From Sipunculus nudus (lineage: Eukaryota; Annelida; Sipuncula; Golfingiida; Sipunculidae): DNA of 64,000 nucleotides. Positions 1 through 64,000 of this stretch are shown piece by piece (the stretch's first letter is position 1; the number at the start of each line of letters is the position of its first letter). The stretch covers positions 56,210,250 to 56,274,249 of the forward strand of contig CM049318.1 in assembly GCA_026874595.1 (NCBI GenBank), given 5' to 3'. The notes below the pieces were generated by a model that saw only the letters and a list, made by a program, of their open reading frames with translations, was not told where the DNA came from and did no database searches. Made by a program: the position numbers and the translations under genes.

Positions 1-139
1 TATTTCATTAATCATAACTCCATTTGGGCTAAACTAGGACTAGGTTGCTAAACTCAGTCAGACATTCACCAGAAACAAAAGTTTTACACTACTCAGACAT
101 TGGTTTATTGCTCTTGTGTTTAGTATTATCTAGATGTAA

Positions 140-620
140 CACGGAGATGTTTAATCATTTCCAGAAGACTTGTGGAAGATATTTTAATGTATAAATATTT
201 ATATGAGATTAACCGGCATAATCCATATTCCCCTCGCATTTGCCTGGGGGTAGCATGTCGGCCGAGAGACGATGTAACTATCGGATAGGAAATAAGAAGA
301 CAATGCCAAACAAGCCGCCTCGTAGTGTTTCTTTATAAATAGATCAGGCATCGTATCAACCAAAGAAACCGTATACAGTCCATCTACGATCAGGAGGAAC
401 CCAGCGCACCTTCAGACATACAGCCGGTAACATGGTCCTATTTCATTCGAAACGTCACAGATTTGCATTACAGATTACGGTGATGTAAGTCGAATTGATT
501 CTAAGGCGTTGCGTCTCTGAGTATGGCTCTGCGGCACGGGTACGAGCCCGCTGTTAAATTAGTAAATATGCCGTAATAGCCGGGCTGTTATATTAACCTT
601 GAATAACATGTCGTGTCTCG
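140..620. repeat. Diverged dispersed repeat, copy a
   Basis: This stretch shares an ordered series of short matches with 3720-4110: a GGGTAGCATGTCGG / GGGTCGCATGTC segment, then CAATGCCAAACAAGCCG / CAATACAAAACAAGCCGG, then GCCGTAATAGCC / GCCGTATTAACC and a TATTAA-CTTGAATAA segment. Same order and orientation indicate one old interspersed repeat. No coding content is recognised. Confidence 0.5.
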
Positions 621-824
621 TATACCAGGGGCTCTGTATCTGATTGATAACATGAACATGGTTCATAAATGACAATATTAATTACATTTATCACCCACCA
701 CATGTCCCCCGCTTTTTGTGGAAGTAACTGGAAATAGTAATACCAAGATTACCTCTGTGACCTTGAAAACTGCATCAAGGTAATCAATGTTCGAACTTTA
801 ACTAGCCCTTTATGATATGCATTA

Positions 825-940
825 ATGTGACACGGACGACTGGACGGATGGACAGACGGACAAACGGAAAGATGGAACGACGCTCCCCATTTCTATGTCC
901 CCCGCCGACGGGACCTCCGGCGACTGCGGGGGTTAATAAC
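825..940 (-). repeat. Dispersed repeat head with tandem GGACGGAC-like units
   Basis: The + strand shows GACTGGACGGATGGACAGACGG-type short units followed by a GC-rich CCCGCCGACGGGACCTCC segment. Read on the - strand it resembles the CCGTCCGTCC-rich heads of repeats at 12870 and 43860 and the CGGCGGGGGTTA-type segment near 7310. I infer a common interspersed repeat head. Confidence 0.45.
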
Positions 941-3719
941 TCAATTAAAGTTGCTGTATTTTGCTGAATTACATGACTAACAAAACAATGTATATGGATA
1001 TATAAAATATTTGATTTTTAACTCTCTTGATAACTTACTTCTTCTCTTTTTAATTTGAACCATCATTATTCTACAGACATTGCATTTTCAGTAATTGATA
1101 TATGCACAGCACGTATAACAAGAATTAAGCTAAAATACCTGTAGGAAGCTTGGATACCACTTTTGTGTTTGCTCCTAAAGTAAAAGTTTTCTTCAGAATG
1201 CAATTACTTCAGACTGCAGTGTATTGCAAATTAGGTAGGATAAACTTTTTTTCCGTCCTGTCTTGCATGAAATTTTGCTTGCATGTTTTTTTAAACAGGT
1301 AATGGGCAAATCACAATGAGCGAAAACATCCCATCCTAAATTCCTGCAGTTAAGTACAAACAAATAAAAAAACAGAGCAAGTTTACATGTCATAACTATT
1401 CCATTCTACATGAGATTCTTAATACTTTGCGTCACAGTCGTTTTCCCGTTATTTTATGATGTAATATGCTGCACCACTCTTATGACATTAATATCTTAAG
1501 CCATACTCTGCCGTATCATAAGAGAGGAACATTGTGTATTGTGTCTTAAAGAAATTTATCATTTTCGAATTTTTTCCGGTTTAGCCAGTACGGCAGGAAT
1601 AAAACCTTCCTCTTCCCATACAACATCCCTCGCCATTGAGTATAATGAATATATCACAATAGTACTGCATATTTTTTTTCTTTGGTTCCACAAGGTGATA
1701 TTGTTAGTTGCCGAAAAAAACCTAATAATTAATGAAAGTGTAATATTGTCATATATAGTTCTCACTCCGGACCCTTCAAACATAATTGTCGTTCCTAAAA
1801 AAGACACAAGTTTCGTAGGGCCTCTCATCATCTTCATGAATCTATGTAACCTGAGGATATGTACTAAAATCGTGCATTCACGGCGTCGGTGACAATTTTC
1901 AATAAAAATTAATATATTATTATGTTTTATAGTAAACAGAGATTCTGTTTTATAGAATCAAACACGATAATCTGGTGTTCAGATATATCCAGTAAAATAA
2001 ACATGCATTTTGCGATGAAACGTGATGGACATATATTCGAGGCAAATGTTAAGTCAATATTCCAACACATCATCTTTAGAGAAGAAATACGTACCGTATG
2101 TAGCGTCTTTCGTTTGGATACTGAATGTTGATTATGAATATAGGCCATTCAGCATTAGACCTGGTAATTTTGTTACAAAATGTATGACATTCATGATCCA
2201 TTTATCTATATTTACATTTAACAGCGAGTGCCACTATTGCTTTTAATCGAAAATAATCCGGTGATACCTGGTTCTCTATTATGGCATGATGTATGGCGGG
2301 CAAGAATGTCATTTTATTTAGAACAACAGGGCACAATGCATTCAGTACAAAAGCTCTGGAAAAGCTAGATAAAGCTGGGTGATAAATCGGGAGAGTTTGT
2401 CAAATTTTATATCTGAGCACGTGCCATATGATATGTAACTGAATAAGCATTGCATAATTGACTACATATGAATGAAAAACTGAACCTATGTCAGGGATCG
2501 ACCTCACAGGTCAGTGTATTCAAAATGATTATTACAACTTTAACATAATACTTGATTGGCCTAGTTAACTGCAAATGAGAGTCATTAGTTAACAATAATA
2601 CTGATAGTTGAGTTCCCTGCATTGTGTTTACAAGAGGCTATGGTTCCTATGCAATTGGCCTCATCAAAAATAGTAATAAAAGCTGTTTTCACAGCTGTCT
2701 GTTTATCATGTGATCTTGCCTAGGTGATTTCGAAATATTAAAATTGAGAATAATATTTTGCTGTTTGGATGCTATTGTGCTTGGAAAATCAAAATTAGTC
2801 TATTGTTCGGGGTCCATCGGCTACCATATTTTACCTTATACCTAATACCACGACTACGTTTATCATCTACCTGACTTCAATCGTTTCCTCTTAACCCCAG
2901 AAGAAAATCACGTCATATGACGACTAAATTTGGCTCAGCTAGAGGTAGCTAATCAGTATAAACTTATTTGAAATATTTCAAAACATGTCGTTTTCACAAA
3001 GTTTTATTTTTATTGGTAAATATAAATGATAGTTTGACGTGAATGTAAACATAATACACATATTACCAAATATCTCAGGAATAGTTGCAGCTATCTGGAA
3101 ATAATTTGTCGTGTAATAATAATATATCTGGATAAGATGCAGGTGGCCACACCTATGTGAGTTTTCTTTTTTAGTACAAAATAAATCTAAAGTTGGTTGT
3201 TCATGAAAATATGGTCGATTATGTTTTTATAAAATGTATGATATCTTTCACCAAATATTCAAGAATGACTCCTTCTATGACCGAACTAATCATGTTTGAA
3301 AGTTATTCAGTAATGACTTTGTTATATTACTTCGGAGAAGAGTCTCCTTGATTCACACATTGCGGAGGCCATATTTTTATTATTATATCTAATATACGGA
3401 GCTCTCAGTACCCTGTCTGAATGCTGACCAATATTTACTATATTTTATTAACCAGCTGCCAGATAGACCGAATTGTTTATATTATCATATACGTACACCG
3501 ATAAATATCCTGCATGCACACATGCTGTACGTTAAATTCTACCTTACCTTACAGGTTAAGTTCCATTAAGTTCAAATTAAGCATTTGAAAACGATAGTGT
3601 ATCCCTGGCATTTGTTTTTGCCATTATTACACACCAGTTCAACCAGACAAGTTTTGTTTATTTGTAGACAGGGTATTGTTGAAGTTTCACTATAATTAAT
3701 ACGGCTAACGTCCCATTCC

Positions 3720-4110
3720 TTCATTGCAGCATACCATTTGAAATTAATCTGTCAGTTAAAATTAGTGATGAATGTTAATAGCACTTGCGGCATGTACAAT
3801 AGCCGGAAGAGCTTTCTTTTTATTTCTCGAAGACTTACGGAAGGTATATTAATATAAGAATATATATTAAATTGTTCCGTGTTCCCTTGAGGGTCGCATG
3901 TCAAACCAGTTCTGTAGGGCCGAGCGAAGAAACGAGTGTCGAAAGGCCAATGCGAAGGCAATACAAAACAAGCCGGTTCATAATACCAAAGAAGACTGAG
4001 TGCCTGGCTGATACTAGCCTAGTGTATTAAATCAATACATTAGCCGTATTAACCTGGCAGTGATATTAAGCTTGAATAATGTGCCTTTGTATATGCATGG
4101 GGGATTTGAA
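3720..4110. repeat. Diverged dispersed repeat, copy b
   Basis: Partner of the repeat at 140-620 (same order of short matched segments, same orientation), with insertions and deletions between the two. No protein or RNA gene is recognised. Confidence 0.5.
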
Positions 4111-5315
4111 ATCTCGGGATCATGTTTTGAACCAATGCTCAATTAATTTGGGAAGATTACATGTTCCATTTGAACGGGTATCATTCCTGTGACCCTTAAC
4201 CCTCACAGCTTCTGGCGGCTTGAGGAATTTTTTATCCCCTTTTATCATGAAAAAGAAATTGTGATAGATCAACCGCAGTACACGGTTTTTTCTGAAAATT
4301 AATAATTCTTCTGTATATAATGGAATAGGTTTATCACACTGTAGGGGTGGGGGAAGAATTCCGTTCTCCTTAGTGGCAAGGCCATATCCTTCTGGAAGCA
4401 TTGTCGCACTTCAACACACATCACCAAATAGCTTGCCTCATGGAAATTGCTTGGGGGGAAGGCCTTTCAATTATGCATCTCCTCATGTTGAAAATATTCA
4501 AAATATGTTATGTGTCAGTTGCTTCATTAAATTGTCATAAATTTTATCCTGCATATTATGTTGTTAAATATTTAAAAAGGGGGATAATTGGAGTCAAAAT
4601 TATAAAAAAAAGATAAAAGTGTCGGGACACTGACCACAATTTACTTCCATACAACTGAAGTATATAGTCTATTCCATAGTATATGATTGGAGTTTTCTGA
4701 AAATGTTTTTTGACATTCCTGGAGGGGGTTTGTCCTCTTTGTCATAAAGGTGTTTGATTATCATTTTGTGCCAATGTTTTGACACGGCTATAACTAAACT
4801 CTTTGATAGAGAGCAAAGGTTTGACCGACGTCTGATAAAATGTGTGCTTATAATCTAACAAAAGTGATTTAAACCACAATTTATGTGGTTATACGCCATG
4901 GTTTCCATTAATGTGTAAGTACCAATGGACTGGATGGAATTGATTCCATACCGGCATATTCTGAACTGTGAGGTTAATCTTTAACAAAAATACATATCCA
5001 CCTGAACTGATTCTTGCCCGGTCATGTAATCATACATGTATTTTCTTCTGAACCAAACTGATACCTGGGTCCCTTGCGTTGTATGTGTGTACTATACAAG
5101 GATGGATCCATAGTTCCCTCAGCCCCGTCCTCATCAATTTTCTTCTGTCGTACCTCTTCTTACTTCAGGTAGTTATTAGGGTCTAAAATAAGGCACCTGG
5201 GGATTAATTCTTCAATCGGTTTTACGCGCATATAGCCAATGATTTATAATGCCGTAGCCTTGAAGGTTATCATAGTTGTCTTTAATCTGTTATCTAAGTA
5301 CATCTAAAGCAAAGG

Positions 5316-5318
<3 letters not shown>

Positions 5319-5381
<63 letters not shown>
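5319..5381. repeat. (AT)n microsatellite
   Basis: About 31 uninterrupted AT dinucleotides. The Ile-Tyr open frame across it is an artefact of the repeat. Confidence 0.95.
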
Positions 5382-5382
<1 letters not shown>

Positions 5383-6071
5383 CTTTGTTAACCTTAATAA
5401 ACAAGACCTGAATCAAATTTTTACCAAGTTTAATTATATTGGCCGAGAAATAGTTTACATTAATTGTACCTTACACATAACACTCTGGATTTCTGTATGA
5501 CGTTTTTCATGGATTATAATGTGACATCAATAACTGCATTTGTAAGCATAAAATCAAACACATACTTTTTTGGATTATAAAAAATAGAAAGGAATAAGGA
5601 ACACAAGTGGCCACATCAAGAAAGACAGCTTATTCGTTAAATCTGTCTGTAAAAATGACTTGTAACTTACCTTATTTTGGAAGTTCTAATGTACTTTACA
5701 GGATCAAGGTTATTATGACTTAAATTTCTTTTTTTTTTAGTAATTCAATGAATCATTATCATTCGGTAATTTAAATGATTTCTTTCATTTTTTTTTAACT
5801 TCAGAAGTACCGGAAACTTAAGATTACTTTCTATGTATCTAATATATATTTTAATTTATGTTTTAAGTTTTATTAATACAAAATCAAATGTATATTTGCA
5901 AACGATATATTTGCAAAAGGCAAAAATATAAAAGTTTACATATTTCAATGACGATAGGTCCATCTAGACAATGGAATCAAACTGTAACGTTATTTAGTCT
6001 CATAACAGCCAATATCACATCAAGTGGATAGTATAAAGCAATTATCTAGCTAAATGTATATCTCATATCAA

Positions 6072-6082
6072 TTTTGTTTCAG
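6072..6082 (+). promoter_or_regulatory. Splice acceptor before the start codon
   Basis: TTTTGTTTCAG ends at 6082, 31 bases before the first ATG at 6114. It implies that the 5' untranslated region is split and that the promoter lies further upstream, unplaced. Confidence 0.55.
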
Positions 6083-6113
6083 GTGACACGCATACAACTC
6101 ATCTAACGGTATA

Positions 6114-6165
6114 TTGGAGATGGCTGTAAAGATTTTGGTACTCTTTATTTCTTTGTGTCTTACAG
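6114..6165 (+). CDS. Signal-peptide exon of CTLD gene copy 1
   Basis: Seventeen codons plus one base, encoding a short Met/Lys start and a hydrophobic core (ILVLFISLCLTG), followed by donor GTAGGA. It ends after base 1 of a codon, which joins in frame with the exon at 8641 (G+AA gives Glu). There are two in-frame ATGs six bases apart (6114 and 6120); either could initiate, and the second lies closer to the hydrophobic core. The signal peptide would direct the receptor to the secretory pathway. I found no equivalent exon for copy 2. Confidence 0.65.
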
Positions 6166-7289
6166 GTAGGACTTACCTCTCATATATCGGCATAGAGCCT
6201 TTGGCCATTGTTCCACTGTTTCATATTCAAGCAGCAGTGCACGAAATTCTTCTGGTCGGGATTAAAACTACGTCGGTCTCGGTTTGGCAGTCACACTGCA
6301 TTGTTTTTATACCGGACTCTACAAAACAGGAGTGTTGAATATAGACCTTAAAAATTCTGTCTGACATTGTAAAGCACTTCCGACGTTTGTTGTTCAGAAT
6401 GTATTATCGCCGATTATGTGGTTAAAACGGAACATTTTGTTCCGACTACCCGAAATTCGGAAGATTTGCTGAAAAGTTGGTCAGTTCAAACAATCGAGCT
6501 GTATGACCATGTTCCCACAGTCGATATTCTGAGATTCGGCAGCATTTAATAAAACAGCACGGTTTGTATAACCGATAGAAAGACCTAGCAATTTAGAAGC
6601 TAAGTGTGCCAGTCTTTTTTTTACACCCGATATGGTTTTAGGCCCATATTCCGGACTCCCTCCCAAAATTTAGAACCTACGATATCACTTCCAGACTTAC
6701 TGAGATTTGGCTTATCGGGTCCTCAGAGAATCTTGCTGTGTCTGACATGTCAAACTTTGGATTTTCGTTCGTCCGTAATTCGGGCATTCCGTACAGTTTA
6801 CTTAGCCTACTAAAAAAGACAGTTCGACCACAAGCAGTTTACATCCCGGGACATATGTTATCACGGAATAGTATTGAACATTAAACACTTTCCGCATGAA
6901 AATGTACAAGACATATATACATATATGTTCTCTTTATTGGGGATTTTTGTGTTTAATATTGTCAATAGTTAGGAATCAATGTGACTCGGAAGGTTTTCTT
7001 TAGATTGTAGAATTAGAAAAATAGTTCATGTTGGGACTTAATAAGATCGTTATCAGTAAATTTACTTAATGAATTAAGTAGGCCAAAAAATGATGGTAGA
7101 GTCAACAGGGGTCCGGTACGTAAACATAATTCACAAGCTCTGGTTATTGACGAAGATCTAGTTGGATTATGATTTTAAAAAGGGTGCGAAAGTCAATGAA
7201 TAGTGGATTTTTATTACTTTTTACATAGGAGAAGGTATGTGTCCGATACAGAGTTTGCTGTTTAAGGAAGAACTGTATTTACATTTTTT

Positions 7290-7930
7290 CTTATTGTTAC
7301 CTCCGCCAAGCCTAGCGGCGGGGGTTATGTGTTTGGGCGCGTATGTTTCTCTCTCTGTTTATCTGCTTATCTGTTATTCTGTTTATCTTTTCGTCTGTTA
7401 GCACGGTAACACAAAAAACCCTCAACCAGGTTTGATGAAATTATCAGGGTAGCTCGGCAATAATTCAAGGAACAATTGATTAATTTTTTTGGGGCGTCCT
7501 ATGCGTGAATAACCCATAACCCCTGAGTTTTAGTATTTTATGGGGGTAAGGGGTCCATATCATATATTTGTATACTCAGGTGGCGATATGGCCATATTTG
7601 GGGTGCGAGTCTTGATGTCACATAGGACAATGACGTCACTCTTGAGTATGTGCCGTTTCCCCGAAAGGTTTCGGTAAATCGACGTACTGCGGCGGGAGGG
7701 GGGGGGGGGGGTTAGGCCATGGTTGTTAATTGTTCGTTGTTAACGGAGTTTGATGAAATTTTTAGGATAGCTCGGCAATGATACAAGGATCTATTGAACA
7801 ATTTGGGGCCGATCCATGTTTAGAAAAGCCCGGAATAAGCTCTGATTTTTTTGGGTCTATTGCATATTTGCTTACACTGGGATGTTTGGCAGGTGATGAT
7901 ATGGTCTTATTTGGAGAGAGCCGTGACGAC
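7290..7930 (+). repeat. Two diverged direct copies of a roughly 310-bp dispersed repeat
   Basis: Landmarks such as TTTGATGAAATT, AGCTCGGCAAT and a GATATGGYCWTATTTGG block recur at about 7428-7620 and 7748-7905 in the same order. The block opens with ACCTCCGCCAAGCC followed by a CGGCGGGGGTTATG segment near 7300. A third partial copy starts near 8210. It sits in the first intron of CTLD copy 1. The open frame at 7778-7978 is repeat-derived. Confidence 0.55.
7688..7710 (+). repeat. Homopurine G-tract
   Basis: A run broken only at its start (GCGGGAGGGG, then uninterrupted G). It lies between the two copies of the dispersed repeat. G-quadruplex formation is possible but not shown. Confidence 0.8.
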
Positions 7931-8204
7931 ATAGAGCACAATGACGAGAGCTATAGTTTTTTTAGAAGTAGGGTGTAAGAGTTCTTATCTACGGAATATG
8001 GAATGTGTGTTGAGAGATTTTACATGAACCTGCACGGCTTCATGCATTTTTCTATGTGTTGCCGTTTGATAACATCCAGAAACTCACAATTCGCTACATA
8101 TAGCGATCAGTTTTACCGCTTTTATACGCTTTCCGCATTCCACATTCCGTACTCATAAGAAATCTTAGCTGTAGTCTGCAAATATATTCGACTTTAACTG
8201 TTTA

Positions 8205-8335
8205 TTACCTCCACTAAGCGGCAGGGGTCATGTTTTGCGGATGTTATTTTTTTTTTGTCTTTTAGCAACATAAGTAAAAAAATACTGACGGAATTTAATG
8301 AAATCTTCAGCTCAGCAAGGATGGAAAAAATTAAT
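8205..8335 (+). repeat. Partial third copy of the 7290 repeat family
   Basis: It starts with TTATTACCTCCACTAAGCGG and ends with a GAATTTAATGAAATCTTCAG-like segment, matching the head and the early landmark of the repeat at 7290-7620 with a large internal deletion. Confidence 0.45.
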
Positions 8336-8640
8336 TAAATTTTGATACGGAAACTTTTATTGATCCAGTAATATTTTAAAGGAAAAACGCTGCTTTTCTG
8401 ACAGTTCCATATGAGGCTAATGAGCTGACTTGGCGGAGGTCTACGCTCTCTGAGTGCTTTTCTAGTCTTTCTTATATTATGAAGATTATTCTTCGATAAT
8501 ACATGAACAGTTTCCATTGCTTATTTTCAAAGAATTCTTCGTATCCATAAGCAGTTTTGGTACAGCACAAATCTAAACGTTCACATTCCACAGCGTTATT
8601 ATATCTGCTTTAATTATCTAAATATATATTTATCCTGCAG

Positions 8641-8860
8641 AAGCTTCCCATCGTTCAACGTTCTTACATTCAGCCAGTCAGCACACGTATGATGACGCTA
8701 TTCAATACTGTTAACAAAAAGGACCGTATTTCCTGCCCGATGATCTCACGAACTCTACCGAACTGGCAAATATATTTGAGCGAAGAAGTAATAACGTCAG
8801 TATGGGTGGCACTGAAGAAAAAAGTGTTGGAAGACTGGACATGGACCAACGATGAGCCCG
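8641..8860 (+). pseudogene. CTLD1 first-half exon, copy 1, with stop and frameshift
   Basis: The acceptor TTATCCTGCAG precedes it and a GT donor follows. It encodes the first half of a C-type lectin-like domain: FLHSASQHTYDDAIQYC, then, after a TAA at 8712-8714, GPYFLPDDLTNSTELAN, then WVALKKKVLEDWTWTN in the next frame. The paralogous exon on the - strand (59444-59662) is 219 bases and fully open, with Lys where this one has the stop. This one is 220 bases, so one base has been gained around 8785-8800. The WTW core and the first domain cysteine are kept. Both defects lie inside a strongly conserved exon, so the exon cannot be translated as it stands. Confidence 0.75.
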
Positions 8861-9557
8861 GTGATTTTATAATTAAACATATTGTTTAAGTAGCCCAAAA
8901 ATCTCGTGTTTAGGGTTTTTTTCTGATTATTACATGGTGACATAGCACATATTTCAAAGGACCATGTTCGAAAGACGGCCTTGTAATATATATTTTATGA
9001 CGCTATAAAACTTGCTTAAAATATTAAAACATGAATTAAGATTTTAAACTTGCTGAGAAAGTAAAACTAGCTCAAAATATTAAAACCTGAATACAGATTC
9101 TTATTATAACAATAAATGCTTCTCTTGCATTTAGGTCTCCATTTGTAATGACAAAGCAAAAACTACAGTCAACAATACTATATGTTCTAATGCAGTTTTA
9201 GCAAATTTGTTGACGAAAGTTTTCTATTTCTATTTCTTTTCTAAAAAATTCTATTTCAGGGACTCTTCATCACACACACAAATATGCTATTCGGGTGTCC
9301 TTATTTCTTTTAATTATTTTCCGTTTGAAAAATATGGCTGTCCAAATATGTCCAAAGGAATTTGAAAATGAGAGTCCTAGGAGAACCTCGCAAATGTTGG
9401 CTTTTTGCATCGTACTCTTTTAATGTGGTAGCGGGCCATACATATGTGCACCTTTCAAGAACGGGACTTCTTGTTATACTTGTGCTGAAAGGTATATGAA
9501 GACGTTTCTACCTGCTTAAGTAAGACTGCAGTGTCTTTGTTGTCGTTGTATTTGCAG

Positions 9558-9689
9558 GCATGAAGCCCTCGCAAGAGGAGCCTGATCGCGTTTGTGCCGG
9601 ACTGGTTACCAATACCATTCAGGTAACGAGACAGGCTAGGAGGTGTAACTACGGAGGACCACATGAAGGCTACATTTGTGAAAAACAAG
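9558..9689 (+). CDS. CTLD1 second-half exon, copy 1
   Basis: The acceptor TATTTGCAG ends at 9557 and a GT donor follows 9689. The exon has 132 bases, entering with two bases and leaving after one. It encodes the end of the lectin-like domain: DRVCAGL, then RRCNYGGPHEGYICE. The three cysteines correspond to the conserved C-terminal disulfide cysteines of the fold. It aligns residue by residue with 58994-58869 on the - strand (HACGGL, RCNYGGEREGFICE), which is two codons shorter. No lesion is seen. Confidence 0.75.
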
Positions 9690-9958
9690 GTTCGTATTTT
9701 ATTGAACACGTTTATTCATATGTAAGTGTTGCTTAATTGAAATGCTTATATTAAGACAGGATTCAAACATAAAGGTAACTAACTAGCTCGACCTTAAAAA
9801 ATACTTAAAACAACAAATGAACAGACGCTTTTTAATTCATTCATGAGTTAGAAGCTTATATGACTCTACTATAACTAGAACAGCTATCTGCATGAACCAT
9901 TAACATTTTGGGATTTTCGAAAGGAAAGAGACTGAAGCTGATTTGCTTTGTCGTCCAG

Positions 9959-10225
9959 GTAACACTGCCTGTGATGCCACAGCCCCTGATGAATACTGTT
10001 TCTTGGTTGGAAATTCGTCCTTCATCTTCATGTGTGGCATTAATGACTGGTATACGGCTGAGGGACGGTGTCGTAAGAAGGGACGAATGCTTGCCGTTCT
10101 GGACAGCTCGGAGAAAGTGGAAGCCTTTGTAAATGAGAAAAGCAAGCATTCAGAACTACGTTCGTGTACGTTTTATTGGTTTTGACTAAGAAAGGAAGAC
10201 TGGATTGCTGTCGGTCCAGATAAAG
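9959..10225 (+). pseudogene. CTLD2 first-half exon, copy 1, with stop
   Basis: A 267-base exon, flanked by TCGTCCAG and a GTAACA donor, encoding the first half of a second C-type lectin-like domain: EYCFLVGNSSF, INDWYTAEGRCRKKG, LAVLDSSEKVEAFVNEK, then FYWF, a TGA at 10183-10185, and LRKEDW. In this family the position after FYW(V/I) is normally Gly (FWIGL-type motif), so a single G-to-T change in GGA explains the stop. The rest of the exon stays open to the donor. The copy 2 counterpart is 57760-58028. The following exon, which should give the C-terminal cysteines of CTLD2, was not found before the linker exons. Confidence 0.7.
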
Positions 10226-10541
10226 GTAACACCGGCTTTGTTGAAACTGCTCTTAGTAGCAGCTTTCCCCTAAAACGACTCGAACATAAAGAAGTATCTA
10301 TATGTAGAACATATAATGGTACAATTAGTCTACCTCTGCTACAACGCCTTGTGAAACACCTGACAAACACATGACAATGACAATCAGTTATTGCTGAAGT
10401 AAAACCATAAGTATATTTACACATACATTTACAAAAACGCGGAAAAGATAATTATGCCATCAGCAAATAGGCATATATCTATTTAACTATAATTATTATC
10501 TCCGCCAATTGGCATAGGCAATCGATCTGGTTTGGTTCTAG

Positions 10542-10580
10542 GTACCCGAAGTACAATAAACACTTCTCCTACAGCAAATG
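10542..10580 (+). CDS. Linker exon 1 (39 nt) of CTLD gene copy 1
   Basis: Acceptor TTGGTTCTAG and donor GTAAGT flank 39 bases encoding (G)TRSTINTSPTAN(G). It is rich in Ser, Thr and Asn, as expected for an extracellular stalk. Phase is one base in, one base out, so it can be skipped or repeated without breaking the frame. It closely resembles the next linker exon at 11189. Confidence 0.5.
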
Positions 10581-11188
10581 GTAAGTATCCTGCTGGATGC
10601 AGCTGATAAAGAATTCACCATTTGATTCCAGTTTATTATCATGGTGCCAAATGGAAGAATATGTAGACGCCTCTTAGCTGAGAATAATAAAGTTATAATA
10701 TTAATAAAAATATGAATATTTGTATAATATGAATGATCATTCAGCAGGTATTTGAATAAAAAATGTGATTTTTGGCCGAATGATCTACTTTTGCAGTGCA
10801 AATAGTTTGATGTGATCATGATTTCACCATGATAATTAAATATATGGTTAACGTGCCAAGCGGAACGAACAGGAACACAAATCACGACAGGGAGAATATT
10901 CCCGAGAAATATGTTGCTCCACTTTAATTTACATAACAGAGAATCAAAACATAATTATACTGCAGTCCAACCTGATTTAGTCGGTTTAGCATGTTTTTAT
11001 GGCAGTGCTTAGTCATACAAATAATTTAGTGCGCACACATTTAAAAAAATGATAAATCCATGACCCTATCCATCTGCATTCCAGGTTATCTCGCTTTGCT
11101 GTTTGCGAGCAACTTTGATATTATGTATACCACAGAGATTGGTGTAATAATTCAATTAAATCGTGTTTCTTTTTTATTTGCTTTCCAG

Positions 11189-11227
11189 GTATTCAAAGTG
11201 CAATCAACAGTACCCTTGCAGATAATG
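11189..11227 (+). CDS. Linker exon 2 (39 nt) of CTLD gene copy 1
   Basis: Acceptor GCTTTCCAG and donor GTAAGT flank 39 bases encoding (G)IQSAINSTLADN(G). Same length, same phase and the same S-x-IN-[TS]-[ST] core as the exon at 10542, so the two are tandem duplicates. It probably lengthens the membrane-proximal stalk. Confidence 0.55.
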
Positions 11228-12102
11228 GTAAGTATGCTTCCGTACACAGGTGTTAAATAAAATTGACCAAACTTCTACAAAGCTTGACCAGATCATAATG
11301 TCCCTTTGTAATCAGGTCAAATATATTGTTAAAATATCAAGGTGGAATAAAATAAAAATTTTAGCAACTGTTTGCGTTATATCATATACAATAAATCGGT
11401 ACGTAATAAAGTCTAATTACGTCAATTTCACAAATGAGGATCAACGCATTTGGCCGTTGATGGAAAATAACGTTGATTGTGAAAAACAGTATTCGAAGCC
11501 GTAATTATTCGATATGAATGAAAGCACAAAAACATCATTTGCTTTTAGCATGAATTTATGTGTAATCAGTAACTTCTCTGGTTTAATTCGATATAAATAT
11601 TCCTTATCAAGCGTCGCTGTCAAGCTTTTCAAACAATAAGATCCATTTGGTTATATATATGTATGTATATATATATATATATTATATATATTAATTACAT
11701 ATTATATTAAATATATATGTGTGTGTTTGTGGCCACTCAGCATTTTGGAAACAAAGAAAAAACATGAGAAATGTATGGATCACGTTTTTCACAGTTTTCT
11801 TCGAAATTAATGAAGTACATTGGTAACTATTACATTTGTATTTACTGACTGAGTATAAACTTTACACAGTTTAATTACCTATGAAATAAACTACTTTCAT
11901 GAGTTTATTAAGGTTGAAAGTAACTGTTTTCATATAGAGGCAGCTGAATATCAATAATCAGAAATAAATCTACCGTCACTCTACACTGAAGGATTCTCTC
12001 GCATACAACTGGCAACATCGTAACACATTGCAACATTTGTACTATCCTTTCCAGTCCATACTTTTCTAAATAATTACATCGAAATTCAACCATTATTTTT
12101 AT

Positions 12103-12106
<4 letters not shown>

Positions 12107-12177
<71 letters not shown>
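12107..12177. repeat. Compound (CT)n(AT)n microsatellite
   Basis: (CT)n to 12140, followed directly by (AT)n to about 12177. It ends 33 bases before the transmembrane exon. Confidence 0.95.
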
Positions 12178-12179
<2 letters not shown>

Positions 12180-12210
12180 TTGTTTATATGTGTTTGTTTC
12201 TCTTTACCAG

Positions 12211-12319
12211 ACCCTTCCAGAACCCACATGCCTTGGTTGATTCCGGTGATGTTAACAGCAGCAATGGCCTGCTTGATTCTGTTTTTATCGCCTGCAATTT
12301 TGTGTTTACGACGAAAGAA
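12211..12319 (+). CDS. Transmembrane exon of CTLD gene copy 1
   Basis: Acceptor TCTCTTTACCAG and donor GTAAGC flank 109 bases. The translation has a roughly 24-residue hydrophobic stretch (WLIPVMLTAAMACLILFL, then SPAILCL) ending in the basic stop-transfer run RRKK. The extracellular-N, cytoplasmic-C orientation follows the positive-inside rule and the upstream signal peptide. It splits after base 2 of the last Lys codon, exactly like the transmembrane exon of copy 2 (56713-56803), which also ends in RRKK. Confidence 0.75.
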
Positions 12320-12466
12320 GTAAGCATACAGTGACGGGCTTAATATTTCGAGTAAAACAGTTATATAAAATTGAAAGTTAACTTATCAGATGAAACTTAC
12401 AAGTTATTATCAGATAAGATATTTCAGAAATATGTAGTGATAAAACTGTGCAATTTACATATCCAG

Positions 12467-12580
12467 GAAAATGAAAGATCGGAAAAACATGAACCAAGGT
12501 ACGAAGAAGCAAGACCAGCAAAGGTCGGAAGGCGAATCAATCTCTACCAGTACACAAGATGCAAGCAGTGACGCACCCAG
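12467..12580 (+). CDS. Cytoplasmic-tail exon 1, CTLD copy 1
   Basis: Acceptor ACATATCCAG; 114 bases, entering with one base and leaving after two. It encodes KMKDRKNMNQGTKKQDQQ, then an acidic Ser/Thr segment. The donor (AGGTTGTC) is weak. Without splicing the frame runs on to a TAA at 12678-12680, so an alternative terminal exon is possible. Highly charged, no recognised signalling motif. Confidence 0.5.
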
Positions 12581-12691
12581 GTTGTCGCAAGGGACTTTTC
12601 ACCCAGAAAACCGAAAATCTACATCTAATCGCTTGATTTCACATCTGATAACATTTTTAGTAAATACGATACAAGATTAAAATTCATAATC

Positions 12692-12860
12692 AGGGGCGGA
12701 TCCAGAATTTTAGAAAGGGGAGGGTCACGCCCAGGAAGACTGAAGGAAAACCTTACATAAAGTCCTCTGGTCCAGGAAGGATGGGGTCAAGGTAACAAAA
12801 TTTGGTTTGAAATCCAAGATGTTTCGGCTCCAAGAAAAGGGGGACCCCCTTAACCCACTT
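12692..12860. mobile_element. GCGGATCC-ended element fragment (hAT-like)
   Basis: It begins CAGGGGCGGATCCAGAATTTT, the same terminus as the elements at 41112-41228 and 44947-45618. A matching inverted end is not found, so one end is missing. Family assignment rests on the terminal motif only. It lies in a tail intron. Confidence 0.45.
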
Positions 12861-12869
12861 ATAATATAG

Positions 12870-13510
12870 TATTATTAGCGAACCTGTGAGCTTATGCGAT
12901 GGCATTGCGTCGTCCGTCCGCCGTCCACAATCGTTCGTACGTTAACCTATGCTATCTCAGAAACCGTCAGAGCTAGCAGCTCCAAATTGCATGTAAATAT
13001 CAGCCATATGTCAAACGTTATCGGATTGAGCTTATTTTGTGGGTATCTGCATTTACTTTGATTGTATAGGAAAAACACCTTAAAATACTCTTCTCCAAAA
13101 CCGTCCAGCCGAATTGTCCGATGTTGCACAGAAGTAACCCCAGAAACAATCTCAAGTTTGTTCGAATGGTTCCAGTTCGTTGATTTTTGGCAGAGTTTAA
13201 CTTAGTTATCTGTCCAAAAAAGGATACTAAAATGTCAGTCTCAGAAACGGCTGAAGCTATCATCACCAAATTTTTTGCCAATCATGGTCACCTGAGTCAT
13301 ATCATAATTGAGGTTTTGGTGGCGCCGCCTGCATCGGCTTTTTTTTTGTACGGGGGTTATCAATGCCTGTATCATATTGAGAGCTACAAAAAAACATTTT
13401 CTCTGAAACCATATGGCCAAATTGTTTATTATCGCACAGAAATGATCCTAATGGTCATGATCAAATGGTCTCTGTTCAGTGACTTTTGGCTAAGTAATGG
13501 GAAACTGAAT
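12870..13510 (+). repeat. CCGTCCGTCC-headed dispersed repeat
   Basis: A head with CGTCGTCCGTCCGCCGTCC is followed by internally repetitive phrases (TCTCAGAAACSGYY, GCCGAATTGTCC / GCCAAATTGTTT, CTGTTCAGTGACTTTTGGC-like). The layout matches the repeats at 43861 and 62300: a short CCGTCC head, then diverged tandem units. The open frame over 13187-13540 is inside it. Confidence 0.5.
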
Positions 13511-14039
13511 TTAAAAGCTTTAAAAAAAGGAGATTCATGATTTAAATTAGTCATCCTACCAGACAAGGTTTATAATCACAGGTACTTATAGCTCTCTGAG
13601 GCTATTTTAAGTCGGTTGCACATGGATTATAAATAATTTGTATCCAATCTCAACTAAATTCAAGATTTCGCCATCAGTGAGATGTATCTAAATTATAGTT
13701 TTGCATTCACTCTGCATCTGTAATAATATCCCTATCTTCTTTTTATTAAAAGTCAGCCGCAAAGCAGTTTGAATTGGGAAAATGTATTTCAAGTAGGGAC
13801 CACTTTTGTGTACTGATGGCAGCACCTATCATTGGCAGATTGCCAAGATTTGCCAGTGCCTGGATGTTTGCCATTTGCCAAAGTTAAGCCAGCTCTATAA
13901 ATAACTTTATCACAGTGCCAGGATTGGAAGAGGCTTATGTGCTGCAGTCTGAATACTATAACAGCTTGGTGTGGTGTTTTCATGGTAAGTCTGTTGTTTC
14001 ATTTTAAACAAGTTAATGCAAGACTGTTTAATTCAAAGT

Positions 14040-15105
14040 TATTTCAAGTAGGGACCTTGACATTTGGCATGTTCATCCATCTTGAATAGTTTTCTAATAA
14101 ACTAGACAGGTGGTGCCACCTACTTTTGTTTTTGTCAAATAAATAAATGCCATTTTCTCTTGGGTGATTTGCAGTCTTGGCCTGATATTTTGTACATTCA
14201 TAGATTTGACTCCTCCCTCCCGTACCGAAGACTGGTGGCGCCATCTACAATCGTTTTCCCATTGCGTCTATTCGTACATGTGCTTTAGGTGAAAATTGCT
14301 AATATCTCAGGAGTGGGTCAAGGTGTTGGTCTGAAATTTGACATGTTCATCCATCTTGGGAAGTTTTCTTGTAAACCAGTCAGGAGGCATCACTTACCTT
14401 TCTGGTATCGTTTATTAAATTAATGCCCTTATTTCAGGAATGATTTGTAGTAATGGCCCAAGGTTGTCTATATTTATAGATTTTGGACTCCTCAATGCTG
14501 GGTTTAAGACTGGTGGCGCCATCTACAATAATTTTCCTGTGGCGTCCATCTGTACATGTTCTTTGGGTAAAAATTGTCCATATCTCAGGAGTGGATCAAG
14601 GTATTGTTCTGAAATTTGGCATGTTCATCCATCTTGGAAAGTTTTTACGTAAACCAGAAAGGTGGAGTCTCTGCCTTCAGGTTTTCTTAGAATAAATTAA
14701 TGCCCTTTTTTCAGAAGTGATTTGCAGTATTGGCCTGCAATTGTGTAAATCCATAGATTTTAATCTCCTCCGTCTTGTACTCAAGACTTGTGGCACCATC
14801 TGCAATAGTTTTCCTGTGGCATCCATCTTTTCATGTGCTTTGGGTGAAAATTGCTCCTATCTCAGCAATAGGATAAGGTTTTGTTCTGTAATTTTGCACG
14901 TACATCTATCCTGGAAAGCCGCGTAAGCCAGATGGATGGCGCCACCTAGCTACTGTTTTCAAAGAATAAATAAATGCCCTTTTCTATGGAATGATTTGCA
15001 GTATTGGCCTGAAATTGTGCATATCCAAAAATCTTGGAATCCTCCCTCTTGTACTCAAGACTGCTGGCGCCTTCATCTATTCGTACATGTGTTTTAGGTG
15101 TAGGC
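14040..15105 (+). repeat. Tandem repeat, unit about 275 bp, about four copies
   Basis: The landmark CATGTTCATCCATCTTG recurs near 14069, 14344, 14620 and, diverged, 14896. GATTTGCAG recurs near 14167, 14443, 14718 and 14992. Spacing is 274-276 bases. It also carries a conserved TGGTGGCGCCATCTACAA phrase. It lies inside the intron between tail exons 12580 and 15214. Several open frames of about 70 residues there (14440-14926) are the repeat read in one frame, not genes. Confidence 0.85.
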
Positions 15106-15213
15106 CTTGTGTTTTGTATTTGAGATTTGTATGTATGTTCAAATATGTATTTTGTTATTATGAATGTGCTAAGACATTCATACCATTAAGATCTGTGCAA
15201 TGTTCATATCCAG

Positions 15214-15324
15214 GCAACCGCCTAGGTCAGACAACTCGGCACCAGTCAAAGATGAAGAGAAACCACTGCTCCCCAAGGAATTCGAACTTTCTGGTAAAAA
15301 GGCCACAGAGATCAACAAACACAG
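15214..15324 (+). CDS. Cytoplasmic-tail exon 2, CTLD copy 1
   Basis: Acceptor TTCATATCCAG; 111 bases, phase one base in, two out; donor GTTTAG. It encodes QPPRSDNSAPVKDEEKPLL, then PKEFELSGKKATEINKH. The stretch EEKPLL fits the acidic di-leucine sorting pattern [DE]xxxL[LI], known to recruit AP adaptors for endocytosis or lysosomal delivery. Copy 2 has ENMRLL in its tail. The composition (charged, Pro-containing, no stop) supports coding. Confidence 0.55.
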
Positions 15325-16358
15325 GTTTAGTCTGTTTTCTTCTCTAAGAACACCACAGAAACAGGCTTTGTTTACGTTTACATCTTTTATCTAATTAAGA
15401 TATTTTTAAATTCCAAACACAAGGAGAATATAGTTTCATGACATATATTTTGTCATATAATATTGCAGTAGTGAAACCTTTAACAATGAAGATTGATAGA
15501 TCACTTTAAGGAGTCCTATTTTCAGTCCAACTTGCAAAGAATCAAGATGTTGTTAAATTCAGTTACAAAATGTCGCAGAACGACATGTCAACAGAGCAAA
15601 AGTGTAGACAAAAGTTTTTTTTACAAGATTATCAAATATTAGCACGTTCTTATGAAAAGGAATCTCGTCAAACTTAGGCCTAGAAAAAAACTTGTTTTAC
15701 CTGAGTAAGTGAAATCTCAACCAAAAGTATTTTGGGTATAATTAAGTATTTTTACCAAAAAGGTTAAAGTATTTGAAAACTTGAATTTAAAATCACACAC
15801 TTTTAGTTATTTTTTGTATTGGCGAACATGGCATGCTTAATAAATTCCGTAGTTGCAATCCCCCCCAAAGGAATGAATAAAACAAACTTTTAATAATCAT
15901 TAATTTTACACGTTTTCTGCATATGTTAAAAATTCAATCTAGACCATCAGACGTCGCTTTTAGGGATATTTGTCAATATGTTGAATAGGATAATGATTTT
16001 CATCATTTATATATTTGTACATTTGCCAGTCATACATACCTCTCTGATCGGGGGCATTAATATTTAATAACTTTGTTGCAACGTGTCTCCTTTTCAAATT
16101 ATTTTTTCCAAGAACTTTATTCTAAATTAATTACATTTTGTTCACAGTATTCATCAAAATTGGACGACACTTATCCAGTTTTGAAATTATTTACACGATG
16201 CCGTTGATGATTGCAACAATTTTTCATATAAAAGATACAAAACGTCCACCGGACCCATCTCCGGACCCAACGGGTCCATATCCGGTCACAAAAAGTATAA
16301 TTTTCCTGATTGGAGTACAGAAGGAAATAATTGGAACATTAAATTTCCGTTGCTCCAG

Positions 16359-16490
16359 GGAAACTAGCGGTCCATGTGACACTGGTATAGTTAGGAAAAG
16401 CAAGGAAAGAAGCAATACACAAAAGACCAAGACCCCCCTGACAGATTTAAGTAATAAAACGATAGTGGGTCATGAGGGCGACATGCATGG
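16359..16490 (+). CDS. Cytoplasmic-tail exon 3, CTLD copy 1
   Basis: Acceptor GTTGCTCCAG; 132 bases, phase one in, two out; donor GTAATG. It encodes ETSGPCDTGIVRKSKERSNT, then QKTKTPLTDLSNKTIVGHEG. Its phase matches both neighbours, which supports inclusion. Rich in Lys, Ser and Thr, with no recognised domain. Confidence 0.55.
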
Positions 16491-16721
16491 GTAATGTCTT
16501 TACATGCACTACAACGAACATAAATTAAACGCTTTAACTCGGCTTCAAGTACGCTATATACTTTTATAATTTTGTTTCCAAGCTATCCTTTGTGTACGAT
16601 TACCCTCTCATCCGGTCGTATTCATTGTGAAATATTCGTGATAATTTGGATAGATGTACATCAAAACTTACATTCAGTGTCATCTAGGAGGTAATATATA
16701 TAGTACATATTTTATGTTTAG

Positions 16722-16837
16722 GGTAAAGGCAGATGCCAAGGGAACTGACACTGTAGACTACCACAAAAAAAAAATGTCATGACCGGTACTGCTGTTTCCG
16801 GTCAGAAGGATGACGGGACTCCTGGGAAACATACAAG
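16722..16837 (+). pseudogene. Cytoplasmic-tail exon 4, CTLD copy 1, frame break in A10
   Basis: The acceptor TTATGTTTAG ends at 16721 and donor GTATTA follows 16837. It opens with VKADAKGTDTVDYHKKK in the frame set by the previous exon, then reaches TGA at 16780-16782 just after a run of ten A. In the next frame it continues as VMTGTAVSGQKDDGTPGKHT to the donor with the right exit phase. The exon is 116 bases, one short of the 117 the phase pattern needs. Either a base was lost in the A run (in the genome or in sequencing), or the protein ends here. Confidence 0.45.
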
Positions 16838-16929
16838 GTATTAATTAAACTATTTAAAAAAAATATTTTTGTGACAGTGATAAATTTCGTTAACGCATTT
16901 GTTAAGACATTTGCTAACATTTTTTGCAG

Positions 16930-16981
16930 TGCCAAGATATCTCTGACGGATTGTGATATTATTATTATAAACAACCTTTAA
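16930..16981 (+). CDS. Terminal exon of CTLD gene copy 1
   Basis: Acceptor TTTTTTGCAG; 52 bases encoding (S)AKISLTDCDIIIINNL and a TAA at 16979-16981. An AATAAA follows at once, from 16982. The phase fits the previous exon. Very short and of low complexity at its end, so support is moderate. Confidence 0.4.
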
Positions 16982-16987
16982 AATAAA
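16982..16987 (+). terminator. Poly(A) signal AATAAA of CTLD copy 1
   Basis: AATAAA directly after the last stop codon, in the expected orientation. In an AT-rich sequence such hexamers are common by chance, and the 3' untranslated region would be unusually short. Confidence 0.35.
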
Positions 16988-17279
16988 AGATTATCAACAG
17001 TTAAGAAATAAACTATACGAAAAGAGGGGAAGACTTAGGGGAAGAAAATAAGCTACAGCTTATGTAATTAAGGATTACAATTTTGGATATATGGCCAAAA
17101 AATATGTTTGTGGAGGATCGAGTGCAATGCCCCCTAGCAGCCATATCACGAAAATGAAAAATTATTTTCGGGATAATAATGTAAGACCTATAATGTACAA
17201 GTTTCAAAAGGATTGCTGCAAAACTGTTCCCGTATAATTCTATATGTAAGACGCAAAAATCAGCAAGCAATAGAACTAA

Positions 17280-17940
17280 GAACAGTATCTAAATAACCAA
17301 TGCATTGATCGCCGTGAATATTTGCATGCTCATTGACCATGGAATGTTTCATGAGTTCCTGTGGACTGGTGGCCCGACCTGGATTTAATCAAACGTTTAC
17401 GCACTTTTACTCTATTTTTGAGACCTTTAAAGATGTGGTCATCTGTTAACAGGACACAAATCGTAACCATTGAACCTAGAAACTTCTAAGTTGACATCCA
17501 GAGAGGTCAATCAAATATCTTCATGAGAAACCTGAAACTAGGTCTCTATTACCCATGAGTTATCGGGCTTAGAACATTCCCCCCCCCCAAGAATAATTAA
17601 AGATTTAATACAAAAGTTTCAGTATCTGAATAACTAATGCATTGAACGCCAAACGGGATGCGCCAACTTGTTTTTTTTTTATTTGTTCGCATGTTTTCTC
17701 TATTTTTTTAAACCCACAAAGATGTGGTCATCTGTTAATCTCTGATTTCCGAGTGTCCAATGTTCTCCATGCGTCCTCTAGGCGCCGTTTTTTTCGACGC
17801 GAGGGAAATCCCGCTTGTTCATGAGTCTCAAACACTCCTCAGGGTCGGGTGTCTCATTTGTCATGTTTCTTTCTTGTCGCTGCTCTGGATCGGAGCTAAC
17901 AAACATCGATGTAAATATTCCCTAGCTGGCTGCAAAAAGT
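17280..17940 (+). repeat. Two diverged direct copies, about 345 bp apart
   Basis: Phrases AATAACYAATGCATTGA, ACTCTATTTTT and AAAGATGTGGTCATCTGTTAA occur near 17291 and 17442, and again, in the same order, near 17630 and 17718. This is a diverged direct duplication with no convincing coding content. Confidence 0.55.
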
Positions 17941-19055
17941 AATTATCGATGCTTAGAATAATATATCCATGTTTAACAAGGAGGTCAAGCTTCACTTCGG
18001 TCCTAGTGGCATTGTGTTGCTGGGGATAAAATCATCTCCAAGAGACGTGTATCCCTGCCAGGGATACTCTACTCCAGTCCATTGACCTTAGTCGTGTTAA
18101 GAATTTGTACTATTCGTATGGAATCTTTAAGAATTATATGGAACGTCAGTTAATGGAACACTGGATTTGATGAATTTTGTGTTTTAACACTAGTGTTTTA
18201 TTTAAATGATCGATATAAATCTTTAAAAAGTAATCTTAAACACAAAAATCAGGTTGATATATGGGCTCATTGTCCCATTGTAAAGTACATAACTGCTTAA
18301 CAACAAATCACTCTTTCCATTAGTTTCGTGTCAGGTATGATCAAGCTATAGATATATGCGAGTATGCTCTCTCTTTGGCATTCTTTGTTTATTTTCTCTC
18401 TCCAGCAAGGATCTTTCCTTTTCTCTGTTTCCAGAGACATTTGATTTCCTATATATTTCACACGCTCCCACTCATTTCTCTCTTACTTAAGCAGGAATCC
18501 ATAACTCTCTCCCACATTCTCTGTCATTTCTCTCTCATAAAATGCATTTAGTATTGTATTTGTATTGTATATGTGTGTTCACATTTTTGCACATATATGC
18601 ATACATCTGATACATGTAAGTGTGTATTCATATGTTCGTATAAGTATTAATATGTAGACCAACTTGTAAGAAGTTCATCAGTGCTCATAGCATGTTTGTT
18701 TTGCTTAAGCACTTAGTTTCAACATTTCCTGGCAAAGAATGTGCTCTTATTAATGGTAAAATTCGTCCTGACTAGAAATAAGATATTGTGGTCCGATATC
18801 TTAAGGACTGTGGTCAGAGATCGTAAGGATTTATTTCAGAGATGGCAGTAAGTTGAAGACTGCGTGTTATATATATATATATATATATTCTCATAAAACA
18901 GCATCACTCCGGACAACATGCTGGACTTCAAATGCACTTATAACCTAAACATAATCATTACATAACCTTAATCACAAGTAGATATTAAACATTGCCCGTC
19001 ATATCCAAGTATAATTATAAAACTGACAGACTCAACCTGTCACATTAACCCCCTT
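17940..19055. other. Non-coding stretch, nothing recognised
   Basis: An AT-rich stretch holding a pyrimidine-rich segment (18370-18540) and a short (AT)n run at 18868-18888. No open frame, splice chain, RNA gene or mobile element could be supported. Confidence 0.5.
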
Positions 19056-19059
19056 ACTA

Positions 19060-19520
19060 CAAAATGTAATTCCGACATTTCGTGTAAAACATCTTGAGAT
19101 GATATGGCTCAAGACCTATATAATATATAAACTTTAATTATTTCACACGGATTGTACAACTAGTTATAATAACTTATACAAGGCACTCTCCTTGGCTCGG
19201 ATGTTGGCGCTCTTTAGTCAGTAAGGGTGGAGGAAACCGGAGGGCCCGGATAAAACCACAGACCTTGAACGGGCAACTACAACCCACTCTCATAGCCACT
19301 CCGAGAATCGAACCCGGGTGGCCAGCGGAGAAGGTCGAGCGTTTAACAACTCAGTTGTCCAGGTCCTATAGGAACCACCAAAATGTCATCCCGACATTTC
19401 GTGAAAAATATCGTGAAACGATAAGGCGCAATGCCTGTATGAACCAAGAAAAATGTCATCCCGACATTTCGTGTATACCATCTTGAGAGGACAAGGTTTA
19501 AGACCTACAAGAACCACTGC
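19060..19520. repeat. Palindromic minisatellite (about 70-bp unit) interrupted by a SINE
   Basis: AAATGTCATCCCGACATTT, a 7-bp stem with a 5-base loop, occurs at 19381-19399 and 19451-19469. A diverged version (ATGTAATTCCGACAT) is at 19063-19079. Each is followed by CGTG...ATC(T)TGA and a TTYAAGACCTA-type phrase. Units two and three are exactly 70 bases apart. Unit one is separated from them by a tRNA-like SINE, which appears to have inserted into the array. Confidence 0.6.
19180..19375 (-). mobile_element. tRNA-derived SINE
   Basis: On the - strand the stretch reads a tRNA-like head with the B-box GGTTCGATTC (complement of 19306-19316, where the + strand shows GAATCGAACCC), followed by a CCGGTTTCCTCCACCC-type segment often seen in metazoan SINE bodies. 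RNA polymerase III promoter elements would lie inside it. The acceptor stem cannot be completed, so it is not called a tRNA gene. Confidence 0.5.
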
Positions 19521-20360
19521 AACATTTGTAACAAATACTGACTAACAAAACCCAATATCGGAATACGAACCGATACCCCCAAACGGAATATTATTATGAC
19601 TAATACTAGCTGTACTTACTACACCCCTGCAAACAAGTTTATCAAACCTAAACTCAATAAAGTTACTGCACCGATTATCCTGAAATCCCCCATACAGTAA
19701 CACTAAAATAAAGGAAAATTATAACGGGATCGGAGATCTGGTGATAGCATACAAATAATATAAAGAAATTCCTTTTAAAAACTGCGCTGCTTCCATGTTG
19801 AAGGTCTGACATACCTGCGTTTATTCACCTTGTGTCTCCATCTCATTTATTATTTCACCGCTACGCCTAGTGATCGGGGAGGAACTTGTTAAGTGTTAAC
19901 TTGTGTTGTAATAGGACGAGGTACCGTACGTAACTCCTCCGACTCTACTTCTCATGATGCCATGCTTGGGTGAAGTGCCACGTCTCTTACCTTAGGCAAC
20001 CAGAATTTGCGATCTTGGTCTGAGATTCTTTCCCAGAGAAAGACAAATGTCCTATTTGCGAAGGCAGGATTCGATTCAGAGTTTTCTGTGGTCCTTCCTT
20101 GTCCTATGTTTCAAATTCATAAAGAGGGATATCTGGATTTTACTGTGACACCGCAATATGTACAAGTTTCTGTCATTTATCTGCCAATTTCTGTTTACCT
20201 TTGAAGTCTACGTTTCTTATAAGTATAAAAATTCCCCTCTGCGTACAGACCATAGGGGAAACAAATAATTTCCTTAAAATGATTACATTCCCGTGGCTTT
20301 CCATGATTCCTTCGAAACATAAGGTAGAACGGGGAAATTTAGTGCAGCTGTGTGCACGAA

Positions 20361-20960
20361 TTAGAGGTGCAATATATTTATTTCCAATCGGCTATTTGAT
20401 GGTTCAAGGATAACGATCATATCCAGGAATGTTTTGTTAATTCGTTCACATTCACCATTTCCACTTGGTGGTAGGGTGAGGTTCTCGACTTTGTAATACA
20501 AGCCACCTCGCATAGATGTTTGATGGTGGAACCTGACAACCACATATTGCAGATTTCAGGCACATCGATCGAATTACCAGTATTCATTTGCTATTTCTCG
20601 CTGGCGATATAAAAAACCGTCTCGTACAGACATTTTCTTCAATTCTTTATACAAGATACGCAGGTCCTTTGAATCTGACTCTTTCACGTAGAATACCTCT
20701 TCCAGTTACCATTAAAGGAAGTGGACGATTTAACTCTGAACCTGCTTAATTCATTTAATGCATCCACAAACATCGTATACAAGGATTTCATACGCACTTA
20801 TTATCACAGTCAGTCCAAATCTTAAGGTCAAACGAGTAAGAAAAGGCCAATAGGCGCTGCCATGTTGCTTTTGACAGCCCAGACGCTGCCGACGTAACTG
20901 GAACCCTACTGTAGCAGCACAGAGTTTGCCCTCAGATTTGTAATCTCCAGCAGGAAGGCT
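20361..20960 (-). pseudogene. Gypsy-type LTR retrotransposon pol fragment, broken
   Basis: Reading the - strand from high to low coordinates, LYKELKKMSVRDG-LYRQREIAN-type residues (about 20690-20600) match the N-terminal zinc-binding region of Gypsy integrases. GNGECERINKTFLDMI (about 20460-20410) matches the end of the integrase core. Stop codons and an internal deletion separate the two, so most of the catalytic core is missing. The part above 20760 may derive from the RNase H region, but that is uncertain. No LTRs are seen next to it. Confidence 0.6.
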
Positions 20961-23900
20961 GTTCACCAGAGAGCCATCTGCTTGTGCCGCAGTAGTGCTG
21001 TGCGGGGGTTAGGGTGAAGGTCACTGCCGACAGAACAGCATAGCTAGCCTGCAAGCAACACGCGATTTCAGTAAAACTCAGCCGTATTTGGTTCAAGCCA
21101 GAGATGCGTCATTGCGAACAAGTACTGTCAAGTGACAAAAAAAAGTTCGGATTGGGACTGTAACACTCGGCTAAATTGGCGAGGCTTTAGGAATATGGTG
21201 TCGGTGCAGAAATCGTGTAAAGATGCCGACCAGTCGGTAATGCGTTGGCTGCAAAGAGTTGGGAGAAAAGGTGTCCTTCATACTTATTTTCAGATGAATT
21301 CTTTATGCGACTTTGGATATGATTGTATATGTAATGTCTGAATGTCTGAAAAGAATTTCATTCATATTACATTATACTATTCCAATGCAGGTCAAAGAAT
21401 TACTGAATTATTTTTAGAGTATTTATTGAAACAGTTTATAATAATAAAGATAGTGGCTTATACAGGCGATTAGATAAGTTTCATCCACGGTGGAAGTTCA
21501 AAGGGAATAACCTATAAAGCAATAACGCCCTCCTTGGCAATTCAAAAAATATATTTGTTCTGTAGCATTTGTACATTTATCGAATGACCAATTAACCAAT
21601 GCATCTAAAAACATTAAAAACAGCTCACAAGAACACATAATTTGACATGTATGGCAAATAAAGAACACCTTTGACATATTTCTGAGTGACAAATGATAAA
21701 TCAGCTTTCACGTCACACATTTTTTATGTAAAGGGTGATCATTCATATCTTAGTGAATGTGAGTGTAAAACCTGAAAAGAAACCCTGTGTACTTGGGATT
21801 TCCGCCATCCGGCACTCAATAATGATATATGGGGTATCATGTTCCCACACTAGTCATGTTAATCTTCAATAGACAGGCTACTTCATATTCAATTAACAAC
21901 TTCCTGCTGATTCATGTTACCCTGTTACCACCAGCCGGCTTGTGCATTTACTACATCACCTAGGGATGAATGTGAAGGGGGGGGGGGCTTGAATAACCGT
22001 GATTGGTCTTCTGTCAGTCTCTCATGTCTGACAAGCTCTTATGATTCAGCTACCACAGGGGAATAAATTGGAACTATCACATAGACTGATTGCATTTTGT
22101 TTTATAAATTTTCTTTTTAGTGATTGATTTGATTGTTTACTGCTAATTTTTTAAATTTAACATATTTCAGGTTTTTAGTTTTTTTTATAAATCAGGCAGT
22201 TTTGTGGTATATTCATTATAAACAGAATTTATAAAACGAATGTGCGTTTGGTATTTTTTAAACATTCCAGACGGCCTGTGCTATATTTAATTCAGAAAAG
22301 CTATCATAGGTATCATATTCAGCTGATTGATTGTGCTTCTGATGTTAGGTATGGACAATAATCTACTGAATTTTATGTTTCTATTTGTGCAGTATTTGAT
22401 GAATATCTGTTATTTTATTTACTCTGCAAACGTTTTAGAAAAAAAAATTCCAGGCTGTGTTTAATTAGTTTTTTTCTATCCTGATTTAATTTTTTATATA
22501 GTTGTTATGTGTGTCAAATTGTTGAGCCTTACTTTGCCTAAAAGCATCGGGGCTAAGTCGTTCAGGCCTGGTACTTTTCATGTTCGTCATTATTGCCACT
22601 TTATTGGGCTCAAAGTAATCCTGCATGAAATGTTTTTCACTTTTTATGCTGCCCTTGCTGAATGGATAAGTGACCACGGAGATTCCATGGCCGATGTTGT
22701 GCACCCGTTTCTGCGCTAATTCCCGTTTTCTCGGTTATTCTGGGATCATGAAGAACGCTATCCTACGGTTAAAGCATTGGCATCTTTCATACCTGTTGTT
22801 AATTTCGATGCTATGTGAATGCTGTGAGTAATATACGTACAACGGAAGTGCCAGGGGTAGGGTTCAAACCGCGTCATAGTCCGGCGCTTCCCAGAGGTAG
22901 TTTCACATTGTAACATATAAAGATACAAATTATTATGAGTTTTGAATGCACCCGGTCGACAATTATTTATTGCTAATTAATTAACTGGGATTAAATTTCG
23001 AGGCTTCCTAAAACCCGAATGCCTAGTAGTAGTATAATGGACTGGAAGTGGTGCACTGGGCTGGTATACAATCCGATGGGTGGTGTTAATCACGTTGCTA
23101 CGACCGGGGACTGGTATTCAACAGACCCATACCCAAGTAACAACTCCTGTCTACGTGACCCGTACCCTTTTCCAGTATATGCGGTCTATAGGTCCTAATT
23201 CTGACAAACGTATTGTGTTAAAAGAACTTGTCATCATAACCATGTCCTTATGACCTGGTACGTGCAGAGCAAGAGGTTCCTACACTTATGGCTTCTCTTC
23301 TGTTAACAAATCTTATAACTGTCTACTCAGCTTTAGGCTGTGATGAAGAGTAATATCGCTGAGATAATGACTCTCCTTTCTCTGCACTAACTACCTCAAT
23401 ACTCAGTGTGCTCTCATCTAGCAAATATAGAGCTTTCAGGTTAGCTTTCACCTTGTGTAAAAAAACCATGAAGGCTGAATCATCTTTCGGATATACCAAT
23501 GATCAATCAACCTGTGGATCCATGTATTTATTCAAAAGTTCAATGAAATCACGTAACGTACTACCAGAAAGTACTTTGTACAACACAATGCTGCGATCAG
23601 GCAGAGCTATCTTGACAATGACGTTTAGAAGAAAGCAAATCAAAATTAACATTCATACAAACGATGGAAGATGGCAAAACTCTTAGCAGTATAAACCTAT
23701 AATACTTCCACCTGCCTTAACTGCTATACAAAATCGCCGCAAGATCCTAAATGGATGACCGGGCTAACGGTCGGACGAATTCAAGCAGGTCTACATACAA
23801 AGTACACTTTTACCGTTGATCTGGATATTTAAGGGTAAATATGAATCATCCCTTAGGATTCAAGTATACTGTGCCTGGACTAAGGACAACAATTACTGAT

Positions 23901-25200
23901 TACATCCCCCCCCTCTCCCATGGCCAAAACACATCCGTGATGTGAAAATTCAATATGAAACTCGACACTATTTTAGAGTGCTCAGGCGACAAACAATCCA
24001 CATCTCATTCTGATGGTTGACGGTTATGAAGTGTCGTTGACCGTTTAAATTTAAACACCCTGATAAATAATTTCCTTATATTATTATTTTTGAACACTGG
24101 GAAAACAAGCATAGGAAGTGATCTTTAGTGTTTATAATAAAATTGATAAAATATAATCAAGCGCCAGGTTTTACCGTCCATCGAATTGTAATCAATCTGA
24201 AAACTGTTGTTCAACGTGTAGAAAATGCAAAGTTTCATTGACTGTTTAGGTGTGTATTCTGCACAAGTACAAAAATACGAAATGCGTGCTACCGTGTCAT
24301 ATAACGTAATCTAATGTATTGTTCCAATGATACCTGGTGCATCTGTTAACCACAAGGACATCCGCTACAACATATAAATGACTGAGGCTTAACAAAGGTA
24401 ATCGCTTATGCTATTTAGTAAATTAGTTGTTAAAGGGAAATTCAATTTTTACAACATTGCCTTAGTGCTCGGTTGGTTACGAATTTTGATTTAAAGTTTG
24501 CCTTTATACAGTCGCTCAGTAGTATAATACATGTCAAAAGCTAATATCCAAACACGTTCAAATCATAATTATATGATTTCGGATACTTCCACTCAATATA
24601 TGAATGGAAATTTTAAAACTTGGTTTGAAACATACTCGTATGATAAATAATGAAATTTGGAAATCTGTATTAACCTCAACGATAGGAACGGTCACTTTTA
24701 TGACAAATGCCATGAAATATTAAAAGTAAAAGTGACAAGGATAATTCCCCTGTTGACCCTTTTTGACTGAATACTTATAAACACAAGTAACCCAGAAATG
24801 GACAAGTAGACAATTACATTGATTTACTGTAAGTCACAGTTGACCTGTAAGTACATTACGGCTATAAAGAATAACTTGTACTTTGAATGGTCAAAGTCAA
24901 ATGTAAACACACCATACAACACTGGATCAGAACATGTGTAGGAAAGATATCCGTACAGCCCTATTTTAAAATTCCTATAAAGGAGTAGGGTTCTTTATGG
25001 AAACAAGATAATTCTTTAAACTATTCAATGAATGCATAAAAAAATTGATTACCTGACTTTCATGTCCATCCGTGATAACCTTCCCAAGTTGATAATAATT
25101 TATGAGTAAAAAACCATAAATTTCACAATTACCGAAAGTCCTCTTCACATTCAAATTTCAGACCCTTGAATTGAAGCTAGCATAGTCCATTATAAACCTT
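20961..25200. other. Non-coding stretch, nothing firmly recognised
   Basis: About 4 kb without a supportable exon. It contains scattered short open frames (for example 22507-22719 and 23408-23686) with no recognisable domain and no consistent splice partners, a G-run near 21980, and a possible B-box-like GGTTCAAACC at 22861-22870. Host intergenic DNA or very old repeat material is the likely content. Confidence 0.5.
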
Positions 25201-25288
25201 CGAATGGAGTCATATAAAGCGTGTCCAGTTTAATTCTTGGATCGCGGACTCACGGTCGTACCACCATTTGCCAAAAGACAACTACAAA

Positions 25289-25290
<2 letters not shown>

Positions 25291-25328
<38 letters not shown>
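25291..25328. repeat. (CT)n microsatellite
   Basis: About 19 CT units. The Ser-Leu open frames through it are artefacts of the repeat. Confidence 0.95.
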
Positions 25329-25330
<2 letters not shown>

Positions 25331-25875
25331 GAGAGATCCGCATCATGCCCTGCCTGGATTGCAATGGTGTGTGGGGGATTGCTTGGATATTCTCCATTCA
25401 GAGGCTTTATCAAGGGTGATCATAATTCCTGACCTCGTGCGGAACTTGAAGAAAAGGAAAGTGGTGCCACCCATCTATACCGCGTCATGCATGTGTATCA
25501 TTAGAGTTTCATTCATTGGGTTTAAACAGAACGTTGAACAGGGCAAATATTTTCATGGTCACATAGATTCACTGGAATTACGTAAAACCGTTTACCTGTG
25601 TATAGTTTTATAATCATATTTCGCTTTATGGGCTATCTATGGATTCCATGTTGGACTAGCTCTAAAACAACTATCGAAAAGTCCTTTATTAGGGCCAAGA
25701 TCAGCATCTACCAGACTGTGACTCAACAAAATGTAGAACTGTAGATCAGGGTCCTCTGAAGTGTAGCGTGGAGTTGGGTGGAATGGGAACACGGGAGCTT
25801 GGGCGATACGGTTCCATACCATGTTTAACAAGGACATGCGTGTCAAGCCTTATATCGCTGTTAGCTGAAAATCTG

Positions 25876-25876
<1 letters not shown>

Positions 25877-25935
<59 letters not shown>

Positions 25936-25940
25936 ATATG
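25877..25940. repeat. (AT)n microsatellite next to a LINE 3' end
   Basis: An AT run with one interruption (ATTTAT). It lies just beyond the 3' end of the minus-strand LINE, where simple repeats commonly form. Confidence 0.9.
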
Positions 25941-25979
25941 TAACTAAAGCAAGCATATGCATCCATACATGTTCACTAC

Positions 25980-28900
25980 TGCTAAGTAGTGAATTGCTAT
26001 GTGTTTGTTTCAATATTAATTCCAAAAGAGTATTGCTCTTTAAAAAATCTTTGAATGTCCAACATTAAACTGATGGTGAATGGACATTTTCAAACAATGT
26101 GCATCAATGATTCATTTGTTTCTTTATAAAACGTGCATTTATTTGAATCAATTATATTATTATTTTGTAAAGAAAAGGGTTTAAAGAAAGCCTTTTATGT
26201 AGAATATAATACTCGAACATGCGAAGTTTGAAAATATCGTTGTTATGTAAATCGTAGAGAACCCCTGACGAACAACTTCATCTGATATATTAAAATCATT
26301 TTCTCATTTTGTTATCACTTTATCACGTGCTACTTTTAGCTTATCAAAAAAATACTGTGTATTTGGATAGTACCTTTATTATTGTCTGGAGGCGCTTTTA
26401 TAGTTACTATTTCATTCTATAGGTGCTATTTTGTCTTTATATCCACTATGTAGATTTTCCTTCCAGGTCTGTGGTTTAGCTTTTAATCTAGCATAGTTCA
26501 GAAAATCTATATTATATTTATATTTCTTACATAATTCTTGATAGCTCATGAAACAAGCTTTCATTTGAGTATGTTTCACCATATCTTTTATATATTCAAC
26601 ACCACTGTAATAAAAATTAAAAAAAATAACACTTTGTTTTTATTATATTGAAATTAAACCAAATACATTGTGACATGATATCATCATTTATACAAAGATT
26701 ATGATAATTGTAGGTACACCAGTGCTAAATTATTTCTTCCCAAAGGGGATCTTTGGAAGTCATGATTTCTTTTGCATTTTCAGACGCTAAAGTACATGAC
26801 AACGAGGTTTCTTTGAGTTTGGATAATCCTAAAACTAACTTTCTCCATGCATCGGTAGGGCTTTTATTTAAAAAACGTTTGATCCAAGTCAATTTCAATG
26901 ATGCATTTTTTATATGAAATGTGATACATGTTTAGTCCCCCTTTCTCTACTGTCGCAATTAATGTCTGTCTTTTTAATAAATCTGAATGTTTTCCCGATA
27001 TGAATTTATATATAGGTGTTTCAAACTGTTTCATAAAAGCTTTACAGGGAGATGGGAGGTTCGATAAATGGAATATTAATTGAGAGAATACAAAGCTTTT
27101 AAATAAAGTTATTTTATCAATTGGTGTAAGCTTTTTTGTATTCCATATAGATCGAGTATTGTTTATTCTATTATTAAACGATTTGAAGTTGTCATTTACA
27201 GTGTTTTCCAGTGATGGAAAAACTTTAACTCCTGGGATTGTTACACCATCTTCAGAATATAATATACCTAAATCCTTAATTCTTTTTTATCCACACGGTT
27301 GTCCTTTCTCAATGGCATTATAATTGTCTTCATTGAATAATTTTAATGGTTTTTCAATTCTTTTATATTAATTTATAAAAAATGCCGTGTCATCTGCGTA
27401 TTATAATATTTTACTCTCTACATCATCAACAATTATACCTTTTTTTGCCTAATTGCAATCACTAATGATTTAATTCCTTAAACAAACAAGTATGGAGATA
27501 TTGGCCTCCTTCCGGAAACCTGCTGTAACAGAAAAAAAGGGCGAAGACCATCCATTATTTGTCACACAACTTGCAATGTTTTAAAAACAGTTTTATCATG
27601 GATATTGTATTAAAATCAAAATTCATAATTTGTTAAATATTGAATATGTACTCTCATTCGAAATAATCAAACTTTTTTTTCAAAATGTACTGCCATTAAC
27701 ATGGTATATATTTTTTCCTGACAACATATCTTATAAAACTAGTTATTTTATTTTCTTTTTCACCTATATATCAGTCTTCATGAAACCTGTCTGGTCTTCA
27801 TGAATCAACTCTTGCAGAATTTTTTATATTGTATAAGCTAAGCTGTTTGTGATTATCTTATAGTATTTTTATAATATGTTAATGGTCTCCAGTAGTTTAC
27901 ATAAAACAGATCTTTTCCTTTTTTTAAAGTAAACTTATTATACCTTGTCTTTGAAAAAGCTATTCAATATATAATAGAATATTGAATAGCTTTTATAAAA
28001 AAATATTTAACATCATTCCAAAGGGAATTTATAAAATTGAGCAGTGAGGCCAATACTGCCTGGATATTTATCATTTTTTATATTTTTAAAACTGTTCAGC
28101 AGTTCGTATTCCTCGATTTATTTTGACAAGAAGGTATTAAATATAATTGTATTACTTTTGTTTGAAGTATAAAGATGACTGAAGAAGTTTTCTTGTGTTT
28201 TTAATATTTCTTGAGGTTCACATATTATTATCACATATTATACATTATGCACGACAGAGCCTAGTAAAAAATATTTCATATTGTAAAAATAGGTTGAAAT
28301 ATGGTTGAAATACATACAGAAAGAAGAATATGTCATGGCTCAGAAAAGAGAAAAATTATGTGTACACCTGAAGAAATGGGAAATGCTGCTCCCATATTTG
28401 TCAGAATACTAAGATACCAGATGATAATTACATTTCTGTAAGATTGTATTACTTTGTGTTGCTTGGACCTGTATTTAATAAAAAGTAATAAAACACTACT
28501 AATTAAATCTTGTTACAATCTTAAAAATGTGTCTATGGATGCCTTGTGTTATGTACATATTGTTGATTGTATTGCCACTTTGTGAGCATTTATGTAAGTT
28601 ATGTAAGACCTACACGTGCATCTTGTACACTGATTGTGCGTATGTCAGAAATGTCAATACAAATTTAAAGAAAGGTTCACATATTATTTAACCATTAACA
28701 TTTAATTTATCTGTAACTCACCTGTTATAGTTGTCCAAATTAAAGAAGTATTTAGTTGGTTTTCCTCTTCCTCGAAACATCTAAGGTGCTTCTTAATATT
28801 GCTCCTCGTGTTTTTTCTTCCATTATCTAAATCGCATCTGACAGATTCTTTTTGTTTTTGTTTCTAATTTACCTATTTTACATTTATTTATATTTTTTCA

Positions 28901-29400
28901 TGTGGACTAGTTAATTGTTGTTTCTTTATTGACTACTTTTATAGTAACCCATTTTAAAGATGGATTGGATTCCTTATTATGTTTGACAGGGTTTTCTATG
29001 CATCGTTTAATAATTTTCACATAATTGTGATCCTGTGATAGTGAGTTGTTGCAATTCCAAAAACCTGGTCCTCTGGTATGTTGAAGTCTTTTTATACTCA
29101 GGGTTATACCTTTGTAATCAGATTTGAAATCTGGAACACTGTCTACTGATTGTAAGAAGCCTAATAAGCCCAATAAAATCAAAATAAAATCTATTCTCCT
29201 GGCTGTCCAAGTTTGATTATTACGTGACCGTGGTTATTTCTGGAGTTCAGGATTACAGTATTGCCAAATATCAACAATATCTAGAGATCTTCCGTCCATC
29301 TATTAATGTTTTCGAGTCTGATTATTATGGGTGTTATTTTAAGTCAACCATGTCGAAAGAGTGATGGTTCTAAAGTAATATTCCAGTCACCCCAAATAAT
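25980..29400 (-). pseudogene. L1-like non-LTR retrotransposon, 5'-truncated and degenerate
   Basis: Read on the - strand from 29400 downward, the order is: part of an apurinic endonuclease (GDWN near 29380, then SDYKGITLSIK and RGPGFWNCNNSL near 29110-29040), a linker helix region, then reverse transcriptase blocks: DKYPGSIGLTAQFYK near 28070, LIHEDQTGFMK near 27800, and the catalytic YADD at 27400-27389. After that come the C-terminal KAFMKQFETPIYKF and EKGGLNMYHI regions near 27030-26920. Many stops and frameshifts make it inactive. The endonuclease begins in mid-domain, so the copy is 5'-truncated, as is usual for LINE insertions. It abuts the gag remnant of an LTR element at about 29400. 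Confidence 0.8.
27389..27400 (-). other. Reverse transcriptase YADD catalytic box
   Basis: The - strand codons TAC GCA GAT GAC, followed by Thr-Ala-Phe, match the (I/L)YADDT motif of L1-clade reverse transcriptases. The two aspartates coordinate the catalytic metal ions. Confidence 0.85.
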
Positions 29401-29409
29401 TAATTATCT

Positions 29410-30630
29410 TTAGACGCCAGACGATACTTTGGCCTCCGTAGCGTCAAACTCTTGTTTAGAGTCACGAAAGGAGTTGTACCCCTTGTTTACATGAAAAGAG
29501 CTTGGCTCTTGTATTATGATATGCATAGATTTTGAAACAACACCAGAAGATCTGCTCTTTGGTTTATTTGCAAGTTTCATTTGAAAATGACTGGTCCTTG
29601 TAGGACTCAGACACAGTGGACGTGGACTGAGGTGTAGCAATGGACTTGGTTGAACTATCAGGACTACTAGTACTGGGTGACTGCGCTTTAACTTCTTTTA
29701 ACCATACTGATTTACTGATTTACATTCTTTTTTGTGCTTGACTGGTTTGATTTGCTAGTAAAGGACATTTTTGTTGTGTTAATGAATAATAATCAGCTAA
29801 CTGAGCAGCAATGTCAAGTGTTTCAGGACTTTTCTCATCAAGAAAAGTTTTAACATCTGCGTTAATGCAGCGCTCAAATTCTTCAAGCAAAATCAACTGG
29901 CGCAAATTGTCATAATCTTTCATTACATTTTTAGAACTACACCAGCAATCAAACGACTGCTCTTTTATCCTAGCAAATTCTACATAGGTCTGTTCTTTGC
30001 GCTTTTTCCAATTTCTGGCGGTAAGCCTCCGGAACTAACACATAACCTTTTAGGATTAACCGTTTAACCTGGTCATAGTCAGCAGTGGCTTCTACTGACA
30101 GCTCTGTATAAATTTCTCTGGCCTTGCCAGTCAATACATTTTGGAATAGCAAAGTCCAGTTTTCCTTAGGCCATTTTAAATTTTAACATCAAAACTGTGA
30201 GTTGTGGCAGCACGTAGATCATATTCTAACCAAGTCTTTCTAACTCCAGTCGTTTTAACTCAATTTCTTTTTCTTTTTCTAGTCTTCCTCTTTCTAACCT
30301 TGCATGTTCTTCCCTCTCTTCTCTTTGTTTTTCTAATTCTAATTGTTTTAATGCTAGTTCATGTTGCATTTCTAACTTTTTTTAATTCTAACTGCATAGC
30401 AAGGCTGTCATTTTTCTGTGTTTCCCCTTCACTCTCTTCAATTAAAACTTTGCTAACTAGATCATAGTAGAGGTGAAAAGGGGCATGATTTTAGCAATGA
30501 TATCAGGCTTTCTCAAAGTTTTTCTCACACCACAAGTGTTGTCCAAACGCAACAACTGATCTTTTGTCAACTGTTCAAGTTGATCAGGGTCGGGATCTTC
30601 AACAAATGTCTCAGGTTTGAAATCTGCCAT
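29410..30630 (-). pseudogene. gag remnant of a Gypsy-type LTR retrotransposon
   Basis: The ATG at 30630-30628 opens MADFKPETFVEDPDPDQLEQ, followed by an acidic and coiled-coil segment with repeated QLELEKQREEREEH-type residues (30400-30250). Then comes a SCAN-like Gag region with LTGKAREIYTELS and LILKGYVLVPEAYRQK (about 30130-30010), and DYDNLRQLILLEEFERCINA (about 29915-29860). Stops and frame changes interrupt it several times. SCAN domains are known to derive from Gag of Gmr1-like Gypsy elements, which supports the assignment. A primer binding site and LTR lie upstream on the same strand. No pol follows, because a LINE begins at about 29400. Confidence 0.7.
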
Positions 30631-30723
30631 GTTAAGATGTTAACTGAGATAAATCATGTAAACAATGTAATATAAGCAATGTCTCAGGGTCAAGGCCTAA
30701 CAAAATTTTAAAACTATTAAGCC

Positions 30724-30740
30724 TCCCGGACGAGACCCCA
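30724..30740 (-). promoter_or_regulatory. Primer binding site resembling tRNA-Pro type
   Basis: The - strand TGGGGTCTCGTCCGGGA differs at about one position from the tRNA-Pro-complementary primer binding site TGGGGGCTCGTCCGGGA known from several LTR elements. It is 94 bases upstream of the gag ATG and directly next to the LTR, as expected for reverse-transcription priming. Confidence 0.65.
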
Positions 30741-31495
30741 ATTTTAGGTTACGGAACGTAATATCATAAGATCATGTAGTCGTGACGAGCTTAATTTTGT
30801 TACGGATTAATAAAAATCAGATTCTGTAACACTAGGCAGCGTGAAATGTCCAGGGGAATGAATAAGAAGTCAGTGGTTTTTTGTTAACAAATAATTATAA
30901 CTTTTTTCTTAAAACAACCCTTACATTACAATACACTAAATCAATACAATTACTTAGTATAACAACAGTATAACAGTAAATCAATACAATTACACAATAT
31001 AATAAATAAAGTGTACAGTACCAGAGTGTCCGGATCAAAGGCTTTTCTGGATACCACCACTGTTACAGCTCAGTAAGTCATTTAGAATATATAATCCAGA
31101 TGAACAGTTCACGTAAATCTTTTCGGAAAATAATAGTCCTATTCAATCCCAAATCAATTTGTTGTAATCCAAAAGTATAGTTCTGGTAATAGCCCTAAAG
31201 GTAAACTGAAGACTGTATAAAATCCGTTACAAATTTCGAAGAAGATCTGTAAATTCTGCAATAATCGGAAAGGTCAACAAACTGACTCACACTCTTCCGT
31301 GTCCGCTGGAATTTTTGTCTCTCCCTGCTCTCGGCTCTAAACACAGCCCCTATTTATAACTTTTTATCCGAAAATTCTAGAAATGGTAAATTCCATAGAA
31401 TAACACACACCTTACAGAGATACACTTGAAACATCTAGAACAAAGAACGCTGTGTTTCTACTCGTCAGATGTCACAGAATTGCCCCTATGACACG
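30741..31495 (-). mobile_element. LTR (U3-R-U5) of the gag-bearing element
   Basis: A roughly 0.75-kb stretch between the primer binding site and the C-rich tracts. On the - strand it has a TATAAATA box (31358-31351) followed by GGGGCTGTGTTTAGAGC, a plausible start region. The outer edge is probably near TGTCATAGGGG (31494 downward). The inner edge lacks a canonical CA end. With no second LTR to compare, both boundaries are approximate. Confidence 0.5.
31351..31358 (-). promoter_or_regulatory. TATA box of the LTR
   Basis: TATAAATA on the - strand within the putative U3-R junction, about 720 bases upstream of the gag ATG. Confidence 0.5.
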
Positions 31496-31548
31496 TTAAG
31501 TATAATAAAGTCAATATTATTATTATTGCCACCCTCCAAAGTGTAAAT

Positions 31549-31618
31549 TCCCCCCCCCCCCCCCCCCCATGGGTTCACCCATATACTGGTAGAAACAACC
31601 CCCCCCCCCCCCCCCCCC
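31549..31618. repeat. Two long C-tracts flanking a small palindrome
   Basis: Runs of about 18-20 C at 31549-31568 and 31599-31618 flank a 30-base spacer containing ATGGGTTCACCCAT, a perfect 6-bp-arm hairpin. Tract length may be inaccurate in the assembly. Confidence 0.8.
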
Positions 31619-31794
31619 AGTCATTTAGAACAAACCTGTGCTTTCCTATAGTCCCCACTCGAGTAGGGTTTCTTTAAGTGATGCACAGTGATCACTGAAG
31701 CATAGCAACTCTGTGGTGTTTCTTTAATAAAAGACTTAAACAAGGATAGGGTTACAATAATTTCACAAACTGGTTCTGGGGCTTTTTGGGGAAT

Positions 31795-32161
31795 TCATGC
31801 TGGGGCCAAGTTGGCTCTCGGGGAGAGGAACGGCAGTTGGCATGAGACCCTCGTAGCATGAGGATGTGCTCTGTACACCAACCATGAACTGTACATAATT
31901 TGGGGTCTAGAGATGTGTTTTACAGAGTGGAACGGAACCTGGACACTTGAACTTTCAATAAGGCCAACTCTTACTGTGTTTATCAAGCCTAAGGCCAGCT
32001 CATGGCATAACCGTTTGGTGAGAACCACCACAAGAATGGAAACACCTACTCAGGAGCCGTCTGTGTGGTATTCTGTGGGCCAAGTACTAGGGACCAAAAG
32101 GACCTCAGGGCTGACTGCCAGTGCCAGGCCTATGTGTACAGCATAACCGATACAGCATTTA
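31795..32161 (+). pseudogene. Possible degenerate exon ending in a strong donor
   Basis: The stretch reads as codons in one frame (GERNGSWHETLVA, a stop, then YTNHELYIIWGLEMCFTEWN). After a frame change it reads NGNTYSGAVCVVFCGPS and DCQCQAYVYSITDTAFM up to a consensus donor GTGAGT at 32162. A possible acceptor (TTTGCAG) and a short exon follow at about 32478, but the phases give an early stop. I do not recognise the family. The Cys pattern suggests a secreted or extracellular piece if it is coding at all. Confidence 0.25.
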
Positions 32162-32910
32162 TGGTGAGTCCCACGTTTGTTTCTTGAAAAGTTTCCAGAA
32201 CCTCCTTCTTTATTGTAGCCCATATATACAGTAAAATAGTAAAAGCTAGGAAGACCAGTATTATCTTTGTATCTTTGTATTACCATTGTTACTCTTTCAA
32301 CCTGTAAACTGACTAGATAATGTGTATATTTTTTTTTAAGCAATATTATCTACATCTAATTCGTATCTGTACTGGTATACAGTGTTAGAAGCATAAAAGG
32401 AGTAACTCTTAAAGTAGCTCAGATTTTTAAAGAAGTCTCATATAAAGTCTCAAGTCTCTTCTCTTTAATCTTTGCAGATTTAACTGGTATCGTGACACAT
32501 TCAGGACCCTTTTCATTCATATGCCTTGACGTGTTGCCACCAAGCCAGAGCCACTGATTTTATGCACCGTTAAGATACTAAATAAGTGTATTTTTTGTTA
32601 ATAAATATAATATAAATACTTGCTGACTTGTTTCTGTTTGCATGGAACTGTGCATTTGATTATTTGATGATGGAAGAACCTGGGGGCAAGGTACCTTAGG
32701 ATTGCCTGGGGTTTAAACCTTGACATCAGACCCCACACGTGGGCCAGGCCAACTCGCACGTCTCCCATGGCAACGAACTATGCTGCGCTACACAGACACA
32801 TGCAAGACTTTTGCGCACAATAAAAGAGACACCTGTAACGGCATGAAAATAATTTAATAATTTCTCTCTTAGCATGAGTGTTTGTCGTATTAAGTATATA
32901 TATTTATATC

Positions 32911-33423
32911 AGGGCATCACCTGACTGACATGTGTTGTGGCCGGGCGATGCACACGCTGTTTTTGTTGACACCTGTGATCGTGCCCGGTCCACTGTTTTA
33001 ACACTCGTTTACAACAGGAGTATGAAAACGGCTGCCAGGCAATATTTGACAAGTACAGAATTATTTTATCGGGAAAATGCTATTTTTCTTGTTAATTCGA
33101 AATACTTTTTATTGGTGATTGGGCCCCTTTTAGATTTTTAATGATATTATACATATGAAATTTTGTATAGAGTAAGGTGTATCCTTTATGGTGTACTTCA
33201 ATGGAATTCTTATGAAAATGTTTATTTTTATCATTACTATTCAAATTGCCTCATTTCTTTCCACCTTGACCCTGTTAATTGGTTAAAATGACGTTTGCGA
33301 TAAGCCTTCCTATCTCAAAGTTTCATAACTCTACATCAGCGTCAGTTGAACAAAATGTAACTTGTTATGTTCTCCGTAACTATTAAATATATAGGAAAAT
33401 TGACCAAAGTCTGGCGATAAAAT
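32911..33423 (+). repeat. 510-bp near-identical direct duplication, copy a
   Basis: It starts AGGGCATCACCTGACTGAC and matches 33700-34213 with only a few differences: one extra T, TCATTTC versus TCTTATTTC, and a short CTACAT indel. It contains a short open frame (32932-33141) that is identical in both copies. No family is recognised. Confidence 0.85.
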
Positions 33424-33692
33424 GCATTTACTTAAAGGGGCATAATCAGGACCGATATGCCTATTCTTTCACACTATCAGTTCACTTTTTCTTTATTTAA
33501 AAGTTTCCCAGCAAAACAATCCAAGTACACAATCTTTGTACCTCGCATACGGCTTTAAAACAACTTGTTATGGCTCTGCGTGTTGAAAAAACACAGTCCA
33601 CGTCTGTTTCCCCTAACAAGCCCTCTCGACCGGAAGTCCGATTGTGAGCCGCGATGTTTCGACCAGCGAAAAAAATATATTTTTGGGGTCGA

Positions 33693-34213
33693 GTCAGTCA
33701 GGGCATCACCTGACTGACATGTGTTGTGGCCGGGCGATGCACACGCTGTTTTTTGTTGACACCTGTGATCGTGCCCGGTCCACTGTTTTAACACTCGTTT
33801 ACAACAGGAGTATGAAAACGGCTGCCAGGCAATATTTGACAAGTACAGAATTATTTTATCGGGAAAATGCTATTTTTCTTGTTAATTCGAAATACTTTTT
33901 ATTGGTGATTGGGCCCCTTTTAGATTTTTAATGATATTATACATATGAAATTTTGTATAGAGTAAGGTGTATCCTTTATGGTGTACTTCAATGGAATTCT
34001 TATGAAAATGTTTATTTTTATCATTACTATTCAAATTGCCTCTTATTTCTTTCCACCTTGACCCTGTTAATTGGTTAAAATGACGTTTGCGATAAGCCTT
34101 CCTATCTCAAAGTTTCATAACTCATCAGCGTCAGTTGAACAAAATGTAACTTGTTTTGTTCTCCGTAACTATTAAATATATAGGAAAATTGACCAAAGTC
34201 TGGCGATAAAATT
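33693..34213 (+). repeat. 510-bp near-identical direct duplication, copy b, with complete end hairpin
   Basis: Second copy of 32911-33423, offset by 789 bases. Its left end keeps a full inverted repeat, GTCAGTCAGG-GCATCA-CCTGACTGAC (33693-33718); in copy a the left arm is mostly replaced. High identity implies recent duplication or gene conversion. The intervening 280 bases are unrelated. Confidence 0.85.
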
Positions 34214-34334
34214 CATATACCTGGGTTTCTGTGCAAAAGTATTTAGGCCCTTGACATGCCTGAAGTTACACGTTTGATTGCACTCTTTGGCTCGATTCCC
34301 ATTTCAGTTTACAGGGATATTTCTAATCTCCATA

Positions 34335-34960
34335 AACGCATCCGTACGTTGGGGGTATTACTCAGTGGTAATCGCTCTCGCTCTGAGGTTTATATAATAT
34401 GAAAAGCAGCTATAATTAAACCTAGCTATTCACCTGCCTTTTATATAGAATTTATGTGATTTCTGGCTCATTATGTCTACACATTAATGGAATCTAGGTT
34501 TTTCCTGTAAAGAAAAGTTCTAAACGTCTTCGTGATTGGTCTATGAGATTGTTTAGTAAACATGGCAATGTTGATAAAGGGAACAACGTGCAACCTAATC
34601 TGAATGGCTGCATATATGCCAAGTAGAATGGCCACTAGTTAAAGAACTCTGGTTCGTCTGACTTGCAGCAACATGTCCTTGTTGAATGTAGTTTGAGCGC
34701 CCCAAGTGTTATAAACACTTGGACTTTATCACAACCTACAGCATATGTGCAGTGGAATTGCGCATTTCTGGTCTATTTTTGTAACAGGTTCACGGGGTTA
34801 TCTTTAGTCAATAGACGTCAGATATCCTAATACGCGCCTCTTAAAGTAAATGAATATTTTTTTTATTTCGTACACTTCTCCATTGTTAACTCCTTATACC
34901 ATTTCCTGGTTATTTTGATGTTAATTTCTTACATTGACAATAAACTTTTGGGGTATGTTT
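34335..34960 (+). repeat. Segmental duplication block D, copy 0
   Basis: It matches 39538-40140 in order and orientation (for example GAGGTTTATATAATATGAAA, then TTATGTCTACACATTAATG, ending GACAATAAACTTTT). It has several small indels. No protein is recognised; an AATAAA lies near its right end. Confidence 0.75.
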
Positions 34961-36290
34961 GGAGGGGGGGGGGAACGAATGTCGGGCTTTGACCAGGTAT
35001 CTCGTGTTCTAAGGGTTTGCCCCTGTGTTTGAGAGTCTCAATACCCCTCGTTGTCGAGCGTATCGTTCGGCCAGGGAATGTACATCATGGGAATGTACAT
35101 CATGCTGCATGGACACACTTCCAGCATTCCACTGGATCAACGCGTTTCAAGTGCTCCTTGAGCCTAGAAACACATGGAACAATAGACTTTCCTGTATCCA
35201 AGCGTTTCTACGACTCCAGGTGGTTAAGAAACAATCATCCCGGCTGGTGGTTTCCTGAGATAATGGTATCCCATATGCGTCCGTATATCTAGCTATCTAA
35301 CTGAGGGGATGACCTTTGGCTGAATGCATTACTTTCCTTCATTACTTTCCTCTTGATCGAGTGTCTCTTACTCGAAAGAATTCCTTTGTCTTGGGCTCTT
35401 AAGAATACACCGCGGCCGAGTACATTATGAATCTTTCCCCATATATGTGCCTCTGCAAGATGCCTCTGATTTCATGCAAGGTATTACCAAAAGCCTGAAA
35501 TATATATTTTATAGGCGTGGACCCCCGAAATTATATGTCAGTGCTTTTGTATAATATATCCGCGACTCTCTTTTGGGCCGAAAGTCTCTTGGTCCCACCG
35601 AGTGGACCGAATGTTGTTGGGGTAATGGTCTATGGGACTGGCCTATCATCGCCCGAAATGCCAAGATAACATCTAATTTTCATATTCATATTAATCATTT
35701 AGACTGTTTATTGCTAATCTTCAGAGATTCATCGTAAGCATGTTATTCATGAATGAAATCAAGTGTTTTGACAAGAACATGAGAGGAAGACTTTATAGAC
35801 CAATTGATCGTTTGAAATAACTATATTACAGAGAACGTAAAAAAAATAAAAAAAGCTGTTATTTTCAGTTTTTATTATACTCTTAAATTTAGGTGAGTGA
35901 AAGATCAACAAGAGTTATTTTATATCCATTCTTGAATTAGTGATGATATGGGAAACGTGGAAGGAGAAAACACTGCCTACTTAAACAAACCTCTTTACTA
36001 CATTAAATCACCAGAGGTCCTACACCAGAGAATATCACGGTGTCCCTAGATCCCGAGAAAACAACGGTCAGGTATCTGCATTTTTTTCAGGATGTCTTAT
36101 CATTGATGGAAGAACATTGCAAATAACTAGTAGATTTAAAATAGAATAAATATCATAAAAAGTATAAGGTATAAAACTAGAAGATCGTATGTGAAAACTA
36201 TAACAACATAGTAAATATCATACAATGCTCGATGAATCAGAACTTGTTGAAATTAATTACAAATAAACTGAGTTCACAATTGTCAGTGAT
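34961..36290. other. Non-coding stretch, nothing recognised
   Basis: It holds a G-run near 34964-34973 and open frames around 35017-35292 with no family resemblance and no splice support. A small duplicated phrase GGGAATGTACATCATG occurs twice near 35073 and 35090. Confidence 0.45.
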
Positions 36291-37075
36291 AAGTGGGACA
36301 TCGCCAACTCTCAAGATCTTGTGCTGCAAACTTGGTCAGACAGGGTTAAAATATCCTCTTATGCCAGAAATGTGGGCGTAATGATTGATTCCACTTTATC
36401 CACTCTACCTTAGATTTCTGGCATTGCAAGTTCAGAAAACTTCCATCTTAGATACATTGGAAATGTTTGCAAATTCTTGACCAAAGGGGCAACAGAACAG
36501 CTTATTCAGTCACTTGTAACATCTCGCTTATACTTTTGTAATGCCCTTCAGATCAAATCACCTGAAAGCAATCTTAGGAAATTCCAGCATGTGCAGAATT
36601 CCGCAGCAAGGTTTGAAACCAGGTCTTCTAGGTCAGTTCATATTACACCAGTCTTTCTATCTCTTCATTGTGGCGCGCATCCAAAATAAAGTTGCCTTTT
36701 TGACTTCAAAGCCCTGCGTAATAAGGCCCCTAGTTATATCATAGACATGTTGTCCACCTGTACACCACCTAGGCAACTTAGATATAGTCACGCAGGCCTA
36801 AAGCTTTTCGTAATGCTGCTCCTGGTCTCTGTAACTCTCATCCCATTGAGATTAGTCTGTGTGACTCTGTCAATTATTTTAATAGGCTTCTGAAAACATA
36901 CTTTCTCACACAAAGTGTTACAATAGTGAAATGTTTCTTTTATCAGTTATGTTCTTATTACTTATGTAATGTTCATTATAATGTCTTTTATATTTAGTGT
37001 CTTATGTGAAGCGCAGCTGGACTTTAATTGTAAAGGATTTTGCGCTATATAAATAAAATAAATAAATAAACAAAT
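36290..37075 (+). pseudogene. CR1/L2-like LINE, 3' end of reverse transcriptase plus tail
   Basis: The + strand gives VKISSYARNVGVMIDSTLS, FLTKGATEQLIQSLVTSRL, then HVQNSAARFETRSSRS and HITPVFLSLHC, the conserved C-terminal region of CR1/L2-clade reverse transcriptases. The family form is RxQNAAARLVT...HITPVLKxLHWLPV. It ends in TTTTGCGCTATATAAATAAA and a few TAAA repeats, the typical 3' tail. Stops and frame changes mark it as dead, and the 5' part is missing. Confidence 0.75.
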
Positions 37076-37216
37076 ATTAAAATATCGGAAGGCACTTCGT
37101 CAGACATTTTCAAATAAACCATAAAGAATACACAAATATAAAATATATAATATAAAATATTTGCACACTACAATTACCCAATAATTCTTTAATAAATCTA
37201 ATTATGTGTATGTAAA

Positions 37217-37217
<1 letters not shown>

Positions 37218-37285
<68 letters not shown>
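37218..37285. repeat. (CA)n(TA)n microsatellite
   Basis: A run of CA units, then TA units. Confidence 0.95.
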
Positions 37286-37287
<2 letters not shown>

Positions 37288-37394
37288 CAAACTAATTTAA
37301 AGCATTAGAAGTAGACATATACATTCACTGGACAGATGAAATTAAATATATTTTTTTTAAATGTTAAGTTTTTATCGTGTTTTATTCTTAACAG

Positions 37395-37870
37395 GATGGA
37401 AATACATGATTTGGAGACAACACCGGCGGTATGAGCTTCTGTTCTAATGCTCCTCTATTTTGTGTACATTATTTGTAAATATATATTATTACCAACAAGT
37501 TGACTTTTATTAAAACTACACCTCTTTTAATCTTTCAGAGACAGGCTTTACAAAACAATGCTGTTATTCCAAAGAATACAGTCAGAAATTGCAAACTCCA
37601 GGATACTATGATAACTACATATAAACCTATTTCAATTAGCATGGTCATGTCAAGTGATAGAGAAGATCATATGAATCTGTTCTTGCACGGGAAACTTGTA
37701 AGGAACGGGAAGATATTGAAAGCACGTTGTTATCAGTATTGCCTACGTATTATACCGGGATTCTTGGATGTAAGGGTACTGATGAAGACAATCTGAAATG
37801 TATGAACATGTTCGGAACACGGCGTGTTCTTGTTGATTAAACTACTACTTACTTTGAATTAACGTCGCTC
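37395..37870 (+). pseudogene. Unrecognised gene fragment, copy 1 (block A)
   Basis: A small exon 37395-37428 (acceptor TTCTTAACAG, encoding MEIHDLETTPA, donor GTATGA) is followed by one starting at 37539 (acceptor AATCTTTCAG) with RQALQNNAVIPKNTVRNCKL and ISMVMSSDREDHMNLFL. From about 37640 it is homologous to 40398-40640. Relative to that copy it has a one-base deletion after FL, and a TAA. The combined evidence suggests a real but unidentified protein family of which two broken pieces lie here. Confidence 0.4.
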
Positions 37871-38410
37871 AAGTGTATTATTTCATGCATTCACGAAACA
37901 ATTTATATAACTTAGTAATCGTCTCTAGCTCTGTACTTCTGTTCGGTTACTAGGATATCTTATGTTTCTACCCGAATATTAGTTGATATTCTACCATTTT
38001 ACAAGAACATGAAGGTCCTCTCAGTAGAAGATAACAATCACAGTCCGACTGTTTAACTAGATTGGCCCTCCAATTAATAATAACCACGAATTATTTTACT
38101 AGTTATGATGCAATAGGAATTTCAAGAATTGGTGAAAACATTTAGTTATGAATTGAGGGTAGTTATTTATAATCATAAGGAGCCATAGTTCAGTATTTAA
38201 AATATTTTATTTCACCTCAACAATAGTACTTACCCTAATGGCCTCCTGGGAGGCTGCGAGAAGTCTGTGTACAAACTACAGTAGGCTAGAACAAATTAGG
38301 ACTCATCACTGGTGCATCATACAGGGAACATATCATACCAGCATTACAAGATCTGCACTTGCTCCCTGTAAGGCAGAGAATTACATTTAAATAACTTTAC
38401 ATAAATGGTG
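37860..38410 (+). repeat. Segmental duplication block B, copy 1 (with CR1-like LINE piece)
   Basis: It matches 41885-42530: TGCATTCACGAAACAAT, then CTGTTCGGTTACTAGGATAT, AATATTAGTTGATATTCTAC and CTAATGGCCTCCTGGGAGGC. Copy 2 has an extra segment of about 110 bases near 41995-42108. The right part encodes a CR1/L2-like fragment (LITGASYREHIIPALQDLH). Confidence 0.75.
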
Positions 38411-38411
38411 T

Positions 38412-39540
38412 ATGAGAATACTTGGTAATTTTGATGAAAAATAAAATGATTATATTCAGTCATATGTTTTGTGGTCCTCATATACAAATTACTCATAGAA
38501 GTTCTTGTCCAAATTAATATTAATAATAATCATACTTCTGTGTCCTTTCTGTAAAAGCATTCGGTAACAAACCACAGAATTAAATGATTGATTTAGAATA
38601 CCAAACTTGCAAGTTATGCCGCAACCCAAACACCCTCTCCCACAGAACCACGCTGTGGAGGAAATTTTAAATTAAATAGTAAAATTTAAAAATTCTGAGG
38701 CACATTCTCTTGAATAGAATCCTCTACTGAATTCAGATACATTTAATGGCCTGTAAAGGTCTGAGATGTATTGTCTTCTGATCTACCACTGGCGATAAGA
38801 AATTTCAGTTAATTCAGCTGATCTTTTTGTCATGAAAACAATACAAATTTTTCACCAAATCTATACATGAATGTAAAAGGTGGTAAATGTAATTGTCATT
38901 TAAATAAATCTATTGATATGGAGTTTGGAGGGCCGCTGCCATGCCCACCAAATGCCACACGTTCAACTGATACTATGCAGACAGTTATTGTCTATTGAAC
39001 AAATCGTGTCAAGAAAACAACATTATCATGCCATTTAAATTGATGTAATCAATGAAAATTTAATAAAATACCTTTTTAATAAAACTGCGCAAATTGCATA
39101 TAAAGTAATCTCCGATTCTGAAAAAAAATTGCGCTAAACTCGATTAAAATGACATATTAAAGCATGGTATTTTTTTCGAGGACATTACCATGAAAGAAAC
39201 AACTTTGTTCACAGTTTTGTGGTACACTTTTTTCTCACTTCTCCCAAACAGTTGATAATCCCGGATGGGGTAAGGTTGGGGATGGGGGGATGTAGCACTT
39301 AAAAGAATTATCACCATAAAAGCAAATATCAACATGGTGTTGCACATTGACGCTGTCTGCAAGGCGTAGACCTTCAGGCAGAAATGGTTCCGTTAGAAAC
39401 CCTTTGGAAATGAAGGAAAGCGGAACAGTGGGGGATTTTCAGAAAAAAATAAACAAGCACCCCACCACAAAGCTCTATAAACTTAGAAAAAAAGTAAAAG
39501 TTGAACAAGGAGACAGAAAATTTAATCTCCGAAAAAGCAT
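38412..39540 (+). repeat. Segmental duplication block C, copy 1
   Basis: It matches 47498-48670 in order: GTGGTCCTCAWATAC, CATTTAATGGCCTGTAAAGG, GGCTGCCATGCCCACC and GTAGACCTTCAGGCAG. It includes the short frame RRPSGRNGSVRN in both copies. Its nature is unknown; no protein family is recognised. Confidence 0.75.
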
Positions 39541-40140
39541 CCGTACGTTAGAGGTAATACCCAGTGGTCCGCTCTCGCTCTGAGGTTTATATAATATGAA
39601 AAGCAGCTATAATTAAACCTACCTGCCTTTTATATAGAGTTTATGTGATTTCTGGCTCATTATGTCTACACATTAATGAAATCTAGGTCATTCCTGTAAA
39701 GAAAGTTCTAAACGTCTTCGTGATGGATCAATGAGATTGTTTATCTATTAGCTATGAGTAAAAATGGCAATGTTGACAAAGGGAACATATACACCAAAGT
39801 AGAATGGCCACTAGAACGCTCTTTATAAAACTCCGGTTCGTCTGACTTGCAGCCACATATGTTTGTTGAATGTAGTTCGAGCGCCCCCAAGTGTTATAAA
39901 CAGTCGACTTTATCACATCCTACAACATATGTGCAGTGGAATTGCGATCTCTCTGGTCTATTTTTGTAACAGGTTTACGGGGTAATCGTGAGTCTACAGA
40001 CCTCAGATATCCTAATACGCGCCCCTAAAAGTAACTGTAAATCTTTCTTTAAATTTCGTACACTGCTCCACTGTTGGCTCTTTATACCAATACCTTGTTT
40101 TTGATGTTATTTCTTACCTGGACAATAAACTTTTTTTTCA
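39538..40140 (+). repeat. Segmental duplication block D, copy 1
   Basis: It matches 34335-34960 and runs straight on from block C. Its CATCCGTACGTT...GGTAAT start joins C without a gap, so C and D probably form one unit. It ends at GACAATAAACTTTT. Confidence 0.75.
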
Positions 40141-40397
40141 GACGTTTCCTTCGATAACTACGGTTATGATTAAAAAAGAAATCATCATTAAACATTTAGT
40201 CGATGATAATTACAAATTGCAGATTTCAGGTGTTGGCATACAAAATGTAATGACTGTCGCCAAATATTTCCGAAACGGCTGCAAATTTCATCACTATATG
40301 TCACAGGAACATTGATCATTTCACTGGTATACGATACATAGGATACATTGTCCGTCGTCCATTAGACTGTGCGCTTTGAAACCGTTGGACCTACGTC

Positions 40398-40948
40398 ATG
40401 TCAAGTGATAGAGAAGATCATATAAATCTGTATCTGGCACGGGACACTGGTAAGGAACGGGAAGATTTTGAAAGAACGTTGTTATCAGTATTGCCTAAGT
40501 ATTATATCGGGATTTTTGGATGTGAGGGTACTGGTTGGGACAACCTGAAATGAAAGAACATGTTGGGAACACGACGTGTTCTTGTTGATTCAACTACTAC
40601 TTACTTTAAATTAGCGTCGCTCAAACGTCTGGCACCAGGTATGTCATTATTGAAACTAACGGCGAGACTCACAGTGAGATAGTGACAGAATTCTTACCCA
40701 AGTTTAAGGACAAATTGATACTCATTGCGAGAGCCCGCCAGGCTTCTGGTGATTTAAGAACAGATGATATCATTTCTGTTGGGATGCTTTTTGGGGAGAC
40801 TGGATATGGCTGTGCACATGTGGAAAATCCACATTTCCTTGTTTTTACGGATTATTATAAACACAAATTGTACCTCGAAACAGAAGGGCAGCCTGATTCG
40901 TATGAAATAGCGCTTTGGACACAGCTATTGTTTCATCAGTTGTACTAA
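40398..40948 (+). pseudogene. Unrecognised gene fragment, copy 2 (block A, longer)
   Basis: It opens MSSDREDHINLYLARDTGKE, then LLSVLPKYYIGIFGCEGTG, a TGA after DNLK (near 40550), and TRRVLVDSTTTYFKLASLK. One frame change near 40630 leads to YVIIETNGETHSEIVTEFLP, then KDKLILIARARQASGDLR, a Gly-rich MLFGETGYGCAHVE and a stop at 40946-40948. The long open C-terminal part with balanced composition looks like genuine protein. I cannot name the family. Copy 1 stops matching near 40625, so the C-terminal part is unique here. Confidence 0.45.
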
Positions 40949-41111
40949 TGTTGCCTAGTGCGAAAAGCACTATACGTGACAATTTCTATGCTTGCATTCC
41001 TATTACATATATACATGTATGTACAAAGTATGGACATAAATGCTTAATGTTTACGATCCAAGTGTTAGCTTCAATGTCTTTTATATGCTCCTATTTGAGT
41101 ATTATATTAAC

Positions 41112-41228
41112 AGGCGCGGATCCAGGAGTTTTTGCAGCGAGAGATCAACGGGTGTCTTGCATAAAAATTGTCTAAAAAAGTTCATTGGTTAAGAGCAGGG
41201 GGGGGTCGACTTGGATCCGCGCCTGATT
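41112..41228. mobile_element. Short GCGGATCC-ended MITE (hAT-like)
   Basis: The left end CAGGCGCGGATCCAGG and right end TTGGATCCGCGCCTG are inverted repeats. ATTAA flanks both sides, a possible target duplication. Internal DNA is only about 85 bases, so it is non-autonomous. It overlaps the end of an open frame that is therefore not a gene. Confidence 0.65.
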
Positions 41229-41884
41229 AATGCTGTTAATACATACAAACATGATTTATACTTATCGCTACACACTATAAATCTCTCTGATTCCTGGTAT
41301 TTTTGTGTATTTTGGTAATGCATTGAATATGTGATCAATTACATGAGAAACAAGACAGTTTTTAAAGTTACTCTGAATATTTAATATTTAAGTATTTATT
41401 TGCGTGCTGCAATTTCTGTAGAATTCCAAATGTACTGTTGTAAAATATATTTTTTAATGTCCATGTTTTGAAGACTGGAATTAAACCGAACAATCGAAGC
41501 TGAAGTCGACAGTTGTGATGCGAGGGATACTGAGGCGGATGTGCAGCCACCCAGGCCGGATGATTGACGGGAGGGCTTCGGTGTCCTTTCCTCTTAAACT
41601 GGGATAAATTTAAGACAATCCTTGATGAGACTGTAACATAAGAACAATGCACCCACACTGCACTGTACATTTAAGGAATATGGAGCTTTATTGATAGAAA
41701 TTTTGTGTGTGTACATTTAAGACACTATTTTAAGAATGTGTAAGTGTCACAAAGATTAAGTCAATACTTCATTTCAAATCATAAAAACACCTGTGTCATG
41801 TGCTTTAAAAACCGAATTAACAACCTTCATATGAACTGAAGTACCCTTTGGATCTTCACCGCATTAAAAGTATTTTATTTGTTG

Positions 41885-42990
41885 TCCATTAAATGTTAAA
41901 GTGCATTATATTCGTGCATTCACGAAACAATATATATGACTTAGTAATTGTCTCTGTACTTCTGTTCGGTTACTAGGATATCTTATGTTTCTAGGTCGTC
42001 TGTAAATATTTATTTTCTCCATATGGAACCATTATAATCCACACAGTATGGATGTATTAGAGACTAATGATTTTAATCTCTAAACAAACTCCACATTCGT
42101 CTATATACCCGAATATTAGTTGATATTCTACCATTTTAAAAGAACATCAAGGTCCTCTCAGTAGAAGATAAAAATCACAGTCCGACTGTTGAACTAGATT
42201 GACCTTCCAATTGATAATAACCATGAATTAGTTTACTAGTTATGATGCAATAGGAATTTCAAGTATTGGCGAAAACATTTAGTTATGAATTGATGGTAGT
42301 TATTTATAATCATAAGGAGCAATAGTTCAGTATCTAAAATATTTTATTTCACCTCAACAATAATACTTATCCTAATGGCCTCCTGGGAGGCTCCGAGAAG
42401 TCTGTGCACAAACTACAGTTGGCCCAGAAAAACTTAGCAAGACTCATCACTGGTGCATCATACCAGGAACATATCATACCAGCATTACAAGATCTGCACT
42501 GGCTGCCTGTAAGGCAGAGAATTATATTTAAGAAATGAGCAGCCATACAGAAAACTTTGCACTCTGCATTGCACCACAATACCTCGAAGATCTGTGCTGT
42601 AGTTTTCAAGCCCACAGAGCCTTGCAATAATCATCTGACCAATGGAAACTTGACGTCTGAAAGACATCAAACCGGTATTGGGCTAGGCCATTCAGAACAT
42701 TTAGTGCCATGTTATGGAGTGAGTTACATTTAGCTATCCGAGAAGCAATTTCACAAGCATTTTTTAGAAATCACCTCAAAACTCCCTTGTTCAGGTGATT
42801 TTGCTGAATCAATTATTATTAGTAAAACATATATTTTTACTTTTTATATTGTAATATTATGATGCAGTATCAAACTACGAATCCCTTTTATGTGTCTTTT
42901 ATAATATCTAAAAAGGTATTTTATTAAGTGAAGCGCATTGAAACTTTAAGTACATTTGCGCAATATAAAAATGAATATAATAATTATAAT
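41885..42990 (+). pseudogene. Block B copy 2 and CR1/L2-like LINE 3' end
   Basis: The left part repeats 37860-38410. From 42387 it reads KLQLAQKNLARLITGASYQE, then HIIPALQDLHWLPVRQRIIF, the conserved C-terminal reverse transcriptase segment of CR1/L2-type LINEs. It goes on to a 3' tail with TGAAGCGCATTGAAAC...TTTGCGCAATATAAAAATG and AATAAT repeats. Stops and frameshifts make it inactive. The LINE may have been carried along with the duplicated block. Confidence 0.7.
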
Positions 42991-43442
42991 AATAAAAATG
43001 ACTGCAATCCCATCATTCTGCTCTTGACGAAGTTCAATAACCAGCTATAACACTGAATGAAAGTTATTTAAAGTAAGATTCTAAACAGTAACACTAATGA
43101 AGCGTATACAGACATTTCTAACAGACAAATAATCTCCCTGCTACCCATGACCTATTAAGGGTGGCATTAGGGTGGTGTTGGGTTAAGCTATTAAGCTCCT
43201 TTACCTGAAGAAGCATTTTTTGCAGAGGTTTGTTCTGTTCAGATTATTAGTGCCACGGAGTAAACGGTAAGCCAATCCCCAAATCTTTGAATCGCTAACG
43301 TGTATGCGTAGCATTGCAATCTTTCCTCTGGAATCACCAAGGCTGATGAAAAAGTTCTTTTACCCTTAAACGATATTCTTGTCTTACCAGATGATATGCA
43401 TGTGTGTATGCGAGTAATTGGGATATACCTTTTTTACAAAAC

Positions 43443-43444
<2 letters not shown>

Positions 43445-43478
<34 letters not shown>
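43445..43478. repeat. (AG)n microsatellite
   Basis: About 17 AG units, at the 3' side of a minus-strand tRNA-like SINE head. Confidence 0.95.
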
Positions 43479-43479
<1 letters not shown>

Positions 43480-43580
43480 ACAGAAAAGTCGGTTCACTGC
43501 ACAAGGCAATCGAACTCATGACCTTACGATTGCTGGTCGCCTGCTCTATCCATTGTGCTTCAGCAGATCCCCGACCCATT
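43445..43580 (-). mobile_element. tRNA-derived SINE head with (CT)n tail
   Basis: The - strand reads CACAATGGATAGAGCAGGCG (A-box-like), an anticodon-arm-like middle, and GGTCATGAGTTCGATTGCC (B-box and T-arm), then a short body and (CT)n. The spacing matches a tRNA, but the acceptor stem does not close cleanly, so it is a SINE head and not a tRNA gene. Confidence 0.55.
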
Positions 43581-43781
43581 TGTGCATTTATACACTTTTT
43601 AGGATTGATTTCTCAGCCATGACTTCCGCCGTTCAGGTGGAATGTTTCAGTTTCCTTAGGCTTTCTTTAGGCTTAATTAATTTTTTATTGAACTTGAGTT
43701 CACCTCGCCTTATCTTAGGGAAAATACAATCTTGATTGACGATTTTAACTGGATTATATTGTATTACAGTTCAGTTAAACA

Positions 43782-43782
<1 letters not shown>

Positions 43783-43840
<58 letters not shown>
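43783..43840. repeat. (AT)n microsatellite
   Basis: About 29 AT units directly before a dispersed repeat. Confidence 0.95.
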
Positions 43841-43841
<1 letters not shown>

Positions 43842-43860
43842 GAATTGTCTTTGTTTTATA

Positions 43861-44410
43861 CGCCCGTCATATGACGGGTGTATTATGGTATACCCACCGT
43901 CCGTCCATTCGTATGTCGGTCCGTCCGTTAACTTTTAGTGCCGCCGCGATAACTTACCGGGGCTTTGATGGATTTTCGAGAAAATCATCATAAGTACTTA
44001 CAAACAGATTATCTCGTCCAAGATCGATTATGGGCAACGTTCACGCACATTTGAAAAGGTCACGGGTCACTTGGCTACTTTGTGGTGTCGCCGTGATAAC
44101 TTAAGAAGAATATGAAGGATTTTTTTTATAAAACTCATCAGAAATGTTTATCAATAAAATATCTCGCCTAAATTCGAATTCAAGCGAACTCCATGCATAT
44201 TTAATGGGGTCAGAAGTCACCGCACTTTCTAGGTAACTTGTTGACTTACAAAGGTCCTATGGATTTACATGAAACTCATTATACATATTTACCAATAGAG
44301 TTTCTCACCTGATTTACATTCTTATTAAAATTCACGCATATTTAATGAGGTCAGATGTCACCAAATACACCACAGGTTTATTATGCACGTTTGCGGTGCT
44401 CTTGTTATAA
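43861..44410 (+). repeat. Dispersed repeat: palindrome, CCGTCC head and three internal units
   Basis: It opens with the perfect palindrome CCCGTCATATGACGGG (43863-43878) and a GTCCGTCC string. Then come three diverged units of about 143 bases: a GCAYATTTRAWRRGGTCA landmark recurs near 44046, 44195 and 44335. Similar architecture is seen at 12870 and at 62300. Confidence 0.6.
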
Positions 44411-44559
44411 TAGCAGTAGTAAGCACTCTAAACGTATATTGTCCTTTAACTTTGTTTTGCTTTATGTCAATTAAGCATTGAATGGTTCGTCTAAATGTTA
44501 ATTTTATATCGAGATCTCGAGATAAATATTTTTTCTCTGTCCTAAATCAGCCACCGTAG

Positions 44560-44650
44560 AATCGAACCCAAGGTAGACCAAATGCCGCAGCAAGAATTAT
44601 TACTGGTGCCTCAAAATCGGATCATATAATCAATTTGTTATTCTCTGAAT
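44560..44650 (+). pseudogene. Short CR1-like LINE fragment
   Basis: The + strand encodes NAAARIITGASKSDHI, the conserved QNAAARxxTGxxxxDHI segment of CR1/L2-like reverse transcriptases. Homology fades after about 44650. Confidence 0.45.
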
Positions 44651-44946
44651 CGGCGACAAGTTGGCTCTCAGGTGAATTCGCCCAATACAAACTAGTCCCA
44701 TTCAAACACGCCCCACCTCCGGGATATCCCCACAGGGTCAAGATCTATTGAGACAATGATAGGTCACTGCAATTACTTGTTCACCCGACACGCTACTTCA
44801 GCGGTTTCGAAACATTCATTCTCCACACAGAAGGTCTATCTATGACTATTAACGATTATCCTCCTGCAAATGCACTCAATACGCTTTTATCCCAAAATCG
44901 ATATTTTGCGCATGGAAATTCATGAGCCATTGTTAATGGTAGTGTC

Positions 44947-45618
44947 AGTGGCGGATCCAAGGGGGGGGGGGCACAGGGGGCGATCGCCCCCCCCCCCCCC
45001 CTAGAATTTTTTCAGGCTCATGAAAATTGGAAATTGTATCAAGGTTTTCTGGGAAAAGTTACTTTTTTTTTTAACTTGCCTTTATTAACTTCTTGACAGT
45101 GAAATATTACATCAAGAATTCAAGATAATCAGCACTGCATTAGACATACACGGAACAAAGAGTACCAGAAATAACAACTTGTCACATGAGTATATGCCCA
45201 AGGAATAAAGTCTTATATCTCCGATACTGTGTCCACTTAAAGCTAGTCCTTGTACTGGCAGCACTAGAAGATAAAGTCCAATACTACAGTGTCAGGACCA
45301 TTCGTATACCAGCATGTCACGAGGTATTACAAAGTGACAAATGGTTAACTTTTAGAACTTTTCAGACAAACTGAAGTTATTAAGGCCTATATATTCTAAA
45401 ACTTCTGCTTAGTTTCCAATTTATCAGAAACAAAAAAGTCTGGTTTAAGTGCCCGAAAATGCTCAATTTTGACTTCTTAATCATCATATCTTCAAAAAAA
45501 ATCCTCACCGTGTGAGGGGGACATACCCTCCCCCCTCGGGCGCTACGCGCCCTCGTCCACCATGCAAGCTAGAATCTGAGCCGTTGCCCCCCTAACAGTT
45601 TGTTCTGGATCCGCAACT
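44947..45618. mobile_element. GCGGATCC-ended element (hAT-like), about 670 bp
   Basis: The left end CAGTGGCGGATCCA and right end TCTGGATCCGCAACTG are inverted repeats. Inside the left end are long G and C tracts around a CGATCG palindrome (44961-45001). No transposase frame is seen, so it would be non-autonomous. Confidence 0.6.
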
Positions 45619-45624
45619 GAGTGT

Positions 45625-46085
45625 GTCTTTGCACCAAGAAGTTATTCGCACTGCATCTTCTAACGCAAGAACACATCGCCGAAGCTTTCAGGAGCAAGCC
45701 ATAGCCCCACGCGTGCAGAAATTTCTGGCCTATGCTGAGGCACAATGGTTGCAAGGCACAGTGTTGCGATGTTGAAGCATTTTCAAGGAATGAATGTTGG
45801 TTCCTGTTCAGGGAGACCACCCGGACACATAATGACGCCTCGAGGTGGCATCGGGGACTGAACAGCAAAGCGTTACGTACGCGGAAGCTGTCTCTGTACG
45901 TGTTGGTGCCACTCCTCCTATTCAAGGAATCCCGCTTGATTCCCTCTTCAAATCCAGCTGCTGTCGATCGGACAGCTTGATATATACCAACGCACCTCTT
46001 AAAGGCGATGCAATGGCAATCTGTTCGAACTTTGTGGCAAATACGGAAACGTTGCTTTGACAACCTCAGACAGCACCTCTAGCAG
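45625..46085 (+). pseudogene. MULE/ISXO2-like transposase remnant
   Basis: One + frame reads NECWFLFRETTRTHNDASRW, then HRGLNSKALRTRKLSLYVLV; another continues KAMQWQSVRTLWQIRKRC. The pattern TRT[HN]ND..WH..LN is typical of the C-terminal part of MULE or ISXO2-like transposase-related proteins common in invertebrates. Stops and frame changes interrupt it. The locally higher GC content fits an insertion. The opposite-strand 164-residue open frame is its shadow. Confidence 0.4.
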
Positions 46086-47497
46086 TACCTCTCTGGTCAT
46101 ACGCTCCCGAGGCAGCGGAAATCTTACGCTTCTAAAGAAGCAACTGATTTTCATGTTGCCAGCTTTGGACGTTTATGATATATTAAGATACCAGATGGCG
46201 GTTCGTTGTCCGCTGAAAAAAACGTGCGTATGATGTAGCAAGCAGCCAACCAGATGCCAATAAACAAACACTCGACAGGCATCCTGGCTCCGCCCATAGC
46301 TGCGCTTCAAGCGCCGTTTGAAGACAGTTAACGGTCGAATTTTAATTGCTCCCTCTGCATTCTCGCATCATCAACCGATTCGATTCTGACAGTGTGACTG
46401 TGTTAGCGTAGTCATGTATCTGTTGTCTGCAGAACTGAATCCAGCCAGCGAGGTGTGCACGCAGCCTTTGTTGTTACGTTTCGTTTGAATTACAGCTCAC
46501 CGGCCGGGCATTCTTTGTGCCCAAGGCCCTAAACAAAACACGTCTGCGGCAATTCTCTCCGAGCCTGTGGCCTGGTCAGACCATTACCGGGAAGATGAGC
46601 TGTCACTCAAAACGAAATGGACATGATTGGCTCCGTGTATTCCTCGCTTGGCTGTGTCTTCCAGCACAAGGTCTCATCTGATTGGACAAAAATACAGTGC
46701 TCCCCTCTGCTGTTGCAATTCAGGATACGAGGTCATAACAAACAGCGCTTTCCATATAGGCCGTAGGCCTGTAGTTAAAGCGCTGTGTAAAGAACGTACT
46801 CTGGTCACTGGGTAGCGGCAATTTTCTACACCCTGGCGGTCGGCACTTCTAGACCCTGCAGGCTCAACAGACTGACTCTCAATACTGAGTATGCACATCT
46901 TTAAATACGCTTCTACCGTGGAGGCTCATTTATATTCATAAGACTAATACAAGCCCGGCCCTCTCTTTCTACTATAGCCCATCTATATTCATTAGCACGC
47001 TGAATACTAAATGGTTTGGGAACCAAACAAGTTAAACCCCACAACAATGACATAACTTGATCTGTCGCGCACTCCCTAATGAATACAGCCATTGTCTAAC
47101 AATACAGTCCTCAGACCGGCGCGTCGATTCTCGCTCAACAAATACGAATGTGCAGCTTACCCGGTGCAGCTAACTCGAGAAATGAAAATAAAACAAAATG
47201 ACACGATCCGACAGCAGTTGTCTGTACAACTCGACATTACGAGAATAAACAGTATAAACTGAAAGATGATTTGCAAAAGTTCATTCCCGATATGATTATC
47301 GATTTAATACTGGCTTCAGTGGAATGTATAATATATGTTTCTTTTATAACCCTGATTTTGCTCAGGTGTGAAACCGCTGAAGACCTGACCAGGATGAAGC
47401 TGTATTAAATGCATAAGACTTTAAAGCCGATCATGTCACGGAACTAAAGCAGATCTTGAACGTTAAATTGGATGATAAATAAATAATTTTACAAATA
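46086..47497. other. Non-coding, locally GC-richer stretch
   Basis: It holds an inverted repeat ACAGCGCTTT / AAAGCGCTGT (46742-46751 and 46777-46786) around a GGCCGTAGGCC core, and two ATTGG (CCAAT-type) boxes near 46626 and 46680. No exon or element was recognised. It may be part of the transposon that carried the preceding transposase remnant. Confidence 0.35.
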
Positions 47498-48670
47498 CTT
47501 GGTGATTTTGTAGAAAAATTAAATGATTATAGTCAGTCATACGTTTGTGGTCCTCAAATACTAGTTACTCATAGTAGTTCTTGTCCAAATTAATATTAAT
47601 AATAATAATCATACTTGTGTGTCCTTTCTGTAAAAGCATTCTGTAACAAACCACTAAATTAAATGATTGATTTAGAGTACCAAACTTGCAAGTTTTGCCG
47701 CAACCTAAACACCACCTCTGACAGAGCCACACTGTGGAGGAAATTTTAAATTAAATAGTAAAAATTAAGAATTCTGTGGCACATTCTCTTTAATAGAATC
47801 CTCTACTGAATTCAGATACATTTAATGGCCTGTAAAGGTCTGAGATGTATTGTCTTCTGATCTACCACTGGCGTTAAGAAATTTCAGTTAATTCAGATGA
47901 TCTTTTTGCCAAGAAAATAATACCAATTTTTTTCACCAAATCTATACATGAATGATTTCATGTTTAAGATGGTAAATGTAATTGTAATTACAATAACTCT
48001 ATTTATATAGAGTTAGGAGGGCGGCTGCCATGCCCACCAAATGCCACACGTTCAACTATTACTATGCAGACAGTTGTTGTCTATTGAACAAATCTTGTCA
48101 AGAAAACAACATTATTATGCCATTTAAATTGATGTAATCAATTGAAATTTAATAAAATACCTTTTAAATAAAACTGCGCAAATTGCATATAAAGTAATCT
48201 TCGATGAAATAACATAGCGCTAATCTCGATTAGAATGACATATTAAAGCATTTTTTTTTTTCGAGGACATTACCATAAAATAATCAACTTTGTTCACAGT
48301 TATGTGGTACACTTTTTTCTTCAATTTTTCCCAAACAGTTGATATTCCCGTGTGGGGTGGGTGTGGGGATGGGGGGGGGGGGGGGTAGCATTTAAAAGAA
48401 TTATCACCATAAAAGCAAATATCACCATGGTGTTGTACATTGTCGCAGTCTGCAGGGCGTAGACCTTCAGGCAGAAATGGTTCCGTTAGAAATGGAGAGA
48501 ATGAAGGAAGGCGGAACAGTGGCAGATTTTCAGAGAAATTTAACAAGCACCCCGCCACAAAGCTCTATAAAGGTAGAAAAAATAACAAAAATAGTAAAGG
48601 AGAAAGTAGGCCATACAGTAAGACATTTGGTGGGTGCCCTGTCAAAAAAAAGTAAAAGTTGAACAAGGAG
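47498..48670 (+). repeat. Segmental duplication block C, copy 2
   Basis: It matches 38412-39540 throughout, with small indels, and is longer at its right end, where the RRPSGRNGSVRNGENEG frame extends. A G-run near 48371-48384 lies inside. Right of 48670 it no longer matches block D. Confidence 0.75.
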
Positions 48671-49550
48671 ACATAGAAAATTTCAGAAAACGTGCTCCCA
48701 GTGTTAGCTAACGTTGCGGTGTCAACAGCTTTACAGGTACGCAGCTTAAAGACGTAAAGAGAAATGGGGTTCCAGAAGAGAAAAGATGAGGCCTAAGAGG
48801 AAAAACAGGTCAGACAGTCGAGTTCCTTGCAAGATAAGTGAAAACATCAAATCTTGGGATATTTCTGCATGTCACAGAGTCAGATCAAGAAATAAATCAG
48901 GCCCCAGGCCAATTGTATGTAAAAATGTCTCAAGGCAAACAAAGGACAGAGTATAGAGAATAAGAAAAAAAAACTCGAAGTTGTACCAGGCTCAACGATT
49001 TACATAACTAAAGATTTTACTGCACTAAGGTTCAAGTTATTCCACTTCTTTAAGACCCTGTAAAACATGAATTAGAGGACAGTAAACTCAAAGGATGACA
49101 GGTTCATATGCTTCCAGAGGGACAGAAACCAAGGTATGGACAAATTGATCACATTGGACTCTGCAGATGAGTTTTTTCAAACTAGGAGTACGATAAATCT
49201 TCAATTGTTAGTATTTGCTGACTGTGTGCTGAATATTTATGACTTAGATACGAGGGCATAGGGCAGGCATGGAGTGCCAGTCAAAAGTGAGGAAACTCTT
49301 AACGTTTCTGAACACAATGAAATATGCTCGAATGACCAATATTATTCAGTATAATGTCGAGGGTAAACTTTGAATATTCAGTGATGTAATGTTTGTGGTA
49401 AGTTAAATGTTCCAGGATTCACAAATTTTTTTTAAAAATGATGCTTTGATGCTTTTTGTGAGGACAAATGGGATGATTTATATATGGATGATGATGTTAC
49501 AGAATAAAATGCAAGATGGCCAAATATAAATTTCATGCCATGATTTTGCT
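48671..49550. other. Non-coding stretch, possibly transposon-derived
   Basis: A purine-rich + strand with short charged open frames but no intact domain. It lies between duplicated block C and a Gypsy remnant and may belong to either. Confidence 0.35.
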
Positions 49551-49659
49551 TTTTGCTTTAAGCCCTCCTATGATCATTTTTATACATATGCATACGTACC
49601 ACCCTTCTGTGGATCCTTCCCTGAAGAGTACACCCCTCCTACAAGACTCCCTTTGATGC

Positions 49660-50199
49660 CCTGGCTAAAGGTCTTGTTCATGCCCTGGGCGCAGGCGTTT
49701 GTATAGGTCAAAACAGCCTATAGAACAAATAAATGAGAGCCTGATTGAGCTTTTGTTGCGAGTGCAGTTACTGACTTCATACTCGAAAGAACTGTCAGTT
49801 TTCCTGAGGAAGATGCAGTTTATTTGTATATATGCTAGGGTACAGATCGCGTGTACAGTAAGTACAGTTTTACTCCACAAAACACTTCTCACAAACCCTT
49901 TGCTAGCAACGATAAGGTAAGAGCAAATCTTCAGGTTCAGGTAAGCAAACGCCGAGTCATCCTAAGGTTGCTTCAGGTAGTTCATCACGAATGAGATGTA
50001 AAAACTGTAATGGGCAAGGACACAAGTTGTTTTTTTGCTTACCAATGTACCAAACTGATCAACCCTTTCAGCGTATTGCTATGGCTCTGATGTGTCAGAA
50101 AGAGGTTATCGTTTTTTCTTACCGTTACAGATTACTTGACATGCTACCGAGAAGCAAGAGCATTACAAAACATAGAAACTGAAACGGTCGCTGAGGCTC

Positions 50200-50247
<48 letters not shown>

Positions 50248-50437
50248 CTCAGTATACAATCTGATGTCCTCACCGATATGGGTAGCCGATTTACCTGATC
50301 AGTGATGAGGGAGTTAAGTTGGTTGCTAGGGATGAAACAACTCACCACCACTCCGTACAATCCCAGATGTAACGGTATGGTGGAGACGTTCAACGACGCA
50401 TTGAAAAGAGACAATAAAGTGTGGCTTGCACTCAATA
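49660..50437 (+). pseudogene. Gypsy-type gag-pol remnant (zinc knuckle and integrase piece)
   Basis: Near 49993-50034 the frame MRCKNCNGQGHKLFFC gives a CX2CX4HX4C zinc knuckle, the nucleic-acid-binding motif of Gag nucleocapsid. After an (AT)n run, 50264-50435 reads DVLTDMGSRFT, a stop, then MKQLTTTPYNPRCNGMVETF, matching the second half of a Gypsy integrase core. Protease, reverse transcriptase and RNase H are missing between them, so a large deletion joined the two ends. No LTR is recognised. Confidence 0.65.
50203..50243. repeat. (AT)n microsatellite inside a Gypsy remnant
   Basis: About 20 AT units between the gag-like and integrase-like pieces. Confidence 0.95.
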
Positions 50438-51145
50438 TAAACATATCATATAACGTGATAAACAATTAGCAGGGCGTACACACTGCGCTTAAATGAATAT
50501 TGTCTAGAGTGGCAAAAGTGTTTAATGTTCACAATCAATAACATTTTCTGTTATTTTTTTGTCTTGATAGTAACTTCTTGTTTGACATTAAATTTTTATA
50601 ACAGTCGGAAAAGATAACATATGTAAAATGCCAATACCTCGAGCAACCGAACCACATTCAATAGCCTGCATTCTATACATGTTAGCATTTTAGTAACTTC
50701 GCACAGGACAGTTTCTCTGCATTTAACATAATAACAACCAGCCTGCTTTTGCGTCAGACAAAACAGTGTTCCTTGACGTTATAATCAGTAACCTAGACAA
50801 CACTTTATCTATAAGGCTGCCGTTAGTGAATTTAAATGTTAATCAGCAATAAAGTACCCATCACTCATCCTGTTCATGAATGATTTAAAGCAAACACATA
50901 TATTTGTACCTTTGAAAGCCAAAAATTCAACGATTTTTTTTTTATATTTTTTTATAAAATTTTTTTTTATTACTTGTGCTGAAGTCCTTAAATCAATGAA
51001 AATTACACACCTGCATATAACATGTAACATTTTATCTCCTCAATATTAAAAACTGGGTACTGCAAGCAAGGTAACGTAGCGTTACACTCTGTTTAACACT
51101 CTGTCTGCAAAGCCTTTAGAAATGGGCCGATGTGATCCCTGCTTT

Positions 51146-51188
<43 letters not shown>

Positions 51189-51832
51189 GTATATATATAT
51201 TAGCTCGGCAGAATGTAGATGTATATCTATGGTATAAGCAAAACAACATGTTTTTTAACCAGCAGCCTGAAAAAAAATGTTAAGCAAATCAGCTGATGTA
51301 TGCCTTTTGTCTGGTTGAATTGAGGTATTATATAGTAGAATGACTGAATGTGAACTGCTAATATATACTAAGATTTTCAAAGTTGCTTTAGTTAATGCTG
51401 CATAAGTGACTTGACACTATACTTGATTCTATCGATATGTGTATAAGTATACGCCACACGAGGACACACCAGGGCGTCTTTTTTTTAATTTATCGCTGAC
51501 AAATGTCACTCTGTAGCAAATACTGATACGGTCAGATGAGTCTAGATGAGTGGGGATATATGAACCTGTTTTAACTATGTTACCGTATATATACAGAGGC
51601 AGCTTGTTCTCTCATTCCTAACAAAAGGGATATATGTGCAGTGGCCACATATTTAGATTAATTTCATAACGTGCTCAATCGGACATGTCATCATCATATG
51701 CATGTCATCAGCAGAATAATATCCAAGGGTTTCTGACATTTTGCCATGTAATATCAAAAGGTAACTGTAAATTATATTGTAAGTTATGTATCTACGAAAA
51801 CAACACACACTTGAGAATATTTACAGATATGT
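50438..51832. other. Non-coding stretch downstream of the unknown minus-strand gene
   Basis: AT-rich, with an (AT)n run at about 51149-51200. No exon was recognised. The 3' untranslated region of the gene ending at 51833 should lie in its upper part. Confidence 0.5.
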
Positions 51833-52011
51833 TCACATAGAGTCTGAAAGTATACGTTTAAGTTTTGACCAGTCCAGGAGGAATGACCACGGATCTAGAA
51901 TTTCGTATCCTTCATCCTTCGTGAACGTTTCAGGGTGGCTACACATCTGTCGAAGAATATCTCGCATAACTTCTGTACTCTGTAGCTGCTTTAATTGTTC
52001 TGGCCGCACAC
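51833..52011 (-). CDS. Last exon of the unknown minus-strand gene
   Basis: 179 bases, two bases of a split codon plus 58 codons and TGA. The predicted product is helical and charged (QLKQLQSTEVMRDILRQMC, then TFTKDEGYEILDPWSFLLDW). A good acceptor and a clean frame make this the best-supported part of the gene. Confidence 0.55.
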
Positions 52012-54970
52012 CTAGATAAAACAGAGATATTATGTACAAAGTCATTTATTAACCACACCTCTCCACGCCTCTTAATAATGCCCACTTATCTGAATAATGA
52101 GACATTATTAATGCCACTATTTCTAATGCCTTACATTTTCCTTTTCATCTGTGACTCAAGTCGTGAACTGAAAATATTCCATTATTTAATCCTTCCTTAT
52201 ATTAAAAGAACATAACATTTGGCATCTTCTATGTGTAATAACAAGTGACCCATAAGTCACGACGCTCACCTGCCAAGCAAACCATCTAGGCCATTCACAA
52301 CAGGAATTTAATCATCTGAAGCTAAATTGGGATTAACCTTAATTATGATCTTGACTTTCTGACAAATGCATAGAAAATACAATAAATAATACAGGCGGCA
52401 CAATCATTCTCGGGAACTGATAAAGCTAGTCATGATCAATAAACATATAAGATTTCAAGACACTCGATGATACCACATCTCAGAAACTGACACGTTCTTT
52501 AATTTTGCAATCTAAGGAGAAAAAGCGTGGAAAAATACAAGCGGCGCCATCAGTCTTTGGAAACTGATAAAACTAGTCAAGATCAACATGTATGTATACA
52601 TTATTGTTATGATCTGGTGAAAATTATTTGTCAAAGAACCTTGAACAATAGGTAAATTTTTTGCCCAATTGCCTTAAAAAATAGGTAATAACGCCCTTAT
52701 TAAACGCTTCCAAGAGAATTTTACTAGGAACTCTAAAGATGCTTAGTGAGAATTTTTTTACGTCAAAGTGCTACGACTTGTGTCTTTCTGATTTATAGGA
52801 TGCTCAAATAATAATCTTTCACATAACTCACAGAATATAGGTCATAGTGACCTTATTTTGGATGTCCCAGGAGACAATTCAGTGACCTGCCTTTACATTC
52901 AGAAAGACATTTCTCGTGACCTTCTGCATGCTCAAAAAAATGTTTCTGCTCGTAGCTCACAGAATTTAGGTCACAGTGACCTAATTTCATGTTTCCCAGG
53001 AGATTTGCCCAGAGCCTCCTTGGATTTTGAATCAGATGATTCAAGGCCTAACGGTTACAATTTGTGTTGTGTATGACTGTTTGGCTGCTCAAATCATTAT
53101 TTATCTACAGCTCACAGAATATAGGCCACAGTTACATAATTTCATGTGTACTAGGACATTTGTCGAGAACCTAGATTCTAGGCTAAATCAATACAACCTG
53201 TGCCCACCTCCGACTTCTGGTTGCCCAAAATCATGTTTTCGGCCAGTAGTTCACATAATATACGTCACCGTGACCTAATTTGATTTTTCCGAGATTTGCA
53301 TAGGACCTCCCTAGGTGTGCGGTTACGCTTTGTTCCCTGTTAACGTCAAGACTGTTTCATTTGAAGTTCTCAAAAAAGGGTAAAAATAAAGGTCTTCGGG
53401 AACTGAAGAAACTGTCAGTGTTCAATATGCATGGAAAGAATCATGGCAATCAGTGTGTTTGTTATTGACCTAATGGAGCTTTAATTATTCTAGGCAGGCC
53501 CCATAGCTTAGAAAATATAGGTAACAGTGCCCAAACTCCAAGCGTCCAAGGAGATTTTTATTGATCCCCCTGGATGTTAAGTGAGAAGATTTCAGGTCCA
53601 GCGGTAACGATTTGTGCCCTGTTGACGAACGGACAGATGGACTGACGGACGGAGGACAGACAAAGACTGATCGCTATAGGTCAGATGACTTTCAAGTCCA
53701 ACGAGCATTGACTTAAATGAAGGCACAAATTTAATGCATACCAGGCGTGGCATAATGGTGGACATTTTAAGAAGGTTACTACTGCCGATAAAAACTGTTT
53801 AAGCTTGTGTGGGCATTGTCTGTTACATTGAAAAATATATATTGACCATTTTAATACAGAGAACATTTTTAACCTTTTCTTTTATTTTTTAATGGTTTAT
53901 GAGGCATATTGATCTGCAACAATTGCTATTTTCTAAGTTACATGTCAGATTTAGTAATATGTTGTACAATGAATATTTCGATAACACTCAAACGCTTTGC
54001 TACCTTCAAGGATGATAATCATTGTATATCTTTGTTTCTCTCCTGCAATAGAGTTTCACGAATGTAGGTTAGTCATATTAAGATATGAGCGTATTTGGCA
54101 GTTCACTACATAGAATACTGAACTTCCATTCTTCACAAAAACATTACCATCTCTCTATCAAATACAAATGACAGAAATGAGATTACCGTAGCCTGAGGCG
54201 AGCTGAATAACAACTGCCGCCACTGCTGCCGTGAACCAGGTCGCAAATTCATGCGGCTTAGGGGTCTCTGGTGTAGGTCTTGTTGTGCTGATAGTAACCA
54301 GTATAGACCAAAAAAAGAGGATCTCCTGTGACAACCTCGTTTCTAGACTTGTCTGGTATTTCGTAAATAGCAGTAACCGACATTGTTTGATGTTTTGACA
54401 AGTCCCAGATCTCTCATCTGGGTATGCACTTCGTATTAGAATTGACTTCTGACTTAGTCTAACGACGGTTTCGGGGTTCTTTAAGTTCTCGTTTGTCCTT
54501 TCATTTCCTATTTCATATATAATGATATTTGGTGTATCTCGTAAGTGGATATCGGCAAATAATCTACTTGCGCCATCAGTGTCGTCAAACATAAATGCCT
54601 TAAATTTTATCATACTGATGAATAAAGGACGGCTTTCATCTTGTCCATATCCCAAAATACGTTTCAGAAATCTTGGCAGATATGCCTGTGTCCTACTTTT
54701 AATCAAATCGTTCACTGTCGAGTTGTCTGCTGACAGGGAAATTTACTAAATGGGCTAGCTGAACATTTGAAATAACGATAGCCAGTTTAACATTTGTCTT
54801 GAGAATCTTGTTCATACTAGCCAGTTTATTGCGATCTTCTGCAGAATTCTTAGGTATCACTGGACAGATCGACAAAGGTGTCGGCTGGAAACAGATAAAT
54901 AATAATATTATGTAGAGTATAAAATTACCGTATTTTGATATCAGATGCACACTCCGAGTATGCCAGTCCA
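51833..54970 (-). CDS. Unknown secreted or membrane protein gene, two exons visible
   Basis: Exon 1 runs from about 54970 down to 54187 and exon 2 from 52011 to 51833; donor GTAATC and acceptor TTTTATCTAG join in phase (G+GT gives Gly). The start region has a hydrophobic signal-like stretch (GNFILYIILLFICF), unless the TCTGTTTCCAG within it (ending near 54890) is a splice acceptor. Then come EDRNKLASMNKILKTNVKLA, QAYLPRFLKRILGYGQDES, NIIIYEIGNERTNENL, a Cys pair in GTCQNIKQCRLL, EFATWFTAAVAAVVIQLASG, and in exon 2 RPEQLKQLQSTEVMRDILRQ and LLDWSKLKRILSDSM followed by the stop. One frame change near 54735 interrupts exon 1, so it may be broken or contain an assembly error. I do not recognise the family. 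It lies downstream of CTLD copy 2 on the same strand. Confidence 0.45.
52839..52853. promoter_or_regulatory. Perfect AGGTCA-n3-TGACCT palindrome (site 1)
   Basis: AGGTCATAGTGACCT matches the oestrogen-response-element consensus for steroid-type nuclear receptors. It is part of a dispersed repeat, so any function is unproven. Confidence 0.4.
52968..52982. promoter_or_regulatory. Perfect AGGTCA-n3-TGACCT palindrome (site 2)
   Basis: AGGTCACAGTGACCT is the consensus oestrogen response element, 129 bases from site 1. A third, weaker one (ACGTCACCGTGACCT) is at 53262-53276. Confidence 0.4.
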
Positions 54971-55090
54971 CGGAACAGCTGTCTCTCTACGTAAATTCAC
55001 CTGTGTTTACTTTTGTTAAACAAGTTAGGATCTCTTACAAGCGGCCTCCAATCCCAGATACACGAAGGATCAGGAGTTCAGTATACATTA

Positions 55091-55092
<2 letters not shown>

Positions 55093-55148
<56 letters not shown>
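55093..55148. repeat. (AT)n microsatellite
   Basis: About 28 AT units, left of the 357-bp inverted-repeat element. Confidence 0.95.
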
Positions 55149-55150
<2 letters not shown>

Positions 55151-55241
55151 GCTAAATTACCACCAACTAGTTCACCAAAGGTGTGACTCCTGGGATAGTT
55201 AATTTTGTTCTGATAGCAGAACGCTCTTAAGAGGGGGTGTG

Positions 55242-55598
55242 TTACGGGGTGACATAAAAGCGGACCCAACTTTCTCGCTAGACATGTGAGCCACCGACAT
55301 GGGTTCGAATCCCGGACGAGCCCCCGTTTGTTACGAAGACCAATTGCTCAGGGAAAATTTTAGGACTCGTCCCGGATTACTCAATAACTTCAAACCATCA
55401 TTCCTTGGTTCACAAGTTTGCCGTCATCCCGGACAAGCCTCCATTTGTTACGAAGATAATTTGCTCAGGGGAAATTTTGGGCTAATCTAGGATTCGAACC
55501 AATGTCGGTGGCGCACATGTCCGGCGTTCGAACCGCTTTGCTAGAAAAGCAAGCTCAACTAGTGAGACAGTTCGGTCCGCTTTCATGTGACCCCGTAA
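55242..55598. mobile_element. 357-bp inverted-repeat element with tRNA-like arms
   Basis: The left end TTACGGGGTGACATAAAAGC and right end (inverted) TTACGGGGTCACATGAAAGC match over about 25 bases. Further in, the left arm has GGGTTCGAATCCCGG and the right arm GGATTCGAACC, B-box-like in opposite orientation, with ACCGACAT / ATGTCGGT alongside. The middle has two copies of TTTGTTACGAAGAY-ATTTGCTCAGGG. This could be a foldback or MITE, or two tRNA-like SINE heads in inverted orientation. Confidence 0.6.

Positions 55599-55601
<3 letters not shown>

Positions 55602-55640
<39 letters not shown>
55602..55640. repeat. (AT)n microsatellite
   Basis: About 19 AT units, directly right of the 357-bp inverted-repeat element. 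Confidence 0.95.
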
Positions 55641-55642
<2 letters not shown>

Positions 55643-55920
55643 CACCTAAACTTTACAATTTTGTTTAATTTACCAAGGGAAAAAGCGCAGTGTCTGAAAT
55701 ATCATAAATTAAATACAGCTAACACATAGTATCACGCTAATTAGCTTACGACATAATTAAGACGCCAGGTTACAGAACACGATATGGAATCTCAATTGAG
55801 AACTGATACTAATGATGTAATTTGACAGTTGCAAAAAAAAGGGAAATGCATGAAACAAGAATAAAATACAGGAACTGATTAAACTAGGCCTTATCATTAA
55901 AAACACTATTTTACGGGACA

Positions 55921-56053
55921 CTAGATGAAACTGCAGCTGAGAAAACTGACCAACGCCGCTTTGTCACTTGAGAGGAGTCTCATGTTCTCGTGTGCATTGT
56001 TTCCCTCCTTTGCGTTCATTGCTGCTCCAGTTACAGACAAAGCGCTGTCCCTC
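55921..56053 (-). CDS. Cytoplasmic-tail exon of CTLD copy 2
   Basis: Acceptor TGCTTCTTCCAG; 133 bases, one base entering, then 43 codons and TAG at 55923-55921. It encodes RDSALSVTGAAMNAKEG, then NAHENMRLLSSDKAALVSFL. ENMRLL fits the [DE]xxxL[LI] sorting pattern, as does EEKPLL in copy 1. The tail is much shorter than the five-exon tail of copy 1. Confidence 0.6.
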
Positions 56054-56513
56054 CTGGAAGAAGCATGCGTTCAGTTAATCTAGGCTCCATTTAACAGTGT
56101 TACTGTACATTGATCAACGAATTTAATATTTGTGATAACATTTGATAATTCTGTAACAGTCACCCGAAAACCTTAACTTTACAAATTGTTTAATTTATCC
56201 GACAAAAAGTGTTTGAAATATCAAATATCAAATATTAATTACAGCTAACACATAGTATCACGTTAATTGACCTATGTAGACATAAGAATGAGATACTGGG
56301 CTAAACATCCAGGCTTTCGTGTTACAGTGGTCATGCGTGACAGCGACAAGTCAATAGTATTTGGACTTTTCTTTGATTTCTCTAAAATTTTCTTTGGAGC
56401 ATGTGCGCATTTGTAAATGCAAAACGAAATCATGTATTCCTCCAGTTTCCTCTATGAACAATCCCTCTGGTATTAGCTTTATGCGTGTTTTTTTACTTCG
56501 TATATTATGTTCA

Positions 56514-56514
<1 letters not shown>

Positions 56515-56554
<40 letters not shown>
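56515..56554. repeat. (AT)n microsatellite in an intron of CTLD copy 2
   Basis: About 20 AT units between the tail and transmembrane exons. Confidence 0.95.
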
Positions 56555-56558
<4 letters not shown>

Positions 56559-56712
56559 ATATTAGTTCATGCAGCTTCAGCATTTTTTTTAATTTCTTAA
56601 AACAGTGAACATATCATTCAACGACATTTTCTTGCGATTTTCTTCTGACAAATTTTATTCATAATTTTGTGTGATATTTATGAATATGTTACCTCAACTT
56701 TTATATGCTCAC

Positions 56713-56803
56713 TTCTTTCGGCGAAAATAGAACATGGTTGCGGTTGCAATGAAAACAAGGCCGGCAATTATTCCTAGCAATACAAGAATCAGCAATATGG
56801 GGA
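56713..56803 (-). CDS. Transmembrane exon of CTLD copy 2
   Basis: Acceptor ATATTTCAG and donor GTGAGC flank 91 bases encoding PILLILVLLGIIAGLVFIAT, then ATMFYFRRKK: one membrane-spanning helix with a small-residue GIIAG step and a basic stop-transfer end. It ends in RRKK and splits the last codon after base 2, like 12211-12319, although the helix sequence itself has diverged. Confidence 0.75.
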
Positions 56804-57178
56804 CTGAAATATAAATAATAACTAAAGACATATGCATATACATATACATAGACATATACATATGCTTTTAAGCTAAATCACACCAAACATCAAATAGCAT
56901 TTCTGGCAATCTTAATCGACTGTATACATAGGCCTATGGTGAAAGAATAAGGTCATTCTTGTAAACATTTAAATTTAAGGTTATCATAAAAATTCAAACA
57001 ATATGACACTTCATGCAGTACAACGTTTTTGTACAGTGCTCATCCCTAAGAGTGAAAAAAGTGGTTAATGAATATGTAAATGTGTAGAATTAAAATATTC
57101 ACGTTAGTGCACTCTGAGCATTCTGAATAATATCCCGCTTGCTGTCTTTTCAAATACAGTCAGAGACTGGTATAATAC

Positions 57179-57345
57179 CTGCAGTTGAACTTTGTCCTGG
57201 TTAGATGACAAACACCGTGGTTTCCTTTTTCGTACATTGCTGGTTGTCCATTGAATTTGTCCTTCGACCAATTTTGCAGTGGAACAATTCATTCCGTTTT
57301 GGGGTTGTTCATGAGCCCAATACGATTCCTTCAGTTGCCTGTCAC
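57179..57345 (-). CDS. CTLD2 second-half exon, copy 2
   Basis: Acceptor TAATATTCAAG (complement of 57346 on); 167 bases. It encodes SYWAHEQPQNGMNCSTAKLV, then QIQWTTSNVRKRKPRCLS. EQPQ-x3-NCS, QW and the last Cys match the end of a lectin-like domain (EP.., NC, W, C). Its entry phase fits 57760. Its end is uncertain: CAG/GTATTA gives phase 0, which does not fit the transmembrane exon. No counterpart was found in copy 1. Confidence 0.55.
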
Positions 57346-57759
57346 CTTGAATATTAATGGTAAAATTATGTTTTCTTTTATGCTTATCTTTTATCTTATC
57401 CCCGTTTTGACGGCTCTATTCCAAAAACAATATTAATTTACTGAAAGCCATTGTGCCCATAATCGATTAGGGAATTAACGGAATATAGGGAGGTAAACAA
57501 AATTAAAGCCTAAACGGGCATATGTATATTTTACCAGTGACACAGTTCTTTCTTCTTTCATATATAAATATTTTCTACTAATTTTGGCAGTTTTGAAAAT
57601 ATTTTCAATCATTAAAATAACTTTAACCTTATTTTAATTTTGAAAAATGTCGATATAGCACAGTTTGAAATAACGAGTCTCTAGTGATGAAATAATGGTA
57701 AAGATACAGATTTAAGGAAATTTCATATCTACAAAGAGTAGAATACCCAGCTGGCTCAC

Positions 57760-58028
57760 TTTTGTCTGCGTTAACAACAGTCTAGTCTTCCTTTCTCAGT
57801 CCTACCCAATAAAATTACAAAATGATATGCTTGCAGAATACTTGTTTTTCTCGTCGACAAATGTTTTCACTTTTTCGGAGTTGTCCAGAACAGCAAGTAT
57901 CCACCCCTTTTTGCGACACCGTACCTCCGCCGTGTACCAGTCATTAATGTCACACTGGAAGGTGAAGGACGAATTTCCAAAGGTGAAGCAGTATTCACCA
58001 AATGATGATCCAGAGCAGTTGGCATTAC
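57760..58028 (-). pseudogene. CTLD2 first-half exon, copy 2, with frame break and stop
   Basis: Acceptor GTATTCACGCAG; 269 bases, two more than the copy 1 exon. It encodes GEYCFTFGNSSFTFQC, DINDWYTAEVRCRKKGW and LAVLDNSEKVKTFVDEK, closely matching 9959-10225. Just before the conserved FYWVGLRKED segment the frame is lost, and in the frame that restores this motif the Trp after Asp is TAG. The GTGAGC donor follows AAAA. It is disrupted in the same motif as the copy 1 exon, by different changes. Confidence 0.65.
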
Positions 58029-58868
58029 CTGCGTGAATACATTAAAACAGAAATGCAGACTTTTTTGTTCATGGGTTCCAAATAGTAAATAATAATCCGC
58101 CAAGAAAATTTATTTAGGAGTTCAATGTAAAAAGTACAATATACGTACAAAATAACTGTTGTTGAACAATATGGACGATTAATTGCCGCGGTCAGAGTAT
58201 GTCCGTGTGTATATTTTTGTGTTGGTTCACAACATAACTCATGCAATCATTAGAATTTCATGACATTTTCAGGGCATTTCTGGAATGGGCCAAAGAACAA
58301 TTGATTAGAATTTGGTGTGGGTCCGCTTCATCATCCGGATCCATGAATGACTTCCCTGAATATTAACATATCTACATTCACTTATGCAAGAATGAACCTG
58401 GGAATTTTGGCCATATAGAAGAATGCAAACACGTTTTTAGGAGCATCCCACATTAAGGACTACCCACATAACGGAGGCCTGTCTTCCGAGAAAAGCATAT
58501 TTTAATTTCTCCGTGTATATAGGACTCAAGTACGCTTAATTTGTTGCGTCGGGGACTGCCGTTCTATAGAGCGTAGCGCTTTTTTGTTTCCGTTTACTCC
58601 AGAACAATGGTATAATTTAAATTCATAGAAGTCGAACATAGAGATTGAAACAATATGACCACATTTTTCAGTCTAAAGTCTGCAAAGGTTTGGTTTGTTG
58701 TTCAATATGTAGACTGGACACTTAAAAACACACCTTGAATAAAACAGCGTTGTCTATGAATCAATCACAACTTATTTAACTGCTATACGCTTTCGTACTC
58801 TTAATTCAAATAAAACATAAAGGTTTGGGAAAAAAATGACACATAGCAGAAGAATAAAAAATAAGAAC

Positions 58869-58994
58869 CTTGATCTTCACAGATAAACCCCTCCCTCTCT
58901 CCTCCGTAATTACACCTCATGGCTCGTATCTTAAGCGCGACCGTTGACAGGCCGCCACATGCGTGATGAGGCTGGTCTAAAAATGGTCTGCTTC
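58869..58994 (-). CDS. CTLD1 second-half exon, copy 2
   Basis: Acceptor TTTTATTGTAG and a GTTCTT donor flank 126 bases encoding SRPFLDQPHHACGGLST, then RAMRCNYGGEREGFICEDQ. The cysteine spacing is that of the C-terminal half of a lectin-like domain. Open throughout, and in phase with both neighbours. Confidence 0.7.
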
Positions 58995-59086
58995 CTACAA
59001 TAAAACTCATCATGGATATGTTCAAATGGAAATAATACTTTTTTCTATTTGCGGTAAAATCATAATTCTGCTCACTTAAATGTAAA

Positions 59087-59256
59087 CAGTAAAACCTCGC
59101 CGAACCAACACCTTGGTTTAGCGACCACCTTAACTGAACGACCACTTGTTCACGGTCCCGATTCTCTTTTTATCAGACCTCGCTTAGACGACCACCTCGA
59201 AAATGCAACCGCTTTATTGAGGTCTGGTTGGCGGTATTAATTTCGAGGTTTCATTG
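59087..59256. mobile_element. Short pogo/Tigger-like MITE
   Basis: The left end CAGTAAAACCTCG and the right end, read inverted, CAATGAAACCTCG form 13-bp terminal inverted repeats of the CAGT-AAACCTCG type seen in pogo-like elements. Inside are AACGACCACTTG / AGACGACCACCTCG phrases. 170 bases, no coding capacity, in the intron between the two CTLD1 exons of copy 2. A TA target duplication is not clear. Confidence 0.5.
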
Positions 59257-59443
59257 TTTCATGTTTATTATTTTAAAAAATCGAGGATTTTTTTTCTGAT
59301 TAATTTTCTAAAATTATATTTTCTAAAATCGGTTCTAAGAGATCTTAATCTAACACAGTTGTCGTGCCTTGGGCACTGAATCCAAGTGCATCCGTTTATT
59401 TCAATTTTTTCCATTTATGGCTTCAACAGTAAATAGCACTCAC

Positions 59444-59662
59444 CGGGCGAACCATTTGTCCATGTCCAGTATTTCAATGTCTTTTTCTTCAGTGCCATCC
59501 ATGCTGACGTTAGTCCTTCGCCTTTCATATATATTGCCAGCTGGGTAGAGTTATTGAGTTCATCTGGTAAGAAGTACGGCCCTTGCTGTTTGCAGAACTT
59601 AACAGCGTCCTCATACGTTAGGTGGTTGTCTGAATGTAAGAACGTGGTCTCCTCGGAAAATA
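59444..59662 (-). CDS. CTLD1 first-half exon, copy 2 (intact)
   Basis: Acceptor TTTTTGTACAG and consensus donor GTGAGT flank 219 bases. It encodes FSEETTFLHSDNHLTYEDAV, KFCKQQGPYFLPDEL, then TSAWMALKKKTLKYWTWTNG. The first domain cysteine and the WTW core are present. It is the open version of 8641-8860, with Lys where copy 1 has a stop. This is the best single exon in the window. Confidence 0.8.
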
Positions 59663-61460
59663 CTGTACAAAAATAATAATTTGTGGAGCACCGACTTTTT
59701 CTGCTTATTCTTAAATGCAATTCATCAGAAATTTCCTATATACTTCCTGTCGAATAGTACCATTTTCATTGATTTTATAGTAGCTTAAGAATATGTTATT
59801 CAACTGGAACTAATTTATATGGAGACATAACCTCCTTAAAATCTGACACGTGGAGCGGTTATACACTGTAGTTGTTCTATATCTCCTTCCCTTTAATAAT
59901 CGCTGCTCTGTATTACAAAAATCAAGACCAGGATTAGCACAGGGCAAAGAATTGTTATCAAACCAATGAGAGGATAGAATCAGGTGGATGGAACAAAATA
60001 CCTGTGCCCTGCCCCCCCCCCCCCCCCCCCGATTTTTTGGTGATTAAAACAGTCAACATAATTTTTTATCTGAAAAGATATTATTCGGCCATCAAAACAA
60101 TTTTATTATTCCCTCACTATATATTTCGATAGTGAGAGCACTTTATTTCCGAAGGGGTCGCATGTTTATTATATATATCCCCAATGTCGCTCGGGACAGG
60201 TCGGGACTGTGAGAGATTCACACTTGATTCCTGTTTTCACAGAACATAGCCAGTGACTTGCGGGGAAATGGGTATGGGGGGGGGGGGGTAAGGGGCTGGG
60301 GTGGACGACCGGGGTGATTTAGGGGGGATCTATCGAATATCTGGTTTTGTTTGATATGCTCCGTCAAAGAAACGACACCACGAAATATTTTCATATTATA
60401 ATACATTTTTCTTGGGCCTTAACACAAGGTCAGGGGACAAGCGAGACAGTGTTTTGTCCATAGTTTCCCCTTAACCATTTTAGGTAAATGACAACATTAT
60501 ATTTATTTAATATGTGGGATAGTCAAAGGATATTTTGAGGAGTCCTGATTTACAGGGTGGTCGGGGGGTGGGAAGGACGTCTGCCTCTCCCGTATCCGGG
60601 CTCTGTCGGTACTCCTGTGGGTAATTTCCTTTACATATTTTCAGCAAAGAAGGCTCATGTCATGTTTTATTATAAAATACTTTATTTTTTTTGGGGGGGG
60701 GGTTCTTAATAATTAGAATGACGAATACATGCTGCAGTTTTGTTTATTTTAATTTCCTTCGTGATATAACTCGATTTCGTCCTGATGTGTGCATCATGAA
60801 CCGCTTTACAAGGCGAGTCTGTATAGAGATTACATGCATTTATCACTGCCTTGTATTATTTTTTTTTATCGAACATCCTAAAATTACGGCCACTCTTTCA
60901 TGCTAAAGCTTTTACTAAGATCAAACATTAGGGTGTGTCAAATTAAAAACTGAGAGAGATTGATTTATGGTGCAATTAAAGACCTATTACTGGAAGGCTG
61001 CATTGTGATGTTTTTACTCAAAGTTCACCTAATAACGTTCACCTGAGATTTTAAATCCTTTTGTTCAACCATGGAAAGTGTTTTGCAGGGGTGATATAAT
61101 AACTGAGCACTATTACAAACAGGGAATGAGCTGCAATTTTGAAAACGAAGTCAAATTAAAAAGGGAGGATAAATATTCTTCCTTTTACTTCACTTTCCCG
61201 GCACCCAAAACCACAAGAGCAGCTTATTATCAAATTAGTTTGTCAGGTCGAGTGACTTCCTTGGATGTGCCTGTTGTTACAGTCAGAATGGTTCAGTGGT
61301 CTTCTTTAGGTGATCTCCAACGGCGCTATGTAAAAGTACCTTAATAGATATAATTCAGCCATGTAAATTACCTAGACATATTTAGCCTTTGATTACATAT
61401 CATTGATAAACTGTGGCACGGTGAAGCTTTGTCCAGCAGTCAATACAACAATATTGTCAT

Positions 61461-61502
<42 letters not shown>

Positions 61503-62299
61503 TACACAAATTGCATTACATATTTCATCGAATGTTACTGCATTTACTATTTTTAACTGAATTTACTTGTGGTCTATATTTATTTTTTTCTCAGTCCTTT
61601 AAACATTTCTTCCTTATGGGAATCTAACGGTAGGCTGCTATGACAACCACAAACCTTTTACATAGAAATATCTGTATTTGTGAGGAAATAAGGAAACAAG
61701 CAAGACAAATTAATACATAATTCGCACCTGAAAGCGGACGTTCACTTATATATTTACAGGGTTCTCATGCTAACCAGTACTCGATTCTAAACTTTAAAAC
61801 CCGCTTCAGGCTGGTCAATGATTTTAATCGGATCTGAATTTCGTAAACAGTACTGGTGGTAAAATTTCTAATTGCAATTTTCGTATACCCTGGTTCAGAT
61901 TTAGTAGCAGTATATATTATATTACCTCAGAATACACAAAGCATTCCAGTGCTGTATGCTCTGTTCAAGGTTACATTAGTAATTTCGGCTATCACAGTTC
62001 CCTCTGTCAAGCCGTCATGACGGACAAAGAGACAAACTTTCCGGGTAAAACCAGCCTTGTTATTTATAACTGTTGCATGAATATACGCGAATCAACCGTG
62101 AATGTAATATTTATTAAATTTTTACACAAAATAACGTTATTTTATGCCTTACCTCGGGGAAACGGGCAGTTCAACACGCAAATGAATAGAGTACTGTTAG
62201 AAATGGCGGGCAAATCTACTTATACTAGAATTATTCCTTACCTTTTAACATTAAGTGCACTTAACGTCTACATTTAATTAAAAATTATTTTTATGCTTT
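59663..62299. other. Non-coding stretch above CTLD copy 2
   Basis: The upstream exons of copy 2, including its signal peptide, are expected here but were not recognised. It contains a C-run near 60008-60030, a G-run near 60277-60288 and an (AT)n run near 61464-61496. An open frame at 61078-61344 with a protein-like composition (YSSFYFTFPAPKTTRAAYY) has no splice or family support. Confidence 0.45.
61463..61497. repeat. (AT)n microsatellite
   Basis: About 17 AT units. Confidence 0.95.
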
Positions 62300-64000
62300 G
62301 TGGCCGGGGCATATAGTTTTACCCATGTCCGTCCTTCCGTCATTCCGAAATCAAACAGTTGTACGGACTTTTTTTTCGCAATGCCTGCAGATATTAACCT
62401 AATTTTTGGTGTGTGGGCAGATATAGACCAGTTACAGGTCGAGTTCGCGTTTCGTCCCGGTTGACCTACTTTTGACTGTTTTACGGCTCCTGAACATAGA
62501 ACATTTCATGAAAAATAGAAATATTCATGACAGATACACATGTACGGACTTTTTTTCGCAATGCCTGCAGATATTGGCCTGATTTTTGGTGTGTGAGCAG
62601 ATATAGACCAGTTACAGATCGAGTTCGTGTTTCGTCCTGGTTGACCTACTTTTGACCGTTTTACGGCTCCTGAACATAGAAAATTTCATGAAAAATATGA
62701 AATTTCATGACAAATACACATGTACGGAATTTTTTTCGCAGTGCCTGCAGATATTGGCCTGAGTTTTGGTGTGTGGACAGATATAGACCAGTTACAGATC
62801 GAGTTCGTGTTTCGTCTCGGTTGATCTACTTTTGACCGTGTTACGGCTCCTAAACTTAGAAAATTTCATGAAAAATAGAAATATTCATGACAGATACACA
62901 TGTACGGACTTTTTTTCGCAATGCCTGCAGATATTGGCCTAATTTTTGATGTGTGAGCAGATATAGACCAGTTACAGATCGAGTTCGCGTTTCGTCCTGG
63001 TTGACCTACTTTTGACTGTTTTACGGCTCCTAAACGTAGAAAATTTAATGAAAAATAGAAATATTCATGACAGATACACATGTACGGATTTTTTTTCGAA
63101 ATGCCTGCAGATATTGGCCTGATTTTTGGTGTGTGGGCAAATATAGACCAGTTACAGATCGAGTTCGCTTTTCGTCCCGGTTGACCTACTTTTGACCGTT
63201 GTACAAACATAGAAAATTTCATGAAAAATAGAAATATTCATGAAAGATACACATGTACAGACTTTTTTCCGCAATGCCTGCAGATATTGGCCTGATTTTT
63301 GGTGTGTGGGCAGATATAGACCAGTTACAGATCGAGTTCGCGTTTCGTCCTGGTTGACCTACTTTTGACCGTTTTACGGCTCCTGAACATAGAAAATTTC
63401 ATGAAAAATATGAAATATCATGACAATACACATGTACGGAATTTTTTCGCAATGCCTGCAGATATTGGCCTAATTTTTGGTGTGTGGCCAGATATTGACC
63501 AGTTACAGATTGAGTTCGCATTTCGTCCTGGTTGACCTTCTTTTGACTGTTTTACGGCTCCTGAACATAGAAAATTTCATGTAAAATATAAATTTTCATG
63601 ACAAATACACTTGTACAGACTTTTCTTCACAGTACCTGCAGATATTGGCCTGATTTTTGGTGTGTGGGCAGATAATGACCAGTTACAGATCAAGTTCACG
63701 TTTTGTCCCAGTTGACCTATTTTTGACCGTTTGACGGTGCTCTAACATAGAAAATTTCATAAAAAGGTGCATATGTATGGACTTTTTTTCGCAGTGCCTG
63801 CAGATACGGGCCTGATTTTTGGTGTGTAGGCAGATAATGACCAGTTACAGATCGAGTTCTTCTTTTCTCTCAGTTGACCTACTTTTGACCATTTGACTGC
63901 TCCTGAACATAGAAAGTTTCATGAAAAATTTAAATTTTCATAACAAATGCATATGTACTGACTTTTTTTCCTCAATGCCTGCAGATACCACCCTGATTTT
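62300..64000. repeat. Satellite-like tandem array, unit about 180 bp, about ten copies
   Basis: The landmark ATGCCTGCAGATA (or a close variant) recurs at 62381, 62561, 62741, 62921, 63101, 63274, 63452, 63632, 63794 and 63975. Spacing is mainly 178-181, with 173 and 162 where units have short deletions. Each unit also has GGTGTGTGG-CAGATA, ACCAGTTACAGATC and TTGACCTACTTTTGACCG. The first units are most alike and the later ones more diverged. It opens with a GTCCGTCC string near 62328 and continues past the window end. A minus-strand 118-residue open frame (62866-63222) is just the unit read twice. Confidence 0.95.

Follow-up and report, generated by a model that had tools for sequence, protein, structure and literature searches.

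Two facing receptor remnants

The window, that is, the whole stretch of 64,000 nucleotides that was analyzed, carries two related gene copies that point toward each other (Table 1). Three blastn matches link the copies, namely 8658-8864 vs 59645-59440 (78% DNA identity, 207 columns, E 1.2e-41), 9987-10211 vs 58000-57774 (78%, 228 columns, E 1.9e-45) and 9640-9700 vs 58918-58858 (75%, 61 columns, E 2.8e-5). The order CTLD1a, CTLD1b, CTLD2a, transmembrane (TM) exon is common to both, and the intron phases are those of two unbroken relatives (ends 1,1,1,1,1,2). The TM exons of both copies are hydrophobic, terminate in RRKK and have a phase-2 donor, but their DNA match is limited to 32 bp (12297-12328 vs 56735-56704, 81%, E 0.051).

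Table 1. Coordinates of the receptor exons, duplicated DNA and gene X in the window
Feature	Coordinates	Strand	Remarks
Copy 1 signal exon	6120..6166	+	MAVKILVLFISLCLT; phase-1 donor; no signal predictor behind label
Copy 1 CTLD1a exon	8637..8862	+	TAA at 8712-8714; 1-bp insertion near 8769
Copy 1 CTLD1b exon	9557..9691	+	open
Copy 1 CTLD2a exon	9958..10227	+	TGA at 10183-10185
Copy 1 TM exon	12210..12320	+	hydrophobic; RRKK end; phase-2 donor
Copy 1 probable first tail exon	15214..15324	+	EEKPLL; 46-column match to copy 3, E 0.087
Duplicated piece of DNA downstream of copy 3	29407..31116	+	75-82%; out of order
Block collinear with DNA downstream of copy 3	35624..42350	+	69-83%; with insertions
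Broken gene X pieces within this block	37361-41635	+	
Gene X relative downstream of copy 2	51836..54742	-	open frame 54742-54161; C-terminal exon 51988-51836
Copy 2 probable first tail exon	55951..56053	-	ENMRLL
Copy 2 TM exon	56712..56804	-	hydrophobic; RRKK end; phase-2 donor
Copy 2 CTLD2b exon	57197..57346	-	frame change near 57240
Copy 2 CTLD2a exon	57761..58029	-	frame change near 57815; TAG at 57784-57782
Copy 2 CTLD1b exon	58867..58995	-	open
Copy 2 CTLD1a exon	59442..59662	-	open

The sequence-only reading had taken the two copies for a mirrored pair of receptors whose stalk is modular and whose tail is long. The facing homologous arrangement is borne out, but the conserved lectin exons of the two copies are interrupted by six lesions, three of them in-frame stops and three frame changes, so that what face each other are remnants. 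As assembled, copies 1 and 2 read as non-working genes, and an assembly error behind each of the six lesion places is unlikely. The dN/dS ratios of 0.31-0.36 at dS of 0.72-0.78 (0.36 for copy 1 vs copy 2) indicate long constraint that preceded the loss of function. That these are two working receptor genes is very improbable: the copies have kept the exon order, the phases, the TM exon and a first tail exon, and the dN/dS ratio attests to past constraint, but the search detected no second CTLD2 exon (CTLD2b) in copy 1, a scan of 8 kb upstream of copy 2 gave no signal exon, and the stalk is not reproduced in the relatives: in 264 kb, the two 42-bp stalk pieces searched match nothing below E 2 except copy 1 itself. 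A working mirrored pair is rejected on the lesions.

A partial role, in which copy 2 would yield a CTLD1 product that is truncated or secreted, or gene conversion would pass sequence from the remnants to copy 3 (below), appears quite unlikely. Copy 2 retains open frames and splice sites in both of its CTLD1 exons; however, the upstream scan that failed to reveal a signal exon argues against such a product, and the inter-copy blastn matches are exon-sized (61-228 columns, 75-78%), with no long near-identical tracts. We consider it probable that both copies in the window are pseudogenes belonging to a large, clustered family of two-CTLD type I membrane receptors.

Unbroken relatives and the receptor family

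The search for further copies beyond the window identified two unbroken ones. Copy 3 starts 40 kb to the left of copy 1, outside the window, and its exons from signal to TM splice into 313 amino acids without a stop, whereas m1, a distant paralog at C13:9.32 Mb, splices into 301 amino acids, also without a stop. Both have the exons CTLD1a-1b-2a-2b-TM in full, with the same phases 1,1,1,1,1,2. Copies 1-3 form a single clade (support 100/99). Genome-wide, at least 149 CTLD2a-like exons were found, the two-CTLD order is seen at at least 21 loci among the matches listed, and CTLD2b was counted at 7 loci; 12 of the 23 CTLD1a matches outside the cluster lack a CTLD2a partner among the matches listed. 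Thus, the proposal of an expanded receptor family holds: by its predicted proteins, this is an expanded family of two-CTLD type I membrane receptors with unbroken members in this genome. Among the titles and abstract starts listed by literature searches, none names a two-CTLD type I gastropod family, which is not in itself proof of absence.

Given the unbroken sister gene just outside the window and the many relatives in the same genome, copies 1 and 2 represent, on sequence grounds, the decay of one part of a large receptor family and not a novel system.

The long tail stands in part, its full length not being reproduced in the relatives. The first tail exons of copies 1 and 2, both located within the spans given by the sequence-only reading, begin in phase 2, as in copy 3 and m1, and [DE]xxxLL is present in the phase-matching exon after the TM exon in all four genes; farther along the tail, copies 1 and 2 show no match at the DNA level below E 0.05. 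The motif occurs in 141 of 5061 exon-like pieces of background sequence compared with 4/4 first tail exons, a contrast that gives no fair probability because the four exons were chosen by eye. Direct protein searches with the four tail exons between copies 1, 2, 3 and m1 gave nothing below E 0.1, and the initial tail pieces matched only themselves, with the next best matches at E 0.43 and 0.59. Given the agreement of phase and motif in all four genes, the first tail exon is no longer unsupported, and intact members with the same layout, first tail exon included, exist. The tail span of copy 1 crosses a tandem array of ~274 bp units at 14058-15074. The m1 tail has one 15-residue match to later m1 DNA (E 0.021).

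The duplicated unit and gene X

The 39-kb interval between the copies had been described as transposon-rich but does not consist of transposons alone: 29407-42350 holds duplicated DNA with a counterpart downstream of copy 3. None of six open frames located between 17 and 55 kb matched Pfam at 0.01. By eye only, the open frame 26867-27286 on the reverse strand resembles the end of a reverse transcriptase.

The duplicated DNA includes a fast-evolving gene, here denoted gene X, which lies behind the receptor and in the same orientation in all four units, either as the gene or as its C-terminal exon. The facing arrangement of copies 1 and 2 is that of one inverted member among four or more locally clustered units. 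Copies 1-3 would derive from duplication of one unit that also held gene X, copy 2 would have been inverted, and function would have been lost later in copies 1 and 2, in a family that would grow and decay via duplication and loss.

A genome search with gene X gave 5 matches, all within this cluster, and neither a Pfam nor a PDB sequence match was obtained. Both structure models of gene X are poor; one has 13 S8 top hits and the other has none among the best 50 listed. With one S8 exon, hhalign gave a probability of 0.4% (E 0.15), phmmer with that same exon did not retrieve gene X, and S8 ranks 8th of 2001 in the gene X comparison when ranked together with its shuffles. On this weak evidence from models, gene X may be a dead subtilisin and, if so, merits separate study.

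The constant position of gene X behind the receptor in 4/4 units could mean that it forms the 3' portion of the receptor gene itself, giving a protein of the form 2xCTLD-TM-X. This appears unlikely, given that m1, which has the same ectodomain, shows no gene X match in the 8.8 kb behind its TM exon, that recognizable S8 exons are not located at CTLD2a places among the matches listed, and that the subtilisin reading of gene X is itself weak. It is similarly doubtful that the duplicated unit, in at least four units, is a functional pair in which a subtilisin-like protein, inactive and fast-evolving, would be genetically linked or fused to a two-CTLD uptake receptor; such a pair might resemble the linked receptor-ligand or receptor-effector pairs of other immune clusters.

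Predicted function and comparison with known systems

The working form, as read in copy 3 and m1, would consist of six exons followed by a tail: one exon for a hydrophobic N-terminus, two for CTLD1, two for CTLD2 and one TM exon with basic residues at its end, with an acidic dileucine motif in the first exon of the tail. CTLD2 exceeds the curated Lectin_C cut-off of Pfam in m1 (7.8e-12) and copy 3 (3.7e-13), CTLD1 is below the Pfam cut-off (9.2e-4), and the CTLD2a exons of copies 1 and 2, taken alone, show no Lectin_C match. A PDB sequence search with the copy 3 ectodomain was empty at 0.01. The EPN or QPD and WND motifs mark the sugar site of calcium-dependent lectins; none of the 9 CTLD2b sequences contains EPN/QPD or WND, which makes a protein, or a glycan bound otherwise, the more likely ligand. 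The [DE]xxxLL sorting motif suggests an endocytic receptor. The protein can be predicted to sit on the cell surface, where the paired CTLDs would bind ligand, and to be internalized via the dileucine motif, so that it would act as a recognition and uptake receptor; from its sequence, an immune role is plausible. As exact unbroken models, copy 3 and m1 can serve for expression, uptake and binding tests. The locus records how genes arise and decay within a large family of surface receptors of the lectin-like kind, and demonstrates that layout alone can make pseudogenes pass as receptors.

The mannose receptor family (macrophage mannose receptor 1) likewise comprises type I proteins with tandem CTLDs and includes the best PDB sequence hit of m1 (CTLD2, E 1.4e-9), but has eight CTLDs compared with two here. 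Mannose receptors mediate uptake via tail motifs and carry cysteine-rich and fibronectin II domains ahead of the CTLDs; at 0.01, the copy 3 and m1 models contain Lectin_C alone, with no cysteine-rich or fibronectin II domains. Among PDB sequences, CD69 (E 1.4e-4) and KLRB1 domains (E 0.003) align with CTLD1 of m1, and CD69 and NKR-P1 type receptors similarly lack the classical sugar-site motifs. These lectin-like receptors are type II with one CTLD, whereas the receptor described here is type I with two.

Among molluscs, CTL numbers mostly exceed 100 in gastropods and are about 200 in bivalves, with up to 300-500 in many species, and the expansions include lineage-specific subfamilies (PMC10140915); a gastropod two-CTLD type I subfamily is not described in the available text of that work. 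From the published descriptions available, the closest analogue appears to be the single-pass transmembrane gene clusters of Biomphalaria snails (GRC/PTC1, PTC2), likewise clustered, receptor-like gastropod membrane genes that undergo gain and loss. The B. sudanica gene BSUD.4089 combines a C-type lectin domain with a single TM segment, and a subtilisin prodomain match is given for BSUD.4003 (PMC10875847). The eLife paper reports that its PTC2 genes have no known domains but the TM segment, and the word "lectin" is absent from its available text (PMC7494358). Compared with the PTC genes, the receptors described here have two CTLDs in a fixed order, and the likeness rests on those published descriptions; the same general kind of gene is tied to parasite resistance in vector snails.

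Broken receptor copies and their neighbours

The sequence-only reading had proposed a homologous pair of two-CTLD receptors (two C-type-lectin-like domains, each split into half-exons a and b) with shared exon order, facing each other as copy 1 (plus strand) and copy 2 (minus strand). The homology is borne out by DNA identities of 78% across 207 columns in CTLD1a, 75% across 61 columns in CTLD1b and 78% across 228 columns in CTLD2a (62% across 73 residues at the protein level). The DNA match between the transmembrane (TM) exons is limited to 32 bp (E 0.051); these exons agree in the hydrophobic stretch, the RRKK end and the phase-2 donor. Exon order and the orientation of the two copies agree with the sequence-only reading. 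In pairwise comparisons of the copies over 198-249 codons, the dS values of 0.72-0.78 and dN/dS ratios of 0.31-0.36 indicate that the copies are old and were under constraint for much of their history.

Copy 1 CTLD1a reads QYC*QKGPYF (asterisk, stop) compared to KFCKQQGPYF in copy 2, with a frame change after the stop, and another stop lies within CTLD2a (FYWF*LRKEDW); in copy 2, CTLD2a has a frame change near 57815 followed by GAC-TAG, and CTLD2b one near 57240. In copy 1, neither of two CTLD2b queries turned up a corresponding exon, and a simple scan found no signal exon in the ~8 kb upstream of copy 2; the same kind of scan in the 6.8 kb upstream of copy 3, a sister gene left of the window, gave three candidates, one of them similar to the copy 1 signal exon. 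The proposed pair is confirmed in part, and its interpretation supported in part: there is an expanded two-CTLD family with unbroken members, but copies 1 and 2, which as assembled carry six lesions (three stops, three frame changes), are probably two pseudogenes of this family.

Further copies lie on one side of the window: a search of 100 kb on either side of the window identified copy 3 and the divergent copy 4 to the left, and no receptor pieces at E <=0.05 in the 100 kb to the right. Copy 3 is open at the sites of the copy 1 and 2 lesions, and its six spliced exons, with end phases 1,1,1,1,1,2, encode an uninterrupted protein of 313 aa.

Features of the receptor cluster and related loci (window coordinates, negative to the left of the window, unless a contig is named; window position p corresponds to C13:56210249+p; C13, CM049318.1)
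Feature	Coordinates	Strand	Remarks
Copy 3	-34329 to -23681	+	flank search and exon reading
Copy 4, divergent relative	near -47.6 to -53.8 kb	-	CTLD1a-like and TM-like pieces (search), CTLD2b-like piece (reading)
m1, distant unbroken paralog	C13:9318989-9322211		301 aa, phases as in copy 3
Copy 1 probable tail exon	15214-15324	+	EEKPLL
Copy 2 probable tail exon	56053-55951	-	ENMRLL
Copy 3 probable tail exon	-23045 to -22947	+	EQESLL
m1 probable tail exon			ESERLL
Polar open frames	C13:9325618-9326037; C13:9328485-9328859		downstream of m1
Tandem array	14058-15074		offset ~274 bp, 76% between units
Collinear block	35624-42350		69-83%, with insertions
Second block	29407-31116		75-82%
Gene X remnants, broken	37361-41635	+	within the collinear block
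Gene X relative behind copy 2	54742-51836	-
Gene X relative behind copy 4	-55.0 to -61.9 kb	-
Direct repeat	32909-33431 / 33698-34220		526 columns, 98% identity, 0.8 kb apart
Tandem array	62355-64276		offset ~180 bp, 80-86% between units
S8 exon	C13:55815783-55816424		PDB 3.7e-15
S8 frame clusters	C13:28.8-29.0, 34.1-34.3, 55.816 Mb; C17:37.05-37.63 Mb; C15:53.04-53.08 Mb		exon-sized
Lectin_C open frames, examples	C7:29985589-29988791; C8:54904953-54906688; C13:31268861-31270607

The receptor family across the genome

When the genome was searched for copy 3 CTLD2a, scoring 150 of 398 candidates produced at least 149 matches; by a count from the listing, stops interrupt 13 of these 149. For CTLD1a, there are at least 27 matches (150 of 279 candidates scored), including four pieces of copies 1-3; 11 of the 23 others listed have a listed CTLD2a match downstream on their own strand, no more than 10 kb away (10 on C13, one on C16), and 12 have no such partner among the CTLD2a matches listed. 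At the 12 loci inspected outside the cluster (L032-L043, flanks of ~1.5 kb), CTLD1b precedes CTLD2a in all 12 (weakly in L042) and CTLD1a in 10, and CTLD2b follows in seven; L040, L042 and L043 contain stops. The two-CTLD order is therefore present at 21 loci or more (three in the cluster, the 12 inspected and six further pairs). A tree built from 14 of the 15 CTLD2a sequences, without L042, groups copies 1-3 in a single clade (100/99); 7 of its 11 inner branches are weak.

CTLD2 matches Lectin_C above the Pfam cut-off in both unbroken proteins (copy 3 and m1), CTLD1 falls below it, and by itself neither the copy 1 nor the copy 2 CTLD2a exon has a Pfam match. Against PDB sequences, m1 CTLD1 aligns with CD69 and CTLD2 with mannose receptor; the copy 3 ectodomain has no match at 0.01. 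The classical C-type lectin sugar motifs, EPN or QPD and WND, are missing from all nine CTLD2b sequences inspected. Among the Lectin_C matches listed genome-wide, 57 by count fall within open frames, 329-441 aa long, on many contigs, with near-equal scores, some two or three in tandem ~1.4 kb apart; this lectin-domain frame was possibly spread by a mobile element.

The duplicated unit and gene X

The fast-evolving gene X (L020 and L024 among its loci) is found behind each of the four receptor copies, in an open form behind copy 3 and on the receptor strand behind copies 2 and 4. The larger block in the window is collinear to DNA downstream of copy 3, and the second matches a further piece there; the gene X copies that these blocks contain are broken remnants. 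Given these associations, the receptor and gene X would have been duplicated as a unit, with one inversion, and the facing orientation of copies 1 and 2 needs no extra meaning. The direct repeat is a recent local duplication; the right-hand tandem array extends beyond the window end.

By eye, gene X has subtilisin-like motifs without the catalytic residues. The top 13 fold matches of a first, poor AlphaFold model are proteases of the subtilisin family S8, none at E <=0.001; the 50 fold matches listed for a second model include no S8, and sequence tests against subtilisin were weak or negative. Gene X is perhaps a dead subtilisin-like fold. Recognisable S8 exons occur in this genome (27 matches); one of them shows clear subtilisin similarity and lies to the left of the copy 4 unit, at a distance of ~0.33 Mb. 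The exon that was read, L046, may be an active protease exon because it retains the DSG, HG and GNSYA motifs and begins behind AG. The clustered S8 frames are ~274-311 aa long, with shorter ones too.

The cytoplasmic tail and known receptor clusters

The previously proposed tail is partly upheld: in copies 1, 2 and 3 and m1, an exon behind TM is flanked by AG and GT, starts in phase 2, fitting the TM exon, and contains [DE]xxxLL (four of four), but protein searches found no link among these exons below E 0.1. The motif, which is linked to uptake, occurs in 141 of 5061 exon-like background pieces (2.8%) across 264 kb. Because the four exons were chosen by eye and lack that protein link, the shared motif is suggestive of an uptake receptor. 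A tandem array lies between the copy 1 TM and probable tail exons, and the two similar long polar frames downstream of m1 look, by eye, like a duplicated tail exon.

Resistance of snails to schistosomes is tied to clustered single-pass membrane genes, some of which include C-type lectin domains (PMC7494358, PMC10875847), and lectin expansion in molluscs is already known (PMC10140915). The two-CTLD family described here fits this general picture.
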